Source: an uncultured Bacteroidales bacterium (GTDB lineage Bacteria; Bacteroidota; Bacteroidia; Bacteroidales; Bacteroidaceae). Taken from it: a stretch of 49,592 nt of DNA. The notes under the pieces are model-generated. The model was not told the DNA's origin. It saw only the letters and a list, made by a program, of their open reading frames with translations, and ran no database searches. Numbering within the stretch: the first letter of the stretch is position 1; every line of letters begins with the position of its first letter. Location of the stretch: the NCBI GenBank assembly GCA_945787885.1, contig CALZJF010000015.1, positions 1-49,592 of the forward strand, read 5' to 3'. A program made the translations under genes and the position numbers. Positions 1 through 49,592 of the stretch are shown here, piece after piece.

Positions 1-3
1 AAA

Positions 4-34
4 AATCGGTGCAACTCAATGAGTTACACCGATT
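4..34 (-). terminator. dnaK terminator
   Basis: An imperfect hairpin (AATCGGTG pairing with CACCGATT, then AACTC with GAGTT, loop AAT) lies about 30 bp past the dnaK stop. Read on the minus strand it is followed by a T-run that reaches the window edge, as expected for an intrinsic terminator. Confidence 0.75.
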
Positions 35-66
35 CGCTTATTATTGTTTATTGCTTTTTATCAGCC

Positions 67-1986
67 TTACTTCACCTCCTCAAAGTCTGCATCCTGAATG
101 TCATCATTCTTTCCGCCATTGCCAGGCTGAGGGCCTTGCTGACCGAAACCGGCTCCACCGAAACCGGCACCGCCGGGCTGTGCGCCGGCCTGACCCTGAG
201 CGCCCTGATACATCTTGCCAACTACGGCATTGAGCTCGCTGATGGCAGCATCAATGGCAGCGAGGTCCTGCGCCTTGTGGGCATCCTTCAGCTTGCCGAG
301 GGCAGCCTCGATTTCGCCCTTCACATCAGCAGGAATCTTATCACCGTTCTCCTGCAGCATGTTCTCGGTCTGGAAAATCATGCTGTCAGCCTGATTGATT
401 TTGGCAATGCGCTCGCCCTCCTTGCGGTCAGCCTCAGCGTTAGCCTCAGCCTCAGCCTTCATGCGGTCAATCTCTTCTTTCGAGAGATTGCTGCTGGCTT
501 CGATGCGGATGCTCTGCTCCTTGCCCGTAGCCTTATCCTTGGCACTGACGTTGAGAATACCGTTGGCATCAATATCGAAGGTCACCTCAATCTGAGGCAC
601 GCCACGGCGAGCGGGAGCAATACCAGCGAGGTTGAAGCGGCCGATGCTCTTGTTCTGAGCCGCCAGGGTGCGCTCGCCCTGAAGCACATGGATGGTCACC
701 TCGGGCTGATTGTCTTCAGCGGTCGAGAACACCTGACTACGCTTGCAGGGAATGGTGGTGTTAGCCTCTACGAGCTTCGTCATCACGCCACCGAGGGTTT
801 CGATACCCATGGAGAGGGGCGTTACGTCGAGGAGCACGATGTCCTGACCCACCTCCTGATTGAGGATGGCACCCTGAATGGCAGCACCTACGGCCACCAC
901 CTCATCGGGGTTCACACCCTTCGAGGGAGCCTTTCCGAAGAAGTCTTCCACGAGCTTCTGCACGGCAGGGATACGGCTTGAACCGCCCACGAGGATTACC
1001 TCGTCGATCTCGCGTGCGCTGCAACCGGCATCGCGGAGGGCATTCTCGCACGGTACGCGGCAAGCCTGAATCAGATGGTGAGCCAGCTGCTCAAACTTAG
1101 CCTTCGTGAGCGTCTTGAGCAAGTGCTTCGGACCGGTAGCCGTGGCAGTGATGTAGGGAAGGTTGATTTCCGTGGAGTTAGAGCTGGAGAGTTCGATTTT
1201 TGCCTTTTCGGCAGCCTCCTTCAGACGCTGCATCGCCATGGGGTCGCCCGTGAGGTCAGCACCCTCTTCAGCCTTGAACTCGCTGACGAGCCAGTCGATG
1301 ATGACCTGGTCGAAGTCGTCGCCGCCGAGGTGGGTATCGCCATTGGTAGAGAGCACCTCGAAGACGCCGCCGCCAAACTCGAGGATGGAGATATCGAACG
1401 TACCGCCGCCGAGGTCGAACACAGCGATTTTCATATCCTTGTGAGCCTTGTCGATACCGTAGGCCAGTGCGGCAGCAGTAGGCTCATTGACGATGCGCTT
1501 CACTTCGAGTCCGGCAATCTGTCCGGCCTCCTTCGTAGCCTGACGCTGCGAGTCTGAGAAGTATGCCGGCACGGTGATGACGGCTTCCGTCACCTCCTGA
1601 CCGAGATAATCTTCAGCCGTCTTCTTCATCTTTTGGAGAATCATGGCCGAGATTTCCTGCGGAGTATAGTTGCGTCCGTCGATAGCCACGCGCGGCATAC
1701 CGCCTTCATTGACGACATCGTAGGGCACACGCTCGATTTCCTTCTGCACCTGTCCCCAGTTTTCTCCCATGAATCGCTTGATGGAGTAAACGGTCTTCTT
1801 GGGGTTCGTGATGGCCTGACGCTTGGCAGGGTCGCCCACCTTGCGCTCGCCATCGCCCGTGAATCCTACTACGGAAGGCGTGGTGCGCTTGCCCTCGCTA
1901 TTGGCGATGACGATGGGCTCGTTGCCCTCGAAAACAGAAACACAAGAGTTGGTAGTTCCTAAGTCGATACCGATAATCTTTCCCAT
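67..1986 (-). CDS. dnaK: Molecular chaperone DnaK (Hsp70)
   Basis: ATP-dependent Hsp70 chaperone, cytosolic, which binds exposed hydrophobic peptides with DnaJ and GrpE. The 639 residues match the usual bacterial length. The N-terminus has the Hsp70 signature [17 protein letters not shown]; an ATPase domain covers roughly residues 1-385, with [16 protein letters not shown] near 200 and [11 protein letters not shown] near 335. The linker region has [17 protein letters not shown], then the substrate-binding domain and a Gly/Gln-rich tail ending in an acidic stretch ([11 protein letters not shown]). The start follows from the conserved [13 protein letters not shown]. It appears monocistronic here: dnaJ and grpE are not adjacent. 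I see no CIRCE operator upstream. Identification is secure. Confidence 0.99.
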
Positions 1987-2366
1987 AATTGTCTTTTTCT
2001 TTATTGTTTTTTATTATTATTCGTTTTGCTTCGCCCTGCGGTCATGCTCGCCGTCTTCCATATATATATAAATAAGGAGTGGCGCGCCGCAGCGTTGCGT
2101 TTGCCCTACTTAACAGCAACTGATGTGCCAAGGCTTTTTTCCTGCCACTGGCATGACCGAAAAATCTGCCACATTGTCACATTTCATGCTTTTCCCTGCG
2201 TTTTTTCTGCGTTTTTCTGCGTTTTTCTGACTAAAATCATACAAACGTGCGCGAAATGCACGCACTCGCCCCACCCTTCCGAACGAGGCGTGCTGCGGCA
2301 TCAGCTATTTGGTCAGTGAAACTGGCTTCACACGCATTCACCCCCAGCACTCCCCAAGCCCGTTTT

Positions 2367-2590
2367 CCCTCGTTTTGCTATCCGTCGCCCCCGGAAGTCG
2401 CCGTTTCGGACTGCCAGAGAGCCTGCCGCCGAGGCGGAAGCACTGAGCTTCGCGCTCCATCCGCAGTGCTTCTGCCTCGCAAGTGACCATTTCCTACCCT
2501 CAAAGTGACCACATATCCCCCTCAAAGTGACCATTTTCCACCCTCAATGTGACCACTCCTGAGCAAAAACTGCCGTCGGAAAGGGGAAAG
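2367..2590 (+). repeat. Composite phased-palindrome element, copy 1
   Basis: First of five related intergenic elements in the window. In order: a CCCTCGTTTTGCTATC block shared with the copy at 48.8 kb; a small hairpin around CCGTTTCGG (about 2396-2412); a strong 15-bp stem (2431-2445 with 2464-2478, one G-T wobble); four units of about 22 bp starting at 2480, 2501, 2523 and 2545, each beginning CAAgTGACC-like; and the tail CTGCCGTCGGAAAGG. Spacing of 21-22 bp is close to two helical turns. Function unknown; could be a protein-binding array, a structured RNA or a non-autonomous mobile element. Confidence 0.75.
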
Positions 2591-2601
2591 ACACTCCATA
2601 T

Positions 2602-2878
2602 AAGTAGGTAAGTATAGCAGGAATTATCATGGCTTGTATGTTTGAACGCTCTCTTTGACGCAGGCTTTAGCCTTGAAAACAGTCACATAGCCCCCAACAA
2701 TATAAGCTCGCTCCTTTATTTCAAGACAAAAATCTGCGTCACACTTTCCTTTCGCATAGATTTAGCCTTGAAAACAGTCACGGTTCACCTATATTTGGAC
2801 GCCATGCCCCTTTATTTCAAGACTAAGACCTGCATCCAAACAGTGCATTCAAATATAAAAACAATTTTCATTACCCAC
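2602..2878. repeat. MITE-like foldback repeat (GTAGGTAA ends), copy with duplicated core
   Basis: The left end (AAGTAGGTAAGTAT) and right end (TTTTCATTACCCACTT) form short imperfect terminal inverted repeats. Inside, the core TTTAGCCTTGAAAACAGTCAC occurs twice (near 2667 and 2762), each followed by CCTTTATTTCAAGAC. The same core and ends occur at 29.10-29.26 kb. It looks like a small non-autonomous element whose middle has duplicated. No coding capacity seen. Confidence 0.65.
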
Positions 2879-3025
2879 TTTGGGGAAAAATGTCTGAGAT
2901 ATTTTTGCAAAACAGAGAGGAGGCGAGTTGGAAAGCAAGCTGAACGCGCATATTTTGCATGGCAAACATGGCAAACCGCTGAGTTTTTACCCATTTTTTC
3001 AGAGAAAAACCAAAATATATAGTAC

Positions 3026-3061
3026 TTTGCTTTACACAGTACCTAACATTGCCTAATTTTG
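3026..3061 (+). promoter_or_regulatory. Possible promoter for the PadR-PspC operon
   Basis: TAATTTTG at 3054-3061 fits the Bacteroidetes -7 consensus TAnnTTTG. A TTTG at 3026-3029 is a little too far upstream (24 bp) and TTTA at 3031-3034 fits spacing better, so the -33 element is uncertain. Confidence 0.35.
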
Positions 3062-3164
3062 CAGCACACAACAAGCGTGAAACCGCAGAACTGTCATCGT
3101 CTGCACCGCGAACAGCAGACGACAGCATAGCATCCTCCCATCAAGAACCACAAACACAACGCCT

Positions 3165-3560
3165 ATGGCCAACATCGAAAACACGCGCTCACAGATGCGC
3201 AAGGGCATGCTGGAATATTGCATCCTGCTCCTGCTGCGCCACCGCCCGCTGTATGCCAATGACATCATCGCGCGCCTGAAAGAGGCAGAGATGATAGTGG
3301 TAGAAGGCACGCTCTACCCCTTGCTCAATCGTCTGAAAAAAGACGGATGGCTGAAATACGAATGGCAAGAAAGCACGCAGGGACCTCCCCGGAAATACTA
3401 TTCGCTCACTGCCGATGGCGAAGAAGCCCTCCGTCAGCTCGACGGCAGCTGGAACGAGCTTGCCACCACCGTGAGCATCCTGCAGCAAAACTATCCTGCC
3501 CTGCCCTACCAACCCTCAGACCTCACCCCCGAATCCAATCCCGAACCCTCTACCTTTTAA
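3165..3560 (+). CDS. PadR family transcriptional regulator
   Basis: A 131-residue winged-helix repressor-type protein. Residues about 8-95 carry the PadR pattern: RKGMLEYCILLLLRHRPLYA, then NDIIARLKEAEMIVVEGTLY, PLLNRLKKDGWLKYEW, GPPRKYYSLTADGEEAL. The C-terminus is a proline-rich tail rather than a long dimerisation domain, so this is the short PadR type. It ends 4 bp before the PspC-domain gene, so the two are co-transcribed; PadR plus PspC pairs are common in Bacteroidetes and suggest control of a cell-envelope response. The ligand is unknown. Start chosen at MANIENTRSQMRKGML, which gives the normal family N-terminus. Confidence 0.93.
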   Translation: MANIENTRSQMRKGMLEYCILLLLRHRPLYANDIIARLKEAEMIVVEGTLYPLLNRLKKDGWLKYEWQESTQGPPRKYYSLTADGEEALRQLDGSWNELATTVSILQQNYPALPYQPSDLTPESNPEPSTF

Positions 3561-3564
3561 GTCC

Positions 3565-5286
3565 ATGAAAAAGAACATTTCCATCAACATCTGCGGCACC
3601 GTCTATCACATAGACGAAGATGCCAGCCTGCTGCTCGAAAACTATCTGCAAAGCATGAAGAGCTATTTCGAGCGCGAGGAAGGCGACAACGAAATTTTTG
3701 ACGACATCGAACACCGTGTGGCAGAACTGCTGTGGGACTACAAGCAGCAGGGCATGGAGGCGGTGGATATAGATATGGTGAAGACCGTCATTGAGAAGAT
3801 AGGCAACCCGGCCGAAATAGCCAACGACGATGCTCCCCACGCTAATGCCGACGATGCTGCCTCTGCAGAAATGCCTGCTGACGATGCCTCTGGCCAACCC
3901 GGCGAAGAATCAGAAGAGCCGAGAGCACACTTCAAAAACCGCCGCATCTACCGTAATGTGCAAGACAAGATGCTGGGCGGCGTCTGCTCCGGACTGACCG
4001 AATATTTTGGATTGAGAGATACCTCGTTCCTGCGTTTGGCCATGCTGATTCTGACTCTCTTCCTGTTCTTCTGGTGGAACGGCTACCTTGTGGGGTGGGC
4101 CATACCTCTGCTTTATATGGCCATGTGGATCATCGTCCCTCCTGCCAGCACTCCTGAAGACAGGCTGCGCATGAAGGGCCGCAAAGTGAATCCGAACAGC
4201 CTGAAGGAGCAGATAGTAAGCGAATCGGAAGAGCAGGCACAGCAAAAGCTGCAAGCGCAACAAGCCTCGCAAGCGCAGCGACGCACGCAGTCGGGATGCC
4301 TCAAGCTCATCCTGACATTCCTGCTACTGATGCTCCTGCTATTTCTGCTATGCCTTTTATTGCCACTTTTCTTCCTGCTCTTCGCCTTTGCATTCGGGAT
4401 TTCTGTCATTACCAGCTTCATGGGCATCGAGATGCAGCAATATCTCTGCCACATCGATACCTCTATCCTCTTGACGGGTGCGGTGGCAGGCATCATCGTC
4501 GTCTTCATTCCCATCTGGTTTATCATCTCCTTCCTGCGCCACACCCGCAAGCCAACCTCGACGCTGAGCATCGTGAGTCTCATCGTGACATGGATCATAG
4601 CCCTTACCGTCTGCATCACCTCGACTGTGATGACCGGGCTGCAGGTGAGCAAAAACAGCCAGAAAATCCACGATGCCGAGTGTACGCGCAACGGCGTCAG
4701 GCTGGCGGCGTCCGGCGATTGGCGCGCACTCGATGAAATGGGGTGGACGCTGCATCGCCTGGAGAACGTGGAGCCTTACATCGTTGGTTATCCGCAATCG
4801 TACGCAGGCCTTTCACCCTACACGCTGAAAATTCTGCGCGACACTTCATCGCTCCCTATGACGTTCAGCCTCAGCCGTTCGGAATACTACGACGAGGGCT
4901 ACTACGTGCTGGAGGGCATCTGCCGCACGCAGGGCAAAGGCATCAAGGTGGAGGCATGCGCCGAAGCCAACCCGAACCGCAGGCTTGCCGCCATCGACCC
5001 CTCTGCGCAGGGCAAGGACCTGATGCAGCTGAGCTTGGAGGAGGCCGCAGCATTACCCATCCTGAATCATCCTGACAGCACGCAGTGGGCTGACTTCACG
5101 GACGACCAAACGCAGTGGGGATATTACGCCAGCGAGCCGTTCCACCACGATGGCGGCATGATTACCACCCGCATCAGCGCCGAGAAGGCATTTGCCAACG
5201 CCTTCTATCTCCGCCATTTGCAGTTGCGCCCGGTGGAAGCCAAGACGCTGAAACACTCGCCTGCTGCAAAAGGCAAGAAACTATAG
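3565..5286 (+). CDS. PspC domain-containing membrane protein
   Basis: 573 residues. The N-terminal part (1-85, MKKNISINICGTVYHIDEDA) is the extension typical of Bacteroidetes PspC proteins, followed by an acidic Ala/Asp-rich linker. The PspC domain spans about 126-193 (RRIYRNVQDKMLGGVCSGLT, then hydrophobic helices ending WIIVPP). More membrane helices lie near 245-285, 303-325 and 333-352, and a C-terminal soluble region of about 210 residues follows. PspC proteins are linked to envelope stress in proteobacteria; the role here is inferred. It is translated just downstream of padR (4-bp gap) and is presumably repressed by it. The Gln-rich segment at about 220-240 may be a flexible linker. Confidence 0.9.
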   Translation: MKKNISINICGTVYHIDEDASLLLENYLQSMKSYFEREEGDNEIFDDIEHRVAELLWDYKQQGMEAVDIDMVKTVIEKIGNPAEIANDDAPHANADDAASAEMPADDASGQPGEESEEPRAHFKNRRIYRNVQDKMLGGVCSGLTEYFGLRDTSFLRLAMLILTLFLFFWWNGYLVGWAIPLLYMAMWIIVPPASTPEDRLRMKGRKVNPNSLKEQIVSESEEQAQQKLQAQQASQAQRRTQSGCLKLILTFLLLMLLLFLLCLLLPLFFLLFAFAFGISVITSFMGIEMQQYLCHIDTSILLTGAVAGIIVVFIPIWFIISFLRHTRKPTSTLSIVSLIVTWIIALTVCITSTVMTGLQVSKNSQKIHDAECTRNGVRLAASGDWRALDEMGWTLHRLENVEPYIVGYPQSYAGLSPYTLKILRDTSSLPMTFSLSRSEYYDEGYYVLEGICRTQGKGIKVEACAEANPNRRLAAIDPSAQGKDLMQLSLEEAAALPILNHPDSTQWADFTDDQTQWGYYASEPFHHDGGMITTRISAEKAFANAFYLRHLQLRPVEAKTLKHSPAAKGKKL

Positions 5287-5359
5287 GCATAAGAAGATAA
5301 GCAGGGAAGGAAAATCAGGCTCTCACGCATTACCGAATTTCCATTCCCTGCATATTTAT

Positions 5360-5548
5360 GGTAGGTTCTATAAATTAGTTTTCTATGGAAGGCAGTGTTC
5401 ATGTTTTACTTGGATGCCTTCACGCCTCTCGCACCATATCTTTTTGTCTTTCATTCAGTCACGTAGCCCGCTACGCTCCCTCATGAAAACCAAAAACCTA
5501 CGGCACGATAGCCGCGAACACATCACAAGCTAATTTATAGAACCTACC
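5360..5548. repeat. MITE-like foldback element with perfect 19-bp terminal inverted repeats
   Basis: GGTAGGTTCTATAAATTAG at 5360-5378 is repeated exactly, inverted, at 5530-5548. The interior is itself an imperfect foldback centred on CACGTAGCCCGCTACG (about 5461), with arms of the TTTTTGTCTTTCAT type facing ATGAAAACCAAAAA. It has no room for a gene. A degenerate relative lies at 46.39-46.55 kb. It fills the gap between the PspC gene and the outer-membrane protein gene and may end transcription of the former. Confidence 0.8.
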
Positions 5549-5587
5549 TTATCTCTCCTCTCACCACTACTCAACCTTACATCCGCC

Positions 5588-8581
5588 ATGAAAAACCTCG
5601 TTGCCCGCTGCGGCAAACTGCTGCTTCGGCTCCTGCACGCCCCGAAGGCAAGAGTCGCGGCTCTCGGTTTCAGCTTCCTCTGCCTGACAATGTATGTCCA
5701 TGCTCAGGAAAAGCCCCTGATTACGACCGACGACCTCATGAAGAATGAATACCACATATTGTATGGCCAAGTGCTGGACAATGTGACGCGCCTGCCACTG
5801 GTGGACGTGAAGACGCAACTGCTGACAACTGACAGCACGCTGGTGTTCGAATGGACCATCAACAAAAACATGGGAGTGAGCTCTCTGCGCCCCGTTTATT
5901 TTGTGGCGCTGCCGAAAGCGGGCGAATATATCCTGCGCATGAGCAAGGACGGTTACGAAACCCTCACGCTGCCCTACAAAATCGACCGGCTGCGAAAGAG
6001 CGAGAAGGCCATCCTGCACGCTCCCGTCGTCATGAAGCATGCACCGCGCGAGGTGAAGCTGGGAGATGCTGTCGTGAAGGCCACGAAAGTGAAATTCTAT
6101 GTACGCGGAGACACCGTGGTCTATAACGCCGATGCCTTCCAACTGGAGGAAGGCTCGATGCTCGATGCGCTCATCAGCCAGTTGCCGGGCGCAGAGCTGA
6201 AGGACGACGGGCGCATATTCGTCAACGGCAGGCAAGTGGAGAGCCTGCTGCTGAACGGTGAGGATTTCTTCAGGAAAGACCGCTCCGTCATGCTTGAAAA
6301 CCTGCCCACCTACATGGTCAAGGACATTCGAGTCTATGACAAGATGAGCCGCCTCGGCGAGCTGATGGGCAAAAACGTTGGCGACGAGATGCTCGTCATG
6401 GACGTAAAGCTGAAGAAGGACTACCAAACGGGCTGGATGGCCAACATGGAAGGCGGAGGCGGCACGGACGAACGCTATCTCGCCCGACTCTTCGCACTCA
6501 GATATACCACGCACTCACGCCTTTCGGCATTTGCCAACATCAACAATCTCAACGACAGGCAGCGCCCCGGACAGGGCAGCGAATGGATGCCTGCCATCGA
6601 AGACGGGATAAGAACCATGCAGAACGGCGGAATGGACTATCTGGTAAACGACCGCATGCAGAGGTTCAAGCTGGAAGGAGAGGCCGTCGTGAACCACACA
6701 GATACGCGGACCCAGGAGCTGACTGCCAGGCAAAGCTTCCTGCAAAGCGGCGACGCCTACGGACGAATGCGCCATGCCGACCGTGCTCACGACCTTTACT
6801 TCAGCACCAACCACGACTGGACCTTCAACAGCAGGCGGGCAAACATCGCGCTGAGTCCGAACCTTCACTTTTCTTCCAACAGCAACAGCAGTCTCAGCCT
6901 CTCCGTGCAGTCCGTCAGCGACAACCTGACGGACGCATGCCTCGACACGCTGTTTTCACCTGACGTGTCGCCTGCCCGCCTTGCCGGCATCATCAACCGC
7001 GTATCTGCCAAATCCAAACGCGACGGCTACTATCTGTCGGCTGGCATGACGGCGAAAGCCTCCATAAAGGTGCCGCACACGAACGACAACCTACTGCTGG
7101 AGGCGCGCGCCAACTACATCGACACGCAGCACGACAACTTTGCCCACAAACTCTATGACTATCCACAGGATGGCACACTGGCTGACCGGAGAAATGAATA
7201 CGGAAAGGAGGAATATCGCAGCTATTCGGCTACCGCCAAGGCTTCCTATTACTATTGGGGCATTGGGCGCAACTGGCTCATCAGCCCTTCCTACGAATAC
7301 ACGACGGACTGTTCGCGCCAAAAAGATGGCCTGCACCGGCTGGACTACCTGACGAACGATGCCAACGACTGGCCGGAACTGGGCGTGCTGCCATCAGTGA
7401 CTGACTGGCTGAGCCTGACTTTCGACCCTGAGCACAGCAAATATGCCACGCAGGAGAACGACTACCACGTGGTAGCACTGAACATTTACAAGAATGAATA
7501 TAAAAGCAACACATGGTCATTCAATCTCCACCTTCCCCTCAGCATAGACCGCAACCGCCTGGACTATGAGCGCCCGGCACTGACCGACACGACGATTACG
7601 AAACGCTATGTGCTTTTCCGCCCTACGCTGTGGGTCAGCAAGAAGTGGCGGAACAGGGATGAGGATGGCAGACTGCTGTCTTACCACGAACTAAAGGCAA
7701 GCTACCGCGTGGCCATGACACCGCCATCCACGGACTATTTTGTGGATGTGCGTACGAACGACAATCCGCTGGAGGTGTACACGGGCAACAACGCCTTGCA
7801 CACGACGCACAGCCACCATTGGGAGTTGAACTACGCATGGAACAGCCCGGAAAAGCAGCGCATGGTATCATCGAACGTTTCCTATCTGCTTTCGCGCAAC
7901 GACGTAACCATGGGATATACCTACGACAGGCATACGGGCATCTACACCTATCGCCCGGAAAACGTGGACGGCAACAATGTCCTCTCGGGCAAAGTCATCT
8001 GTTCCACACCGTTGGACAAGCGCAAACGGCTGAAACTGGAGCTGAACACCGATGCAACGTATCGGCACAGCGTTGACCTCAGTAGCAATACGCCGGAGCA
8101 AGCCCCACAAAGGAGCACCGTCAACACCACCTACCTGACACAAGGCCTGCGCATCCACTATGCCATCAGCAGCGTACGGCTGGGCGGAAAGGCTTCATTG
8201 ACTTACACTCACCAGACTTCGCCCAGAGCCTGCTTTGTCTCCACGGACGCTGCATCCTATCAATACGGCATCAACTGCACGGCAGACATGCCCGCGGGCT
8301 GGCAGATTTCTACGGATGCCACCATGTACAGCCGCAGAGGATATGCCAACGAGTCGATGAACACGGACAACTTCGTGTGGAACATACGTGTGGGAAAGAA
8401 ATTCCTGAAGGGCAGGCTGAGCGTCATGCTGGATGGCTTCGACATCCTGAACAATATTTCCAACGTACGCCAGACCTTGAACGCACAAGGCCGTACGGAA
8501 ACGTGGTATATGTCTGTGCCGCGCTATGCCCTGCTGCATATCGCCTATAAATTCAGCAAGGCTCCGAAGAAGAAGCTATGA
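5588..8581 (+). CDS. Outer-membrane beta-barrel protein, TonB-receptor-like
   Basis: 997 residues. A long N-terminal signal region ends near MYVHAQE (about residue 40). Next is a carboxypeptidase-regulatory-like fold (YGQVLDNVTRLPLVDVKTQL), then a plug-like segment at about 160-260 (VYNADAFQLEEGSMLDALIS, QLPGAELKDDGRIFVNGRQV, LLNGEDFFRKDRSVMLENLP). The remainder is rich in alternating aromatic beta strands and ends in a barrel-type C-terminus (YALLHIAYKF). This matches the large Bacteroidetes outer membrane beta-barrel family related to TonB-dependent receptors. The substrate cannot be told: no SusD partner is adjacent. The gene appears to stand alone, bounded by a foldback repeat and a long hairpin. 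Confidence 0.88.
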   Translation: MKNLVARCGKLLLRLLHAPKARVAALGFSFLCLTMYVHAQEKPLITTDDLMKNEYHILYGQVLDNVTRLPLVDVKTQLLTTDSTLVFEWTINKNMGVSSLRPVYFVALPKAGEYILRMSKDGYETLTLPYKIDRLRKSEKAILHAPVVMKHAPREVKLGDAVVKATKVKFYVRGDTVVYNADAFQLEEGSMLDALISQLPGAELKDDGRIFVNGRQVESLLLNGEDFFRKDRSVMLENLPTYMVKDIRVYDKMSRLGELMGKNVGDEMLVMDVKLKKDYQTGWMANMEGGGGTDERYLARLFALRYTTHSRLSAFANINNLNDRQRPGQGSEWMPAIEDGIRTMQNGGMDYLVNDRMQRFKLEGEAVVNHTDTRTQELTARQSFLQSGDAYGRMRHADRAHDLYFSTNHDWTFNSRRANIALSPNLHFSSNSNSSLSLSVQSVSDNLTDACLDTLFSPDVSPARLAGIINRVSAKSKRDGYYLSAGMTAKASIKVPHTNDNLLLEARANYIDTQHDNFAHKLYDYPQDGTLADRRNEYGKEEYRSYSATAKASYYYWGIGRNWLISPSYEYTTDCSRQKDGLHRLDYLTNDANDWPELGVLPSVTDWLSLTFDPEHSKYATQENDYHVVALNIYKNEYKSNTWSFNLHLPLSIDRNRLDYERPALTDTTITKRYVLFRPTLWVSKKWRNRDEDGRLLSYHELKASYRVAMTPPSTDYFVDVRTNDNPLEVYTGNNALHTTHSHHWELNYAWNSPEKQRMVSSNVSYLLSRNDVTMGYTYDRHTGIYTYRPENVDGNNVLSGKVICSTPLDKRKRLKLELNTDATYRHSVDLSSNTPEQAPQRSTVNTTYLTQGLRIHYAISSVRLGGKASLTYTHQTSPRACFVSTDAASYQYGINCTADMPAGWQISTDATMYSRRGYANESMNTDNFVWNIRVGKKFLKGRLSVMLDGFDILNNISNVRQTLNAQGRTETWYMSVPRYALLHIAYKFSKAPKKKL

Positions 8582-8591
8582 GGTGGGGGGT

Positions 8592-8630
8592 GCAATCCGG
8601 TCAGACGGATTGCCATCCCGCTGGGGATGT
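8592..8630. terminator. Two short hairpins after the outer-membrane protein gene
   Basis: CAATCCG/CGGATTG with a 6-nt loop and CATCCC/GGGATG with a 3-4 nt loop follow each other within about 40 bp of the stop codon. No T-tract follows, so a role in termination or RNA stability is only possible. Confidence 0.35.
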
Positions 8631-8658
8631 GGGATTTCAGTCCATGCGGACACAGAAG

Positions 8659-8736
8659 AACGCCCCGAACGGGAGGGATTATAAACTACGCAGTCGGCTC
8701 ACTGCATAGTTCATAATCCCTCCCGTTCAGGGCGTT
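8659..8736. terminator. 36-bp near-perfect stem between convergent genes
   Basis: The arms 8659-8694 and 8701-8736 are inverted copies with 33 of 36 positions complementary and a 6-nt loop (CGGCTC). It lies between the convergent outer-membrane protein and hydrolase genes. There is no long T-run, so it may stop transcription in both directions or protect 3' ends. Confidence 0.6.
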
Positions 8737-8753
8737 GCCTCTTATTTCACAGC

Positions 8754-9683
8754 CTATGCCTGCGCTTTCAGCAGATGTTGCAACACATCCGTCCAGACCT
8801 GCTCCTTGCCTGCTTCATTCAGAATTTCATGGCGCATAGCGGGGTACAGCCGCTCCTCAACCTCGCAGAATCCTGCCTCACGCATCCGCTGGGCAGCGGC
8901 ATGGAAGGCTGCATCAGAGATGCGGCACACATCGTCGCCACCTGATATGAAAAGCACGGGCAGCGATGGCGCCACCTGCGTCCAGCCTGCGGGGGCATAG
9001 CAATGCAGCATCATGGAGAAGAGATGGAAGAAGGCGTTGGCGGTGAAGACAAACTGACAGAGCGGGTCGGCATTGTAGGCCTCCACCACCGCCCTATCGC
9101 TGCACACCCAAGCATTGGGGCGATGCTCAAGCCGATAGGGACGGTTGAAGGGACCGAAAGCCAACTGCTGAATCCACCTTGGCCGATGCCGTCCGCCGAA
9201 CAAGCGGGCATCGAAGGCGGCAAGCCAGCGCGCCACAGACGTGGCAGGATGCAGGCTCGGACTGCCGCAGACCGTGAGCGAGGCGATATGGCCAGGATGG
9301 CGCTTCACAAAGCACCGCACCGCCAGCGAGCCCATGCTGTGCCCTATCAGATGGCAGGGCAAATGGGGATACTCGCGCTCCGCCCACTGCTGCACTGCCC
9401 GAATATCATCGACCAGAGCTTGCCAACCTCCGGCATAGAAATAGCCCAAATCTTCCGGATGCAGGACGGAGCCGCCATGACCGCGGTGGTCATGAGCTAT
9501 ACAGGCGAAGCCGGCATCTGCCAGGAATTGCATGAATCCGGCATACCGCTCCTTGTGTTCGCACATGCCGTGCGACAGCTGGACTATGCCACGCGGTGTG
9601 GCATCCGAGGGAGCCACGAGCATCACCGACAACTGCAAGGCATCGGACGTAGCGGGAAGTGTGAAGATGTTTGTCGTAGTCAT
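8754..9683 (-). CDS. Alpha/beta hydrolase (monoacylglycerol lipase-like, serine aminopeptidase S33 fold)
   Basis: 309 residues, no signal peptide, so probably cytosolic. The fold is shown by the oxyanion motif LSHGMCEHKERY (about 37-48), HDHRGHGGS, the nucleophile elbow GHSMGS (about 114-119), the acid LFISGGDD and the catalytic His in MRHEILNE near the C-terminus. This pattern, HGMCEH with GHSMGS, fits monoacylglycerol lipase or lysophospholipase-like enzymes; the natural substrate is not known. The gene is monocistronic and convergent with the outer-membrane protein. Start at MTTTNIFTLP, about 340 bp from divergent fucO. Confidence 0.9.
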   Translation of the reverse strand: MTTTNIFTLPATSDALQLSVMLVAPSDATPRGIVQLSHGMCEHKERYAGFMQFLADAGFACIAHDHRGHGGSVLHPEDLGYFYAGGWQALVDDIRAVQQWAEREYPHLPCHLIGHSMGSLAVRCFVKRHPGHIASLTVCGSPSLHPATSVARWLAAFDARLFGGRHRPRWIQQLAFGPFNRPYRLEHRPNAWVCSDRAVVEAYNADPLCQFVFTANAFFHLFSMMLHCYAPAGWTQVAPSLPVLFISGGDDVCRISDAAFHAAAQRMREAGFCEVEERLYPAMRHEILNEAGKEQVWTDVLQHLLKAQA

Positions 9684-9897
9684 AGGGGTTCTCTGTTAAG
9701 GGGGAGAAGGTCTGGGGAGGGACACTTCGCCGGTCAATGTCAATCCCTGCACGGTTTTGCCTGATTGACAGGGCAAATATACGACAACTTTCTGAAGACG
9801 ATTGTCTCCCAAGCGCAATTGCCGCAAAAATACACCGGAACTGCCTGAAAAACACGCCAAAACAAAGCTGAAATAAGGGAAGTTTTCAAAAGAATGC

Positions 9898-9928
9898 TTG
9901 GAAAAACGAATAATATGTAGTACCTTCG
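9898..9928 (+). promoter_or_regulatory. Putative fucO promoter
   Basis: TTG at 9898-9900 and TACCTTCG at 9921-9928, 20 bp apart, resemble the Bacteroidetes -33/-7 pair (TTTG, TAnnTTTG) with one mismatch in the -7 element. It lies about 98 bp upstream of the fucO start. Confidence 0.5.
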
Positions 9929-10025
9929 CCTTCAAAGATGGAGGATTGCACAGAGATGGAGTAAAGAAACGTGGAATCACGCACTCAAACAGCAACACTA
10001 TTCCCCTAAATCTAATCATAAAACA

Positions 10026-11180
10026 ATGGCACAAAGATTTATTTTGAACGAAGTGTCCTACTTCGGAGCAGGAGCTCGCAAGGAACTACCAGAAGTATTA
10101 AAGCGCATGGGGCTTACGAAAGCCTTTGTGTGCAGCGACAAGGGCCTTATTAAGGTAGGAACAACGAAGATGGTCACTGATGTGCTTGATGCCATCGGTT
10201 TCCCCTACGAAATCTATAGCGAAATCAAGCCCAATCCCACCGTCACCAATGTGAAGCAGGGCGTTGAAGCCTTCAAGGCCTTCGGTGCTGACTGCATCAT
10301 CGCCATCGGCGGAGGCTCAAGCATGGATACTGCAAAGGGAATTGGCATCGTGGCAAACAACCCTGAGTTTTCCGATATCGTCAGCCTGGAAGGATGCGCT
10401 CCTACGAAGAAAAAGAGCGTTCCCCTCATCGCACTGCCCACCACCGCTGGCACGGGTGCCGAAGTAACTATCAACTATGTCATCATCGACGAGGAACGGC
10501 AGGCTAAGATGGTCTGCGTCGATCCCAACGACATTCCTGCCGTAGCCATCGTTGACCCCGAACTGATGTATTCTTTGCCAAAGAGTCTGACGGCTGCTAC
10601 AGGCATGGATGCTTTGACCCATGCCATCGAGGGCTACATCACCAAGGGTGCATGGGTGATGAGCGATATGTATGAGCTGCAGGCCATCAAGATGATTGCA
10701 GAAAATCTACCCATCGCCGTCGAAGAGCCTCAGAATCCCGTTGGTCGCGAGGGTATGGCCCTGGCACAATACATTGCCGCACAGGCCTTCTCAAACGTTG
10801 GTCTCGGACTGGTTCATGGTATGGCTCACCCCATGGGTTCGCTCCATGATGTTCCCCACGGAGTAGCAAACGCCCTGCTCCTCCCCACTATTATGGAGTT
10901 CAATATGCCCGTGCGAATTGAGAAATATGGCGTCATTGCCCGACAGATGGGCGTTGACACCACGGGCATGAGTGCTGAGCAGGCTGCACAGGCTGCCGTA
11001 GATGCCGTTCGGGCTCTCAGCATCAAGGTGGGAATACCTCAACACCTTGCCGACCTCGGAATTACCGAAGACGATATTCCTGCATTGGCAGAGCAGGCAC
11101 TTGCTGATGTATGTACGCCAGGCAACCCACGCGATGTGACGCTGCAGGATATTATCGAACTTTACAAGAAGGTGCTATAA
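10026..11180 (+). CDS. fucO: Lactaldehyde reductase, iron-containing alcohol dehydrogenase
   Basis: 384 residues, the usual size for FucO, which interconverts L-lactaldehyde and L-1,2-propanediol with NAD(H) at the end of fucose and rhamnose breakdown. The sequence follows E. coli FucO closely from memory: MAQRFILNE, the NAD-binding GGGS at 95-98, LPTTAGTGAEVTINYVI, ATGMDALTHAIEGYI and GLGLVHGMAHPMG. The four metal ligands are present: D195, H199, H264 and H278. No fuc or rha genes are adjacent, so it may be regulated on its own; a promoter is proposed at 9898-9928. A strong terminator follows. Confidence 0.96.
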   Translation: MAQRFILNEVSYFGAGARKELPEVLKRMGLTKAFVCSDKGLIKVGTTKMVTDVLDAIGFPYEIYSEIKPNPTVTNVKQGVEAFKAFGADCIIAIGGGSSMDTAKGIGIVANNPEFSDIVSLEGCAPTKKKSVPLIALPTTAGTGAEVTINYVIIDEERQAKMVCVDPNDIPAVAIVDPELMYSLPKSLTAATGMDALTHAIEGYITKGAWVMSDMYELQAIKMIAENLPIAVEEPQNPVGREGMALAQYIAAQAFSNVGLGLVHGMAHPMGSLHDVPHGVANALLLPTIMEFNMPVRIEKYGVIARQMGVDTTGMSAEQAAQAAVDAVRALSIKVGIPQHLADLGITEDDIPALAEQALADVCTPGNPRDVTLQDIIELYKKVL

Positions 11181-11239
11181 GCATACTCTGAAAGGATTTC
11201 CCTCAGCCGTCTCATAAAAACGGCGAAGCCTAACCAAAC

Positions 11240-11274
11240 AGCCCCCGATACTCCATAGCGGAGTATCGGGGGCT
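11240..11274 (+). terminator. fucO terminator
   Basis: Perfect 15-bp stem (AGCCCCCGATACTCC with its complement) and a 5-nt loop, followed by TACAGTTTTTA. It sits between convergent fucO and the DUF5723 gene and could serve both. Confidence 0.8.
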
Positions 11275-11334
11275 TACAGTTTTTATCGAAATGCCCGCGC
11301 GTATCTCAACGCTTAGACTGAGGCATTCGGCAGT

Positions 11335-12777
11335 TTACTTGACATACTTGCCAAGGGGGAAGGCAATACCCAAGCTGAAGTTAGCATTGGAATTGAGGGG
11401 CACGCCCTGCTTTGCCATCTTTCCTACCACGTGGTCCATGCCAATGAAGAAGTTGAAGCCTGTGGGGCAGAAGTTGATGACCCATCCCCACATAGGACCA
11501 AAGGTTCCCACACCACCATTGACGCTGGCCTCAAACCATTTCGTAGGCTTTACTGTGGCATAGATTCGCTCTTCATGCCATCCGTAGGTCTTCTGAATGC
11601 GCTGATTGTAGGTAAAGCCGAAGGAGAGCTTGTCGTAATAGGGCAAATCGTACGATGCAGAGAGGGTAAGAGTGGTTCCCAACCCCGTCGTGCGCCCAGA
11701 AGCTGCACCCGTGTCTTTCAGACGATAGAGGTCGGTCAGGCGGTCAGTGAGGTCATCGCTCATATCATCGAAGTCTTCACCATGCTCATCATCAACCATG
11801 ATGTTGTTGAAGCCATCGAACTCGAAAGGATCACCGTTGTTCTTCGCGCTGATGCCCTCTTTCCATTTCAGGAATCCAAGGTCGCGCACAGCCAGTCCGG
11901 CATGGAGATTCTCCACGAGGTCAAGCTTTCCGAAGTCCACTTCACCACCGAGGTCGAAGGCCAGACCCATACCAGCCACACCCTTCGAGCCTTCGAAGTC
12001 GATATTGTCGAAGTCGATGGTCTCATAAGTGCCCTTGGCGGGGTCCTCATACTCCTCTACTTTGGGAGCTCCCCACGTCAGTCCCTTCACGTGGGCATTG
12101 ATGGTAGCATCAGCCTCGACCATCCATTTGCTCTCATCTTGCAAGTCGAGCGAAAGCTTGTTGAACTCCGCATCTACTCTTGCCAATCCTACGAGCACCT
12201 TGGCTCTCAAACCTGCCCGCACGCCTTCATAAACCTCGCGGCTATGGCCAATGGCCACCTCGGCATAAGCCTGCCCGTAACCGCCAAACTTTGATATGTC
12301 ATAATTCTTGTTCTGCAGGTTCTTCGTCAGTTCAAACAATCCGTAGGGAGCGTTGAAGCCGAAGTTGGAGCGCAGGTTGAGGTCGAAGGTGTTATAGCCT
12401 CCCCACTTATGGAATCCAAAGGAGACGAGCGAGGTGAAGAGGTTGAACTGGAACTTATTGTTGTCGTTGAAATTTCCGAGAGCCTCGTCTATGCCAACAC
12501 TGGGGTGCAGATAGGTAACGAGCTTTCCGTTGCGACTATAGAGCACATCTCCCACACCTACGTTGCCGTTCACGCCCATATTCAGATTACCAAGGGTGAT
12601 GAAAGGGAAGCCGAAATAGGACGAATGGCTCATATCGTGTGCAGGATTCAACTGATGAGCATAAGAATACCCGTCGAGGAAGTAGGCACTTTGCAACTGC
12701 TGCGCCGATGCCTGCTGAGCTGCGAGCGCGAACATGGCTGCAGCGATGATGGAAAATCTTTTTTTCATAATAGGCAT
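11335..12777 (-). CDS. DUF5723 family protein, predicted outer-membrane beta-barrel
   Basis: 480 residues from the first ATG; the second (MKKRFSIIAA, start 12768) gives a cleaner signal peptide ending at QASAQQ and may be the true start. The mature part begins SAYFLDGYSYAHQLNPAHD, typical of DUF5723, and continues with repeated aromatic/glycine beta strands (FNFFIGMDHVVGK, NFSLGIAFPLGKYVK at the end) like a PorV or FadL-like barrel. It lies 3 bp after the upstream lipoprotein stop codon, so the two are translated together. Function unknown; the pairing suggests a surface-located complex. Confidence 0.85.
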   Translation of the reverse strand: MPIMKKRFSIIAAAMFALAAQQASAQQLQSAYFLDGYSYAHQLNPAHDMSHSSYFGFPFITLGNLNMGVNGNVGVGDVLYSRNGKLVTYLHPSVGIDEALGNFNDNNKFQFNLFTSLVSFGFHKWGGYNTFDLNLRSNFGFNAPYGLFELTKNLQNKNYDISKFGGYGQAYAEVAIGHSREVYEGVRAGLRAKVLVGLARVDAEFNKLSLDLQDESKWMVEADATINAHVKGLTWGAPKVEEYEDPAKGTYETIDFDNIDFEGSKGVAGMGLAFDLGGEVDFGKLDLVENLHAGLAVRDLGFLKWKEGISAKNNGDPFEFDGFNNIMVDDEHGEDFDDMSDDLTDRLTDLYRLKDTGAASGRTTGLGTTLTLSASYDLPYYDKLSFGFTYNQRIQKTYGWHEERIYATVKPTKWFEASVNGGVGTFGPMWGWVINFCPTGFNFFIGMDHVVGKMAKQGVPLNSNANFSLGIAFPLGKYVK

Positions 12778-12780
12778 ATA

Positions 12781-14799
12781 TTAGTTGGCGTCGATGGTAA
12801 TGCCGCCTTTGAGGGTGGTCTTGATGTTATAGAGACGAATCTTGGCAGAGTCGCGCAGAGTAGCATCGTTAGAGTCAGGATTGTCAATGACGGCACGATA
12901 CTGCACGCCGTCCAGCTGCTTCGAGCCATTCGTTCCTGCGAAGGCATCGTTCATCGTGTAGCCTTCCTTTGGCTCAAGATTGAATGTCACCTTCTGATCC
13001 TTCTTGTTAGCCGCAATCTTTACGGATACCTCCTTGACGCTGACCATAGCCTTGCCCTCTTCGTCAATGGGCGTGATGGTCAGGGTGATGTCAGCCGGCA
13101 GATTGCTCTCAGCCAAGGCTTCAAACTGGATGTAACCCGCATCGACGTCCTCCAGATCGCCCATGTCTTCTGCCCATCCGCGCTCAGTGTCGCTATAGAC
13201 GAGCGTGAACTCGGGACCGCAGGTCAGGGGCGAGAAGATTTCGTAGTCCAGACTAATGTCATAGGTGCCGGGGATGCTCAGTTCGTCGGCCTCAAGCGTG
13301 ACGGGGGCTATCTCGATGTCCACCTGATCGGGGAGCTTGCGAATCAGACCACCAAGGTCTTCCACCTTCACCCACTTCACGCCCTCCTCATAACCTTCGG
13401 GGCGGAAGGTAGCTTCCTTGTCGGCAAGCATGAAGAGGTTGGTTCCCGTAGTGATTTGCAAGCCCTCGGTCTCACGCACAACGGTCTCATCGGTCGTTGC
13501 CTTCATGGTCAGCTTAGTTTCAGCCACACCGGGAAGCTGGTTCTGAATCGTCAGGAAGATAGCAGGATTATCGAGGTCGAGCACTACGTCGTCATCGTTC
13601 AGGAAGTCAGGCATATCGTCCAGCTTGATGGGGTCAGGATTGTCCACCGTGCGCTTCACCTTTCCGCTCACGCTGCGCACCTTGATATCACCGCCGAACT
13701 CTGCATCGCCCTCAACATTGATGTTTCCAGGCAGAAGCTCCGCCTTGAAGAGGTCGAGGTTTCTCACCTCCATATTTTCCTCATCAAAGAAGTTTGCCTT
13801 GATGAAATCCGTCTTCTCATCCAGTTTCTTTTGGAGTTCATCATAGTTCATTTCGCTCATATCCATACGGAAAGCACCGTCCATACGGAATTCGCCCTTG
13901 ATGGTCATCTCGCCATCGCTACCGTTGCGCCCAGGCTGGAAGACAATGTTCTTACCGACGGTAGCCTCATCTATTTTAAGCGCAATCTGAATCTTCTGGC
14001 TGACATCCATAGCGGGGCTTTCGCCCTTGAAGATGGTGACTACGCCATTGGCATTATCCACGGTCAGATTCTTGGTCTCTTTCTTACCTGCCTTGGTATA
14101 GACGATTTGAGCCGATTTCACATTCAGTCCGACGGGGAAGGAGAGCTTTGAATCATCCAGATGAATATTCTTGATGAAGGGCGAGAACTTATATATATCG
14201 CAATTCAAGTCGGCCGTGATGGTGTTTTCCTCCAGCTTCACGTTCTTCAGTTCTACGAGGTCAGAGGTAATTCCCGTAGCATGCAGGTCGTCCATTTTGA
14301 AGGCGGTGGCATCATCCGATGTGATTTCATAGACGTACGCCTTCTCTTCGAGAGTTACGGGAATCGTCACCTCCTGCCCCTTGATAGTGACAGTGATGCT
14401 GAGGTTGTCCTTACTGCTGGCAGCCTTTCTTGCTCTTCGCGCGTTTGTCCCCATCATTTCCTTCAGGTTAATACTTGCGCTGAAAGGATCGAGACTGGGA
14501 TTCTCGAAGCTGATGGCTTCAATCTTGATGGGGTCGATGTCCGTCTTTCCCGTTTGACGTACGACGAAGATGCTATCTTCGCCATTCGGATTCTTGACGA
14601 ACTGCACTACGCCGTCTTCCTCCAAGTCCATAAGGCTTCTCAGCACGATATCGCTCGTGCTGCATAATGGCAGAGACAGGTCGCCATTGACACCCAACGT
14701 CAGGTCAATGTCGCTCAAGTCGTAATCGCTGTCAATACACGATGTCGTCAGACTTGCAGCGGCTATGAGCACTGCTGGTAAAATAAAATACTTTGGCAT
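12781..14799 (-). CDS. Large secreted lipoprotein, unknown function
   Basis: 672 residues. A signal peptide ends in a lipobox (SLTTSC, lipidated Cys21), followed by Asp-rich residues (IDSDYDLSDID) of the kind that can direct Bacteroidetes lipoproteins toward the surface. The rest is a beta-rich protein without recognised domains; repeated phrases such as ITVTIKGQEVTIPVTLEEKA and IEIAPVTLEADELSIPG suggest several Ig-like or beta-sandwich modules. It is the first gene of a two-gene unit with the DUF5723 barrel protein. I recognise the arrangement as common in Bacteroidales but do not know the role. Confidence 0.85.
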   Translation of the reverse strand: MPKYFILPAVLIAAASLTTSCIDSDYDLSDIDLTLGVNGDLSLPLCSTSDIVLRSLMDLEEDGVVQFVKNPNGEDSIFVVRQTGKTDIDPIKIEAISFENPSLDPFSASINLKEMMGTNARRARKAASSKDNLSITVTIKGQEVTIPVTLEEKAYVYEITSDDATAFKMDDLHATGITSDLVELKNVKLEENTITADLNCDIYKFSPFIKNIHLDDSKLSFPVGLNVKSAQIVYTKAGKKETKNLTVDNANGVVTIFKGESPAMDVSQKIQIALKIDEATVGKNIVFQPGRNGSDGEMTIKGEFRMDGAFRMDMSEMNYDELQKKLDEKTDFIKANFFDEENMEVRNLDLFKAELLPGNINVEGDAEFGGDIKVRSVSGKVKRTVDNPDPIKLDDMPDFLNDDDVVLDLDNPAIFLTIQNQLPGVAETKLTMKATTDETVVRETEGLQITTGTNLFMLADKEATFRPEGYEEGVKWVKVEDLGGLIRKLPDQVDIEIAPVTLEADELSIPGTYDISLDYEIFSPLTCGPEFTLVYSDTERGWAEDMGDLEDVDAGYIQFEALAESNLPADITLTITPIDEEGKAMVSVKEVSVKIAANKKDQKVTFNLEPKEGYTMNDAFAGTNGSKQLDGVQYRAVIDNPDSNDATLRDSAKIRLYNIKTTLKGGITIDAN

Positions 14800-15018
14800 T
14801 GTGTTTAGTATTTATGATGGATAATATGTGTTTCCTTACCGTTTCAAATCCTTGTCCTGGAAATCATCAGGAATCAGCTTTTGCCTGCACCGCGCGTCAA
14901 TCCTTTCTGCAAGAAAAGTCTGTAAAGATTTTTGTTTGAAGCATCGCCTATAAGCTCATCCTTAGTCTAAGTAAGTCGAAAGAATTAGCTGGCGACAAGC
15001 GGCCAATGTGCAGCTGTG

Positions 15019-15166
15019 GCGAAAATTCTGGGTTTTGCAAGCCTTCTGCAGAGCTCCCGCTTCGCAAGTAATCATTTTCACCCCTCCATGTGATTGCTTT
15101 GACCCCATCAAATGGTCATTTTGCCCTTCAAAATGGTCACTTCAAGACGAAATGCACCGTAGAAGC
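15019..15166 (+). repeat. Composite phased-palindrome element, copy 2
   Basis: Contains the shared GCGAAAATTCTGGG start, the block TTCTGCAGAGCTCCCGCTTC, four units of 20-22 bp (starting near 15065) of the type CAAGTAATCATTTTCACCCC and CAAATGGTCATTTTGCCC, and the tail GACGAAATGCACCGTAG. The small 5' hairpin is less clear than in the other copies. Confidence 0.7.
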
Positions 15167-15345
15167 AAGGCATCTTACCGCAAACTAATTTTATTTTCCT
15201 ACTGATTCTCTCCATTATATATATAATGTAGCACTTCTTCATCAGGAGCATCGAGCCAGCATTCCCTCAGATTTCTATAAAGATTTTGGGGCAAAGTTAC
15301 AATTTTAACCTCACACCTTCTGCTTTTTCAGGGAAAATTTGACAA

Positions 15346-15389
15346 AAAAAGGCGAAAAAACGGAAAAAAGTCCGTTTTTTCGCCTTTTT
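15346..15389 (-). terminator. Bidirectional-type terminator of the mtaB operon
   Basis: A 19-bp perfect stem (AAAAAGGCGAAAAAACGGA with its complement, 6-nt loop) lies about 70 bp beyond the stop of the RsmI-like gene; A- and T-runs on both sides allow termination on either strand. Confidence 0.8.
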
Positions 15390-15459
15390 CACAAGGTTAC
15401 AACGATTTTGTCTGAGCATTTTTGCTCCTCAAGGCATGGAGATTATTCTGCCTCAACGG

Positions 15460-16170
15460 TTATTTCGCCCCGAAGATCAGGAAGATGGCAGGAATTTTTC
15501 CTAATTCCGGCAATCCCGTCTTCCGCCATTCCTTGATGCTCCGCGTCTTAATCCATTCGTTCGCCGTCGTGATGCCTGCAGCCACGCAGAGTCTCGTCTG
15601 TGGCGCACATGTGCTGCAGATGTCTGCAAAGAGTTTTGCATTGCGGTAGGGCGTTTCGATGAAGAGCTGCGTCTGCCGTTCGCTGACAGAGCGCGCCTCG
15701 AGCTGCTTGAGTCGTTTGGCACGCTGCGCGGCATCAATAGGCAAATAGCCATGAAACGCGAAGCTCTGCCCATTGAATCCGCTCGCCATGACACTGAGCA
15801 GAATGCTTGATGGGCCAACGAGAGGCACCACTTCGAGTCCTTCACGCTGCGCTATCGCCACGATGTCGGCTCCCGGGTCAGCAACAGCTGGGCAGCCCGC
15901 TTCCGAAATCACTCCCACATTCTCGCCGCGCCGCAGCGGATCGAGATATTGCGAGAAGCGAGCGGCATCAGCATGCTTCCCCATTTCGCAGAACACGAGT
16001 GAATCTATGTCAATGCTCCGTTCCACAGCTTTCAGGAAACGGCGTGCCGTGCGAATCTCTTCTACGATGAAGTGTTTGCAGGCAAGGATTATTTCACGAT
16101 TGTATGCGGGCAGCACCTTTTCAATAGGGGTGTCTCCCAAAGTGACGGGTATCAGGTAAAGAGCAGCCAT
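15460..16170 (-). CDS. SAM-dependent methyltransferase, RsmI/tetrapyrrole methylase family
   Basis: 236 residues. The start MAALYLIPVTLGDTPIEKVL and the motifs VISEAGCPAVADPG (about 88-101) and EVVPLVGPSSILLSVMASG are those of the RsmI (16S rRNA 2'-O-methyltransferase) branch of tetrapyrrole methylases. It is shorter than E. coli RsmI (286 residues) and the N-terminal phosphate-binding signature is less typical, so it may be a second, divergent paralogue rather than RsmI itself. It is the last gene of the mtaB, glycosyltransferase, methyltransferase operon, 32 bp after the glycosyltransferase stop. Confidence 0.85.
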   Translation of the reverse strand: MAALYLIPVTLGDTPIEKVLPAYNREIILACKHFIVEEIRTARRFLKAVERSIDIDSLVFCEMGKHADAARFSQYLDPLRRGENVGVISEAGCPAVADPGADIVAIAQREGLEVVPLVGPSSILLSVMASGFNGQSFAFHGYLPIDAAQRAKRLKQLEARSVSERQTQLFIETPYRNAKLFADICSTCAPQTRLCVAAGITTANEWIKTRSIKEWRKTGLPELGKIPAIFLIFGAK

Positions 16171-16202
16171 GTTATTGTCGTAGGGATGTGGAAAAAAAGA
16201 AA

Positions 16203-17240
16203 CTATAGCTCCGAGAAACGCTTGCGCCCCCTCACGTAATAATTCCAGATTAAGCTGAGGTGGCGTATTTCGGGTATGTCGTTCACGGTCGTTCGGGCAA
16301 GGTTCTCCTGCCGGTCAGCCTCGAAGTCCTTTCGCCATGCCTTGAAATCCCGCCGCGCCCGCATGATGGCCTTCATGTTTGCCACATCGCCCTTGGCAAG
16401 GAATTGCAGCGCAGCCACCCAGTCGAGCAGCGTCCGTCGGCGCATCACGCTTCGCAGTTGAGCGTCGGGCAGGTTTTTGAAGAGCATCGTCAGGTTGTTC
16501 CTGAAGTTCAGATACGTCTTGCGCGGATTGTCCTGCGGCAGCGTTCCCCCTCCCACATGGAAAACCACGCTCTGGGGTATGCACACCACCCTTCTCCCGC
16601 GCGCCCTCAGCCTCCAGCAGAAGTCTATCTCCTCATTGTGTGCAAAGAATCGCCCGTCGAGCGCACCGTTGCCGTGCCAATCCTCAGGCCGCACCATCAA
16701 TGCCGCACCCGTTGCCCAGAATATGTCTGCCACGTCGTCATACTGCCCACGGTCTTCTTCGGCCAGCGCAAACACGCGTCCGCGACAGAAGGGATAACCA
16801 TCGCGGTCCATATATCCGCCCGATGCTCCGGCGTATTCAAAGCGTTCGCGGGCATAGCAAGCGCGGATTTTAGGTTGGCAGGCAGCGCAGTCAGGGTGGG
16901 CATCCATGTATTCCCGCAACGGCACGAGCCAACCGGAGGTGGTCTCCACGTCTGAATTAAGCAGCAGATAATAGTCGTAGCGCGGTGTCTCACCCCGTTC
17001 CATCAACTGGCGCAGCCGCTCGAATGCCACGTTGTAGCCCTCGGCGAAACCGAAGTTTTGCTCCAGACAGAGCAGGCGCACCGTGGGAAACTCCTCCCGA
17101 AGCATCTCTGCCGAGCCATCGTCCGAGCCATTGTCGGCCACGATGACCTCCCCTTCGCCTGCACTATGTGCGACGACGCTGGGCAAGAACTGGCGCAACA
17201 TCTGCTTGCCGTTCCAATTTAGAATGACGATTGCTATCAT
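16203..17240 (-). CDS. Family 2 glycosyltransferase
   Basis: 345 residues, cytosolic, GT-A fold. The start IAIVILNWNGKQMLRQFLPS is the nucleotide-sugar binding strand; VIVADNGSDDGSAE follows, with the DxD-like LLLNSDVE near 100 and a WATGAALMVRPED segment near 175, as in rhamnosyl or other NDP-sugar transferases that build polysaccharides. The C-terminus is basic (RDFKAWRKDFEADRQE). Its start codon overlaps the mtaB stop by 4 bp (ATGA), showing translational coupling. Acceptor and donor sugars cannot be read from sequence. Confidence 0.92.
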   Translation of the reverse strand: MIAIVILNWNGKQMLRQFLPSVVAHSAGEGEVIVADNGSDDGSAEMLREEFPTVRLLCLEQNFGFAEGYNVAFERLRQLMERGETPRYDYYLLLNSDVETTSGWLVPLREYMDAHPDCAACQPKIRACYARERFEYAGASGGYMDRDGYPFCRGRVFALAEEDRGQYDDVADIFWATGAALMVRPEDWHGNGALDGRFFAHNEEIDFCWRLRARGRRVVCIPQSVVFHVGGGTLPQDNPRKTYLNFRNNLTMLFKNLPDAQLRSVMRRRTLLDWVAALQFLAKGDVANMKAIMRARRDFKAWRKDFEADRQENLARTTVNDIPEIRHLSLIWNYYVRGRKRFSEL

Positions 17241-18607
17241 TTCTGATTATTTGAAAAATCTACAGTATGGGGAAATTCCTGCAGCATGGGGAAAGCCTCC
17301 AGCGTTTCGCCGTCCTGGCTCAGACTTCCCAATCTCGCCAAGCCCAGACTGTCAGCCTCAGCCGCTCCGCCTGCCACCATGCTCACACGGATATAGTTGT
17401 CGGTCCATCCCAGCAGAGGCATTCCGTCGCGATGATGCTCCCACAATACGGGGCGCGCCGTACCGATGTATTTCTGATAGTGAGCCCGCCGCTTCGCTTC
17501 CGAGAGCCGGATGAGGCGCTGGCTGCGCTCGTGCTTCTCCTGCGGCGTGACGATGTGCGGAATTTCCAAAGCCTTCGTGCCCGGACGCTCTGAATAGCTG
17601 AACACGTGCAACTGCGAAATGTCAAGGCTTTCTATAAAGCGATAGGCATCTTCGAAGTATTCCTGCGTCTCGCCGCGTGTCCCGACGATGACATCCACGC
17701 CTATAAAGGCATCAGGCATGATGCTCCGTATGCGTTCCACCTTGCTCCGAAAGAGCGCCGTGTCATATCTGCGCCGCATCAGGCGCAGCACATCGTCGCT
17801 CCCTGACTGCAGGGGAATGTGGAAGTGCGGCATGAAAGCCCTGCTCTTGGCGCAGAAGTCTATGATTTCGTCAGTCAGCAGATTCGGCTCGATGCTCGAA
17901 ATTCGATAGCGCGCTATGCCTTCCACGGCATCGAGGGCTCTGACGAGCTCGGCAAAGCTTTCGCCCGTGGTGCGTCCGAAGTCGCCGATGTTCACACCCG
18001 TGATGACGATTTCTCGTCCGCCCGCTGCCGCTGCCTCCCGCGCCTGTTCCACCAAGGAGGCGATGCTGCCGTTGCGCGAGCGTCCACGAGCAATGGGAAT
18101 GGTGCAGTAGGTGCAATAATAGTTGCAGCCATCTTGCACCTTGAGAAAATATCTCGTGCGCTCGCCTCTCGAACAGGACGGCACGAAAGTTCTAATATCC
18201 TGCAGGGGCGATGTGAAAGCCAGTCCCTCTTCGTCTGCTGTCAAAGCCTTCTCAAGCAGCTCGATGATGCGTCCCTTGTGCTCCATGCCGACCACGAGGC
18301 CCACGCCCTCTATCTTGGCTATGGTCTCTGCCGCCAATTGTGCGTAGCATCCCATGACGGCAATGAGTGCCCTTGGGTGCCGGCGGTGTAGCCGATGGAT
18401 GGCATGACGGCATTTGGCATCAGCCTCGCCCGTGACGGAACAAGTATTGACGATGCAGAAGTCGGCTTCTTCATCATCCACCGCGTCCTGCACCCCCAGC
18501 GCGCAGAGTCTGTCGCGCAGCGACGAGGTCTCGGCATAGTTCAGTTTGCAGCCCAATGTCGCGTAGGCTGCCTTCTTATTATATAATATAGATGAGTGGA
18601 GGTTCAT
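17237..18607 (-). CDS. mtaB: tRNA (t6A37) C2-methylthiotransferase MtaB
   Basis: 456 residues. Radical SAM enzyme that adds a methylthio group to N6-threonylcarbamoyladenosine at position 37 of ANN-decoding tRNAs. The N-terminal UPF0004 domain shows TLGCKLNYAET and FCIVNTCSVT; the radical SAM cluster is CNYYCTYCTIPIARGRSRNG at about 164-183; the C-terminal TRAM-like part is degenerate. The NTCSVTGEADAK and GCKLNYAE patterns favour MtaB over MiaB or RimO. It heads an operon with a glycosyltransferase (4-bp overlap) and an RsmI-like gene. The start codon lies only about 5 nt from a -7 box, so the mRNA may be leaderless. Confidence 0.92.
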   Translation of the reverse strand: MNLHSSILYNKKAAYATLGCKLNYAETSSLRDRLCALGVQDAVDDEEADFCIVNTCSVTGEADAKCRHAIHRLHRRHPRALIAVMGCYAQLAAETIAKIEGVGLVVGMEHKGRIIELLEKALTADEEGLAFTSPLQDIRTFVPSCSRGERTRYFLKVQDGCNYYCTYCTIPIARGRSRNGSIASLVEQAREAAAAGGREIVITGVNIGDFGRTTGESFAELVRALDAVEGIARYRISSIEPNLLTDEIIDFCAKSRAFMPHFHIPLQSGSDDVLRLMRRRYDTALFRSKVERIRSIMPDAFIGVDVIVGTRGETQEYFEDAYRFIESLDISQLHVFSYSERPGTKALEIPHIVTPQEKHERSQRLIRLSEAKRRAHYQKYIGTARPVLWEHHRDGMPLLGWTDNYIRVSMVAGGAAEADSLGLARLGSLSQDGETLEAFPMLQEFPHTVDFSNNQK

Positions 18608-18611
18608 GCCG

Positions 18612-18642
18612 CAAAGTTACGACAAAAACAGAAATGTGCCAA
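18612..18642 (-). promoter_or_regulatory. mtaB operon promoter
   Basis: On the minus strand TTGG (18642-18639) and TAACTTTG (18619-18612) are 19 bp apart, an excellent Bacteroidetes promoter match. The predicted start of transcription falls at or within a few bases of the mtaB ATG (18605-18607). Confidence 0.7.
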
Positions 18643-18785
18643 TCTGCCTGAGCCTGCGCCTGCGGCAAATGGGCATAAAGGAAAAATGTGCCACATGAAT
18701 TGCCACGTATGAAGTGCAAAAAATACGAATGTTACACGAAAAACGAAAAAAAAACGGTCTTTTTGGGAAATAATGGCCGAAAACC

Positions 18786-18817
18786 TTGCAGCGAGCCATG
18801 AAATCGCCGTACCTTTG
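18786..18817 (+). promoter_or_regulatory. Promoter of the small lipoprotein gene
   Basis: TTG at 18786-18788 and TACCTTTG at 18810-18817, 21 bp apart, fit the Bacteroidetes promoter. The same TACCTTTGCAG -7 box occurs upstream of tRNA-His, suggesting strong expression. Confidence 0.7.
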
Positions 18818-18871
18818 CAGCGTTTTAATACAGCAATTGATTGTTTTACACTTAAAATTATTTACACGACA

Positions 18872-19036
18872 ATGAAGAAGCTTGTTTTCATGTTCGCAGC
18901 TTTCGCAGCTATCTCTTTCGCATCTTGTGGTTCTAAGACTGAGGCTCCCGCTGAAGTTCAGGACACCGTTGACACTCTCGCTGCTGACAGCGTTGACACT
19001 CTCGCTGCTGACAGCGTTGACACTCTCGCTGCCTAA
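18872..19036 (+). CDS. Small repeat-containing lipoprotein (54 residues)
   Basis: Starts MKKLVFMFAAFAAISFASCG: a lipoprotein signal peptide with lipobox SFASC (Cys19). The mature part is only about 35 residues and ends in two and a half copies of VDTLAADS. At DNA level the 24-bp unit starts at 18967, 18991 and 19015 and is identical, so copy number could change by slippage in frame. An upstream in-frame ATG at 18773 exists but lies before the promoter, so the 18872 start is preferred. A strong promoter precedes it and a terminator follows. Small repeat lipoproteins of this kind are frequent and uncharacterised in Prevotella. Confidence 0.8.
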   Translation: MKKLVFMFAAFAAISFASCGSKTEAPAEVQDTVDTLAADSVDTLAADSVDTLAA

Positions 19037-19131
19037 TCAACAGCCCACAAGATCTCTGATTGCTCGAATTTAGTTAATAGTTTCGAACATGGGTCGGATA
19101 TAAGATATCATCGACCAAAGGAGAAAAATAC

Positions 19132-19170
19132 GACCGGCAGAGCATTGCTCATGCCGGTCTATTTTTTTTC
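19132..19170 (+). terminator. Terminator of the small lipoprotein gene
   Basis: GACCGGCA and TGCCGGTC form an 8-bp stem with inner AGC/GCT pairing, followed by an eight-T run. It lies just before yraN. Confidence 0.85.
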
Positions 19171-19196
19171 TGCGAAAACGCCCGACATTCCCCATC

Positions 19197-19583
19197 ATGG
19201 CGCAACACAATGAATTAGGCAAAGAGGGCGAGGCGAGGGCCTCCCTCTACCTGTTGCTGAACGGCTATCACATCCTGGCGCGCAACCTGCGCGACCCTCA
19301 TTGCGAGATAGACATCATTGCCGACGACTATGGCGAGGTGGCCTTCATCGAGGTCAAGACGCGCATGCTGCATGCCGATGTGCGTCCCGAAGAGGCTGTC
19401 ACTGCCAACCGAATGTATCGTATGTCGAGGGCGGCGGAGCATTTTCTCTACGTCAATCGATTGCAAAATCAGCCCTTCCGCTTCGACATCATCGCCCTGA
19501 CCTGCAATGGCGATGACTGGGATATCCGCCATCTTAAGCACGCCTTCGCCTTCCGCCCCCAAAAACGCAAAGCCACGCCGTAA
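19197..19583 (+). CDS. YraN family protein (UPF0102)
   Basis: 128 residues. The N-terminus LGKEGEARASLYLLLNGYHI and NLRDPHCEIDIIADDYGEVA followed by FIEVKTR give the Holliday-junction-resolvase-like, PD-(D/E)XK fold of YraN (D, E, K of EIDII...FIEVKTR). Length is typical. Its biochemical role is not established. A terminator lies directly upstream, so it probably has its own promoter or depends on read-through. Confidence 0.95.
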   Translation: MAQHNELGKEGEARASLYLLLNGYHILARNLRDPHCEIDIIADDYGEVAFIEVKTRMLHADVRPEEAVTANRMYRMSRAAEHFLYVNRLQNQPFRFDIIALTCNGDDWDIRHLKHAFAFRPQKRKATP

Positions 19584-19643
19584 GAAGGCGATGCACATCT
19601 GGCGCGAACAGCTACCCTCCCCCCCCTATTCACTACAAAACGC

Positions 19644-19680
19644 AACAGCTCCCTGAGACGTAGTTTCTCAGGGAGCTGTT
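19644..19680. terminator. Terminator between yraN and the LRR gene
   Basis: AACAGCTCCCTGAGA at 19644-19658 pairs perfectly with 19666-19680 (7-nt loop), followed by GTGTTTTTG. Convergent genes on both sides could share it. Confidence 0.8.
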
Positions 19681-19710
19681 GTGTTTTTGAGCATTACTGG
19701 CTACACAGGC

Positions 19711-22700
19711 CTATCGGACTATCTTGCGCGTCGTTCCGTCTGACATGCGCACGATGCGGACACCTCGCGCTGACGTGGCGATGCGGCGACCGTCGAGGCC
19801 ATACGCCTCCTGAACGCCGGGGGCCATAGGCTCTACGGTGGCGATGCCAGAGGGAGGCACTACATTCACTGCACTCGTGAGCAGCAAGAGCTGGGGGAAG
19901 GCCTCGTTCGTCATACATCCTACCACGCCCGACTGCTTGCGGCAGAACGTCGTCACGGCATCGGCTACACTGTAGTCCTCATCGCGCACGAGTTCCTCTC
20001 CCGTCAATTCGCCGTTCTCGTCGTAATACGGGTCATCGACGAACCATCTGAACTCCGTCGGCGTACCATCAGGGGCAGTTGCCACCTCCTTGAGGTCGAT
20101 GGCACCATTCTCCAGATTCACAGTCAGCCGTTCCTGATTGGCATACGTGTAGAGCTGGAACTGCGCTGGGAGTGGCAGCGTGGCAAACGTGAAGCGGTTG
20201 TGGTCAAGGAAGAGCACGTGGAGGTCAGTGTTTGCAGAGACATCCAGCGTGGAGAGGCTGTTTTCCGACAGTCCGAGCTGATAGAGGTTCGGCAGCTGCG
20301 TGAGATCCACCTGCTCCAACTCATTGCCCGCGAGGTCGAGCGACCAAAGTTTCTCGTTCTTCAGCGTCACGCTCCTCAGCTGATTCGTGCTGACGGAGAG
20401 GAGTTCGAGGTTCGGATAGAGGCTGGCATCAAAGGTCTGGAGGGCATTGCCATTCAGGACGAGATAAGCGAGCTTGGGATATTGCGTAAGGTCGATATCC
20501 TTCAGCTGGTTGCCCTCCAGATTCATCTCGAATAGCTCGGGAGCCTCTGGCAGACTGATGTCGGAAAGCCCGGCACTGTGAACGGTGAGGGCGATGAGGT
20601 TGTGCATCGGGCGCGCGTCCATGCTTGCCATCTTCACGCCGCGTATGCTGAACACGGTCAAGTGGTCATTTTCGTCATACGACCACACCGTGGCCTTGCA
20701 TCCCGCCTTCGGAGTGACCTCGAACGTCGTGGGCGATGTGCCGACGAGATAGGCCTCGAGGTCAAAACCTTCGCCCGACCAATCTACGCAGAGCGTCGTG
20801 GCGGGCTGATCAGCCACCATGATGAGCGTACCCGTCTCGGTGCTGGTGGGCTCGAAGGTGGCAAGCAGATGCGTGGGCATGCCCGCCATCTCAATAGCCG
20901 TCGTGTTCAGCGTCAGTTCGGGGAAGGCGGGATGACTGACAGTGGCGCAGAGGCTTTCGCCGATAAGATGTTCAGCGAAACGCACCTTTCCGCCGTCGAG
21001 CGTGAAGTCAGTGCCGGGCGTCAGCTTTGTGCCGTCCGCCTTGACGACTCCGATTTCCGTCTCCTCGCCATAGAGGTAGGCCGTCAGGTCAGCACCCCTG
21101 CCTCGCTGCGCAATGGCGATGGGCTTCTGCGGGGCATAAACATACGTGGTGCCCTCAAACTGGCTCGCCTCGAAGGGGAGCGTGGAGAAGCGCAGACAGT
21201 TGTCGCTGACCACCAACTCATCGAGCTGCGTCACATCGGCAGGCATCGTGATGCTTTCGAGCACATTGCCTGAGAGGCGCGCACTGACGAGCTTCTCGCA
21301 GTAAGAGAGGTTGATGGTCGAGAGTTGATTGTCAGAGAGGTCGAGCGTCTCCATCTGGTCGGTGTCGCGCATGCTCAGCTCCGTCAGGCGGTTGCCGGAG
21401 AGATTCAGATGATGGACGGAGAAATTGTCAATCATCTGCAACTTGCTTATATGATTGTCGTGCAAGTCAATGTCTGCCAAGAGGTTTTTCTGGAAAGCAT
21501 CGTTCGCTCCGCGCAGGTTAAGCGAATCCAGCTGGCAGCCCGTGAGGCAAAGCCGCTGCAGCAGGCGATTCCACTGCAAGTCGATGTCCGTCAGTCCGGC
21601 TCCCTCGATGGTGAGCTCCGCCAACTGGTGGGCCTGCCGCACGTCCATCTGCGTCAGCTCCTGCCCTGCAATGGCAAACGCCGTGAGGTCTTCTCCTTCC
21701 GGCACATAGATGCTGACGGGGCCGAGGGCAGTGCCGCTGACGGTCTGCGTTTCAGGCGTCAGGGCGGCAGTGGCCACTACGTCTTGCAACTTTCCGTCGC
21801 CCCAATCCACGCGGAACGTCTTGGGACTGGCAGCACTGGCATCGCGCATTCCCACCTTGAAGCTCACTTCGGCAGGCACGCTGGCAGGCATGAAGCTGAG
21901 GGTCCTCAGGTCTGCACCGTAGTCTTCTGCCGTCTTCACCACGAAGAGGGAAGTGCGGAGAGGGAGCCCATCTACGCTGAACTCCGGGAAGAGCGTATTG
22001 GCGAAAGCCACATAGACGCTGTCGGCAGTGGCCTGACGGAGCGTGATGCGCCCGTCCTCATACGTGTAGAAGTCGGGGCCCATCTGCTCAAACACAGAGG
22101 GGTCAGCGTCGGAAAGGCGATAGACGGCACACGTCGTCGTCGTGCCTTCGCGGAGCACGCGTTGAGAGAGATCGATGACATCGCCCACTTTGTAGCAACG
22201 CTCCACCTCCATGTTCTTCTGGATATAGTCGTACTGAATCCACTGCTGACTGGGCGTGGGCAGCGTGGCAAAGTCGAAGAGATTCCGGCGTATGATGAGA
22301 TTCTGCAGCATAGTGTTGGCAGAGACATCAATATGGCGAAGATTGTTGTTCGAGAGATAGAGCTGGAGGAGATAGGGATTCTTCGACACATCCACCTGCT
22401 CAAACCCATTTCCTCCGGCAAAGAGATAGAGGAGTTTGGGATTGTGGGTCACGTCGAGGCTCTCCAGTCGCACGCCGGGATTGATGGTGCCGGAGAGGTG
22501 GTCGCAGTAGAGCTGCTGAAGTTCGGGGTTCTGCGAGACGTCGAGCCTGCGGATGCCCGTATCCGACACATTGAGAATGGCGAGCTGAGGGTTCTTCGTC
22601 ACGTCAATTTCACTGACGGGCGTGGAATCGATGGAGATTTTCTGAAGATTGGGGCATCCCGAAGGGTCAATACGACGGAGGTCGTGGCAACTCCAAGCAT

Positions 22701-23313
22701 CGAAAGCCACCATGGCAGGATAGTCGGAAAGATTGAAGCGCTGGTCGAGGTGGTCCATCTGTCCGATGTCGAGGATGACGAGCTCATTCTTCGGCGTTCC
22801 GACGATGAGGGGCTGCTTGTTGAAGGGATTGTCGTTGAGATAGAGCGCCTGCAAGCACGTCAGCGGCGTGAGGTCCAGGCGTTCCAGCTCATTGTGGCTG
22901 AGGTCGAGCACACTGAGGTTGGCAAGCTGCGAGCAGTCGATTTCGCGGATGAAACATCCGCTTGCGCTGACGATGTCGATGTGCTCAGGATTTCCATAGA
23001 CGCGCACCATGCCCTCCGCCGAGACGTTGAGGGTGATGATAGTGCCAGTCCACGATTGGCTCTCCGTGTCGAAGACGGCGGGCTGCAGTTCGTGCTCTTC
23101 CGTGCCGAAGCCGCAATCTACATCGATGTAGTCGCCCTCGGTGCTGCTGCTGATGAGCAGCTGAATGGAGTTCGACTCGCCATTGGTGTCATAGGCCGAG
23201 GTCCGGAACTCCAGCATGGGCTTCTCGGTCTGCTGTGCTCCTGCTCCGAGGGCGGTCAGCAAGCAGGCAAGCAGGGCGAGCATCCGAAAGGAGAATGGAT
23301 GGGAATGATTCAT
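19711..23313 (-). CDS. Secreted leucine-rich-repeat protein with sorting-type C-terminus
   Basis: 1200 residues from MNHSHPFSFRMLALLACLLT, which gives a signal peptide ending at GAGAQQ; a longer ORF to 23505 would add 64 arginine-rich residues overlapping the peptidase gene and is rejected. The body has at least three blocks of repeats of the type LSVLDLSHNELERLDLTPL, LQQLYCDHLSG and LTELSMRDTDQMETLDLSDN, separated by beta-sandwich-like linkers. The end (EAYGLDGRRIATSARGVRIV) resembles the short type IX secretion sorting tail of Prevotella proteins, so surface export is inferred. It lies 176 bp after a subtilase with the same kind of tail, on the same strand; the two may be co-expressed. Likely adhesin or binding protein. 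Confidence 0.85.
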   Translation of the reverse strand: MNHSHPFSFRMLALLACLLTALGAGAQQTEKPMLEFRTSAYDTNGESNSIQLLISSSTEGDYIDVDCGFGTEEHELQPAVFDTESQSWTGTIITLNVSAEGMVRVYGNPEHIDIVSASGCFIREIDCSQLANLSVLDLSHNELERLDLTPLTCLQALYLNDNPFNKQPLIVGTPKNELVILDIGQMDHLDQRFNLSDYPAMVAFDAWSCHDLRRIDPSGCPNLQKISIDSTPVSEIDVTKNPQLAILNVSDTGIRRLDVSQNPELQQLYCDHLSGTINPGVRLESLDVTHNPKLLYLFAGGNGFEQVDVSKNPYLLQLYLSNNNLRHIDVSANTMLQNLIIRRNLFDFATLPTPSQQWIQYDYIQKNMEVERCYKVGDVIDLSQRVLREGTTTTCAVYRLSDADPSVFEQMGPDFYTYEDGRITLRQATADSVYVAFANTLFPEFSVDGLPLRTSLFVVKTAEDYGADLRTLSFMPASVPAEVSFKVGMRDASAASPKTFRVDWGDGKLQDVVATAALTPETQTVSGTALGPVSIYVPEGEDLTAFAIAGQELTQMDVRQAHQLAELTIEGAGLTDIDLQWNRLLQRLCLTGCQLDSLNLRGANDAFQKNLLADIDLHDNHISKLQMIDNFSVHHLNLSGNRLTELSMRDTDQMETLDLSDNQLSTINLSYCEKLVSARLSGNVLESITMPADVTQLDELVVSDNCLRFSTLPFEASQFEGTTYVYAPQKPIAIAQRGRGADLTAYLYGEETEIGVVKADGTKLTPGTDFTLDGGKVRFAEHLIGESLCATVSHPAFPELTLNTTAIEMAGMPTHLLATFEPTSTETGTLIMVADQPATTLCVDWSGEGFDLEAYLVGTSPTTFEVTPKAGCKATVWSYDENDHLTVFSIRGVKMASMDARPMHNLIALTVHSAGLSDISLPEAPELFEMNLEGNQLKDIDLTQYPKLAYLVLNGNALQTFDASLYPNLELLSVSTNQLRSVTLKNEKLWSLDLAGNELEQVDLTQLPNLYQLGLSENSLSTLDVSANTDLHVLFLDHNRFTFATLPLPAQFQLYTYANQERLTVNLENGAIDLKEVATAPDGTPTEFRWFVDDPYYDENGELTGEELVRDEDYSVADAVTTFCRKQSGVVGCMTNEAFPQLLLLTSAVNVVPPSGIATVEPMAPGVQEAYGLDGRRIATSARGVRIVRMSDGTTRKIVR

Positions 23314-23489
23314 AAAGACTGATTTTGAGGGTTCTTTTTTTATAGGAAGCGCGCAGGCGATATGGGGCGCGCGGCCGGAACTGAGGGCTCTCAGTCGCCG
23401 ACTGAGAGAACAAGGGACGGAGGGGCTGCGACGCGCGGGCGGAACTGAGGGCGCGCGGGCGAAACCGGGGGCTGCGGGCGCGCGGCCGC
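23314..23489. other. GC-rich spacer with imperfect repeats
   Basis: Between the subtilase stop and the LRR start. It has several imperfect copies of GCGCGCGGGCGGAACTGAGGGC-like text at about 23368, 23437 and 23447, and a CTCTCAGTCG/CGACTGAGAG inverted repeat near 23390. Composition is far more GC-rich than neighbouring spacers. No RNA gene recognised. Confidence 0.5.
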
Positions 23490-25817
23490 TTAGGGAATCA
23501 GGCATTTTGACTGCTGGCCGTTGGCAGCGATGATGTAGGTGCCGGGGAGGAGACTGGCAATCGGGAGGCAGACCTCATCGGTGCCCGCGGCGGCAGTGCG
23601 CACGATGACCTTGCCCGCCATGTCGGTGAGGCAAACCTCCATGCTCTCAGCACCCGGAACGCAGACATTCAGTTCGCCCCGACTGCTGACATCAACGAGC
23701 ATCCTGCCCGCGCCGGCAGCCAACGTCGGTGCCAGTCCGGCGGCGGCCTTGCGTCGCACCACTTCCTTCAGTCCGGCGTAGGCATCGAGCTTGCCCGCGC
23801 CTGCCCGAACGGGCTCGGCAGCAGCCACAGCCTCATCGCGCACGGCAGTGGTGGCGATGATGTCGCGCACGTCGGCCAGCGTGAGCGTGGGGTCGGCCTC
23901 TAACCAGAGGGCTATCGTGCCTGCCAGAAAGGGCGAGGCCATTGAGGTGCCGGAACTTGCCCCCCAATAGTGCTTCGTGCCGTCAGCCGCCTCTGCCACT
24001 GCGCCAAGCATCGTGGGGTCGGCCTCATCAGACGCGGCATAATAGCGGCTCACGGACGACATGATGACGGCTCCGGGAGCACACACCAACGGCAGCTCGC
24101 GCCCATCGTTCAGCGTGCCATAGCCGGAAAACGCCGTGATGCCGCCCTCCGGAGCCTCCCACTGCGGGAAGTAGGCTGAGCCATCGAGGGCCGCCCACTG
24201 CGATGCCGTGTTGTAAGCCCCCACGGCTATCACGCTCGGACTGCACGCGAGGTCGTTGATGGAGCCATTCGTGCTGCCATCGTCCCATCCCTCCACGCCG
24301 TCCTGAGTCATAAACGAGAAGTTGCCATCGCAATAGGCATTCAGCAACTGCCCCTCGCTGCCGGCGACGATGAATCCGAGGGCATAGTTGCCATCGGCAT
24401 TCTGCGTAGCATCGTCGATGGCGGTGTAGTCGATGATGGCGTAGAAACGCCCGTTGTCGCTGTCGTAGTTCCACCCCATCCCGACGTAGCCTTCAAAGTA
24501 TTTCCCGAAGGTGGTGTCGAGGATGTCGGTGTCCGCCGACATGTATTCCGCCGCGCTCACCCAGTATTTTCCCGTTCCGCAGGTGGAAGCGTCGATGTTC
24601 AGGGCATAGCGTTTGGAGATAGTGCCACGCTTTTTGTTGAAGATGACGGCCTGAATCTCAAAGGGCGTCTCGTCGTGGCTATAGATGGTGATGTTTCCCT
24701 GTCGCGCATAGGCAGTGCGCGAGCCCAAATCGGCATCATAGCCTCCGATGAAGGTCTTCAGCTCGGGGTCGTCGGCAGTGAGGGTCTTTGTGGCAGCCAC
24801 CTTCGTATCGCCCGAATTGCCTGACGCCACACAGATAATGGCACCGTCGGCGGCGCAGCGGTCGAAGAACTGTCCGATGAGGCTACTGCCATCGTGGGGG
24901 CCCGTATTGCTGCCGAGCGAAATGTTCACGACGTACGGGCGCCTGAGCTGCTCGGCATACTGCAAGATGAAGTCAGTGCCGTAGGCAATGAAGATGTCGT
25001 CGAGATTTTCGAGGGCTGCGGCGGCAATGTCCGCCTCCGGGGCGACACCGTAGAAGGGGCAGCGGGCTTGCTCCTCCACACTGACGCTGCCATCGGGGAG
25101 CCGGCGCGCCACGCGTGCCTGCCCGTCGTAGCCGCCTGCCATGATGCCCATGGTGTGAGTGCCATGGAAGGCGGTGGGAGCATCGGTGGTGAAGTCGGCG
25201 ATGGTCTGCGCATCGTAGAACTTCGTCTTCACCACGTCTGCTGCCGATGCAGCGGCGGCATTGTATTTCAGATGCGCGAGCATGCCGATGCGTGAGCTGC
25301 CGTCGGCATCGCGGAAGTTCACGTGGTTGGGGTCCATGCCTGTATCTACCACGCCGCATACGATGCCCTTGCCCGTATAGGGGCGTTCGAGCCCAATGCC
25401 TTGCCGGATGCTCTCTGCGCCTGCTGCCTCGCGCGCCCATGCCATTTGGGCGTGGACATCGCTGGCGAGCTGCATCTTTTCCACACAGGGCAGTGCGGCC
25501 ATGAGCTCTACGGCATCGAGGGGGAGAAGCAGGCCGACGATGTCGCCGCGCTGGAAGAGGATGCTGCCGCCTGCCTGCTGCAAATGCTCGGCAGTAGTGC
25601 CGGGGGCAAGACGTATCATGGCTGCGACGCTCGACGCCCCTGCCTGAGCAGGACTTCTGCGCAGGGCGTGGGCTGTACGGGCATAGCCGGCATCGGACGA
25701 CTGGCGAGCGTCAAGACGCAGGCTTCGCAGACGGGCTTGGCTGCCGAGGTCGAGGGCGGACTGCCCCTGAACGGTCAGCATCGAAGTGAACAGGAGGATG
25801 GTAAGGGGGATTCTCAT
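23490..25817 (-). CDS. S8 (subtilisin) family secreted serine peptidase
   Basis: 775 residues from MRIPLTILLFTSMLTVQGQS, a signal peptide; the ORF extends 34 residues further upstream without support. The catalytic triad is complete: D158 in GVVDTGMD, H218 in FHGTHTMG and S625 in GASSGTSMASPF. An N-terminal region of about 100 residues (residues 60-150) resembles a propeptide. Between H and S lies a long insert with Ig-like character. The C-terminus (LNVCVPGAESMEVCLTDMAG ... GTYIIAANGQ) is a type IX secretion sorting-type domain, so export and surface anchoring are inferred. It is followed by the LRR protein with a similar tail. Confidence 0.93.
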   Translation of the reverse strand: MRIPLTILLFTSMLTVQGQSALDLGSQARLRSLRLDARQSSDAGYARTAHALRRSPAQAGASSVAAMIRLAPGTTAEHLQQAGGSILFQRGDIVGLLLPLDAVELMAALPCVEKMQLASDVHAQMAWAREAAGAESIRQGIGLERPYTGKGIVCGVVDTGMDPNHVNFRDADGSSRIGMLAHLKYNAAAASAADVVKTKFYDAQTIADFTTDAPTAFHGTHTMGIMAGGYDGQARVARRLPDGSVSVEEQARCPFYGVAPEADIAAAALENLDDIFIAYGTDFILQYAEQLRRPYVVNISLGSNTGPHDGSSLIGQFFDRCAADGAIICVASGNSGDTKVAATKTLTADDPELKTFIGGYDADLGSRTAYARQGNITIYSHDETPFEIQAVIFNKKRGTISKRYALNIDASTCGTGKYWVSAAEYMSADTDILDTTFGKYFEGYVGMGWNYDSDNGRFYAIIDYTAIDDATQNADGNYALGFIVAGSEGQLLNAYCDGNFSFMTQDGVEGWDDGSTNGSINDLACSPSVIAVGAYNTASQWAALDGSAYFPQWEAPEGGITAFSGYGTLNDGRELPLVCAPGAVIMSSVSRYYAASDEADPTMLGAVAEAADGTKHYWGASSGTSMASPFLAGTIALWLEADPTLTLADVRDIIATTAVRDEAVAAAEPVRAGAGKLDAYAGLKEVVRRKAAAGLAPTLAAGAGRMLVDVSSRGELNVCVPGAESMEVCLTDMAGKVIVRTAAAGTDEVCLPIASLLPGTYIIAANGQQSKCLIP

Positions 25818-25951
25818 AGGGGGATTCGTTGTTTGGCGTACGAAAGCCTTATATGATGGCAAGCATCGTGCATACATACACGGGCATAGCGCGCCCCATA
25901 GGCGCAGCCTTGGCAGCACACACTCATCTATTTATATATAAGGAGGATTGA

Positions 25952-25999
25952 TGAAGTTTAGTCAGTCGGAGAGAAAATGTGTGTGAAGTTTAGTCAGTC
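25952..25999. repeat. 16-bp direct repeat in the subtilase leader
   Basis: TGAAGTTTAGTCAGTC occurs exactly at 25952-25967 and 25984-25999, 32 bp apart (about three helical turns). It lies between the proposed -7 box and the subtilase start and could bind a regulator. Confidence 0.5.
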
Positions 26000-26148
26000 C
26001 GTCAGCCCCTACCTTCGATTCGGGGCTGCGTCGCACGCATTTTCAGATATATTGAGGCCGCAAAATTAAACTATTTTTTATTTTTTCGCCATACTATCTA
26101 AGAATTTTCGACGAACACAATGATTTTTCTGCCTAAAATGCTCAGAGA

Positions 26149-26258
26149 CACGGAGGTTTCTACGAAAAAACACGGAGGTTTCCACTCAAAAGCACGGAGG
26201 TTTCTGCTCAAAAGCACGGAGGTTTCTACTCAAAAGTACGGAGGTTTCTGCGAAAACA
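26149..26258 (+). repeat. Five 22-bp tandem repeats
   Basis: CACGGAGGTTTCTNCTCAAAAG-type units begin at 26149, 26171, 26193, 26215 and 26237, exactly 22 bp apart. The last runs into the composite element. Direct repeats without spacers, so not CRISPR. The 22-bp period equals that of the neighbouring element. Confidence 0.85.
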
Positions 26259-26424
26259 AGCCCAACTTTTGGGCAGCCAACAGCAGGGCTGCAAGCTGAC
26301 GCCAGAACTTCTGCCTCCCACGTAATCATTTTCGCCCCTCAAAATGTTCACTTTGACCCCAAAAGTCATCATTTTGACCCCCAGAAATGGCCACTTGCTG
26401 ACGAAAAGCAATGTAGGAAATCTG
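26250..26424 (+). repeat. Composite phased-palindrome element, copy 3
   Basis: Contains hairpin GCCCAACTTTTGGGC (about 26268-26282), a short GC-rich segment with AACTTCTGCCTCC, four 21-22 bp units from about 26320 (CACGTAATCATTTTCGCCCC, CAAAATGTTCACTTTGACCC, AAAAGTCATCATTTTGACCC, AGAAATGGCCACTTGCTG), and the tail GACGAAAAGCAATGTAGG. The units are the clearest examples of the CAAAATGnTCAnTTTG palindrome. Confidence 0.75.
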
Positions 26425-26524
26425 AGGACAACACTGAAAATCTGAAAACCTCCATGGAAATTGGGAAAAGCAGCAGAAAGGCAAGGGAGGGGCAGATAAC
26501 GATTTGGGCAAATACACACAGAAA

Positions 26525-26543
26525 GGGCTATGCCGCATAGCCC
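26525..26543. terminator. Perfect 8-bp hairpin
   Basis: GGGCTATG and CATAGCCC flank a 3-nt loop. No T-tract follows. It lies 35 bp before another hairpin and downstream of the lone nucleotidyltransferase, so either could terminate that gene. Confidence 0.4.
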
Positions 26544-26577
26544 AAAGCAAGCGAGCGCAACAAGCGACACACGGAAT

Positions 26578-26636
26578 TAAGCGTGCCGCACGGCCGCGCC
26601 CTACCTTTCAGGGCGCATTGCCATGCGGCACGTTTA
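26578..26636 (-). terminator. Two-part hairpin downstream of the nucleotidyltransferase
   Basis: Outer stem TAAGCGTGCCGCA with TGCGGCACGTTTA and inner stem GCGCCCT with AGGGCGC. It is beyond the stop of the nucleotidyltransferase gene. About 125 bp between it and that gene (26637-26763) show nothing I can identify. Confidence 0.45.
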
Positions 26637-26763
26637 CTCGCCCCTCAGCGGTCTGCATTTCATCAATCAACTTTGGGGCATGTCAGCAAGATTTTCAGCA
26701 GGAACAACAAACGCGCAGACCACGACGTATATAAGTAAATGATGAAGATTACCTATATAATCT

Positions 26764-27090
26764 TCATAAGGCTATGCCTTCTTTTGTGACATTCTTGTAA
26801 AATGGAGTGAAGTTTCTTACCCGCCACTCCTTCTCCGTATATAGAATGGGGTTAATCATGGCATCAATATCCCAACCTAACTCGCGGATAGGATAGGAGA
26901 TGTTGTCCCAATCTTCTTTTGTAATGCAGTCTTTATCCAGCAAGACCAGCACATCCCAGTCTGAGTCTATACGCGCATCACCTCTTGCCCTCGAACCAAA
27001 CAGAAAGGCCCGTGACTTATATTGAGGACTATTGCCCAAAATCCGAACTATGCCCTCTTTTATCTGCCTGTCAATCATAGTTTTACTCAT
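26764..27090 (-). CDS. Nucleotidyltransferase of the MNT (MntA-like) family
   Basis: 108 residues from MSKTMIDRQIKEGIVRILGN; an alternative start 24 bp upstream (MRRKHRTS) is possible. The motif GSRARGDARIDSDWDVLV gives the GSxxRG(x)nDxDxDhhV pattern of minimal nucleotidyltransferases, with a further Asp in GWDIDAMINP. MntA proteins usually sit next to a HEPN RNase whose activity they block by AMPylation; no HEPN gene is adjacent here, so this may be a solitary relic or a stand-alone enzyme. Base composition is more AT-rich than the neighbours, which is compatible with transfer. Confidence 0.9.
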   Translation of the reverse strand: MSKTMIDRQIKEGIVRILGNSPQYKSRAFLFGSRARGDARIDSDWDVLVLLDKDCITKEDWDNISYPIRELGWDIDAMINPILYTEKEWRVRNFTPFYKNVTKEGIAL

Positions 27091-27257
27091 ACTTGTGCGA
27101 TGTTTTCGCCGCAAACATAAGTTTTATTTCTGAAACAACAAAGAAAAACGGACAAAACACATGAGAAATTTGATGGCTTTTCGCCATATTTACTCATCTG
27201 AAACATAAAAAGGAAGTGCGCACACACGTAGGCCATCCCCTCCCATGCCCGCGCGCC

Positions 27258-28259
27258 TTACTCTTCCGTATAGCACCAGTTCTTGTTCACCACGGGCTTG
27301 TCGCCGAAGAGCTCGGCATAGCGGCGGTTGATGGTGGCGAATTTCTCGATGTAGCATTTGAAGAAGCCCTTTGTCTCTGGGGTGATGAAAGGCTTGAGGG
27401 GCATCTGCTCGATGCGCTTGAAGTTGTAGCCCCCACGGATATTCACGTGCCACCCCCAATCTTCAAGGAAACCGATGTCGAAGGCATCGGCAGGACAATA
27501 GAAAGAACAGCGCATGCACATCAGGCAACGATGGTGGAAGGCTATTTCTCCCTTCTTGTTGCGATAGATGTTCTGCACGGGGCAACGCTTGATGCAGAGA
27601 TTGCAGTTCGTACACTTGTCTTTATCCACCTTATACAGGAAGGAATTGACGGGCCCGCCTATATACTGCGGCCGAGCCACCATGCTCGCCACGAAACGCG
27701 GCCAGAGCTTATAGGGCTTCCAGTTGGGGATGCCGTGGAGCACCTCATAGACCATGATTTCCAGCAACTTCTTGTCCATCTCCAACATCTCGCGAATGCA
27801 GGCATCCTCGAAGCGGAAATGGATGTTGTAAGGCATCATGAAATGGTACTCGTTCTGCACGCTGACCCCATCGCGACGGAGCTTCCGCAGGAAATACTTT
27901 GACGAGGCATCGTTGGCATGATACGTCTCGCCGGAATTTTTATAGATGAATCCGCGCAGACCTGCGGGGAACTTCTGCGCACGGATGAAGCGGAGGAAGG
28001 CATACGGGGCGGCAAAGCCATAGATGGGAGAGCCGAAGCCTATGAGATTATAGGGCGAATAGTCCAACGGCTCATTGTTCATCGGGTCGATTTCATACGT
28101 CGTCACGCGGCATCCCTCTTCTTCCAGACGGAGTTTCACCTTCTGCGTGATGTAGCGCGTGTTGAATGTGCCGGTATAATAGAGGAGGAGGCAGTGTATG
28201 CCGCTGCCCGGAGAGGCGGCCTGCTGGCTTTCGGGGGAGAGGTCAGGATGAATGGTCAT
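27258..28259 (-). CDS. EFR1 family flavodoxin-ferredoxin protein
   Basis: 333 residues. The N-terminal half (about 20-170) is flavodoxin-like: LLLYYTGTFNTRYITQKVK and NLIGFGSPIYGFAAPY. The C-terminal part has two 4Fe-4S ferredoxin motifs, CTNCNLCIKRCP and CLMCMRCSFYCP at about 215-255. This is the EFR1 (ferrodoxin) family seen in Bacteroidetes and clostridia; the electron partners are not known. It lies 21 bp after the SDR gene and is probably transcribed with it. Start chosen at MTIHPDLSPES; the flavodoxin fold begins about 20 residues later, so the true start could be further in. Confidence 0.9.
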   Translation of the reverse strand: MTIHPDLSPESQQAASPGSGIHCLLLYYTGTFNTRYITQKVKLRLEEEGCRVTTYEIDPMNNEPLDYSPYNLIGFGSPIYGFAAPYAFLRFIRAQKFPAGLRGFIYKNSGETYHANDASSKYFLRKLRRDGVSVQNEYHFMMPYNIHFRFEDACIREMLEMDKKLLEIMVYEVLHGIPNWKPYKLWPRFVASMVARPQYIGGPVNSFLYKVDKDKCTNCNLCIKRCPVQNIYRNKKGEIAFHHRCLMCMRCSFYCPADAFDIGFLEDWGWHVNIRGGYNFKRIEQMPLKPFITPETKGFFKCYIEKFATINRRYAELFGDKPVVNKNWCYTEE

Positions 28260-28280
28260 AAGCTGCTATGGGAGGGGGAT

Positions 28281-29054
28281 TCAGAACCAGCCCCAACGGC
28301 GAATCAGACGGAGCACGCCGATGGGGATGAAGGGGACGATGTTGAGGATTTTGGTGAAGAAGCCTGGCGTTATCTCATGCTTGCCGCTGAAAAGGGCCTT
28401 GACGCCCGTCTCTGCCAGCTGCTCGGGGCGCACGATGGCCCCCACTGCCAGACCTAAACGCATGGCGCGCGGACTGATGCTGTAGAGCGGCGTGGCGACG
28501 GCTCCGGGGCGCACACACGTGACGCTGACGCCCTGACGGCGCAGCTCAATGTGGAGGGAGGAGGAGAAATAGCGCAGGAAGGCCTTGGTGGAGGCGTAGG
28601 TGGACATACGCTGTATGCCATAGTTCGAAGTCACGGAACTCATGTTGAGCACGTAGCCCTTACGGCGCGCCTGCATGGCTTGGCCGAAATAATACGTCAG
28701 CATGGCTGGCGTGAAGACGTGGAGATTGAGGATGAGGGCATTGAAGGCGGGAGAATCGGCGAGGAAGTCGCGGTCGTGATACACGCCTGCATTGTTGATC
28801 AGCACCTCCACTTCCAGTTGCTGCTCTTCACACCAGAGGTAGAGGCGCTGGGCGGCATCCTGCACGCCGAGGTCGATGACGAGCGAACGGACGTCAATGT
28901 CGGGGAAACGCCGGCGAAGCTCTGCGGCCTTGTCATGGATGGCATCCTCGTTGCTCACGACAATCAGCTGATAGCAACGTCGCGCCATTGCCACGGCATA
29001 CTCGTAACCGATACCCGAACTGGCGCCCGTCACCAAGGCGTAGGGAGTGTTCAT
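28281..29054 (-). CDS. SDR family NAD(P)-dependent oxidoreductase
   Basis: 257 residues from MNTPYALVTGASSGIGYEYA, which gives the standard SDR start; a longer ORF of 14 more residues is less likely. The cofactor motif TGASSGIG (9-16), NNAG (about 85) and the active-site YASTKAFLRYF (Tyr, Lys) are present; the C-terminus is hydrophobic. Substrate unknown. It precedes the EFR1 gene by 21 bp, suggesting a small redox operon. Confidence 0.92.
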   Translation of the reverse strand: MNTPYALVTGASSGIGYEYAVAMARRCYQLIVVSNEDAIHDKAAELRRRFPDIDVRSLVIDLGVQDAAQRLYLWCEEQQLEVEVLINNAGVYHDRDFLADSPAFNALILNLHVFTPAMLTYYFGQAMQARRKGYVLNMSSVTSNYGIQRMSTYASTKAFLRYFSSSLHIELRRQGVSVTCVRPGAVATPLYSISPRAMRLGLAVGAIVRPEQLAETGVKALFSGKHEITPGFFTKILNIVPFIPIGVLRLIRRWGWF

Positions 29055-29099
29055 GATTTTCTGAGGGAGATTGATGTGAGTATCTACGTATAGCAAATA

Positions 29100-29262
29100 T
29101 GGTAGGTAATTATGATGGATTGTCTGTCGGAACGCTCTCCTTGGCGCAGGCTTTAGGCTTGAAAACAGTCACATAGCCGGCCATGCTCCTTTATTGCCAG
29201 ACTAAAGCCTGCCTTCAAACAGTGCATTCTAACATAAAACTAATTTTCATTACCTACTATAT
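29100..29262. repeat. MITE-like foldback repeat (GTAGGTAAT ends)
   Basis: GTAGGTAAT at 29102-29110 faces ATTACCTAC near 29250-29258. Inside, GCAGGCTTTAG (about 29146) pairs with CTAAAGCCTGC (about 29204) around a core CATAGCCGGCCATGCTCC. The whole insert can fold back on itself. It is the simpler relative of the copy at 2602-2878. Confidence 0.7.
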
Positions 29263-29325
29263 AACGTAAGTAAATGGAACATATTGTAAGCCAACGGCGG
29301 CTTTTCGCGCTTTTTAAGGCCATTT

Positions 29326-29337
29326 ATGCCGCGGCAT
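29326..29337. promoter_or_regulatory. Palindrome ATGCCGCGGCAT upstream of crcB
   Basis: A perfect 12-bp palindrome 14 bp upstream of a possible -7 box (TATATTTG, 29352-29359). It might be an operator. The repeated text GGCGGCTTTTC occurs on both sides (29297 and 29339). No fluoride riboswitch consensus is visible. Confidence 0.4.
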
Positions 29338-29431
29338 AGGCGGCTTTTCCGTATATTTGGCAGTAAAATCCCATCTGCCTCGGGCTCATTCGGCACAGCG
29401 GCTCGGCTCGGGGCTGCCTTTTCCTTGCCAA

Positions 29432-29833
29432 ATGAAAGAAATTCTCTTTGTGTTTCTCGGCGGCGGTGCAGGCTCGGTACTGCGTTTCCTGACGTCGGTA
29501 TGCTGGCAGCGACTGGCGGTCATGCCCTCGTTTGCAGCCATGTGGCTGCCATGGCCCACGCTGATTGTAAACGTGGTGGGCTGCTTTCTCATTGCCGTAT
29601 TCTATATTATGAGCGAACGCTGTAACCTCTCCGCGGAGACGAGGCTGCTGCTGACGACGGGGCTATGCGGCGGATTCACCACCTTCTCCACCTTTAGCCA
29701 CGAGGGCCTACAGCTCCTGCGCAACGGACAGTATGCTGCCTATGCCGCCTACTTCGGCCTGAGCCTGCTGCTCGGACTTACTGCCGCCGCACTGCCCTAT
29801 TTTTGGATGACAAAGACAGAACTCCCCGCATAG
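29432..29833 (+). CDS. crcB: Fluoride channel CrcB/Fluc
   Basis: 133 residues from MKEILFVFLGGGAGSVLRFL; an upstream in-frame ATG (29357) would add 25 residues without membrane character and is rejected. Inner-membrane channel that exports fluoride. Four hydrophobic segments and the family motifs GGGAGSVLRF, NVVGCFLIAV and GLCGGFTTFSTFSHE are present. It ends 6 bp before the Y-family polymerase gene, so the two are probably co-transcribed, an unusual pairing. Confidence 0.95.
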   Translation: MKEILFVFLGGGAGSVLRFLTSVCWQRLAVMPSFAAMWLPWPTLIVNVVGCFLIAVFYIMSERCNLSAETRLLLTTGLCGGFTTFSTFSHEGLQLLRNGQYAAYAAYFGLSLLLGLTAAALPYFWMTKTELPA

Positions 29834-29839
29834 GACATC

Positions 29840-31351
29840 ATGCCAAACGCCTCACACACCTACATAGCCATCGACCTGAAATCATTCTACGCCTCCGTGG
29901 AATGTGCGGACCGTCAGCTCGACCCGCTGGACACGAACCTCGTCGTAGCCGATGAGAGCCGTACGGAGAAGACGATTTGCCTCGCCGTATCACCATCGCT
30001 GAAGGCTTACGGCATCAGCGGACGGGCACGGCTCTTCGAGGTGACGCGGCGACTGCGCGAGGTGAACAACGCGAGATATTGGGCATCGAGAGGCAGACGG
30101 CTGACGGGAAAGTCATGGTCAGACCGCGAACTCAAGGCTCACCCGGACTGGAGCGTGGACTACCTCGTCGCACGGCCACGCATGGCACGCTATGTGGCGT
30201 GTAGCCGCACGATACGGCAGATCTATCTGAAATACATCGCTCCGGAGCATATGCACGTATATTCCATAGATGAGGTGTTTATGGATGTCAGCCCTTACCT
30301 GCAAACGTATGGCATGACGGCACACGAACTGGCGCAGACCATCATACGCGATGTGCTGGCGCAGACGGGCATCACGGCAACGGCAGGCATCGGCACGAAC
30401 CTCTATCTCTGCAAGGTGGCAATGGACATCGTGGCAAAGCACCTTCCGGCTGATGCCGATGGGGTGCGCATTGCCGAACTGGACGAGGAAAGCTATCGCC
30501 GAACGCTCTGGAGCCACCGCCCACTGACGGACTTCTGGCGCATCGGACGCGGAACGGCGCGGCGACTGGAGGCGAACTTTATATTCACGATGGGCGACCT
30601 GGCACGGACTTCGCTCCACGGCGAAGACTTCCTATACCGTCTCTTCGGCGTCAATGCCGAACTGCTCATTGACCATGCGTGGGGGTGGGAGCCGTGTACG
30701 ATAGAACAGGTGAAGGCATATCGCCCACGGAGCAGTTCGATGAGCAGCGGGCAGGTGCTGATGCACCCTTACCCCATTGCTCAGGCGCGCACGGTGGCGC
30801 GGGAGATGGCGGAGAGCCTGGCCTACAGCCTGCTCGAAAAACGCTTGGTGGCAGATGCCCTATCACTGCATGTCGGCTACGACCGCACAAGCCTGAACAG
30901 TCCGGAGGCAGCACTGATGTACAGCGGACCCATAGCGACGGATCATTATGGCAGACGCGTGCCGAAACATGCTGATGGTTCCATGCGCCTGCCGCGTCCC
31001 ACCTGCTCGGCTCGCATCATCACGGAGAGCATAGTCAGCATCTTCGACAAAATCGTCAACCCCTTTCTCCTCATTCGCCGCCTGACCTTGACGGCGGAGG
31101 GAGTCAGAGACGAGGAGGCGGCACGCCGCAATCGGAAACCGCAGCAGCTCGACCTCTTCACCGACTACGATGCGCTGCGAAAGCAGGAGGAGGCGGAGCA
31201 GGCGGCACTGCTGAAAGAACGGCGCATGATGGAGGCGGCGCTGAACATCAAGCGGCGGTTCGGGAAAAACGCCCTGCTGAAAGGCACTGACTTTGAAGAG
31301 GGTGCCACCATGCGTGACAGAAATGAGCAAATCGGGGGACATCGGGCATGA
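29840..31351 (+). CDS. Y-family DNA polymerase with clamp-binding motif (UvrX/UmuC-like)
   Basis: 503 residues. Error-prone translesion polymerase. The catalytic residues are visible: D12 in AIDLKSFYASVE and the D-E pair in YSIDEVFMDVS (about 138-148); the helix-hairpin-helix segment with WRIGRGTARRLE follows at about 235. A C-terminal extension carries QLDLF at 436-440, an excellent beta-clamp motif, and ends with KRRFGKNALLKGTDFEEGA, a tail I recognise from UvrX-type polymerases of Firmicutes and Bacteroidetes. It is followed 49 bp later by a YolD-like gene, the usual partner. Confidence 0.93.
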   Translation: MPNASHTYIAIDLKSFYASVECADRQLDPLDTNLVVADESRTEKTICLAVSPSLKAYGISGRARLFEVTRRLREVNNARYWASRGRRLTGKSWSDRELKAHPDWSVDYLVARPRMARYVACSRTIRQIYLKYIAPEHMHVYSIDEVFMDVSPYLQTYGMTAHELAQTIIRDVLAQTGITATAGIGTNLYLCKVAMDIVAKHLPADADGVRIAELDEESYRRTLWSHRPLTDFWRIGRGTARRLEANFIFTMGDLARTSLHGEDFLYRLFGVNAELLIDHAWGWEPCTIEQVKAYRPRSSSMSSGQVLMHPYPIAQARTVAREMAESLAYSLLEKRLVADALSLHVGYDRTSLNSPEAALMYSGPIATDHYGRRVPKHADGSMRLPRPTCSARIITESIVSIFDKIVNPFLLIRRLTLTAEGVRDEEAARRNRKPQQLDLFTDYDALRKQEEAEQAALLKERRMMEAALNIKRRFGKNALLKGTDFEEGATMRDRNEQIGGHRA

Positions 31352-31400
31352 AGCCGCCATAGCTGACCTGATTCACAACCTTACTTCATAGCTACGACGT

Positions 31401-31631
31401 ATGAGCAAAGACTACGACGACATCATCCATCTGCCTCACTACGAGCCGAAGTCGCACCAACGAATGTCTGTCATGGCGCGCGCCGCACAGTTCGCACCCT
31501 TTGCCGCCATTTCCGGGACGGAGCAAGAGGAGGCGGAGGGGGAACTGAATGGCACGACGCACCAGCCAGACGATACAGAACTTTTGATGGACGATGACGA
31601 AATGAACCTTAACCCCACACCAACAAGTTAA
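31401..31631 (+). CDS. Small YolD-like protein paired with the polymerase
   Basis: 76 residues. The conserved part DIIHLPHYEPKSHQRMSVMA followed by RAAQFAPFAAISG (about 6-39) is what is found next to UvrX-type polymerases in clostridia, where such proteins are annotated YolD-like. The rest is acidic, Thr/Asp-rich and probably unstructured. The role is not established; control of polymerase activity or expression is an inference from the pairing. It lies 49 bp after the polymerase and probably shares its transcript. Confidence 0.85.
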   Translation: MSKDYDDIIHLPHYEPKSHQRMSVMARAAQFAPFAAISGTEQEEAEGELNGTTHQPDDTELLMDDDEMNLNPTPTS

Positions 31632-31683
31632 GTTGCCAAGTACTGGCTTACAAAGAACAACAGAATTGACAGATTTTCGCCAT

Positions 31684-31717
31684 TTTTCTCACAAAGAGCA
31701 AAGCAACTTTGAGAAAA
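31684..31717. promoter_or_regulatory. Imperfect inverted repeat upstream of the toxin-antitoxin pair
   Basis: TTTTCTC-AC-AAAG and CTTTGAGAAAA (stem interrupted by a two-base bulge, about 10-nt loop) lie 45 bp before the antitoxin start. A hairpin or operator for autoregulation is possible. Confidence 0.45.
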
Positions 31718-31761
31718 CGCGTTAATTTTACAGCCATAACAATTCTAACAAAAAGAAAATT

Positions 31762-31941
31762 ATGAGCGAGAAACAGAAACAAATAGAAAGGGAGCGCAAA
31801 GCCGTATTACAGCTGCTCTTAGAAAAAACAGGATTAAAGTATAAAGAACTTGTAGATGCACAGATAGGTATGTGGATGGCGGGCAACATAGACCTGCTTA
31901 CTGCAGAAGAAAAGAAACAATTCCCGAATCTTATCTTCTGA
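31762..31941 (+). CDS. Putative antitoxin of a PIN toxin pair (59 residues)
   Basis: ATG at 31762 opens a 59-residue frame ending TGA at 31941: MSEKQKQIERERKAVLQLLL..., then DAQIGMWMAGNIDLLTAEEK and KQFPNLIF. The N-terminal part is a Lys/Glu-rich helix. Two bases separate its stop from the next start (ATG at 31944), the tight coupling of type II toxin-antitoxin genes. I do not recognise the antitoxin family. The region is more AT-rich than its neighbours, suggesting acquisition. Confidence 0.75.
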   Translation: MSEKQKQIERERKAVLQLLLEKTGLKYKELVDAQIGMWMAGNIDLLTAEEKKQFPNLIF

Positions 31942-31943
31942 CA

Positions 31944-32390
31944 ATGCCTATGACCCGACATATCACTTACAATCCCAACCACATCTTTGTGGACACAAAC
32001 GTGCTTATTGGGGCGTATAGTGGCGATGCTAAATTTCAAACCGACAGTGATTGTCTGCACTACCTCTATTCCATAGTGGGCAAGAAACTCTATATTTCAA
32101 CGCTTAGCGTGGCGCAACTTATTTCTGTCTATCAGAAACGTAAAACGAATGAGGAGATACGCACAATTGCCCGCGAATTACAGCACCGTTTCACTATCAT
32201 CAATTTCACAACGAAGGATATTGATGCTGCACTCGATCAGACTGGTGCCGATATAGAGGACAATATACAATTCGTGTTAGCACGGAAACAGAAGTGCCAT
32301 GTTATTATTACGAACAATTACAAGGACTACCGTCTCCTGATGGGCGCACAAGTTATAAAACCCTCAAAGGTAAGAACGATTGCTCGATAA
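31944..32390 (+). CDS. PIN-domain protein, probable toxin ribonuclease
   Basis: 148 residues from MPMTRHITYNPNHIFVDTNV; a start at 31950 is equally possible. The PIN pattern is present: HIFVDTNVLIGAY (acidic D17), an acidic stretch in AALDQTGADIEDNIQFVLA and VIITNNYKDY near the C-terminus. PIN toxins cut RNA and are blocked by a cognate antitoxin, which fits the 59-residue gene 2 bp upstream. A bidirectional terminator follows. Confidence 0.88.
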   Translation: MPMTRHITYNPNHIFVDTNVLIGAYSGDAKFQTDSDCLHYLYSIVGKKLYISTLSVAQLISVYQKRKTNEEIRTIARELQHRFTIINFTTKDIDAALDQTGADIEDNIQFVLARKQKCHVIITNNYKDYRLLMGAQVIKPSKVRTIAR

Positions 32391-32462
32391 AAAAAAGAAC
32401 CAATCAAAGCAAGAAACACATATTGGATATAAGCAGGGCAGCTCGCTTCCCTGCGTTTCACA

Positions 32463-32506
32463 AAAAAATCACCCCGCGTCTCCTATCCGACGTGGGGTGA
32501 TTTTTT
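32463..32506. terminator. Bidirectional terminator between PIN toxin and gltD
   Basis: AAAAAATCACCCCGCGTC pairs with GACGTGGGGTGATTTTTT around an 8-nt loop, giving a T-run on both strands. Confidence 0.9.
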
Positions 32507-32528
32507 CTGAAACGGGGGGATTCACGCC

Positions 32529-33878
32529 CTATGCCTGCTTAGCCAGGAAGGCATCGACGGACTTCGCAGCCTGTATGCCGCTGGCCAACGCCCGGACTAC
32601 CAAGCTGGCGCCTGACGCTGCGTCGCCTGCCAAGAAGACATTGGAGGGCAGGGCGGGATGCTGGGGCTTGAGGAATCCCATGGCGAGCAATACCATATCC
32701 GCCTTGATGACCTCAGGTTCACCCTTCACCTCCATCAGCGGACGACCACCATCAGGGCTCGGTTTCCACTCAATCTCCTGTACTTTCACACCCCTGAGAC
32801 AGCCATTTTCGCCCAGAAACTCCAAGGTATTGATGTTCCATCGGCGCAGGCAGCCCTCTTCATGACTGGAAGTGGTCTTGAGAACATGAGGCCAATCGGG
32901 CCAAGGATGCTGTGGATCTTCCGGTCCCTCCACTGGTCGGGGCATGATTTCTATCTGCGTCACGCTGCGACAGCCTTGGCGGTGGGCGGTGCCAATGCAG
33001 TCGCTACCCGTATCGCCACCGCCAATGACGAGGACGTCCTTGCCTCGGGCACTGACAAGCTCATCCTTCGCAAATTCTCTCCCTGCCAACAGGCGGTTTT
33101 GCTGAGCGAGCATCTCCAGTGCCAAGTGGATGCCCTTCAGTTCGCGGCCCGGAATCTTCAAATCGCGGGCGGTGGGGGTTCCCGTGGCTACGACGTAGGC
33201 ATCAAAACCTTCGGGCAACGCTTCGATATCCATGTGCTGCCCATAGGCAAAGACTATGCCCTCCTGTTCGAGCAGGGCTATGCGGCGGTCGATGACGCTC
33301 TTGTTCAGCTTGAAGTTCGGGATGCCATAGCGCAGCAGTCCGCCCGCGCGTTCGCAAGCCTCAAACACCGTGACGCCGTAGCCGAGATGATTCAGCTCAT
33401 TGGCAGCGGCCAATCCTGCCGGACCGGCTCCAATGACTGCCACGCGACGGCCATTCCGCTCGATGTGCTGCGGCTGCACGAAATTTTCCTCAAAGGCATG
33501 TTCGGTAATCGCCACTTCGTCTTCACGATTTGTGGTCGGTTCGTGCTCCGTCAGATTGAGGATGCAGGCTTTCTCGCAGAGCGCCGGACAGATGCGTCCC
33601 GTAAATTCCGGGAAGGGGTTAGTGGCAGAGAGCAGGCGGTAGGCCATTTCCCAGTCGCCACGATAGAGGGCATCGTTCCACTCAGGGGGCTTATTGCCCA
33701 AGGGGCATGCCCAATGGCAGAAAGGCACGCCGCAGTCCATGCAGCGCGAGGCCTGTTGCCGGCGGTCGCTGACGTTGAGCGTCTGCTCCACTTCGCCGAA
33801 ATCGTAGATTCTATCGTTGACGGGACGGTAGCCAGCCTCCTTTCGAGGCACCGTAAGGAATGCTTTTGGATTTCCCAT
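32529..33878 (-). CDS. gltD: Glutamate synthase (NADPH) small subunit
   Basis: 449 residues, cytosolic. Passes electrons from NADPH through FAD to the large subunit, making glutamate from glutamine and 2-oxoglutarate. The N-terminal ferredoxin-like part has CMDCGVPFCHWACPLGNKPP and CPALCEKAC; FAD and NAD sites are VAVIGAGPAGLAAAN (about 145-159) and DVLVIGGGDTGSDCIG (about 280). The C-terminus VFLAGDAASGASLVVRA is standard. It lies 62 bp after gltB, so they form the gltBD operon. Confidence 0.97.
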   Translation of the reverse strand: MGNPKAFLTVPRKEAGYRPVNDRIYDFGEVEQTLNVSDRRQQASRCMDCGVPFCHWACPLGNKPPEWNDALYRGDWEMAYRLLSATNPFPEFTGRICPALCEKACILNLTEHEPTTNREDEVAITEHAFEENFVQPQHIERNGRRVAVIGAGPAGLAAANELNHLGYGVTVFEACERAGGLLRYGIPNFKLNKSVIDRRIALLEQEGIVFAYGQHMDIEALPEGFDAYVVATGTPTARDLKIPGRELKGIHLALEMLAQQNRLLAGREFAKDELVSARGKDVLVIGGGDTGSDCIGTAHRQGCRSVTQIEIMPRPVEGPEDPQHPWPDWPHVLKTTSSHEEGCLRRWNINTLEFLGENGCLRGVKVQEIEWKPSPDGGRPLMEVKGEPEVIKADMVLLAMGFLKPQHPALPSNVFLAGDAASGASLVVRALASGIQAAKSVDAFLAKQA

Positions 33879-33940
33879 ATAGCTTCAAAGTAGTTTTTGT
33901 GTATGTTTCAAGGAGTTCAAGGGGTTTCACCGCGCACAGC

Positions 33941-36900
33941 TTAGAACTCGCGCTGCATATCTGCAATCTTCTGCTGGAGTTTCCTATACTGTTCCTCCTG
34001 CAGCACGCGCTTATATTCAAAGGGAACGATCTGAATGAACTCGCCGACGTAGCGGTTCCAGTCGTCGAGGAGCATTCTCGCCACCTTCGAGCCCGTGCGG
34101 AGATAGTGCTGGAGTATGAGCTCGTGCAGCTCTTTCCTGCTGCTGCTCTCTTCCACCAGATTGATTTCCACCATATCCATATTGCAGAAATAGTCGAAGT
34201 TCTGATGACGGTCCCACACATACGCCACGCCGCCGCTCATTCCTGCGGCAAAATTGCGTCCTGTCTCTCCAAGTACTACCACTCGCCCGCCCGTCATATA
34301 CTCGCAGCAATGGTCGCCCGCACCTTCTACTACGGCGATGGCACCGGAATTACGGACGGCGAAACGCTCGCCCACCTTGCCGTTGATGTAAAGCTCGCCT
34401 GAAGTGGCACCGTAGAGCCCCGTGTTGCCGGCGATGATATTGTCGTCCGCCTCAAAACTACTGTTCGACGGGGGCAAGATGGATACGCGCCCGCCCGACA
34501 GACCTTTGGCAAAATAATCGTTCGCCTCGCCTTCCAAGCGGAATTCTACTCCCTTGACGAGGAAAGCTCCGAAGCTCTGCCCCGCCGAACCTTTGAACTT
34601 CACCTTCACCGAAAGGCCGGTCAGGCCCTTCCGCTCCAGATAACCGCTGAGCATGGTGCCCACGGCGCGGTCGGTATTGCGGATGGGATAGTCGAGATAC
34701 ACCTCGCTGCTGCCGTCGCCGATGCGCTGCTCTACGGTGCGCAGCATGCGGCGGTCGAGCACATCGTCCGGCTCGTGGGGCTGGCTCTTGGCGCAGTGCA
34801 GGCCCTCCGTGCCTTCCTGATGGAGCAGGCGCGAAAAGTCGAGGGCAGCAAACTTGGGCGAACGCAGGCTTTCGTCCGTGCGGCGCACAATGAGTTCCGT
34901 GTGGCCGACAATGTCTTCCAGGCGTTCGAAGCCCATTTCTGCCAGATATTCCCGCACCTCCTGTGCCATGAAAGTGAAATAGTTCACCAAGTGCTCGTAG
35001 TGTCCGCGGAAATGTTCACGCAAACGCGCATCCTGCGTAGCAACTCCCATCGGACACGTGTTGAGATTACACTTGCGCATCATCATACATCCCAGCACTA
35101 TCAGGGCTGCCGTGCCGAAACTGAACTCTTCTGCGCCGAGCAGGGCCATGAGGACGACATCGCGCCCCGTCTTCAGCTGGCCATCCACTTGCAGTCGCAC
35201 CTGCGGACGCAGTCCGTTCCTCACGAGCGTCTGCTGCGCCTCAGCGATTCCTATCTCGGGGGAGATGCCCGCAAAGCGCATGCTCGACGCCGGACTGGCT
35301 CCCGTGCCTCCCTCTGCACCAGAAATGACGATAAGGTCAGCCTTAGCCTTCGCCACACCAGCAGCAATGGTGCCGACACCGCTCTCCGCCACGAGTTTTA
35401 CACTGATGATGGCATGGGGATTCACATTCTTCAGGTCGAAGATGAGCTGTGCCAGGTCTTCAATGGAGTAGATATCGTGGTGTGGGGGTGGGGAGATAAG
35501 GCTGATGCCGGGAATGGAATGGCGCGTCTTGGCTATCACATCGTTCACCTTGAAGCCGGGCAATTGTCCGCCCTCACCGGGCTTTGCGCCCTGCGCCACC
35601 TTGATTTGTATCTCTTCGGCATTCACCAGATACTCCGTGGTAACGCCGAAACGTCCGCTCGCCACTTGCTTGGTCTTGCTTGACAGGCTGATGCCATCCA
35701 CTCGTCTGGCGAAACGCTCGCTGTCTTCGCCGCCTTCGCCCGTATTGCTGCGGCTTCCGAGCTTGTTCATTGCCAGCGCGATGGCCTCATGGGCCTCTTT
35801 GGAGAGGGCACCGAATGACATGGCACCCGTGACGAAACGCCGCACGATGCTCTCCACGGGTTCTACGCGGTCGATGCTGATGGGATTGCGCTTGAAGTCC
35901 ATGAAGTCGCGGATGAAGATGGGAGCTTCCTTGCCGTCGGCGAGCGCAGCGTAGCGTTTGTACAGGGCATAGTCGCCGCTGCGCGTGGCACGCTGCAGAA
36001 TGACGATGGTCTCCGGATTCCAAGCATGGCGAATGCCGTCTTTTCGATAGTGGAACTGGCCATTGTCAGGCAGGAAGTCGTCGGCGTGGCGTGGGGCATA
36101 GGCGCGGTCGTGAAAGGCAATGGCATCCCGCGCTATGGTGGCCAAGCCGATGCCACCGATAGTTGAGATTTCCGTACCGAAATACGTCTTGAGCAGGGAC
36201 TCTGACAGACCGATGCTCTCAAAAATCTTCGCGCCGCGATAGGAGCGGATGGTGGAAATGCCCATCTTCGCCATGACTTTGAAGAGGCCTTTCGTGACGG
36301 CCTTGATATAATTGGCTTCTGCCGTAGCATAATTCTCCTGAATCTTCCCCTGCCGGACGAGGTCGTCAAGGATGGCATACGTCATATAGGGGCAAAGCGC
36401 AGACGCTCCATAGCCCAGGAGCAGCGCGGCATGCATCACCTCGCGTATTTCGCCACTCTCCACGATGAGGGCGGTCTGCACGCGCTTGCCGATGCGTATC
36501 AGGTGATGATGGACAGCACTGACGGCGAGGAGCGATGGCATCGCCACAAGGTTCGCATCCGTATCACGGTCGGAGAGGATGATATAGTTGTAGCCCTCAT
36601 CCACGCTCTCCGCCGCCTTCTGGCAGAGGGCATCGAGTGCCTCGCGCAGCCCTTCCTCGCCCTTGTCGCGGCGGAAAAGCGTGGGCAGCTTGATGGTGTT
36701 GAAGCCCTTATAGCGGATGTTGCAGAGGATGTCGAGCTGCGCATTCGTCAGGATGGGATGTGGCAGACGCACCATCTTGCAGTTCGTGGCATCGGGAGTG
36801 AGGATGCCCGTCCCCACGCGCCCAATGTATTCCGTCAAGCTCATCACGAGGTTCTCGCGAATGGAGTCGATGGCAGGGTTCGTCACTTGTGCAAACTGCT

Positions 36901-38437
36901 GGCGGAAATAGTTGAAGAACACTTGCGGCTTGTCCGAGAGCAGCGCGAGAGGTGTATCGTTGCCCATAGAGGCTGTGGGCTCCTGCCCTTTCACTGACAT
37001 GGGGATGATGGTGTCAGCAATATCCTCTGCGCCGAAGCCAAACTCCAGCTCCTTCTGCAGCAGATTCGGCATGCCATTCTCCACCTTGCGCCCCGTCTGT
37101 ATCTTTTCCAGCTGGATGCGGTTCGTGCTGAGCCACTGCCGATAGGGATATTGCCGTGCCAGCTGCTCCTTGATTTCCCCGTCGTAGTAGATTTTTCCCT
37201 CGGCGGTATCTACCATCAGAATCTTTCCGGGTTGCAGCCGCCCCTTCTCCGCCACATCCTGCGAGTCGATGTCCATGACGCCGACCTCCGATGCCACCAC
37301 CATCACGCCGCTCTTCGTGATAACGTAGCGCGCGGGACGCAGTCCGTTGCGGTCCAAGAGTCCGCCGGCGTACCGTCCGTCAGAGAAAAGCAGGGCAGCG
37401 GGGCCATCCCAGGGCTCCATCAGGATGGAGTGGTATTCATAGAAGGCTTTGAGGTCTTCGGAAATGGGGTTCTTGTCGTTGAAGCTCTCCGGCACCATGA
37501 CCGCCATGGCATGCGGCAGCGAGAGTCCGCTCATGACGAGGAACTCGAAGACATTGTCGAGCGAGGCAGAATCGCTCATGCCGGGCTGCACGATGGGCGA
37601 GAGTTCCCTCATATCGCCCAGCGCCTCACACGCCAGCACTGACTCTCGCGCCTGCATCCAGCCGCGATTGCCGCGGATGGTGTTGATTTCGCCGTTGTGT
37701 GCCAGCAGGCGGAAGGGCTGCGCCAGGCTCCAAGTGGGGAAGGTGTTCGTGCTGAACCTACTGTGTACGAGTGCCAGACCGCTCGTGAAGTAGGCATTCG
37801 TCAGGTCGGGGAAGTACTGCCGCAGCTGCAGACTGCTGAGCATACCCTTGTAGATGATGGTCTTGCTGGAGAGGGAGCATACGTAGAAGTCGGCGAGGGG
37901 CGAGTTTCCCACCTCTGCCTCACGCATTTCTGCCACTCTGCGCTCAATGCGCTTGCGGACGAGATAGAGCACTCGCTCGAAAACATTGAGACGGTCGTCC
38001 GTAATCCCAGTGATGAACACCTGCCGGATGGCTGGTTCGACATCGAGGGCGGCCTTTCCCAGACATTCCGAACAGGTGGGCACGGTGCGCAGGTGCATCA
38101 GCGAGAGTCCTTCGCGCTCTATTTCTTCTATCATCACCTCCAGCACGCGGCGCATGGCTCCCTCGTCTTTGGGCAGGAACACCAGTCCCGTGCCGTATTT
38201 TCCTTTCTCGGGCACGGGAATGCCTTGCAGCAGAATAAATTCGTGGGGTATTTGCAGCATGATGCCCGCGCCGTCGCCCGTCTTGTTGTCAGCACCTTCA
38301 GCGCCGCGGTGGCGCATGTTCTCCAGCACGGTCAGGGCGTTCTCCACCAGTTCATGACTTTTGTGGCCGTGGATGTTCAGCACCATGCCCACGCCGCAAG
38401 CATCGTGCTCGTTTGCGGCATTGTAGAGTCCGTTCAT
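33941..38437 (-). CDS. gltB: Glutamate synthase large subunit
   Basis: 1498 residues, normal length. The N-terminal glutaminase domain begins MNGLYNAANEHDACGVGMVL; Cys14 would become the N-terminal nucleophile after removal of a short propeptide. The FMN-binding synthase domain holds GAKPGEGGQLPGFKVNDVIA and SPPPHHDIYSIEDLAQLIFD near 970-1010, and the 3Fe-4S cluster ligands in CMMMRKCNLNTCPMG. The C-terminal beta-helix (GGRVSILPPSNSS, GATSGELYINGKVGERFAVR) is intact. It catalyses the ammonia-transfer half-reactions of nitrogen assimilation with GltD, encoded just downstream. Confidence 0.98.
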   Translation of the reverse strand: MNGLYNAANEHDACGVGMVLNIHGHKSHELVENALTVLENMRHRGAEGADNKTGDGAGIMLQIPHEFILLQGIPVPEKGKYGTGLVFLPKDEGAMRRVLEVMIEEIEREGLSLMHLRTVPTCSECLGKAALDVEPAIRQVFITGITDDRLNVFERVLYLVRKRIERRVAEMREAEVGNSPLADFYVCSLSSKTIIYKGMLSSLQLRQYFPDLTNAYFTSGLALVHSRFSTNTFPTWSLAQPFRLLAHNGEINTIRGNRGWMQARESVLACEALGDMRELSPIVQPGMSDSASLDNVFEFLVMSGLSLPHAMAVMVPESFNDKNPISEDLKAFYEYHSILMEPWDGPAALLFSDGRYAGGLLDRNGLRPARYVITKSGVMVVASEVGVMDIDSQDVAEKGRLQPGKILMVDTAEGKIYYDGEIKEQLARQYPYRQWLSTNRIQLEKIQTGRKVENGMPNLLQKELEFGFGAEDIADTIIPMSVKGQEPTASMGNDTPLALLSDKPQVFFNYFRQQFAQVTNPAIDSIRENLVMSLTEYIGRVGTGILTPDATNCKMVRLPHPILTNAQLDILCNIRYKGFNTIKLPTLFRRDKGEEGLREALDALCQKAAESVDEGYNYIILSDRDTDANLVAMPSLLAVSAVHHHLIRIGKRVQTALIVESGEIREVMHAALLLGYGASALCPYMTYAILDDLVRQGKIQENYATAEANYIKAVTKGLFKVMAKMGISTIRSYRGAKIFESIGLSESLLKTYFGTEISTIGGIGLATIARDAIAFHDRAYAPRHADDFLPDNGQFHYRKDGIRHAWNPETIVILQRATRSGDYALYKRYAALADGKEAPIFIRDFMDFKRNPISIDRVEPVESIVRRFVTGAMSFGALSKEAHEAIALAMNKLGSRSNTGEGGEDSERFARRVDGISLSSKTKQVASGRFGVTTEYLVNAEEIQIKVAQGAKPGEGGQLPGFKVNDVIAKTRHSIPGISLISPPPHHDIYSIEDLAQLIFDLKNVNPHAIISVKLVAESGVGTIAAGVAKAKADLIVISGAEGGTGASPASSMRFAGISPEIGIAEAQQTLVRNGLRPQVRLQVDGQLKTGRDVVLMALLGAEEFSFGTAALIVLGCMMMRKCNLNTCPMGVATQDARLREHFRGHYEHLVNYFTFMAQEVREYLAEMGFERLEDIVGHTELIVRRTDESLRSPKFAALDFSRLLHQEGTEGLHCAKSQPHEPDDVLDRRMLRTVEQRIGDGSSEVYLDYPIRNTDRAVGTMLSGYLERKGLTGLSVKVKFKGSAGQSFGAFLVKGVEFRLEGEANDYFAKGLSGGRVSILPPSNSSFEADDNIIAGNTGLYGATSGELYINGKVGERFAVRNSGAIAVVEGAGDHCCEYMTGGRVVVLGETGRNFAAGMSGGVAYVWDRHQNFDYFCNMDMVEINLVEESSSRKELHELILQHYLRTGSKVARMLLDDWNRYVGEFIQIVPFEYKRVLQEEQYRKLQQKIADMQREF

Positions 38438-38472
38438 ATTCGTTTAGTTTTTGTGTGTGTTTCGCCATTGAG

Positions 38473-38530
38473 GGAGCGTCCTGACTTTGCAGGACGCTCC
38501 TTATATATATAGACGCTCCTTATATATATA
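38473..38530. repeat. Hairpin followed by a 19-bp tandem repeat upstream of gltB
   Basis: GGAGCGTCCTG (38473-38483) pairs with CAGGACGCTCC (38490-38500); GACGCTCCTTATATATATA then occurs twice in tandem (38493 and 38512). It lies between the clostripain stop and the gltB start and could be a terminator, part of the gltB promoter region, or both. Confidence 0.55.
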
Positions 38531-38564
38531 TGTGTGCAGGGGGGAGGCAGTACCCCACCCTCGC

Positions 38565-39953
38565 TCACCATCCCGTCGCGCTCCATCCTGCCGCGGCATA
38601 CCACTCCGTATGCCGGAAGGCAGCGTTGAGGTCGCCGTAGGCGCAATTCACGGCATTGTCCGTGTAGAGCGTCTGCGGGACGAACATCGAGATGCCGCAA
38701 TATTCCTCGCTCGCGGGCATGGTCTGGAAGTCGTAGTACGAAGGGCCAATCCAAAATTTCCCCGTCGCCCCGGCATAGACCACCGTCTCATCAACCACCG
38801 CGCGCAGGCGTTGCAGGTCGGTCTCGCTCGCCCCCATCGCCGCCAGTGCGCTGTAGAGGTCGTAGAAGTGTGGGCGATAATAGAAATACGAGGTGTAGGC
38901 GTGATAGTTCAGGGCTTGCCCCATCCTCCACTGCAGAGGCGTGCCGCCCTGCCCCACTGCCTCGGCAGCCAGATGTTGCAGAATTTCGCCGACGGTCTGT
39001 GCCAGCAGTTCCATGCGGTCTGTGCGGATGCAGGAAATGACGGTGCCGAAGAAATTCCGTCCGCCCTCTTCGGGAGCAGGCACACTCCCCTGCCCCAGAT
39101 AATAGCTCGCATACGTGCTTGCCACCATTTCGGGCGCGGCGAAGAGGCCATAGCGCACCATATCCGTATAGTAGGCCCCTTCGGCACTGATGGAGATGGG
39201 CGAGGCGATGATATAGTCCGTCACGCCGCGCAGGGCATACGCCACTTCGGCACACTGCATCAGGCAGCAATCGAAGAGGAGATAGCGCAGATGAAGCCCC
39301 GCATCGCTGACGGCGCGGGCAAAGTCTTCCATTTCTATCTGGTCAGGCTCCGTGCCGTCCTGACCTTTGTCGATGCTCATCGTGCCGCCGTCGCCCACAT
39401 CTATGCCGATGGTTCGCCATGCCCCACTGCGGGGAGCCCCCGGAGCCAGTTCGCGCCGCCGCGAGGTGGGGGCAGGCCGCTGGGGCTGAGGGAGCCATCC
39501 CGTGGCGTGACTGCCGAAGACGAGGCCATATTCCTCAGCCTTATAGTAGGTGCGCAGGAGCGTGAGCACTTCCTGCAGTCCCTCCTTCGAGGCGGTGGAG
39601 AAGTCCTCCTCCCAGCGCTTTAGGAGGCGGGGCTCCGTCAGGCTGCGGTGCAGCTCGTAGAGGCGGGGGGGGCGGGCATCGTCGATGAAGAGCAGGAGGC
39701 GGTCGTCTGCGGGAATATAGCCCATGGCCTGCGCTATCTCTGCGCTGTCATTGCGATGGTAACCGCTGTTGCCGAGCGAATTTTGCATCGACATATAGAC
39801 CAGCACCGCCCGCTTGCACTCCACTTCCTGCAGAGCCTTCTGCCCGTGGTGGTCGTCATCGTCGTGGCAGGCAGCCAGCAAGAGGGCGGCGAGGATTGCC
39901 ATGACCCCGCTGCGCAGATGCTGCCGGAATAGCTGATGGAGAAATTGCTGCAT
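38565..39953 (-). CDS. Clostripain family (peptidase C11) lipoprotein
   Basis: 462 residues from MQQFLHQLFRQHLRSGVMAI; the longer ORF to 40178 overlaps the DUF4833 gene and is rejected. The signal peptide ends in lipobox LLAAC (Cys29), followed by a His/Asp-rich patch (HDDDDHHG) that could bind metal or aid export. The C11 catalytic pair is present: His in FGSHATGW and Cys in LLFDCCLMQCAEVAYAL. No clear internal processing site seen. C11 peptidases cut after basic residues, often arginine; the substrate here is unknown. It lies 14 bp after the DUF4833 gene. Confidence 0.9.
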   Translation of the reverse strand: MQQFLHQLFRQHLRSGVMAILAALLLAACHDDDDHHGQKALQEVECKRAVLVYMSMQNSLGNSGYHRNDSAEIAQAMGYIPADDRLLLFIDDARPPRLYELHRSLTEPRLLKRWEEDFSTASKEGLQEVLTLLRTYYKAEEYGLVFGSHATGWLPQPQRPAPTSRRRELAPGAPRSGAWRTIGIDVGDGGTMSIDKGQDGTEPDQIEMEDFARAVSDAGLHLRYLLFDCCLMQCAEVAYALRGVTDYIIASPISISAEGAYYTDMVRYGLFAAPEMVASTYASYYLGQGSVPAPEEGGRNFFGTVISCIRTDRMELLAQTVGEILQHLAAEAVGQGGTPLQWRMGQALNYHAYTSYFYYRPHFYDLYSALAAMGASETDLQRLRAVVDETVVYAGATGKFWIGPSYYDFQTMPASEEYCGISMFVPQTLYTDNAVNCAYGDLNAAFRHTEWYAAAGWSATGW

Positions 39954-39967
39954 AGTGTCAGATATGT

Positions 39968-40447
39968 TTACGGTCGGATGGTTTCTTTCTGCTGCCTGCC
40001 GTCGGCAGTGGCAGTGCCGCGCAGCTCTATGTATTCCACGCTCATCGCCCCCTTTGCCTTGACGTAAATCTCCCTGAGGCGACACTCCCGGCCATTGATT
40101 TCTACGAGCGCCACCCACTTTTTGTCGCGCTGGCAAATGCGGAGGGGGCGTTTGCCGTAAGCCACGAGGGCAACACACGCCTCATTGCCTCCCGCCGACT
40201 TCACTTTGTAGCCGAAGGCGAGGCGCCGCTGCAGGGCGTTGAGCTCATCTTCCTCGCCCGGACGCTCCTCATTGTTCTGCCAATAGACGTGTATGGGGTT
40301 CTTCGCATCTATCTTGCCGCCGCTCACGCGCGCATCGTAGCAGACGATGTTCTTGTTCAGGCTTCGCGATATATGAAAGAGGCGTGGGCCCTTCGCTTGC
40401 AGGGCGAGGGCTATGCAAAGGGCGATGAAGAGGAGGAGTTTTCTCAT
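39968..40447 (-). CDS. DUF4833 domain-containing secreted protein
   Basis: 159 residues from MRKLLLFIALCIALALQAKG, a signal peptide; a longer ORF of 27 residues is not supported. The mature part LFHISRSLNKNIVCYDARVS, PIHVYWQNNE and FGYKVKSAGGNEACVAL matches DUF4833 as I know it. Function unknown, probably periplasmic. It is the first gene of a pair with the clostripain lipoprotein. Confidence 0.85.
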   Translation of the reverse strand: MRKLLLFIALCIALALQAKGPRLFHISRSLNKNIVCYDARVSGGKIDAKNPIHVYWQNNEERPGEEDELNALQRRLAFGYKVKSAGGNEACVALVAYGKRPLRICQRDKKWVALVEINGRECRLREIYVKAKGAMSVEYIELRGTATADGRQQKETIRP

Positions 40448-40639
40448 GCAGGAACAGTTTGTTTCGGTGGTTTCCTCCGCCTTCCGCCCTTCGCTCCCTG
40501 CCCACGGTGTGGCGGCAGCTACAGGCAAGCGGCGGCGCAGGAACGCCAGAATTTGCTAACTAAAGAAAGAGTTTTGGCTGCGAAGTTACCACTTTTCGAG
40601 GACAAACCGGGGAAAAGGCAAAAAAAATGGTCACTTTTC

Positions 40640-40670
40640 TTGCACAATCAGAAACTCTGCCGTACCTTTG
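40640..40670 (+). promoter_or_regulatory. tRNA-His promoter
   Basis: TTG at 40640-40642 and TACCTTTG at 40663-40670, 20 bp apart; the -7 box and flanking GCAG are the same as those of the small lipoprotein at 18.8 kb. About 32 bp separates it from the tRNA. Confidence 0.7.
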
Positions 40671-40702
40671 CAGTGCTTTTGAAAACAAAGCCTTCCAACA
40701 TG

Positions 40703-40776
40703 GTGCCCATAGTTCAGTTGGTTAGAGCGTCAGATTGTGGTTCTGAATGTCGTCGGTTCGAATCCGACTGGGCACC
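40703..40776 (+). tRNA. tRNA-His (GTG)
   Basis: Acceptor GTGCCCA pairs with TGGGCAC; D arm GTTCAGTTGGTTAGAGC; anticodon arm TCAGA-TTGTGGT-TCTGA reads GTG (His); T arm GTCGG-TTCGAAT-CCGAC. A G precedes the acceptor (40702) and faces C76, the extra G-1 needed for histidyl-tRNA identity. CCA is not encoded. Confidence 0.97.
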
Positions 40777-40782
40777 CTGAGC

Positions 40783-40824
40783 AGAGAGCTTCACCAAAAT
40801 CCTTGGTGAAGCTCTCTTTTTTTG
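40783..40824 (+). terminator. tRNA-His terminator
   Basis: A 15-bp stem (AGAGAGCTTCACCAA with its complement, 5-nt loop) followed by a run of Ts. Confidence 0.9.
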
Positions 40825-40953
40825 CCTTCCGAAAAGATGATTCTAATGCGCTGCCTCTGACGTACGCATAGCGTTTGACGGGGATGCCCTGTGTTCAACA
40901 CAAATCCGTATGCCCCATGCACCTCCAACTATACCACACAAATTATTTTGATG

Positions 40954-41210
40954 GAACACGAATGACACGAATAACACGAATTTTGCGGAAACGCTATTCA
41001 CATACATTCGGGATATTCGGAAAATTCGTGTTCAACATATACCACGCGAAAATTTGATGGAATACGAATGACACGAATAACACGAATTTTGCATTGACAT
41101 CCATACACATTCGGGAAATTCGTGTTATTCGTGTTCAATTTTTATCACGCAAAATATTAGGGTTGAACACGAATGACACGAATCGCACGAATTTTGCGGA
41201 AATTTCACAT
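40954..41210 (+). repeat. 106-bp tandem foldback array A
   Basis: Units start at 40954, 41060 and 41165 (spacing 106 and 105). Each opens with three CACGAAT-type boxes nine bases apart (GAACACGAATGACACGAAT) and later has the complementary ATTCGTG boxes, so every unit can fold into an imperfect hairpin. The third unit is incomplete. Same family as array B at the window end. Confidence 0.85.
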
Positions 41211-41254
41211 ATCGGCGGCATAACGCGTTAATGAGTGTGAAAACTTCGTGCGTT

Positions 41255-41470
41255 CAAATCCCCGAAAATCCCTGTCTTTGGGCAACGACTGAATGAGGCC
41301 GGCGACCGTTTCTGGGAGATTTCAGCTCGCAAGTGGTCACTTGGAGGCAAAAAGCAATCACTTGGAGACAAAAAATGACCACTTGGAGGCAAAAAGCAAT
41401 CACTTGGAGACCAAAATTGCCGTCGGAGAAGTGGGAGAATACAGGCGGAAACAGCGGAAAAAGGGACAAA
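41255..41470 (+). repeat. Composite phased-palindrome element, copy 4
   Basis: CCCGAAAATCCCTGTCTTTG matches copy 5 (CCAGAAAATCCCTGTTTCGG); then a short CTGAAT/ATTTCAG stem, CAGCTCGCAAGTGGTCACTT, and units of 21 bp (CAAAAAGCAATCACTTGGAG repeated with variants) up to about 41420, then tail TTGCCGTCGGAGAAG. Homology with copy 5 continues for about 50 bp beyond the tail. Confidence 0.75.
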
Positions 41471-41513
41471 AAGTGGGAGAATACAGGCGGGGAAGGCTGG
41501 GAGAGGGGGAGGA

Positions 41514-41675
41514 TTATTTCGCCTCTACCACGTAGCCCTCACTCTTGCGCTCCACGAGGATTTTCACAGTGTAAGCGGCAGGCAGCGTGCTGATGCTCTC
41601 GGTGAACTTCACCCTGCCCTTTGCACCGAGCTTAAAGGTCTGCTCGCCGAGCGGCTTCAACTCTATCGCCAGCTT
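41514..41675 (-). pseudogene. C-terminal remnant of an unidentified protein
   Basis: An open frame of 53 residues ends at TAA (41514-41516): KLAIELKPLGEQTFKLGAKG ... YTVKILVERK ... VVEAK. It has the look of a beta-sandwich C-terminus of a secreted protein. Upstream it runs into a stop (TAG at 41676-41678) within the AraC remnant. No start codon or promoter. Confidence 0.55.
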
Positions 41676-41748
41676 CTACCGCTACTTCGCCAAGAAGCAG
41701 GGAACCTCTCCGAGCGACTACTACGAGCGCTTCAGGGGGGGGGGATAA
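41653..41748 (+). pseudogene. AraC-family C-terminal remnant
   Basis: GFNSIASFYRYFAKKQGTSP followed by SDYYERFRGGG and TAA (41746-41748) is the second helix-turn-helix end of an AraC-type regulator; only about 31 codons remain. It overlaps the other remnant on the opposite strand by about 23 bp. A run of ten Gs lies just before the stop. The upstream gene is missing, so a deletion or recombination has removed it. Confidence 0.7.
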
Positions 41749-41761
41749 ATGAAGATTCTCC

Positions 41762-41830
41762 ACGCAGACGCGCCCCGCAGAGGCTGCACATGATCTACTT
41801 CATGTGCTCCTCTGCGGGGCGCGTCTGCGT
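41762..41830. terminator. Very long hairpin downstream of the histidine kinase
   Basis: ACGCAGACGCGCCCCGCAGA and two further bases pair perfectly with 41809-41830; GCACATGA/TCATGTGC continues the stem after a small bulge. Probably terminates the kinase operon and the remnant region. Confidence 0.65.
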
Positions 41831-41872
41831 TCACGGGATGCCCAGATGCAGAAATAATCAGGCTATATCATG

Positions 41873-42733
41873 TTATCTCTCCCGCTCTATGATGAAAGTG
41901 GCGTGGAAGCCTCGCAGCGGATGCGGGCGCAGTGTGAGCGTCATGCCTTGCGACAGCAACAATTGGCGCGAGAGCGACAGACCGATGCCGGAACCTGAGG
42001 CTTTCGTCGTGAAGAAGGGGATGAACATCTCTTGCGCCACATCGTGGGGAATGGCATGGCCATCGTTGCTGACGAAACACGCGCCGTCCTTCCACTCGAT
42101 GCCCATGGTACGGGCATTGGCCTCCACTGCGTTTTTCGTCAGATTGATGAACACCTGCCGCAGCAGCACGGCATCGGCTTTGAGCATCAACGCCGGGGGA
42201 ACGCTGATTTGCCATGCCAAGCCGGGATAGAGCGAGGCAACGCCTTGGCAAAAGTCAAGGAAGCCCACGTCCGCCAACTGCGGATCCGGCAGATGCGTCA
42301 GTTGGCGGCATCCTTCTGCGAAGGCGGCAAGGCCGAGCGTCGTGTCGTAGATGGCCTGTATGCCCTCTTCGTAGGGCGAACCTTTGATGGCAGCACTCTT
42401 CAGGTATGCCTGGCTGACGCTCTGAATGGGCGTGGCGGCATTCCGAATCTCATGGGTCAGCACGCGCACGAGGCGTTGCCAAGCCTCCGTCTCCCTCCGC
42501 TCCACGAGTTTCTGAATCTCCTGCCCCATATCGTTGAGGGCATCCTGCAGTGCCTTCTCTCCGAAGAGCAGTCCGCGTGTGGGGAGGCGGAAGGTGAAAT
42601 CGCGGTGGCGCACAGCCGCCCGCATCAGCATCGCCCGCCGCTGCAAGACGCGCTGATGATGATACATGGCGAAACTGACGATGATGATGAGAAGAAGAAG
42701 GAAAATCATGGAGAAAAGTACGGGCACACTCAT
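41873..42733 (-). CDS. Sensor histidine kinase
   Basis: 286 residues from MSVPVLFSMIFLLLLIIIVS; the longer ORF overlaps the response regulator gene. One membrane helix (about 7-24) at the N-terminus and no periplasmic loop, so the signal may be sensed inside the membrane or cytosol. The H-box is VLTHEIRNAATP (H94); the N-box is FINLTKNAVEAN; G-boxes FFTTKASGSGIGLSLS are clear. This NtrY-like arrangement is common in Bacteroidetes. It is encoded 35 bp after the response regulator. Confidence 0.92.
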   Translation of the reverse strand: MSVPVLFSMIFLLLLIIIVSFAMYHHQRVLQRRAMLMRAAVRHRDFTFRLPTRGLLFGEKALQDALNDMGQEIQKLVERRETEAWQRLVRVLTHEIRNAATPIQSVSQAYLKSAAIKGSPYEEGIQAIYDTTLGLAAFAEGCRQLTHLPDPQLADVGFLDFCQGVASLYPGLAWQISVPPALMLKADAVLLRQVFINLTKNAVEANARTMGIEWKDGACFVSNDGHAIPHDVAQEMFIPFFTTKASGSGIGLSLSRQLLLSQGMTLTLRPHPLRGFHATFIIERER

Positions 42734-42768
42734 CTTATATATATATGTGTATGAAGAGAAGAAAAGAA

Positions 42769-43296
42769 TCAGTCCGGATGATATTTTTTGTAGAGCGTCT
42801 GGCGCGTGATGCCCAGCAGTTCTGCCGCCTTGCTCATGTTGCCCTTGCATTTCCCCACCACTTTCTTCACGTGCTCCTCTTCCAATTGTGCGAGCGAGAC
42901 GACATCGTGGGCATTCTCCATCGCCTCCTTCACGGCGCGCAGGAGCTCATCGTTGTCCCAAGGCTTGGTGATGAAGTCGGCAGCACCGAGTTTCAGGCTT
43001 TTCACAGCCAACTTCACATCGGCATACGCCGTCATCAGCACGATGGGAATGGCGGGATAGCGACGATGAATGGCGGAGAGCCAGATGATGCCCTCCTGAC
43101 CCGAATTGACGCCCAGCGAGAAATTCATGTCCAGCAGTATGACATCCACCGCCTCCTGCTGCAGCGTGGGGAGAATGCGGTCTGGAGTCTGGAGCGTGAT
43201 GATGTGTTCGAAGGTGTCGCGCAGACAAATCTTCACCGCCGTCAGGATGGCGGGATGATCGTCAGCCACGAGCAGAGTGCCGTAATGTGTTTTCAT
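42769..43296 (-). CDS. Response regulator with Fis-type helix-turn-helix, no AAA+ domain
   Basis: 175 residues. REC domain with acidic D12-D13, phospho-acceptor D56 (LLDMNF) and K111 (TKPWD); the C-terminus (136-173) is a Fis/NtrC-type helix-turn-helix (MSKAAELLGITRQTLYKKYH). The sigma-54 AAA+ module of NtrC is absent, giving a RegA/ActR-like form. It is the first gene of the regulator-kinase pair. The start codon lies 5 nt from a minus-strand TAACTTTG box (complement of 43301-43308), so a leaderless mRNA is likely. It probably controls the divergent tolC-hlyD genes. Confidence 0.92.
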   Translation of the reverse strand: MKTHYGTLLVADDHPAILTAVKICLRDTFEHIITLQTPDRILPTLQQEAVDVILLDMNFSLGVNSGQEGIIWLSAIHRRYPAIPIVLMTAYADVKLAVKSLKLGAADFITKPWDNDELLRAVKEAMENAHDVVSLAQLEEEHVKKVVGKCKGNMSKAAELLGITRQTLYKKYHPD

Positions 43297-43300
43297 AGTG

Positions 43301-43308
43301 CAAAGTTA
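43301..43308 (-). promoter_or_regulatory. -7 box of the response regulator gene
   Basis: TAACTTTG on the minus strand ends 4 bp before the ATG (43294-43296). No -33 TTTG at the expected distance is visible. Confidence 0.55.
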
Positions 43309-43369
43309 CGCGATTTTGCCGACACGCCTGCCCTGCCCTACGGCTTTCTCTGCCCGAGGACAGGAAAGT

Positions 43370-43407
43370 GTATGATTTTCATACAGTAAGGCGTATGATT
43401 TTCATAC
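43370..43407. promoter_or_regulatory. Twin 15-bp palindromes between response regulator and tolC
   Basis: GTATGATTTTCATAC occurs exactly at 43370-43384 and 43393-43407 (23 bp apart, about two helical turns), each GTATGA-TTT-TCATAC. They lie about 60 to 90 bp upstream of the proposed tolC -7 box. Best candidates for binding sites of the Fis-type response regulator. Confidence 0.75.
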
Positions 43408-43458
43408 AGTCGGCAAGGCGCAAGGGGCAATATGGGGGGAGAAGCAGGGGGGAAGTGA

Positions 43459-43466
43459 TAACTTTG
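43459..43466 (+). promoter_or_regulatory. -7 box of tolC-hlyD
   Basis: TAACTTTG fits TAnnTTTG. The -33 region is GC/G-rich and has no TTTG, as expected for an activator-dependent promoter. Confidence 0.55.
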
Positions 43467-43501
43467 CGGCATCATTCACACTGCGCTCTCACCGTCGCAT
43501 A

Positions 43502-43560
43502 TAGCATGAAACACCGCCCTATATAGCATGAAACTCCATCCCCTCTCAGCATGAAACTCC
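43502..43560 (+). repeat. Three AGCATGAAAC repeats at the tolC start
   Basis: AGCATGAAACACC, AGCATGAAACTCC and AGCATGAAACTCC with ATGs at 43506, 43528 and 43551. The first two open mini-ORFs (MKHRPI and MKLHPLSA); the second ends TGA overlapping the third ATG (ATGA). The third ATG starts tolC. This looks like a tandem duplication of the start region and may allow translational coupling. Confidence 0.7.
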
Positions 43561-45014
43561 GCCCCCTACGATTCCTCTTCTCCCTCCTCATCCTGCCGCT
43601 CCCCGCTGCTGCAACCGACACCCTGACGCTGCGGCTGCAGGATGCCATCGCGCTGGCAGGCGAAGAGTCGGCAGAGGTGCAACGCGCCCGCAACACCTTT
43701 CTTGCCGCCTACTGGAACTACCGAAACTTCCGCGCCAACCGTCTGCCGAGCGTCACGCTGACGTCTTCGCCTTCCATCAACCGCGAGCTGAACAAAATCG
43801 TGCAGGCAGACGGCACGACGCGCTTCATCCGCCAGGACCAGAGCGACATCGACCTCGCGCTCCGCATTGAGCAGCCCGTGGGCTGGACGGGAGGAAAATT
43901 CCTCGTCAGGAGCAGCCTGAACCGCTACGACGAGTTCCGGCAGCACACCGTGGCATACGGCACGGCTCCCCTCATCATTGGCTATGAGCAGAATCTGCTC
44001 GGCTACAACGCGCTGAAGTGGGAGAAGCGCATCGAACCCCTGCGCTTCCGCGAGGCGAAGAAGCAGTATGCCGAAAGTCTGGAGGTCATCTCCGCCACCA
44101 CGTGTAGCCATTTCTTCGCCCTCGCTTCGGCACAGGCAGAGCTGGAGATGGCGCGGCAGAACTTTGCCTCTGCCGATACGCTCTACCGCATGGCGCAGGG
44201 ACGCTACGAGATTGGCACCGTCACGGAGAACGAGATGCTGCAACTGGAAATCAATCGGCTCAACGAGGAGACGAATGTCATGGAGGCTGAAATCACTCTG
44301 CGCGAGGCGGCGCAGGCCATACGTTCCTTCTTGGGGCTGGAGCCTGAGAGCGAACTTCGCCTCATCGTGCCTGACAGCGTGCCGCAGTTTCAGGTGCCGA
44401 TGGCGGCGGCGGTGGAGACGGCCTTGGCCAACAGCCCCGACCCAGAGTATTACCGCCGCACGCTCCGGGAGAGCGAGAGCCAACTGGCATATGCCAAGGC
44501 AGACCGCGGACTGCGGGCTGACCTCTACGTGCAGTTCGGACTTTCGCAGACGGGGCGCGATTTTGCCGCTGCCTATCGCCGTCCGCTCCACCAAGAGGCG
44601 GCAAGCATCACGCTCGCCATGCCTCTCCTCGACTGGGGGCGTGGGCGCGGCAAGGTCCGTCTGGCAAAGTCGCGGCTGGCCCTCGCGCAGGTGGAGGCGG
44701 AGCAGGGCATGAACGATTTTCGCCAGAATGTGGAGAAACTCGTGATGCAGTTTAACATGCAGGGACACAAGGTGAGGATTGCCGCACTGACGAACCAGCG
44801 TGCGGAGCAGCGGCACAACGTCGCCCGACGGCTCTACATCATGGGGCGCAGCAGTCTGCTCGACCTCAACGCTGCCATCAGCGAGAAGAACGCTGCACGC
44901 CGCAACCATATCTCTGCCATTCGCACGTACTGGACGCTCTACTTCACCCTGCGCAGCATGACTGCCTACGACTTTGAGCACCATGCGCCCATCACCGAAC
45001 AATTACCTCTCTAA
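43551..45014 (+). CDS. TolC family outer-membrane efflux protein
   Basis: 487 residues. Signal peptide MKLRPLRFLFSLLILPLPAA ends near AAA-T. Two outer-membrane-efflux halves follow (about 30-250 and 290-470) with long helical segments such as SHFFALASAQAELEMARQNF and a C-terminal half around DLYVQFGLSQTGRDFAAAYR. The protein forms a trimeric channel that spans the outer membrane and periplasm. It is followed 14 bp later by an HlyD-type adaptor; no inner-membrane transporter gene is present nearby. Confidence 0.92.
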   Translation: MKLRPLRFLFSLLILPLPAAATDTLTLRLQDAIALAGEESAEVQRARNTFLAAYWNYRNFRANRLPSVTLTSSPSINRELNKIVQADGTTRFIRQDQSDIDLALRIEQPVGWTGGKFLVRSSLNRYDEFRQHTVAYGTAPLIIGYEQNLLGYNALKWEKRIEPLRFREAKKQYAESLEVISATTCSHFFALASAQAELEMARQNFASADTLYRMAQGRYEIGTVTENEMLQLEINRLNEETNVMEAEITLREAAQAIRSFLGLEPESELRLIVPDSVPQFQVPMAAAVETALANSPDPEYYRRTLRESESQLAYAKADRGLRADLYVQFGLSQTGRDFAAAYRRPLHQEAASITLAMPLLDWGRGRGKVRLAKSRLALAQVEAEQGMNDFRQNVEKLVMQFNMQGHKVRIAALTNQRAEQRHNVARRLYIMGRSSLLDLNAAISEKNAARRNHISAIRTYWTLYFTLRSMTAYDFEHHAPITEQLPL

Positions 45015-45028
45015 CGGGAACATGACCT

Positions 45029-46279
45029 ATGGACATACAACTCAAACCTCAGCCGTGGTATCGCAAGCATTTCATCCACATCCTCACAGCCACCGCCTTC
45101 GCCGCCTGTGCGGTCTGGCTCATCTGGCTCGCCGTGAGTCCGCCCCTGCGGCAGCTTGATGCCGGGGCATGTCAGATAGCGGAGGCGGCGGAGATGCCGA
45201 TGCAGGAATATGTGGACGTGGAGGGCGTGGTGCAGCCCATCCAGACCGTGCGCCTCAATGCCTTGGAGGGCGGATTCGTGGAGCGCATCGTGGCAGAAGA
45301 GGGGGCGATGCTGCAAGCGGGCGACACCATCCTCGTCCTGAGCAATCCCGAACTGCTGCGCACCATCGGCGAAGAGCAGGCGGAATGGGAACGACTGCAA
45401 CTCAACTATCGCGAGCAGGAAATCGAAATGGAGCAGCGGAGCCTCACCCTCCGGCAGCAGGCCCTGGAAGCTGACCATCAGCTGACGGCCCTTGAGAAAA
45501 CGCTGAGGCAGAGCCGCGAGGAATGCCGCATGGGCATCAAGAGCAAGGCGGAACTTGAGGTGATGGAGGAGGAATATGCCTACCAGTGCAAACGGGCGGC
45601 ATTGCAACGGCAAAGCCTGCGCCACGATTCTGCCGTCACGCGGCTGAAACGCGAGGTGGTGGCAAATAGCCGCATGGCGTCTGAGCGTAAGATGTTGCGC
45701 TCGGAGAGCAGAATCGGCCGCCTCGTGGTGCGGGCGACGGTGGCGGGTCAGCTGAGCTTTCTCCACGTGGCTCTGGGGCAACAGGTGGGGGCAGGCGAGA
45801 GCTTGGGGGAAATCAAGGTGTTGTCGGACTATAAGGTTCATGCCTCGCTCACGGAATACTATATCGACCGCATCACGACGGGGCTGCCCGCCCACGTTTT
45901 GGAGGAGGATGAGCAGTTCCCCCTGCGCATCAGCAAGGTGGTGCCAGAGGTGAAGGACCGCACCTTCGACTGCGATTTGGTCTTCACGTCAGCTGCGCCT
46001 CCCCACATCCGCCTTGGCAAGAGCTACCGCGTGCAGATAGCTCTGGGAAGGCCTGAGAAAGCCCTCGTCATTCCGCGTGGCGACTTCCTCCAGCTGACTG
46101 GGGGCAGATGGATTTACCGCCTCGCCCCCGACGGACGGACGGCGCGAAAGGTGCAGATAGAGCTCGGACGCCAGAATCCGCGCCAATGCGAGGTGGTCTC
46201 GGGCCTTCAGCCGGGCGACCGCGTCATAGTCAGTGGCTACGAAAAGCTGGGCAAGGCGGAGGAACTGCGCATCGAGTAA
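45029..46279 (+). CDS. HlyD/MacA-type periplasmic adaptor
   Basis: 416 residues. One N-terminal membrane helix (HFIHILTATAFAACAVWLIW) precedes a periplasmic part with barrel-sandwich halves around VDVEGVVQPIQTVRLNALEG and VAGQLSFLHVALGQQVGAGE; a Glu/Gln-rich coiled coil lies between (about 130-215). The C-terminus PGDRVIVSGYEKLGKAEELR is typical. It would join a TolC channel to an inner-membrane ABC or other transporter. The partner transporter is missing from this locus. Confidence 0.92.
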   Translation: MDIQLKPQPWYRKHFIHILTATAFAACAVWLIWLAVSPPLRQLDAGACQIAEAAEMPMQEYVDVEGVVQPIQTVRLNALEGGFVERIVAEEGAMLQAGDTILVLSNPELLRTIGEEQAEWERLQLNYREQEIEMEQRSLTLRQQALEADHQLTALEKTLRQSREECRMGIKSKAELEVMEEEYAYQCKRAALQRQSLRHDSAVTRLKREVVANSRMASERKMLRSESRIGRLVVRATVAGQLSFLHVALGQQVGAGESLGEIKVLSDYKVHASLTEYYIDRITTGLPAHVLEEDEQFPLRISKVVPEVKDRTFDCDLVFTSAAPPHIRLGKSYRVQIALGRPEKALVIPRGDFLQLTGGRWIYRLAPDGRTARKVQIELGRQNPRQCEVVSGLQPGDRVIVSGYEKLGKAEELRIE

Positions 46280-46310
46280 CGGCAGGCTGGCTATATGACT
46301 TGAAAAGAGA

Positions 46311-46362
46311 GAGAGGAGGGGAGTGTGCCATACGTCATCGTATGGCACACTCCCCTCCTCTC
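46311..46362 (+). terminator. tolC-hlyD terminator (24-bp perfect stem)
   Basis: GAGAGGAGGGGAGTGTGCCA with four further bases (46311-46334) pairs perfectly with 46339-46362 around a TCAT loop; CTTTGCTTT follows. Confidence 0.8.
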
Positions 46363-46392
46363 TTTGCTTTAACTCCGTTAAAAGGGTTAATA

Positions 46393-46550
46393 ATTTTGGT
46401 TTAACGTTTTGTCATCTTTTGGCTTCTTTTCGGTTCAAATTGCAAGTCTCATCGGTCACGTAGCCCACTACGCTCCCTCTTCAACTTACTATTTGAACTT
46501 GAAAATAATCTCAAAATCTGACAAAGCTAATTGATAGAACCAACCTAAAC
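46393..46550. repeat. Degenerate foldback relative of the element at 5.4 kb
   Basis: Shares the CACGTAGCCCACTACGCTCC centre and an AGCTAATTGATAGAACCAACC end. Arms TTTGTCATCTTTTGGCTTC and GATTTTGAGATTATTTTC (minus strand) mirror each other. The left terminal repeat is eroded. Confidence 0.65.
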
Positions 46551-46576
46551 TGATTTTTATTACCTGCTTAGGTGTA

Positions 46577-48157
46577 TCAGTCTTTCGCCAATCGCTCTAT
46601 CTTGCAGGCGTGCTGCTTGGTCTCCTTGTCGTAGTTGATGCCCACGAGGAGCATTTCGCCTGCATATTCCGCTATCTTTGCAGGGTAAGCCTTTCGCTTT
46701 ATTTGGGCGATGGCAGTATCGGCGGTGTGGTTGAACTTCAATTCTATGATGAGCGCGGGCTTCCCGACATGGCGGCGCGGAATCATGACGAGGTCGGCGT
46801 AGCCCTTGCCCGTGGCATATTCGCGGTGGACAATGTATTCATTGCGCGCCCAAATGTAGGCGATGGTCAGCACGCAGGCGAGCGAGTTCTCATCGTTATA
46901 GGCGAGAATGCTCGTGTGTTCATCATGCGCACGGTCGATGGCCCGTGCCACGGCCTCTTCGTTGCCCGCGATGGTGGATTCCAACAGACACTGAGAGTTC
47001 TCCAATGTCTTTGCCAGTTGCCCCCAACTCGTGGCTGTCACTGCATTCTTCATTTCGTCCGCCACCTCCTTGTTCGGGATGTAGCATTTATTGGTCGTGC
47101 GGTCGTATGCCAAGTAGCCAAGATGAATCAGCACGGTGAGCACATCGTTCTTGCTGTTTATCACCCGCAGGTCGTTCTGAAAACTCGTCGTAATCACGGG
47201 GACGCTCTCTCCTGCGAGCATACGGATGACATCGTCTTTCAGCCCGTCGAAGTTCATCTCGATGTAAGTCCTCACCGAATCGTAGGCACTCGTCGTCGTC
47301 CAGTAGCTGCCATACTCTTCCATATTGATGGCCTTGATGACCGAATAGGGATTGAACATGTGCGATGCCTTGCCGATGCAATACCCATCATACCAGCTTT
47401 CCATCTCTGCCATGTCCGTCCCGTGTTTTTCGCACAGTGCCTCCACTTCTTCACGTGTGAATCCGAGCGTCGTGGCCATCTTGCCGGGACGAATCATCGT
47501 GTATTCGCAAAAATTGTTCAACGCCGACTCCGTATTATAGCGCTTGATGGGCAGAATGCCCGTGAGGTAGGCTCCTGCAAACACATCGCTTGAGCTGGCT
47601 CCCTTGAAGAGACGGCGCAGCAAGTCTATGTATGCCGTCGTGATATACTCGTCGGTCCCCATTTCTCGCAGTATGGCGTCCCACTCGTCTATGACCATGA
47701 TGAAATGCTCGCCCGTGGTTTCGACGATGCTGTAGAGCACATCCATCAGGTCGTCAGTGTCTTTCGCCCTTACCTCAGGAAATTCCGCCAAGACATCCGC
47801 CAGGACATCGCGCTGAATCACATCGACGATGTCACGCTCCCGCCTGTATTTCGTGGTAAACTCGGCTATGTCGAGGCTAATCACGTAGTATTTGTTCAGA
47901 TGCCTCTCAAACGACTCTGCCTTTTCCGCCTCCAAGCCCTTGAAGAGCTCTCTCGAATCGCAGGATTTGTCATAGTAGGCACACAGCATCTTCGCCGCCA
48001 TTGATTTGCCAAAGCGGCGGCAACGCGTCACGCAACTATAGCAGTTTTCCGTGTTGAGCGTGGCATTGACCACTGGTATCAGCGAAGTTTTGTCAATATA
48101 TTCCTGATTGACAATCTTCCTGAATGCTTTATTGCCTTTGTTGATATATCTGCCCAT
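46577..48157 (-). CDS. AAA-ATPase-like / PD-(D/E)XK nuclease-like protein (DUF1703 type)
   Basis: 526 residues. The N-terminal half is an AAA-ATPase-like domain with an atypical P-loop RCRRFGKSMAAKML (about 45-58) and a Walker B-like FIMVIDEWDAI (about 152). The C-terminal third has a PD-(D/E)XK-like core (YADLVMIPRR, PALIIELKFNH, with D and E-x-K). Proteins of this shape are very numerous in Bacteroidetes and their role is not established; a defence or mobile-element link is sometimes suspected. Monocistronic here, followed by and preceded by repeats. Confidence 0.92.
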   Translation of the reverse strand: MGRYINKGNKAFRKIVNQEYIDKTSLIPVVNATLNTENCYSCVTRCRRFGKSMAAKMLCAYYDKSCDSRELFKGLEAEKAESFERHLNKYYVISLDIAEFTTKYRRERDIVDVIQRDVLADVLAEFPEVRAKDTDDLMDVLYSIVETTGEHFIMVIDEWDAILREMGTDEYITTAYIDLLRRLFKGASSSDVFAGAYLTGILPIKRYNTESALNNFCEYTMIRPGKMATTLGFTREEVEALCEKHGTDMAEMESWYDGYCIGKASHMFNPYSVIKAINMEEYGSYWTTTSAYDSVRTYIEMNFDGLKDDVIRMLAGESVPVITTSFQNDLRVINSKNDVLTVLIHLGYLAYDRTTNKCYIPNKEVADEMKNAVTATSWGQLAKTLENSQCLLESTIAGNEEAVARAIDRAHDEHTSILAYNDENSLACVLTIAYIWARNEYIVHREYATGKGYADLVMIPRRHVGKPALIIELKFNHTADTAIAQIKRKAYPAKIAEYAGEMLLVGINYDKETKQHACKIERLAKD

Positions 48158-48592
48158 GATGCTTTGTTATACGGTCGAAGGAGAGGTAAGCCTGCCACTC
48201 GGATTGCAAAAATACGAAATTGTCGGCAAACAAGCTGTGTTTTCACAAAAAATCAGTGTAACGCCCTTGTCTGTGCCTGAGTCTTCGTCGTGCCACCAGT
48301 GGTCGCGGGGCGGGGTGCTGCGGTTTGTGTTGCATCGGCTGCCGTCTGTTTTCGGGGCGCATTGCCGCGCCTGTCTCCCTCGTGTGTCTCGGCACAAAAA
48401 TAGCACAACGTCTCTTAAATTCCCCTAAATTTTCAGAAAAGAAATCTTGTCAGGATTGCCTCCGCGAATAGAGGAAATCGTGGTCAAAAAGCCTGTTTTC
48501 AGGGGGCGCAGCAGGCGTTTTGAGGTGAAGGCACGGAGCTTTTGCCCCATTTTCAGGCAAAATTCGATTGTTTTTGGCTGAAACGCGGGCAT

Positions 48593-48828
48593 TCTTGCCC
48601 TGTTTTTCGCGTTTTTCGAGGGCGATTTTCAGGTTTTTCGACAGCATTTTCCGCCTCAAAGTGATTACTTTGAGGGGTAAAAGAGGTCAGTTGGGGGGTC
48701 AGAAGTGGCCAGTTTTGAGGCGGAAGCTCTGCAGAACGGCTGCGAAGCTCAGTATTTTCACCTCGACCGCACAGGCGTCTGTTGCCCGAAACAGGGATTT
48801 TCTGGGGCATCAGATAGCAAAACGAGGG
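48593..48828 (-). repeat. Composite phased-palindrome element, copy 5
   Basis: Reads on the minus strand. CCCTCGTTTTGCTATC, AGAAAATCCCTGTTTCGG, an ACTGAGCTTCGC block and CTGCAGAGCTTCCGCCTC match copy 1 in order; three units follow (about 21-24 bp, ending CAAAGTAATCACTTTGAGG, almost a perfect palindrome), then the tail GAAAATGCTGTCGAAAAAC. Confidence 0.75.
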
Positions 48829-49108
48829 GGCGAACTGGCTATTTTCGCACCTTTAAGTTAAGGGATGTTAAACCGATTTCACTGAGCTAATTGCTGATGG
48901 CTCTGCACGGCCTCCCGTGCGAGTGCGGAAAAAAATTTTTGAAACGATGGGGATTTTCAGGGGTTGTTATGAGGAAAAATGGGCGTTCACTGCGCAATTT
49001 TTAACACGCATTAACACAACGGAACGCACGCCACGCACGCCCCCCCACAACGCGAGATATTCCAAATCAAGTTCAGGGCGCAACCACGGAACCTGCACGC
49101 GATTGTTT

Positions 49109-49592
49109 GAACACGAATTTCACGAATGGCACGAATGCCATGAATAGAGCTTCCGATACATTCGGGTTATTCGTGCAATTCGTGGTCAAAACAAATAATT
49201 CGAGTGCGATTTTTGAACACGAATTACACGAATGGCACGAATGCTATGAATAGAGCTTCCGATACATTCGGGTTATTCGTGCAATTCGTGGTCAAAACAA
49301 ATAATTCGAGTGCGATTTTTGAACACGAATTACACGAATGGCACGAATGCTATGAATAGAGCTTCCGATACATTCGGGTTATTCGTGCAATTCGTGGTCA
49401 AACCAAATAATCCGAGTGCGATTTTTGAACACGAATTACACGAATGGCACGAATGCTATGAATAGAGCTTCCGATACATTCGGGTTATTCGTGCAATTCG
49501 CGGTCAAAACAAATAATTCGAGTGCGATTTTTGAACGCGAATTACACGAATTTCACGAATATTGATGAAGAACGATTGAAATACATTCGGGT
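49109..49592 (+). repeat. 106-bp tandem foldback array B
   Basis: Units start at 49109, 49215, 49321, 49427 and 49533, each exactly 106 bp apart; units 2-4 are nearly identical and the fifth is cut by the window end and diverged. Each has CACGAAT boxes nine bases apart, a spacer with ATAGAGCTTCCGATACATTC and the complementary ATTCGTG boxes, so each can fold into a hairpin of about 29 bp with a few mismatches. The array continues past the window. Confidence 0.9.

Follow-up and report, generated by a model that had tools for sequence, protein, structure and literature searches.

Evenly spaced arrays of phased palindromic cores as candidate chromosomal binding sites in an uncultured Bacteroidales bacterium

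The ends of Tn7 and Mu hold several 22-bp transposase sites, which are terminal and non-palindromic. REP/BIME elements are recognized by a GTAG/CGTC-tagged palindrome and a RAYT gene, and a DNA uptake sequence is a short single motif that occurs about once per kb. Chromosomal parS sites have the consensus TGTTTCACGTGAAACA, and the scattered centromere-like sites mentioned below together with sopC and parC are presumably those of phage N15. In the available portions of the respective texts, Mu cis-immunity is described as peaking around 5 kb and falling off between 5 and 25 kb (PMC7350765), and BrickBuilt is described as having 19 copies in Porphyromonas gingivalis ATCC 33277 with ends that resemble IS5-family terminal repeats (PMC4596501). 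DNA uptake sequences of Haemophilus and Neisseria are genome-wide motifs with significantly even spacing, which Karlin et al., as quoted there, took to indicate a function in replication, repair, or compaction (PMC1939737). Centromere-like arrays include sopC, parC, and the scattered sites for which Ravin and Lane 1999 is the cited source (PMC5016525). Here, we describe arrays of palindromic cores that were detected in a window of 49,592 nucleotides (the whole stretch of DNA that was analyzed) from an uncultured Bacteroidales bacterium, and we evaluate their distribution in its genome and in those of its relatives.

Copies in the window and across the genome

A first-pass annotation of the window had claimed five copies of a composite intergenic element with an architecture that is more conserved than its sequence. 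Screening of the window with a profile (R1, filters off) recovered the five copies in the claimed order and on the claimed strands (E 8.6e-42 to 6.2e-16; Table 1) and supported this description, although copy 2 starts near 14988 and copy 5 extends over about 48384-49027, which departs from the annotation. Each copy generally runs from a leader through palindromic cores (about AAGTGRYCACTT), usually 3-5 in number and placed 21-22 bp apart, to a tail; in copy 4, the spacer between cores is GGAGRCAAAA instead of CGCCCCTCAAA. Because the five copies are among the 28 sequences from which R1 was built, the independent check is provided by a search with copy 1 alone and by the genome-wide results. 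The initial search with copy 1 found copy 5 (E 1.5e-20), while copies 2-4 were absent among the 40 of 112 candidates that were scored. Up to E 5, the remaining R1 matches in the window (33) comprised reverse-strand shadows of the five copies, one weak match (40574-40677; 14.5 bits, E 4.5e-4), and scraps with E of 0.04 or worse. At Rfam gathering scores, the only match in the window was a tRNA (40703-40776), with no family at the copies.

Table 1. Positions and parts of the element copies and adjoining features in the window
Feature	Coordinates	Strand	R1 match	Parts or description
HSP70 (dnaK-like) gene	67-1986	-		Flanks copy 1
Copy 1	2367-2590	+	2389-2580	Leader 2367-2479; four cores within 2481-2556, ~22 bp apart; tail to 2590
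ORF	3165-3560	+		Flanks copy 1
ORF	3565-5286	+		Flanks copy 1; PspC domain
Copy 2	14988-15166	+	14988-15164	Leader; four cores from ~15066; tail GACGAAATGCACCGTAG
Second-type 22-bp array	26139-26250	+		Unit CACGGAGGTTTCTACTCAAAAG; matches model built from G077 arrays; adjoins copy 3
Copy 3	26250-26424	+	26252-26418	Leader; four cores from ~26320; tail
Copy 4	41255-41470	+	41260-41427	Short leader; four cores within 41331-41416, 21 bp apart; tail
Copy 5	about 48384-49027	-	48637-48806 (core profile match)	Full-length form, ~650 bp; three cores

The annotation had considered this a five-copy element and had named a lack of further copies in the genome as an outcome against its claim. Instead, 76 copies were identified at an R1 threshold of 36 bits in the 1.10 Mb sampled (41% of the 2.7 Mb draft genome), 54 of them on nine contigs (747.8 kb) and 22 in another 355.6 kb, which by extrapolation corresponds to ~190 arrays in the whole genome. 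Matches below 36 bits were excluded before counting (C1:1183, C1:38632, and C3:52851 on the first nine contigs; C2:348, C2:113108, C6:91312, and C7:69829 on the replicate contigs), and two contigs were read in part (the first 100000 of 100409 bases of C4 and the first 80000 of 89423 of C7). In a reversed-sequence decoy of the first nine contigs (747.8 kb), the best E was only 1.7.

The copies diverge from one another by a mean of 38% (mean pairwise identity 62%), and conservation is uneven by position, with a per-site identity variance of 0.030 versus a binomial 0.0032 (73 copies). Neutral decay of one master copy was rejected because per-site conservation is too uneven, noting that subfamilies also raise this variance. 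Core-to-core distances under 40 bp were 22 bp in 133 of 176 cases and 21 bp in 33; since 21-22 bp is about two helical turns, the repeated sites lie on the same side of the helix. Left-right covariation within the cores was weak at best (six pairs): the central pair exceeded shuffles (157 vs. 141.5; 16/1000 shuffles) and the 5-8 pair fell below them, as would follow if the genome-wide avoidance of GATC extended to TGATCA. Exact TGATCA was nearly absent from the cores (3/287).

The arrays are mostly intergenic and indifferent to gene direction, with flanking-gene settings near background among the copies with both flanks (tandem 37/73, convergent 19/73, divergent 17/73). A role as promoter or terminator, or one tied to the gene strand, was rejected because no clear orientation bias was detected (22 same and 15 opposite among tandem settings). 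For 33 of 76 copies, the array strand agreed with the GC skew, and neighboring arrays shared a strand in 38 of 63 pairs. Five copies have a common long form of ~650 bp in which the units occupy about positions 300-400 of 646 in the model, that is, mid-element. The 250-bp flanks resembled those of another copy in 53 of 76 copies, a number that may partly reflect leader or long-form sequence outside partial profile matches; in this comparison, flanks of this species start at the profile match and those of the sister species discussed below (G077) start 25 bp outside it.

Spacing of the arrays along the chromosome

The first-pass annotation had put the copies in the window about 7-15 kb apart; even spacing on the scale of the genome, which it had not noted, was found here. 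Array-to-array spacing (n = 63) had a mean of 13.4 kb and a coefficient of variation (CV) of 0.354, with a minimum of 5178 bp and a maximum of 25052 bp. No spacing was below 4.5 kb (0/63 vs. 16-18 expected) or above 26 kb (0/63 vs. 7-8 expected), and under both a uniform and a length-weighted intergenic null, none of 5000 draws was as extreme for the CV, the minimum, or the maximum. The fresh contigs alone (C2, C6, the first 80 kb of C7, and C9) gave a CV of 0.333, with 0/5000 draws as extreme for CV and minimum, and 53/5000 and 14/5000 for the maximum under the two nulls. Two control repeat seeds on the same contigs (89 and 106 places) look random, with CVs of 0.86 and 0.85 and 25 of 76 and 33 of 93 spacings below 4.5 kb. 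The three matches excluded from the first nine contigs (12.5-21.7 bits) would sit ~4.9, 4.4, and 4.6 kb from their neighbors, and the four from the replicate contigs ~9.0-23.7 kb.

Arrays in related genomes

Relatives were chosen as the nearest (G025), the next by one protein (G077), a single-contig genome (G004), and two contiguous assemblies (G061 and G017); G033, G080, and G081 were left out at merely 0.5-5.6 kb each. Across 60 relatives (36 of the same genus), R1 matched only G025, with two partial copies, and a rerun on 58 genomes of the genus, including this one, had the same outcome. With a laxer filter, two borderline matches were detected among 35 relatives (G028, E 0.002; G012, E 0.007).

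In the sister species G077, arrays likewise form an even grid (one per ~11 kb), built from a different palindrome (AAAGTNCSGNACTTT) repeated at 22 bp. Among its 47 arrays, 163 of 172 core distances under 40 bp were 22 bp and 27 arrays had four cores. Flanks were unrelated between arrays (similarity in 2/47) and spacers differed too, which argues that these arrays are unlike transposed copies of a common element. In a held-out 331 kb, 30 arrays had a CV of 0.426 and a minimum spacing of 4343 bp (0/5000 vs. the uniform null). Eight places of the G077 type were identified in the genome studied here; two abut own-type copies and two lie near mid-gap between own-type copies, among the own-type matches listed. 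Slots appear to be shared between the two species within 400 bp (7/18 vs. 7/64, p = 0.011) and less so within 800 bp (7/18 vs. 12/64, p = 0.074); the comparison is only suggestive. The four sub-threshold replicate matches were added back for it, and one of them (C7:69829) accounts for two of the seven close G077 arrays.

G061 and G017 each have their own palindrome at a 21-bp distance (135 pattern matches vs. 0, and 120 vs. 2, in reversed-pattern controls), with no spacing below 5 kb among the matches listed. For these genomes, 44 of 50 and 37 of 50 listed places were used after within-array pairs were merged and single-place contigs dropped, two G017 places (C6:111250 and C10:22271) were kept though they resemble chance matches, and random draws assumed that contigs end 5 kb after the last place. 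No such grid was detected in 200 kb of G004, which has one 22-bp array (35587), or in G025, where 23-bp arrays at six places in 370 kb look like an ordinary MITE and were not counted as a grid. The absence of a grid in G004 and the presence of only two partial copies in G025 indicate that not every species needs the feature. In four aligned syntenic gaps, G025 is empty at the sites where this genome carries a copy as additional DNA, so that presence and absence differ between related genomes; at a fifth tight gap (C10:58955), left out of the alignment, G025 is the longer (2005 vs. 633 bp). The G025 flanks at the compared sites are too diverged for a comparison of target site duplications.

Readings of the arrays and comparison with known systems

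Collectively, evenness far beyond chance and a grid of other sequence in a sister species point to a system that marks or organizes the chromosome, and the arrays are best read as candidate binding sites, not genes or RNAs. Of the three possibilities that the first-pass annotation had raised (a structured RNA, a binding-site array, or a non-autonomous element), the binding-site array fits best given the tandem, phased palindromic cores, with a binder that is itself putative. The best reading, which we consider about as likely as not, is that these are chromosome-wide cooperative binding arrays of a putative, fast-diverging DNA-binding system involved in chromosome structure or partition. A species-specific dimeric protein would occupy each array cooperatively, and the arrays, acting at the DNA level, would anchor the chromosome, dividing or tethering it through looping, condensin, or partition contacts. 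Every stretch of ~25 kb would need one array, and a second within ~5 kb would be useless, harmful, or prevented, which would keep the grid even. Site and protein would drift together, which would explain why the palindrome differs per species, and in this species the arrays would also be carried within a longer repeat, itself dispersed, which probably contributed to their spread.

The main rival, which we consider somewhat unlikely, is a non-autonomous MITE-like element whose transposition machinery avoids inserting close to a resident copy (target immunity), as in Mu and Tn7; the four 21-22 bp units would then be transposase sites, and immunity over ~5-25 kb would yield the even spacing. The empty G025 sites, the recurring flanks, and the common long form favor it, and such an element may explain how the longer copies of this species spread; several 22-bp sites are also a likeness to Mu and Tn7 ends. 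The range of Mu cis-immunity, in the available text, matches the exclusion zone here (PMC7350765). However, terminal inverted repeats were not detected in the five full-length copies, taken at approximate ends (best 6-10 nt, reached by 41-92 of 100 shuffles), or in 40 core copies (5.33 vs. 4.90). The units lie mid-way in the long form and not at both ends, unlike those of Mu and Tn7, and the G077 arrays do not resemble element copies and yet are nearly as even. A functionless BrickBuilt-type MITE with a trapped minisatellite, its evenness arising incidentally as closely placed repeats are selected against through recombinational deletion, is quite improbable. At 62%, identity is low for repeat copies to recombine, the control seeds are not even, and the missing spacings above 26 kb would be left unexplained; an element without function predicts random spacing, against which both the nulls and the control seeds speak. 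The outline nevertheless matches, since tandem 22-23 nt units lie between a leader and a tail, and the P. gingivalis element, also from the Bacteroidales, is described in the available text as dispersed and intergenic, with a leader, a variable number of 23-nt units, and a tail (PMC4596501). Unlike its 19 copies, 76 are present in 41% of this genome, and the IS5-like terminal repeats kept by intact BrickBuilt copies were not found here; in the main text of that paper, as available, neither 'spacing' nor 'palindrom' occurs (PMC4596501). A structured RNA, or an mRNA leader or terminator element, is highly improbable and was rejected: RNAalifold predicted zero consensus pairs among 28 copies and the main leader stem lacks covariation (555/827 vs. 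558.9 in shuffles). The lack of an Rfam family at the copies and of a fixed gene orientation also speaks against it, while a possible leader hairpin and a slightly over-paired alternative stem (309/461 vs. 292.7 ± 4.4; 0/500 shuffles) speak for it.

Members of the Bacteroidales rank among the most common bacteria of the gut, and to our knowledge it is poorly known how chromosomes are divided and held in bacteria without MatP- or MukBEF-type systems. If the arrays are indeed an evenly spaced grid of multi-site binding arrays, domain boundaries or anchors would be legible from sequence, making domain size and position directly testable, and the species-specific palindromes would exemplify a binding system that changes in step with hundreds of its sites. 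Should target immunity have produced the grid instead, the array positions would preserve a natural record of immunity across the whole genome. In the available open-licence literature, we found no description of such an array grid or of target immunity that produces one.

Canonical parS was rejected as the array since the core sequences differ from its consensus; with up to two mismatches, three parS-like sites were identified in this genome and one in the reversed control. As described in the available texts, REP/BIME elements are likewise high-copy extragenic palindromic repeats, and they differ from the arrays observed here, in which cores stand in tandem 21-22 bp apart and which are evenly spaced (PMC2817692, PMC3733652). 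DNA uptake sequences share a genome-wide motif and significant even spacing with the arrays, but they are single short motifs, many intragenic and stated to be non-palindromic, with no helically phased arrays described in the available text (PMC1939737), whereas one phased array occurs here per ~13 kb. The sopC and parC centromere arrays, in the available text, comprise inverted repeats within longer iterons, often in tandem, with a sequence that varies by system and a centromere-binding protein that binds them (PMC5016525); here, several inverted repeats in tandem were likewise found and the binder is putative. Those arrays are found at a single locus or a few loci of plasmids or of a prophage, whereas ~190 extrapolated arrays are spread evenly over this chromosome. 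It is an unlikely but distinctive prospect that such a set of centromere-like, phased, cooperatively bound arrays partitions or tethers the whole chromosome, its specificity replaced between species while the grid is kept, which would amount to a bacterial version of the holocentric chromosome.

Copy Number and Anatomy of the Arrays

The five copies of a dispersed composite element that the first-pass annotation had described in the window were read individually and then aligned. A sequence-only profile built from 28 such own-type copies, these five included (R1), recovered all five with filters off, and the rest of its matches in the window were reverse-strand shadows and weak scraps. In the draft genome that contains the window as its entire contig C15 (own genome; 2.70 Mb, 96 contigs, 91% completeness), copy 1 as the sole query, with 40 of 112 candidates scored, returned at least 48 matches at E ≤ 10, and R1, with 150 of 1,042 candidates scored, returned at least 158. 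Nine contigs, covered completely or almost so (747,838 bases), yielded 54 own-type copies on profile searching, with a best E of 1.7 for the reversed-sequence decoy, and 22 more were identified in 355,600 bases of four contigs that took no part in building the profile. By extrapolation, these 76 copies in 1.10 Mb sampled (13 contigs) correspond to ~190 copies genome-wide.

Own-type copies comprise a leader of ~100 bp with CTGAGCTTCGC...GCAGAGCTTCTGCCTC, then usually three to five units, each with one palindromic core near AARTGRYCAYTT, and finally a tail following the pattern GACGAAAATGCNGTCGGA. Judged by core spacing, four cores in a row are present in 33 of the 76 copies, three in 14, two in 17, five in seven, and one in five. 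Of 176 core-to-core distances below 40 bp, 133 measure 22 bp and 33 measure 21 bp. A long form of ~650 bp is seen in five copies, including window copy 5, and several more are intermediate, while in window copy 4 the inter-core spacer deviates and the core and phase are retained. Mean pairwise identity among 73 copies is 0.617, and the variance of per-site identity is nine times that of a uniform rate (0.030 vs. 0.0032), an unevenness to which subfamilies may contribute.

Only three of 287 own units contain the exact palindrome TGATCA; its place is taken by the one-step variants TGGTCA (68), TCATCA (32), TGACCA (31), TAATCA (25), and TGATTA (21) and by the two-step variant TGGCCA (34). Since GATC is avoided across the sampled own genome (observed/expected of 0.16 in 747.8 kb), the scarcity of TGATCA in the cores seems to reflect a host influence acting on a palindromic site. 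Left-right covariation within the cores is weak at best: of six pairs, one exceeds the shuffled controls (16 of 1,000) and one falls below them. CTAG is also strongly avoided in the own genome (0.03), and both tetranucleotides are strongly avoided in 370 kb of the nearest relative, G025 (CTAG 0.05, GATC 0.23).

Placement Along the Chromosome

Own-type copies are evenly spaced, a property first noticed in the genome-wide list of R1 matches and tested afterward. The first nine contigs provided 45 spacings with a mean of 12,988 bp, a coefficient of variation (CV) of 0.362, a minimum of 5,178 bp, and a maximum of 25,052 bp. Four fresh contigs (C2, C6, the first 80 kb of C7, and C9) were new to the profile, yet some of their positions had already been visible in the earlier list; their 18 spacings had a CV of 0.333, a minimum of 7,081 bp, and a maximum of 23,871 bp. 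None of 5,000 draws reached this CV or minimum, and the maximum was reached in 53 uniform and 14 intergenic draws. Over all 13 contigs, whose ends cut spacings, the 63 spacings had a mean of 13,406 bp and a CV of 0.354, with none below 4.5 kb (15.8–17.9 expected) and none above 26 kb (7.4–7.7 expected). The observed CV, minimum, and maximum were each reached in 0 of 5,000 draws under both uniform and length-weighted intergenic nulls. Three sub-threshold matches (12.5–21.7 bits) would lie 4.4–4.9 kb from their neighbors, and four others are compatible with the chromosome-wide grid.

Two control repeat seeds taken from the window (f2 and f3), subjected to identical clustering on identical contigs, yielded 89 and 106 places with CVs of 0.86 and 0.85 and with 25 and 33 spacings below 4.5 kb. 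This uneven placement indicates that even spacing is not a general property of repeats in the own genome. With genes called by a simple ORF rule, the gene context of own-type copies resembled the background (tandem in 37 of 73, convergent in 19, divergent in 17), and 19 of 76 copies overlapped a naive ORF, mostly a short one. Copy strand did not track GC skew (33 agree, 43 disagree).

Phased Arrays in Related Genomes

Of 60 relatives (36 genus members and 24 from other families of the order), 59 gave no R1 match at E ≤ 0.001, the sole exception being G025 with two partial copies that comprise units and tail; extending the search to 58 genus genomes, including the own genome, left this outcome unchanged. 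We then sought arrays without relying on sequence similarity between species, using the lag spectrum of intergenic self-similarity. In the own genome, this spectrum peaked at 21 bp (17 arrays) and 22 bp (27), with double periods at 42 bp (8) and 44 bp (11) and 0–5 arrays at other lags. The sister species G077 peaked at 22 bp (40 arrays; 27 at lag 44, 0–4 at other lags). In 80 kb apiece, G061 and G017 each showed a single array at lag 21, G025 had two at lag 22 and five at lag 23, and G004 had none at lags 21–23 in 200 kb.

G077 arrays have cores of AAAGTNCSGNACTTT with a period of 22 bp. In the first 17 arrays, this period accounts for 59 of 62 core distances below 30 bp, and in all 47 arrays identified it accounts for 163 of 172 below 40 bp. 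Four cores are present in 27 of the 47, and spacers vary between arrays. A model built from the 17 arrays and run on 331 kb of G077 outside the building set identified 30 arrays with a mean spacing of 11,082 bp, a CV of 0.426, a minimum of 4,343 bp, and a maximum of 24,150 bp, an evenness reached in 0 of 5,000 uniform draws; the best reversed-sequence decoy scored 11.4 bits vs. 23.2 for the weakest accepted array. This spacing, together with the distinct cores, indicates that G077 has an even grid of a different palindrome.

For G061 and G017, patterns were derived from 80 kb of each genome. The pair TCAGCTGA-N13-TCAGCTGA (≤2 mismatches) occurs 135 times in G061 vs. 0 for the reversed pattern, and TCCATGGA-N13-TCCATGGA (≤3 mismatches) occurs 120 times in G017 vs. 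2 reversed. Among 58 genomes, the G061 pattern is specific: G031 has eight matches (reversed control, 2), mostly of a TCGGCTGA variant, and the other 56 have 0–3. Among the places listed, the 44 in G061 gave 38 spacings (minimum 6,022 bp, CV 0.72) and the 37 in G017 gave 26 (minimum 5,557 bp, CV 0.78); none was below 5 kb (5.4 and 5.1 expected), as in 10 and 14 of 5,000 random draws, respectively, and these thinned lists bear on the exclusion zone rather than the upper end of spacing. Dispersed phased palindrome arrays are present in three of the five relatives that were read over long stretches (G025, G077, G004, G061, and G017), and a grid was not seen in G004 or G025.

The G077 model also had 13 matches at eight places in the own genome. 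When G077 arrays were mapped by flanking gene, seven of 18 had an own array no more than 400 bp away, compared to seven of 64 control gaps (p = 0.011), although two of these seven map to one sub-threshold own array; at 800 bp, the difference was not significant (p = 0.074). We regard sharing of slots between the two species as suggestive. Separately, ACGTGAGTTCGAT, found near two copies of a MITE-like family in G025, resembles the terminal repeat of MITE239 as given in PMC4596501.

Locations of G077-type arrays in the own genome and of other repeats (contig handles are specific to each genome)
Genome	Location	Feature	Remarks
Own	Window 26139-26250	G077-type array	22-bp period; adjoins copy 3
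Own	C47	G077-type place	Adjoins own-type copy
Own	C54	G077-type place	~330 bp from own-type copy
Own	C11, C16	G077-type places	Near midpoints of 18- and 14.4-kb intervals flanked by own-type copies, among matches listed
Own	C40, C56, C71	G077-type places	Little informative
Own	C10	G077-type weak match	13.6 kb from nearest own-type copy
Own	Window 48384-49027	Own-type copy 5	Long form
Own	Window 43498-43565	Further 22-bp tandem array, CATATAGCATGAAACTCCGCCC	3 units; unmatched in R1 and G077 model searches
Own	Window 2622-2879, 5339-5551, 29108-29279	f2/f3 dispersed repeats	~200 bp; possibly a single family
Own	Window 49000-49529	106-bp tandem repeats	4.3 copies, 96% match; 9-bp ACACGAAT-like units
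Own	Window 40932-41202	Diverged set, ~105-bp period	Related to 106-bp tandem repeats
Own	Window 8659-8736, 46303-46370, 41762-41830	Near-perfect long inverted repeats	Arms 22-36 nt, 4-25 nt apart
G031	C27:673-722, C41:10025, C72:3445, C97:3329, C103:4504, C149:138	21-bp pairs, core TCGGCTGA	One base off G061 core; possible fifth species variant
G025	C2 32476, C3 9778, C4 11646, C5 8217, C7 10614, C8 17602	MITE-like family, three 23-bp units	Around palindrome AAGGTTAATAACCTT; L104-L116

Proposed Role, Origin, and Known Systems

The arrays are phased and evenly placed, their cores are species-specific, and their sequence is constrained to a degree that differs from site to site. A dimeric protein that binds cooperatively to a DNA scaffold would be expected to leave such phasing, palindromic cores, and even placement regardless of gene direction, as well as the differing spacers of G077. 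We infer that a putative protein of this kind would bind the arrays cooperatively and would act in chromosome structure or partition.

The leading alternative is that the arrays belong to a mobile element subject to target immunity. For Mu, PMC7350765 gives an immunity range of 5–25 kb, with which the exclusion zone around own copies agrees, and many own copies have shared flanks (260 similar pairs involving 53 of 76 copies). Comparison with G025, picked as nearest via one fast-evolving protein (75% identity), points the same way: both flanks were present in its stretches for nine of 54 copies by a loose rule and five tightly, and the element was absent from G025 in all four syntenic gaps aligned, such that these four own copies are insertions relative to G025. 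The fifth tight gap is longer in G025 and fell outside this alignment. However, a mobile element is a poor fit to G077, where neither spacer nor flank is common to the arrays (one similar pair, two of 47 arrays) and where the arrays lack the appearance of repeat copies. A mixed history is possible, wherein an element spread the own arrays and selection or immunity spaced them.

We know of no system that combines phased palindrome arrays with even chromosome-wide spacing, and the open-licence literature on these themes offered nothing nearer than BrickBuilt, uptake sequences, and plasmid centromeres. A search of the own genome for parS identified none at fewer than two mismatches and three at two mismatches (reversed control, 1); G004 has one exact parS site. 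BrickBuilt (PMC4596501) shares the outline of own-type copies but has IS5-like terminal repeats, for which own-type copies tested negative, and 19 copies; "spacing" and "palindrom" have no occurrences in its main text. Uptake sequences, themselves single motifs, are described as evenly spaced in PMC1939737. Plasmid centromeres, according to PMC5016525, typically comprise tandem inverted repeats to which a centromere-binding protein binds, and some are scattered across a genome.
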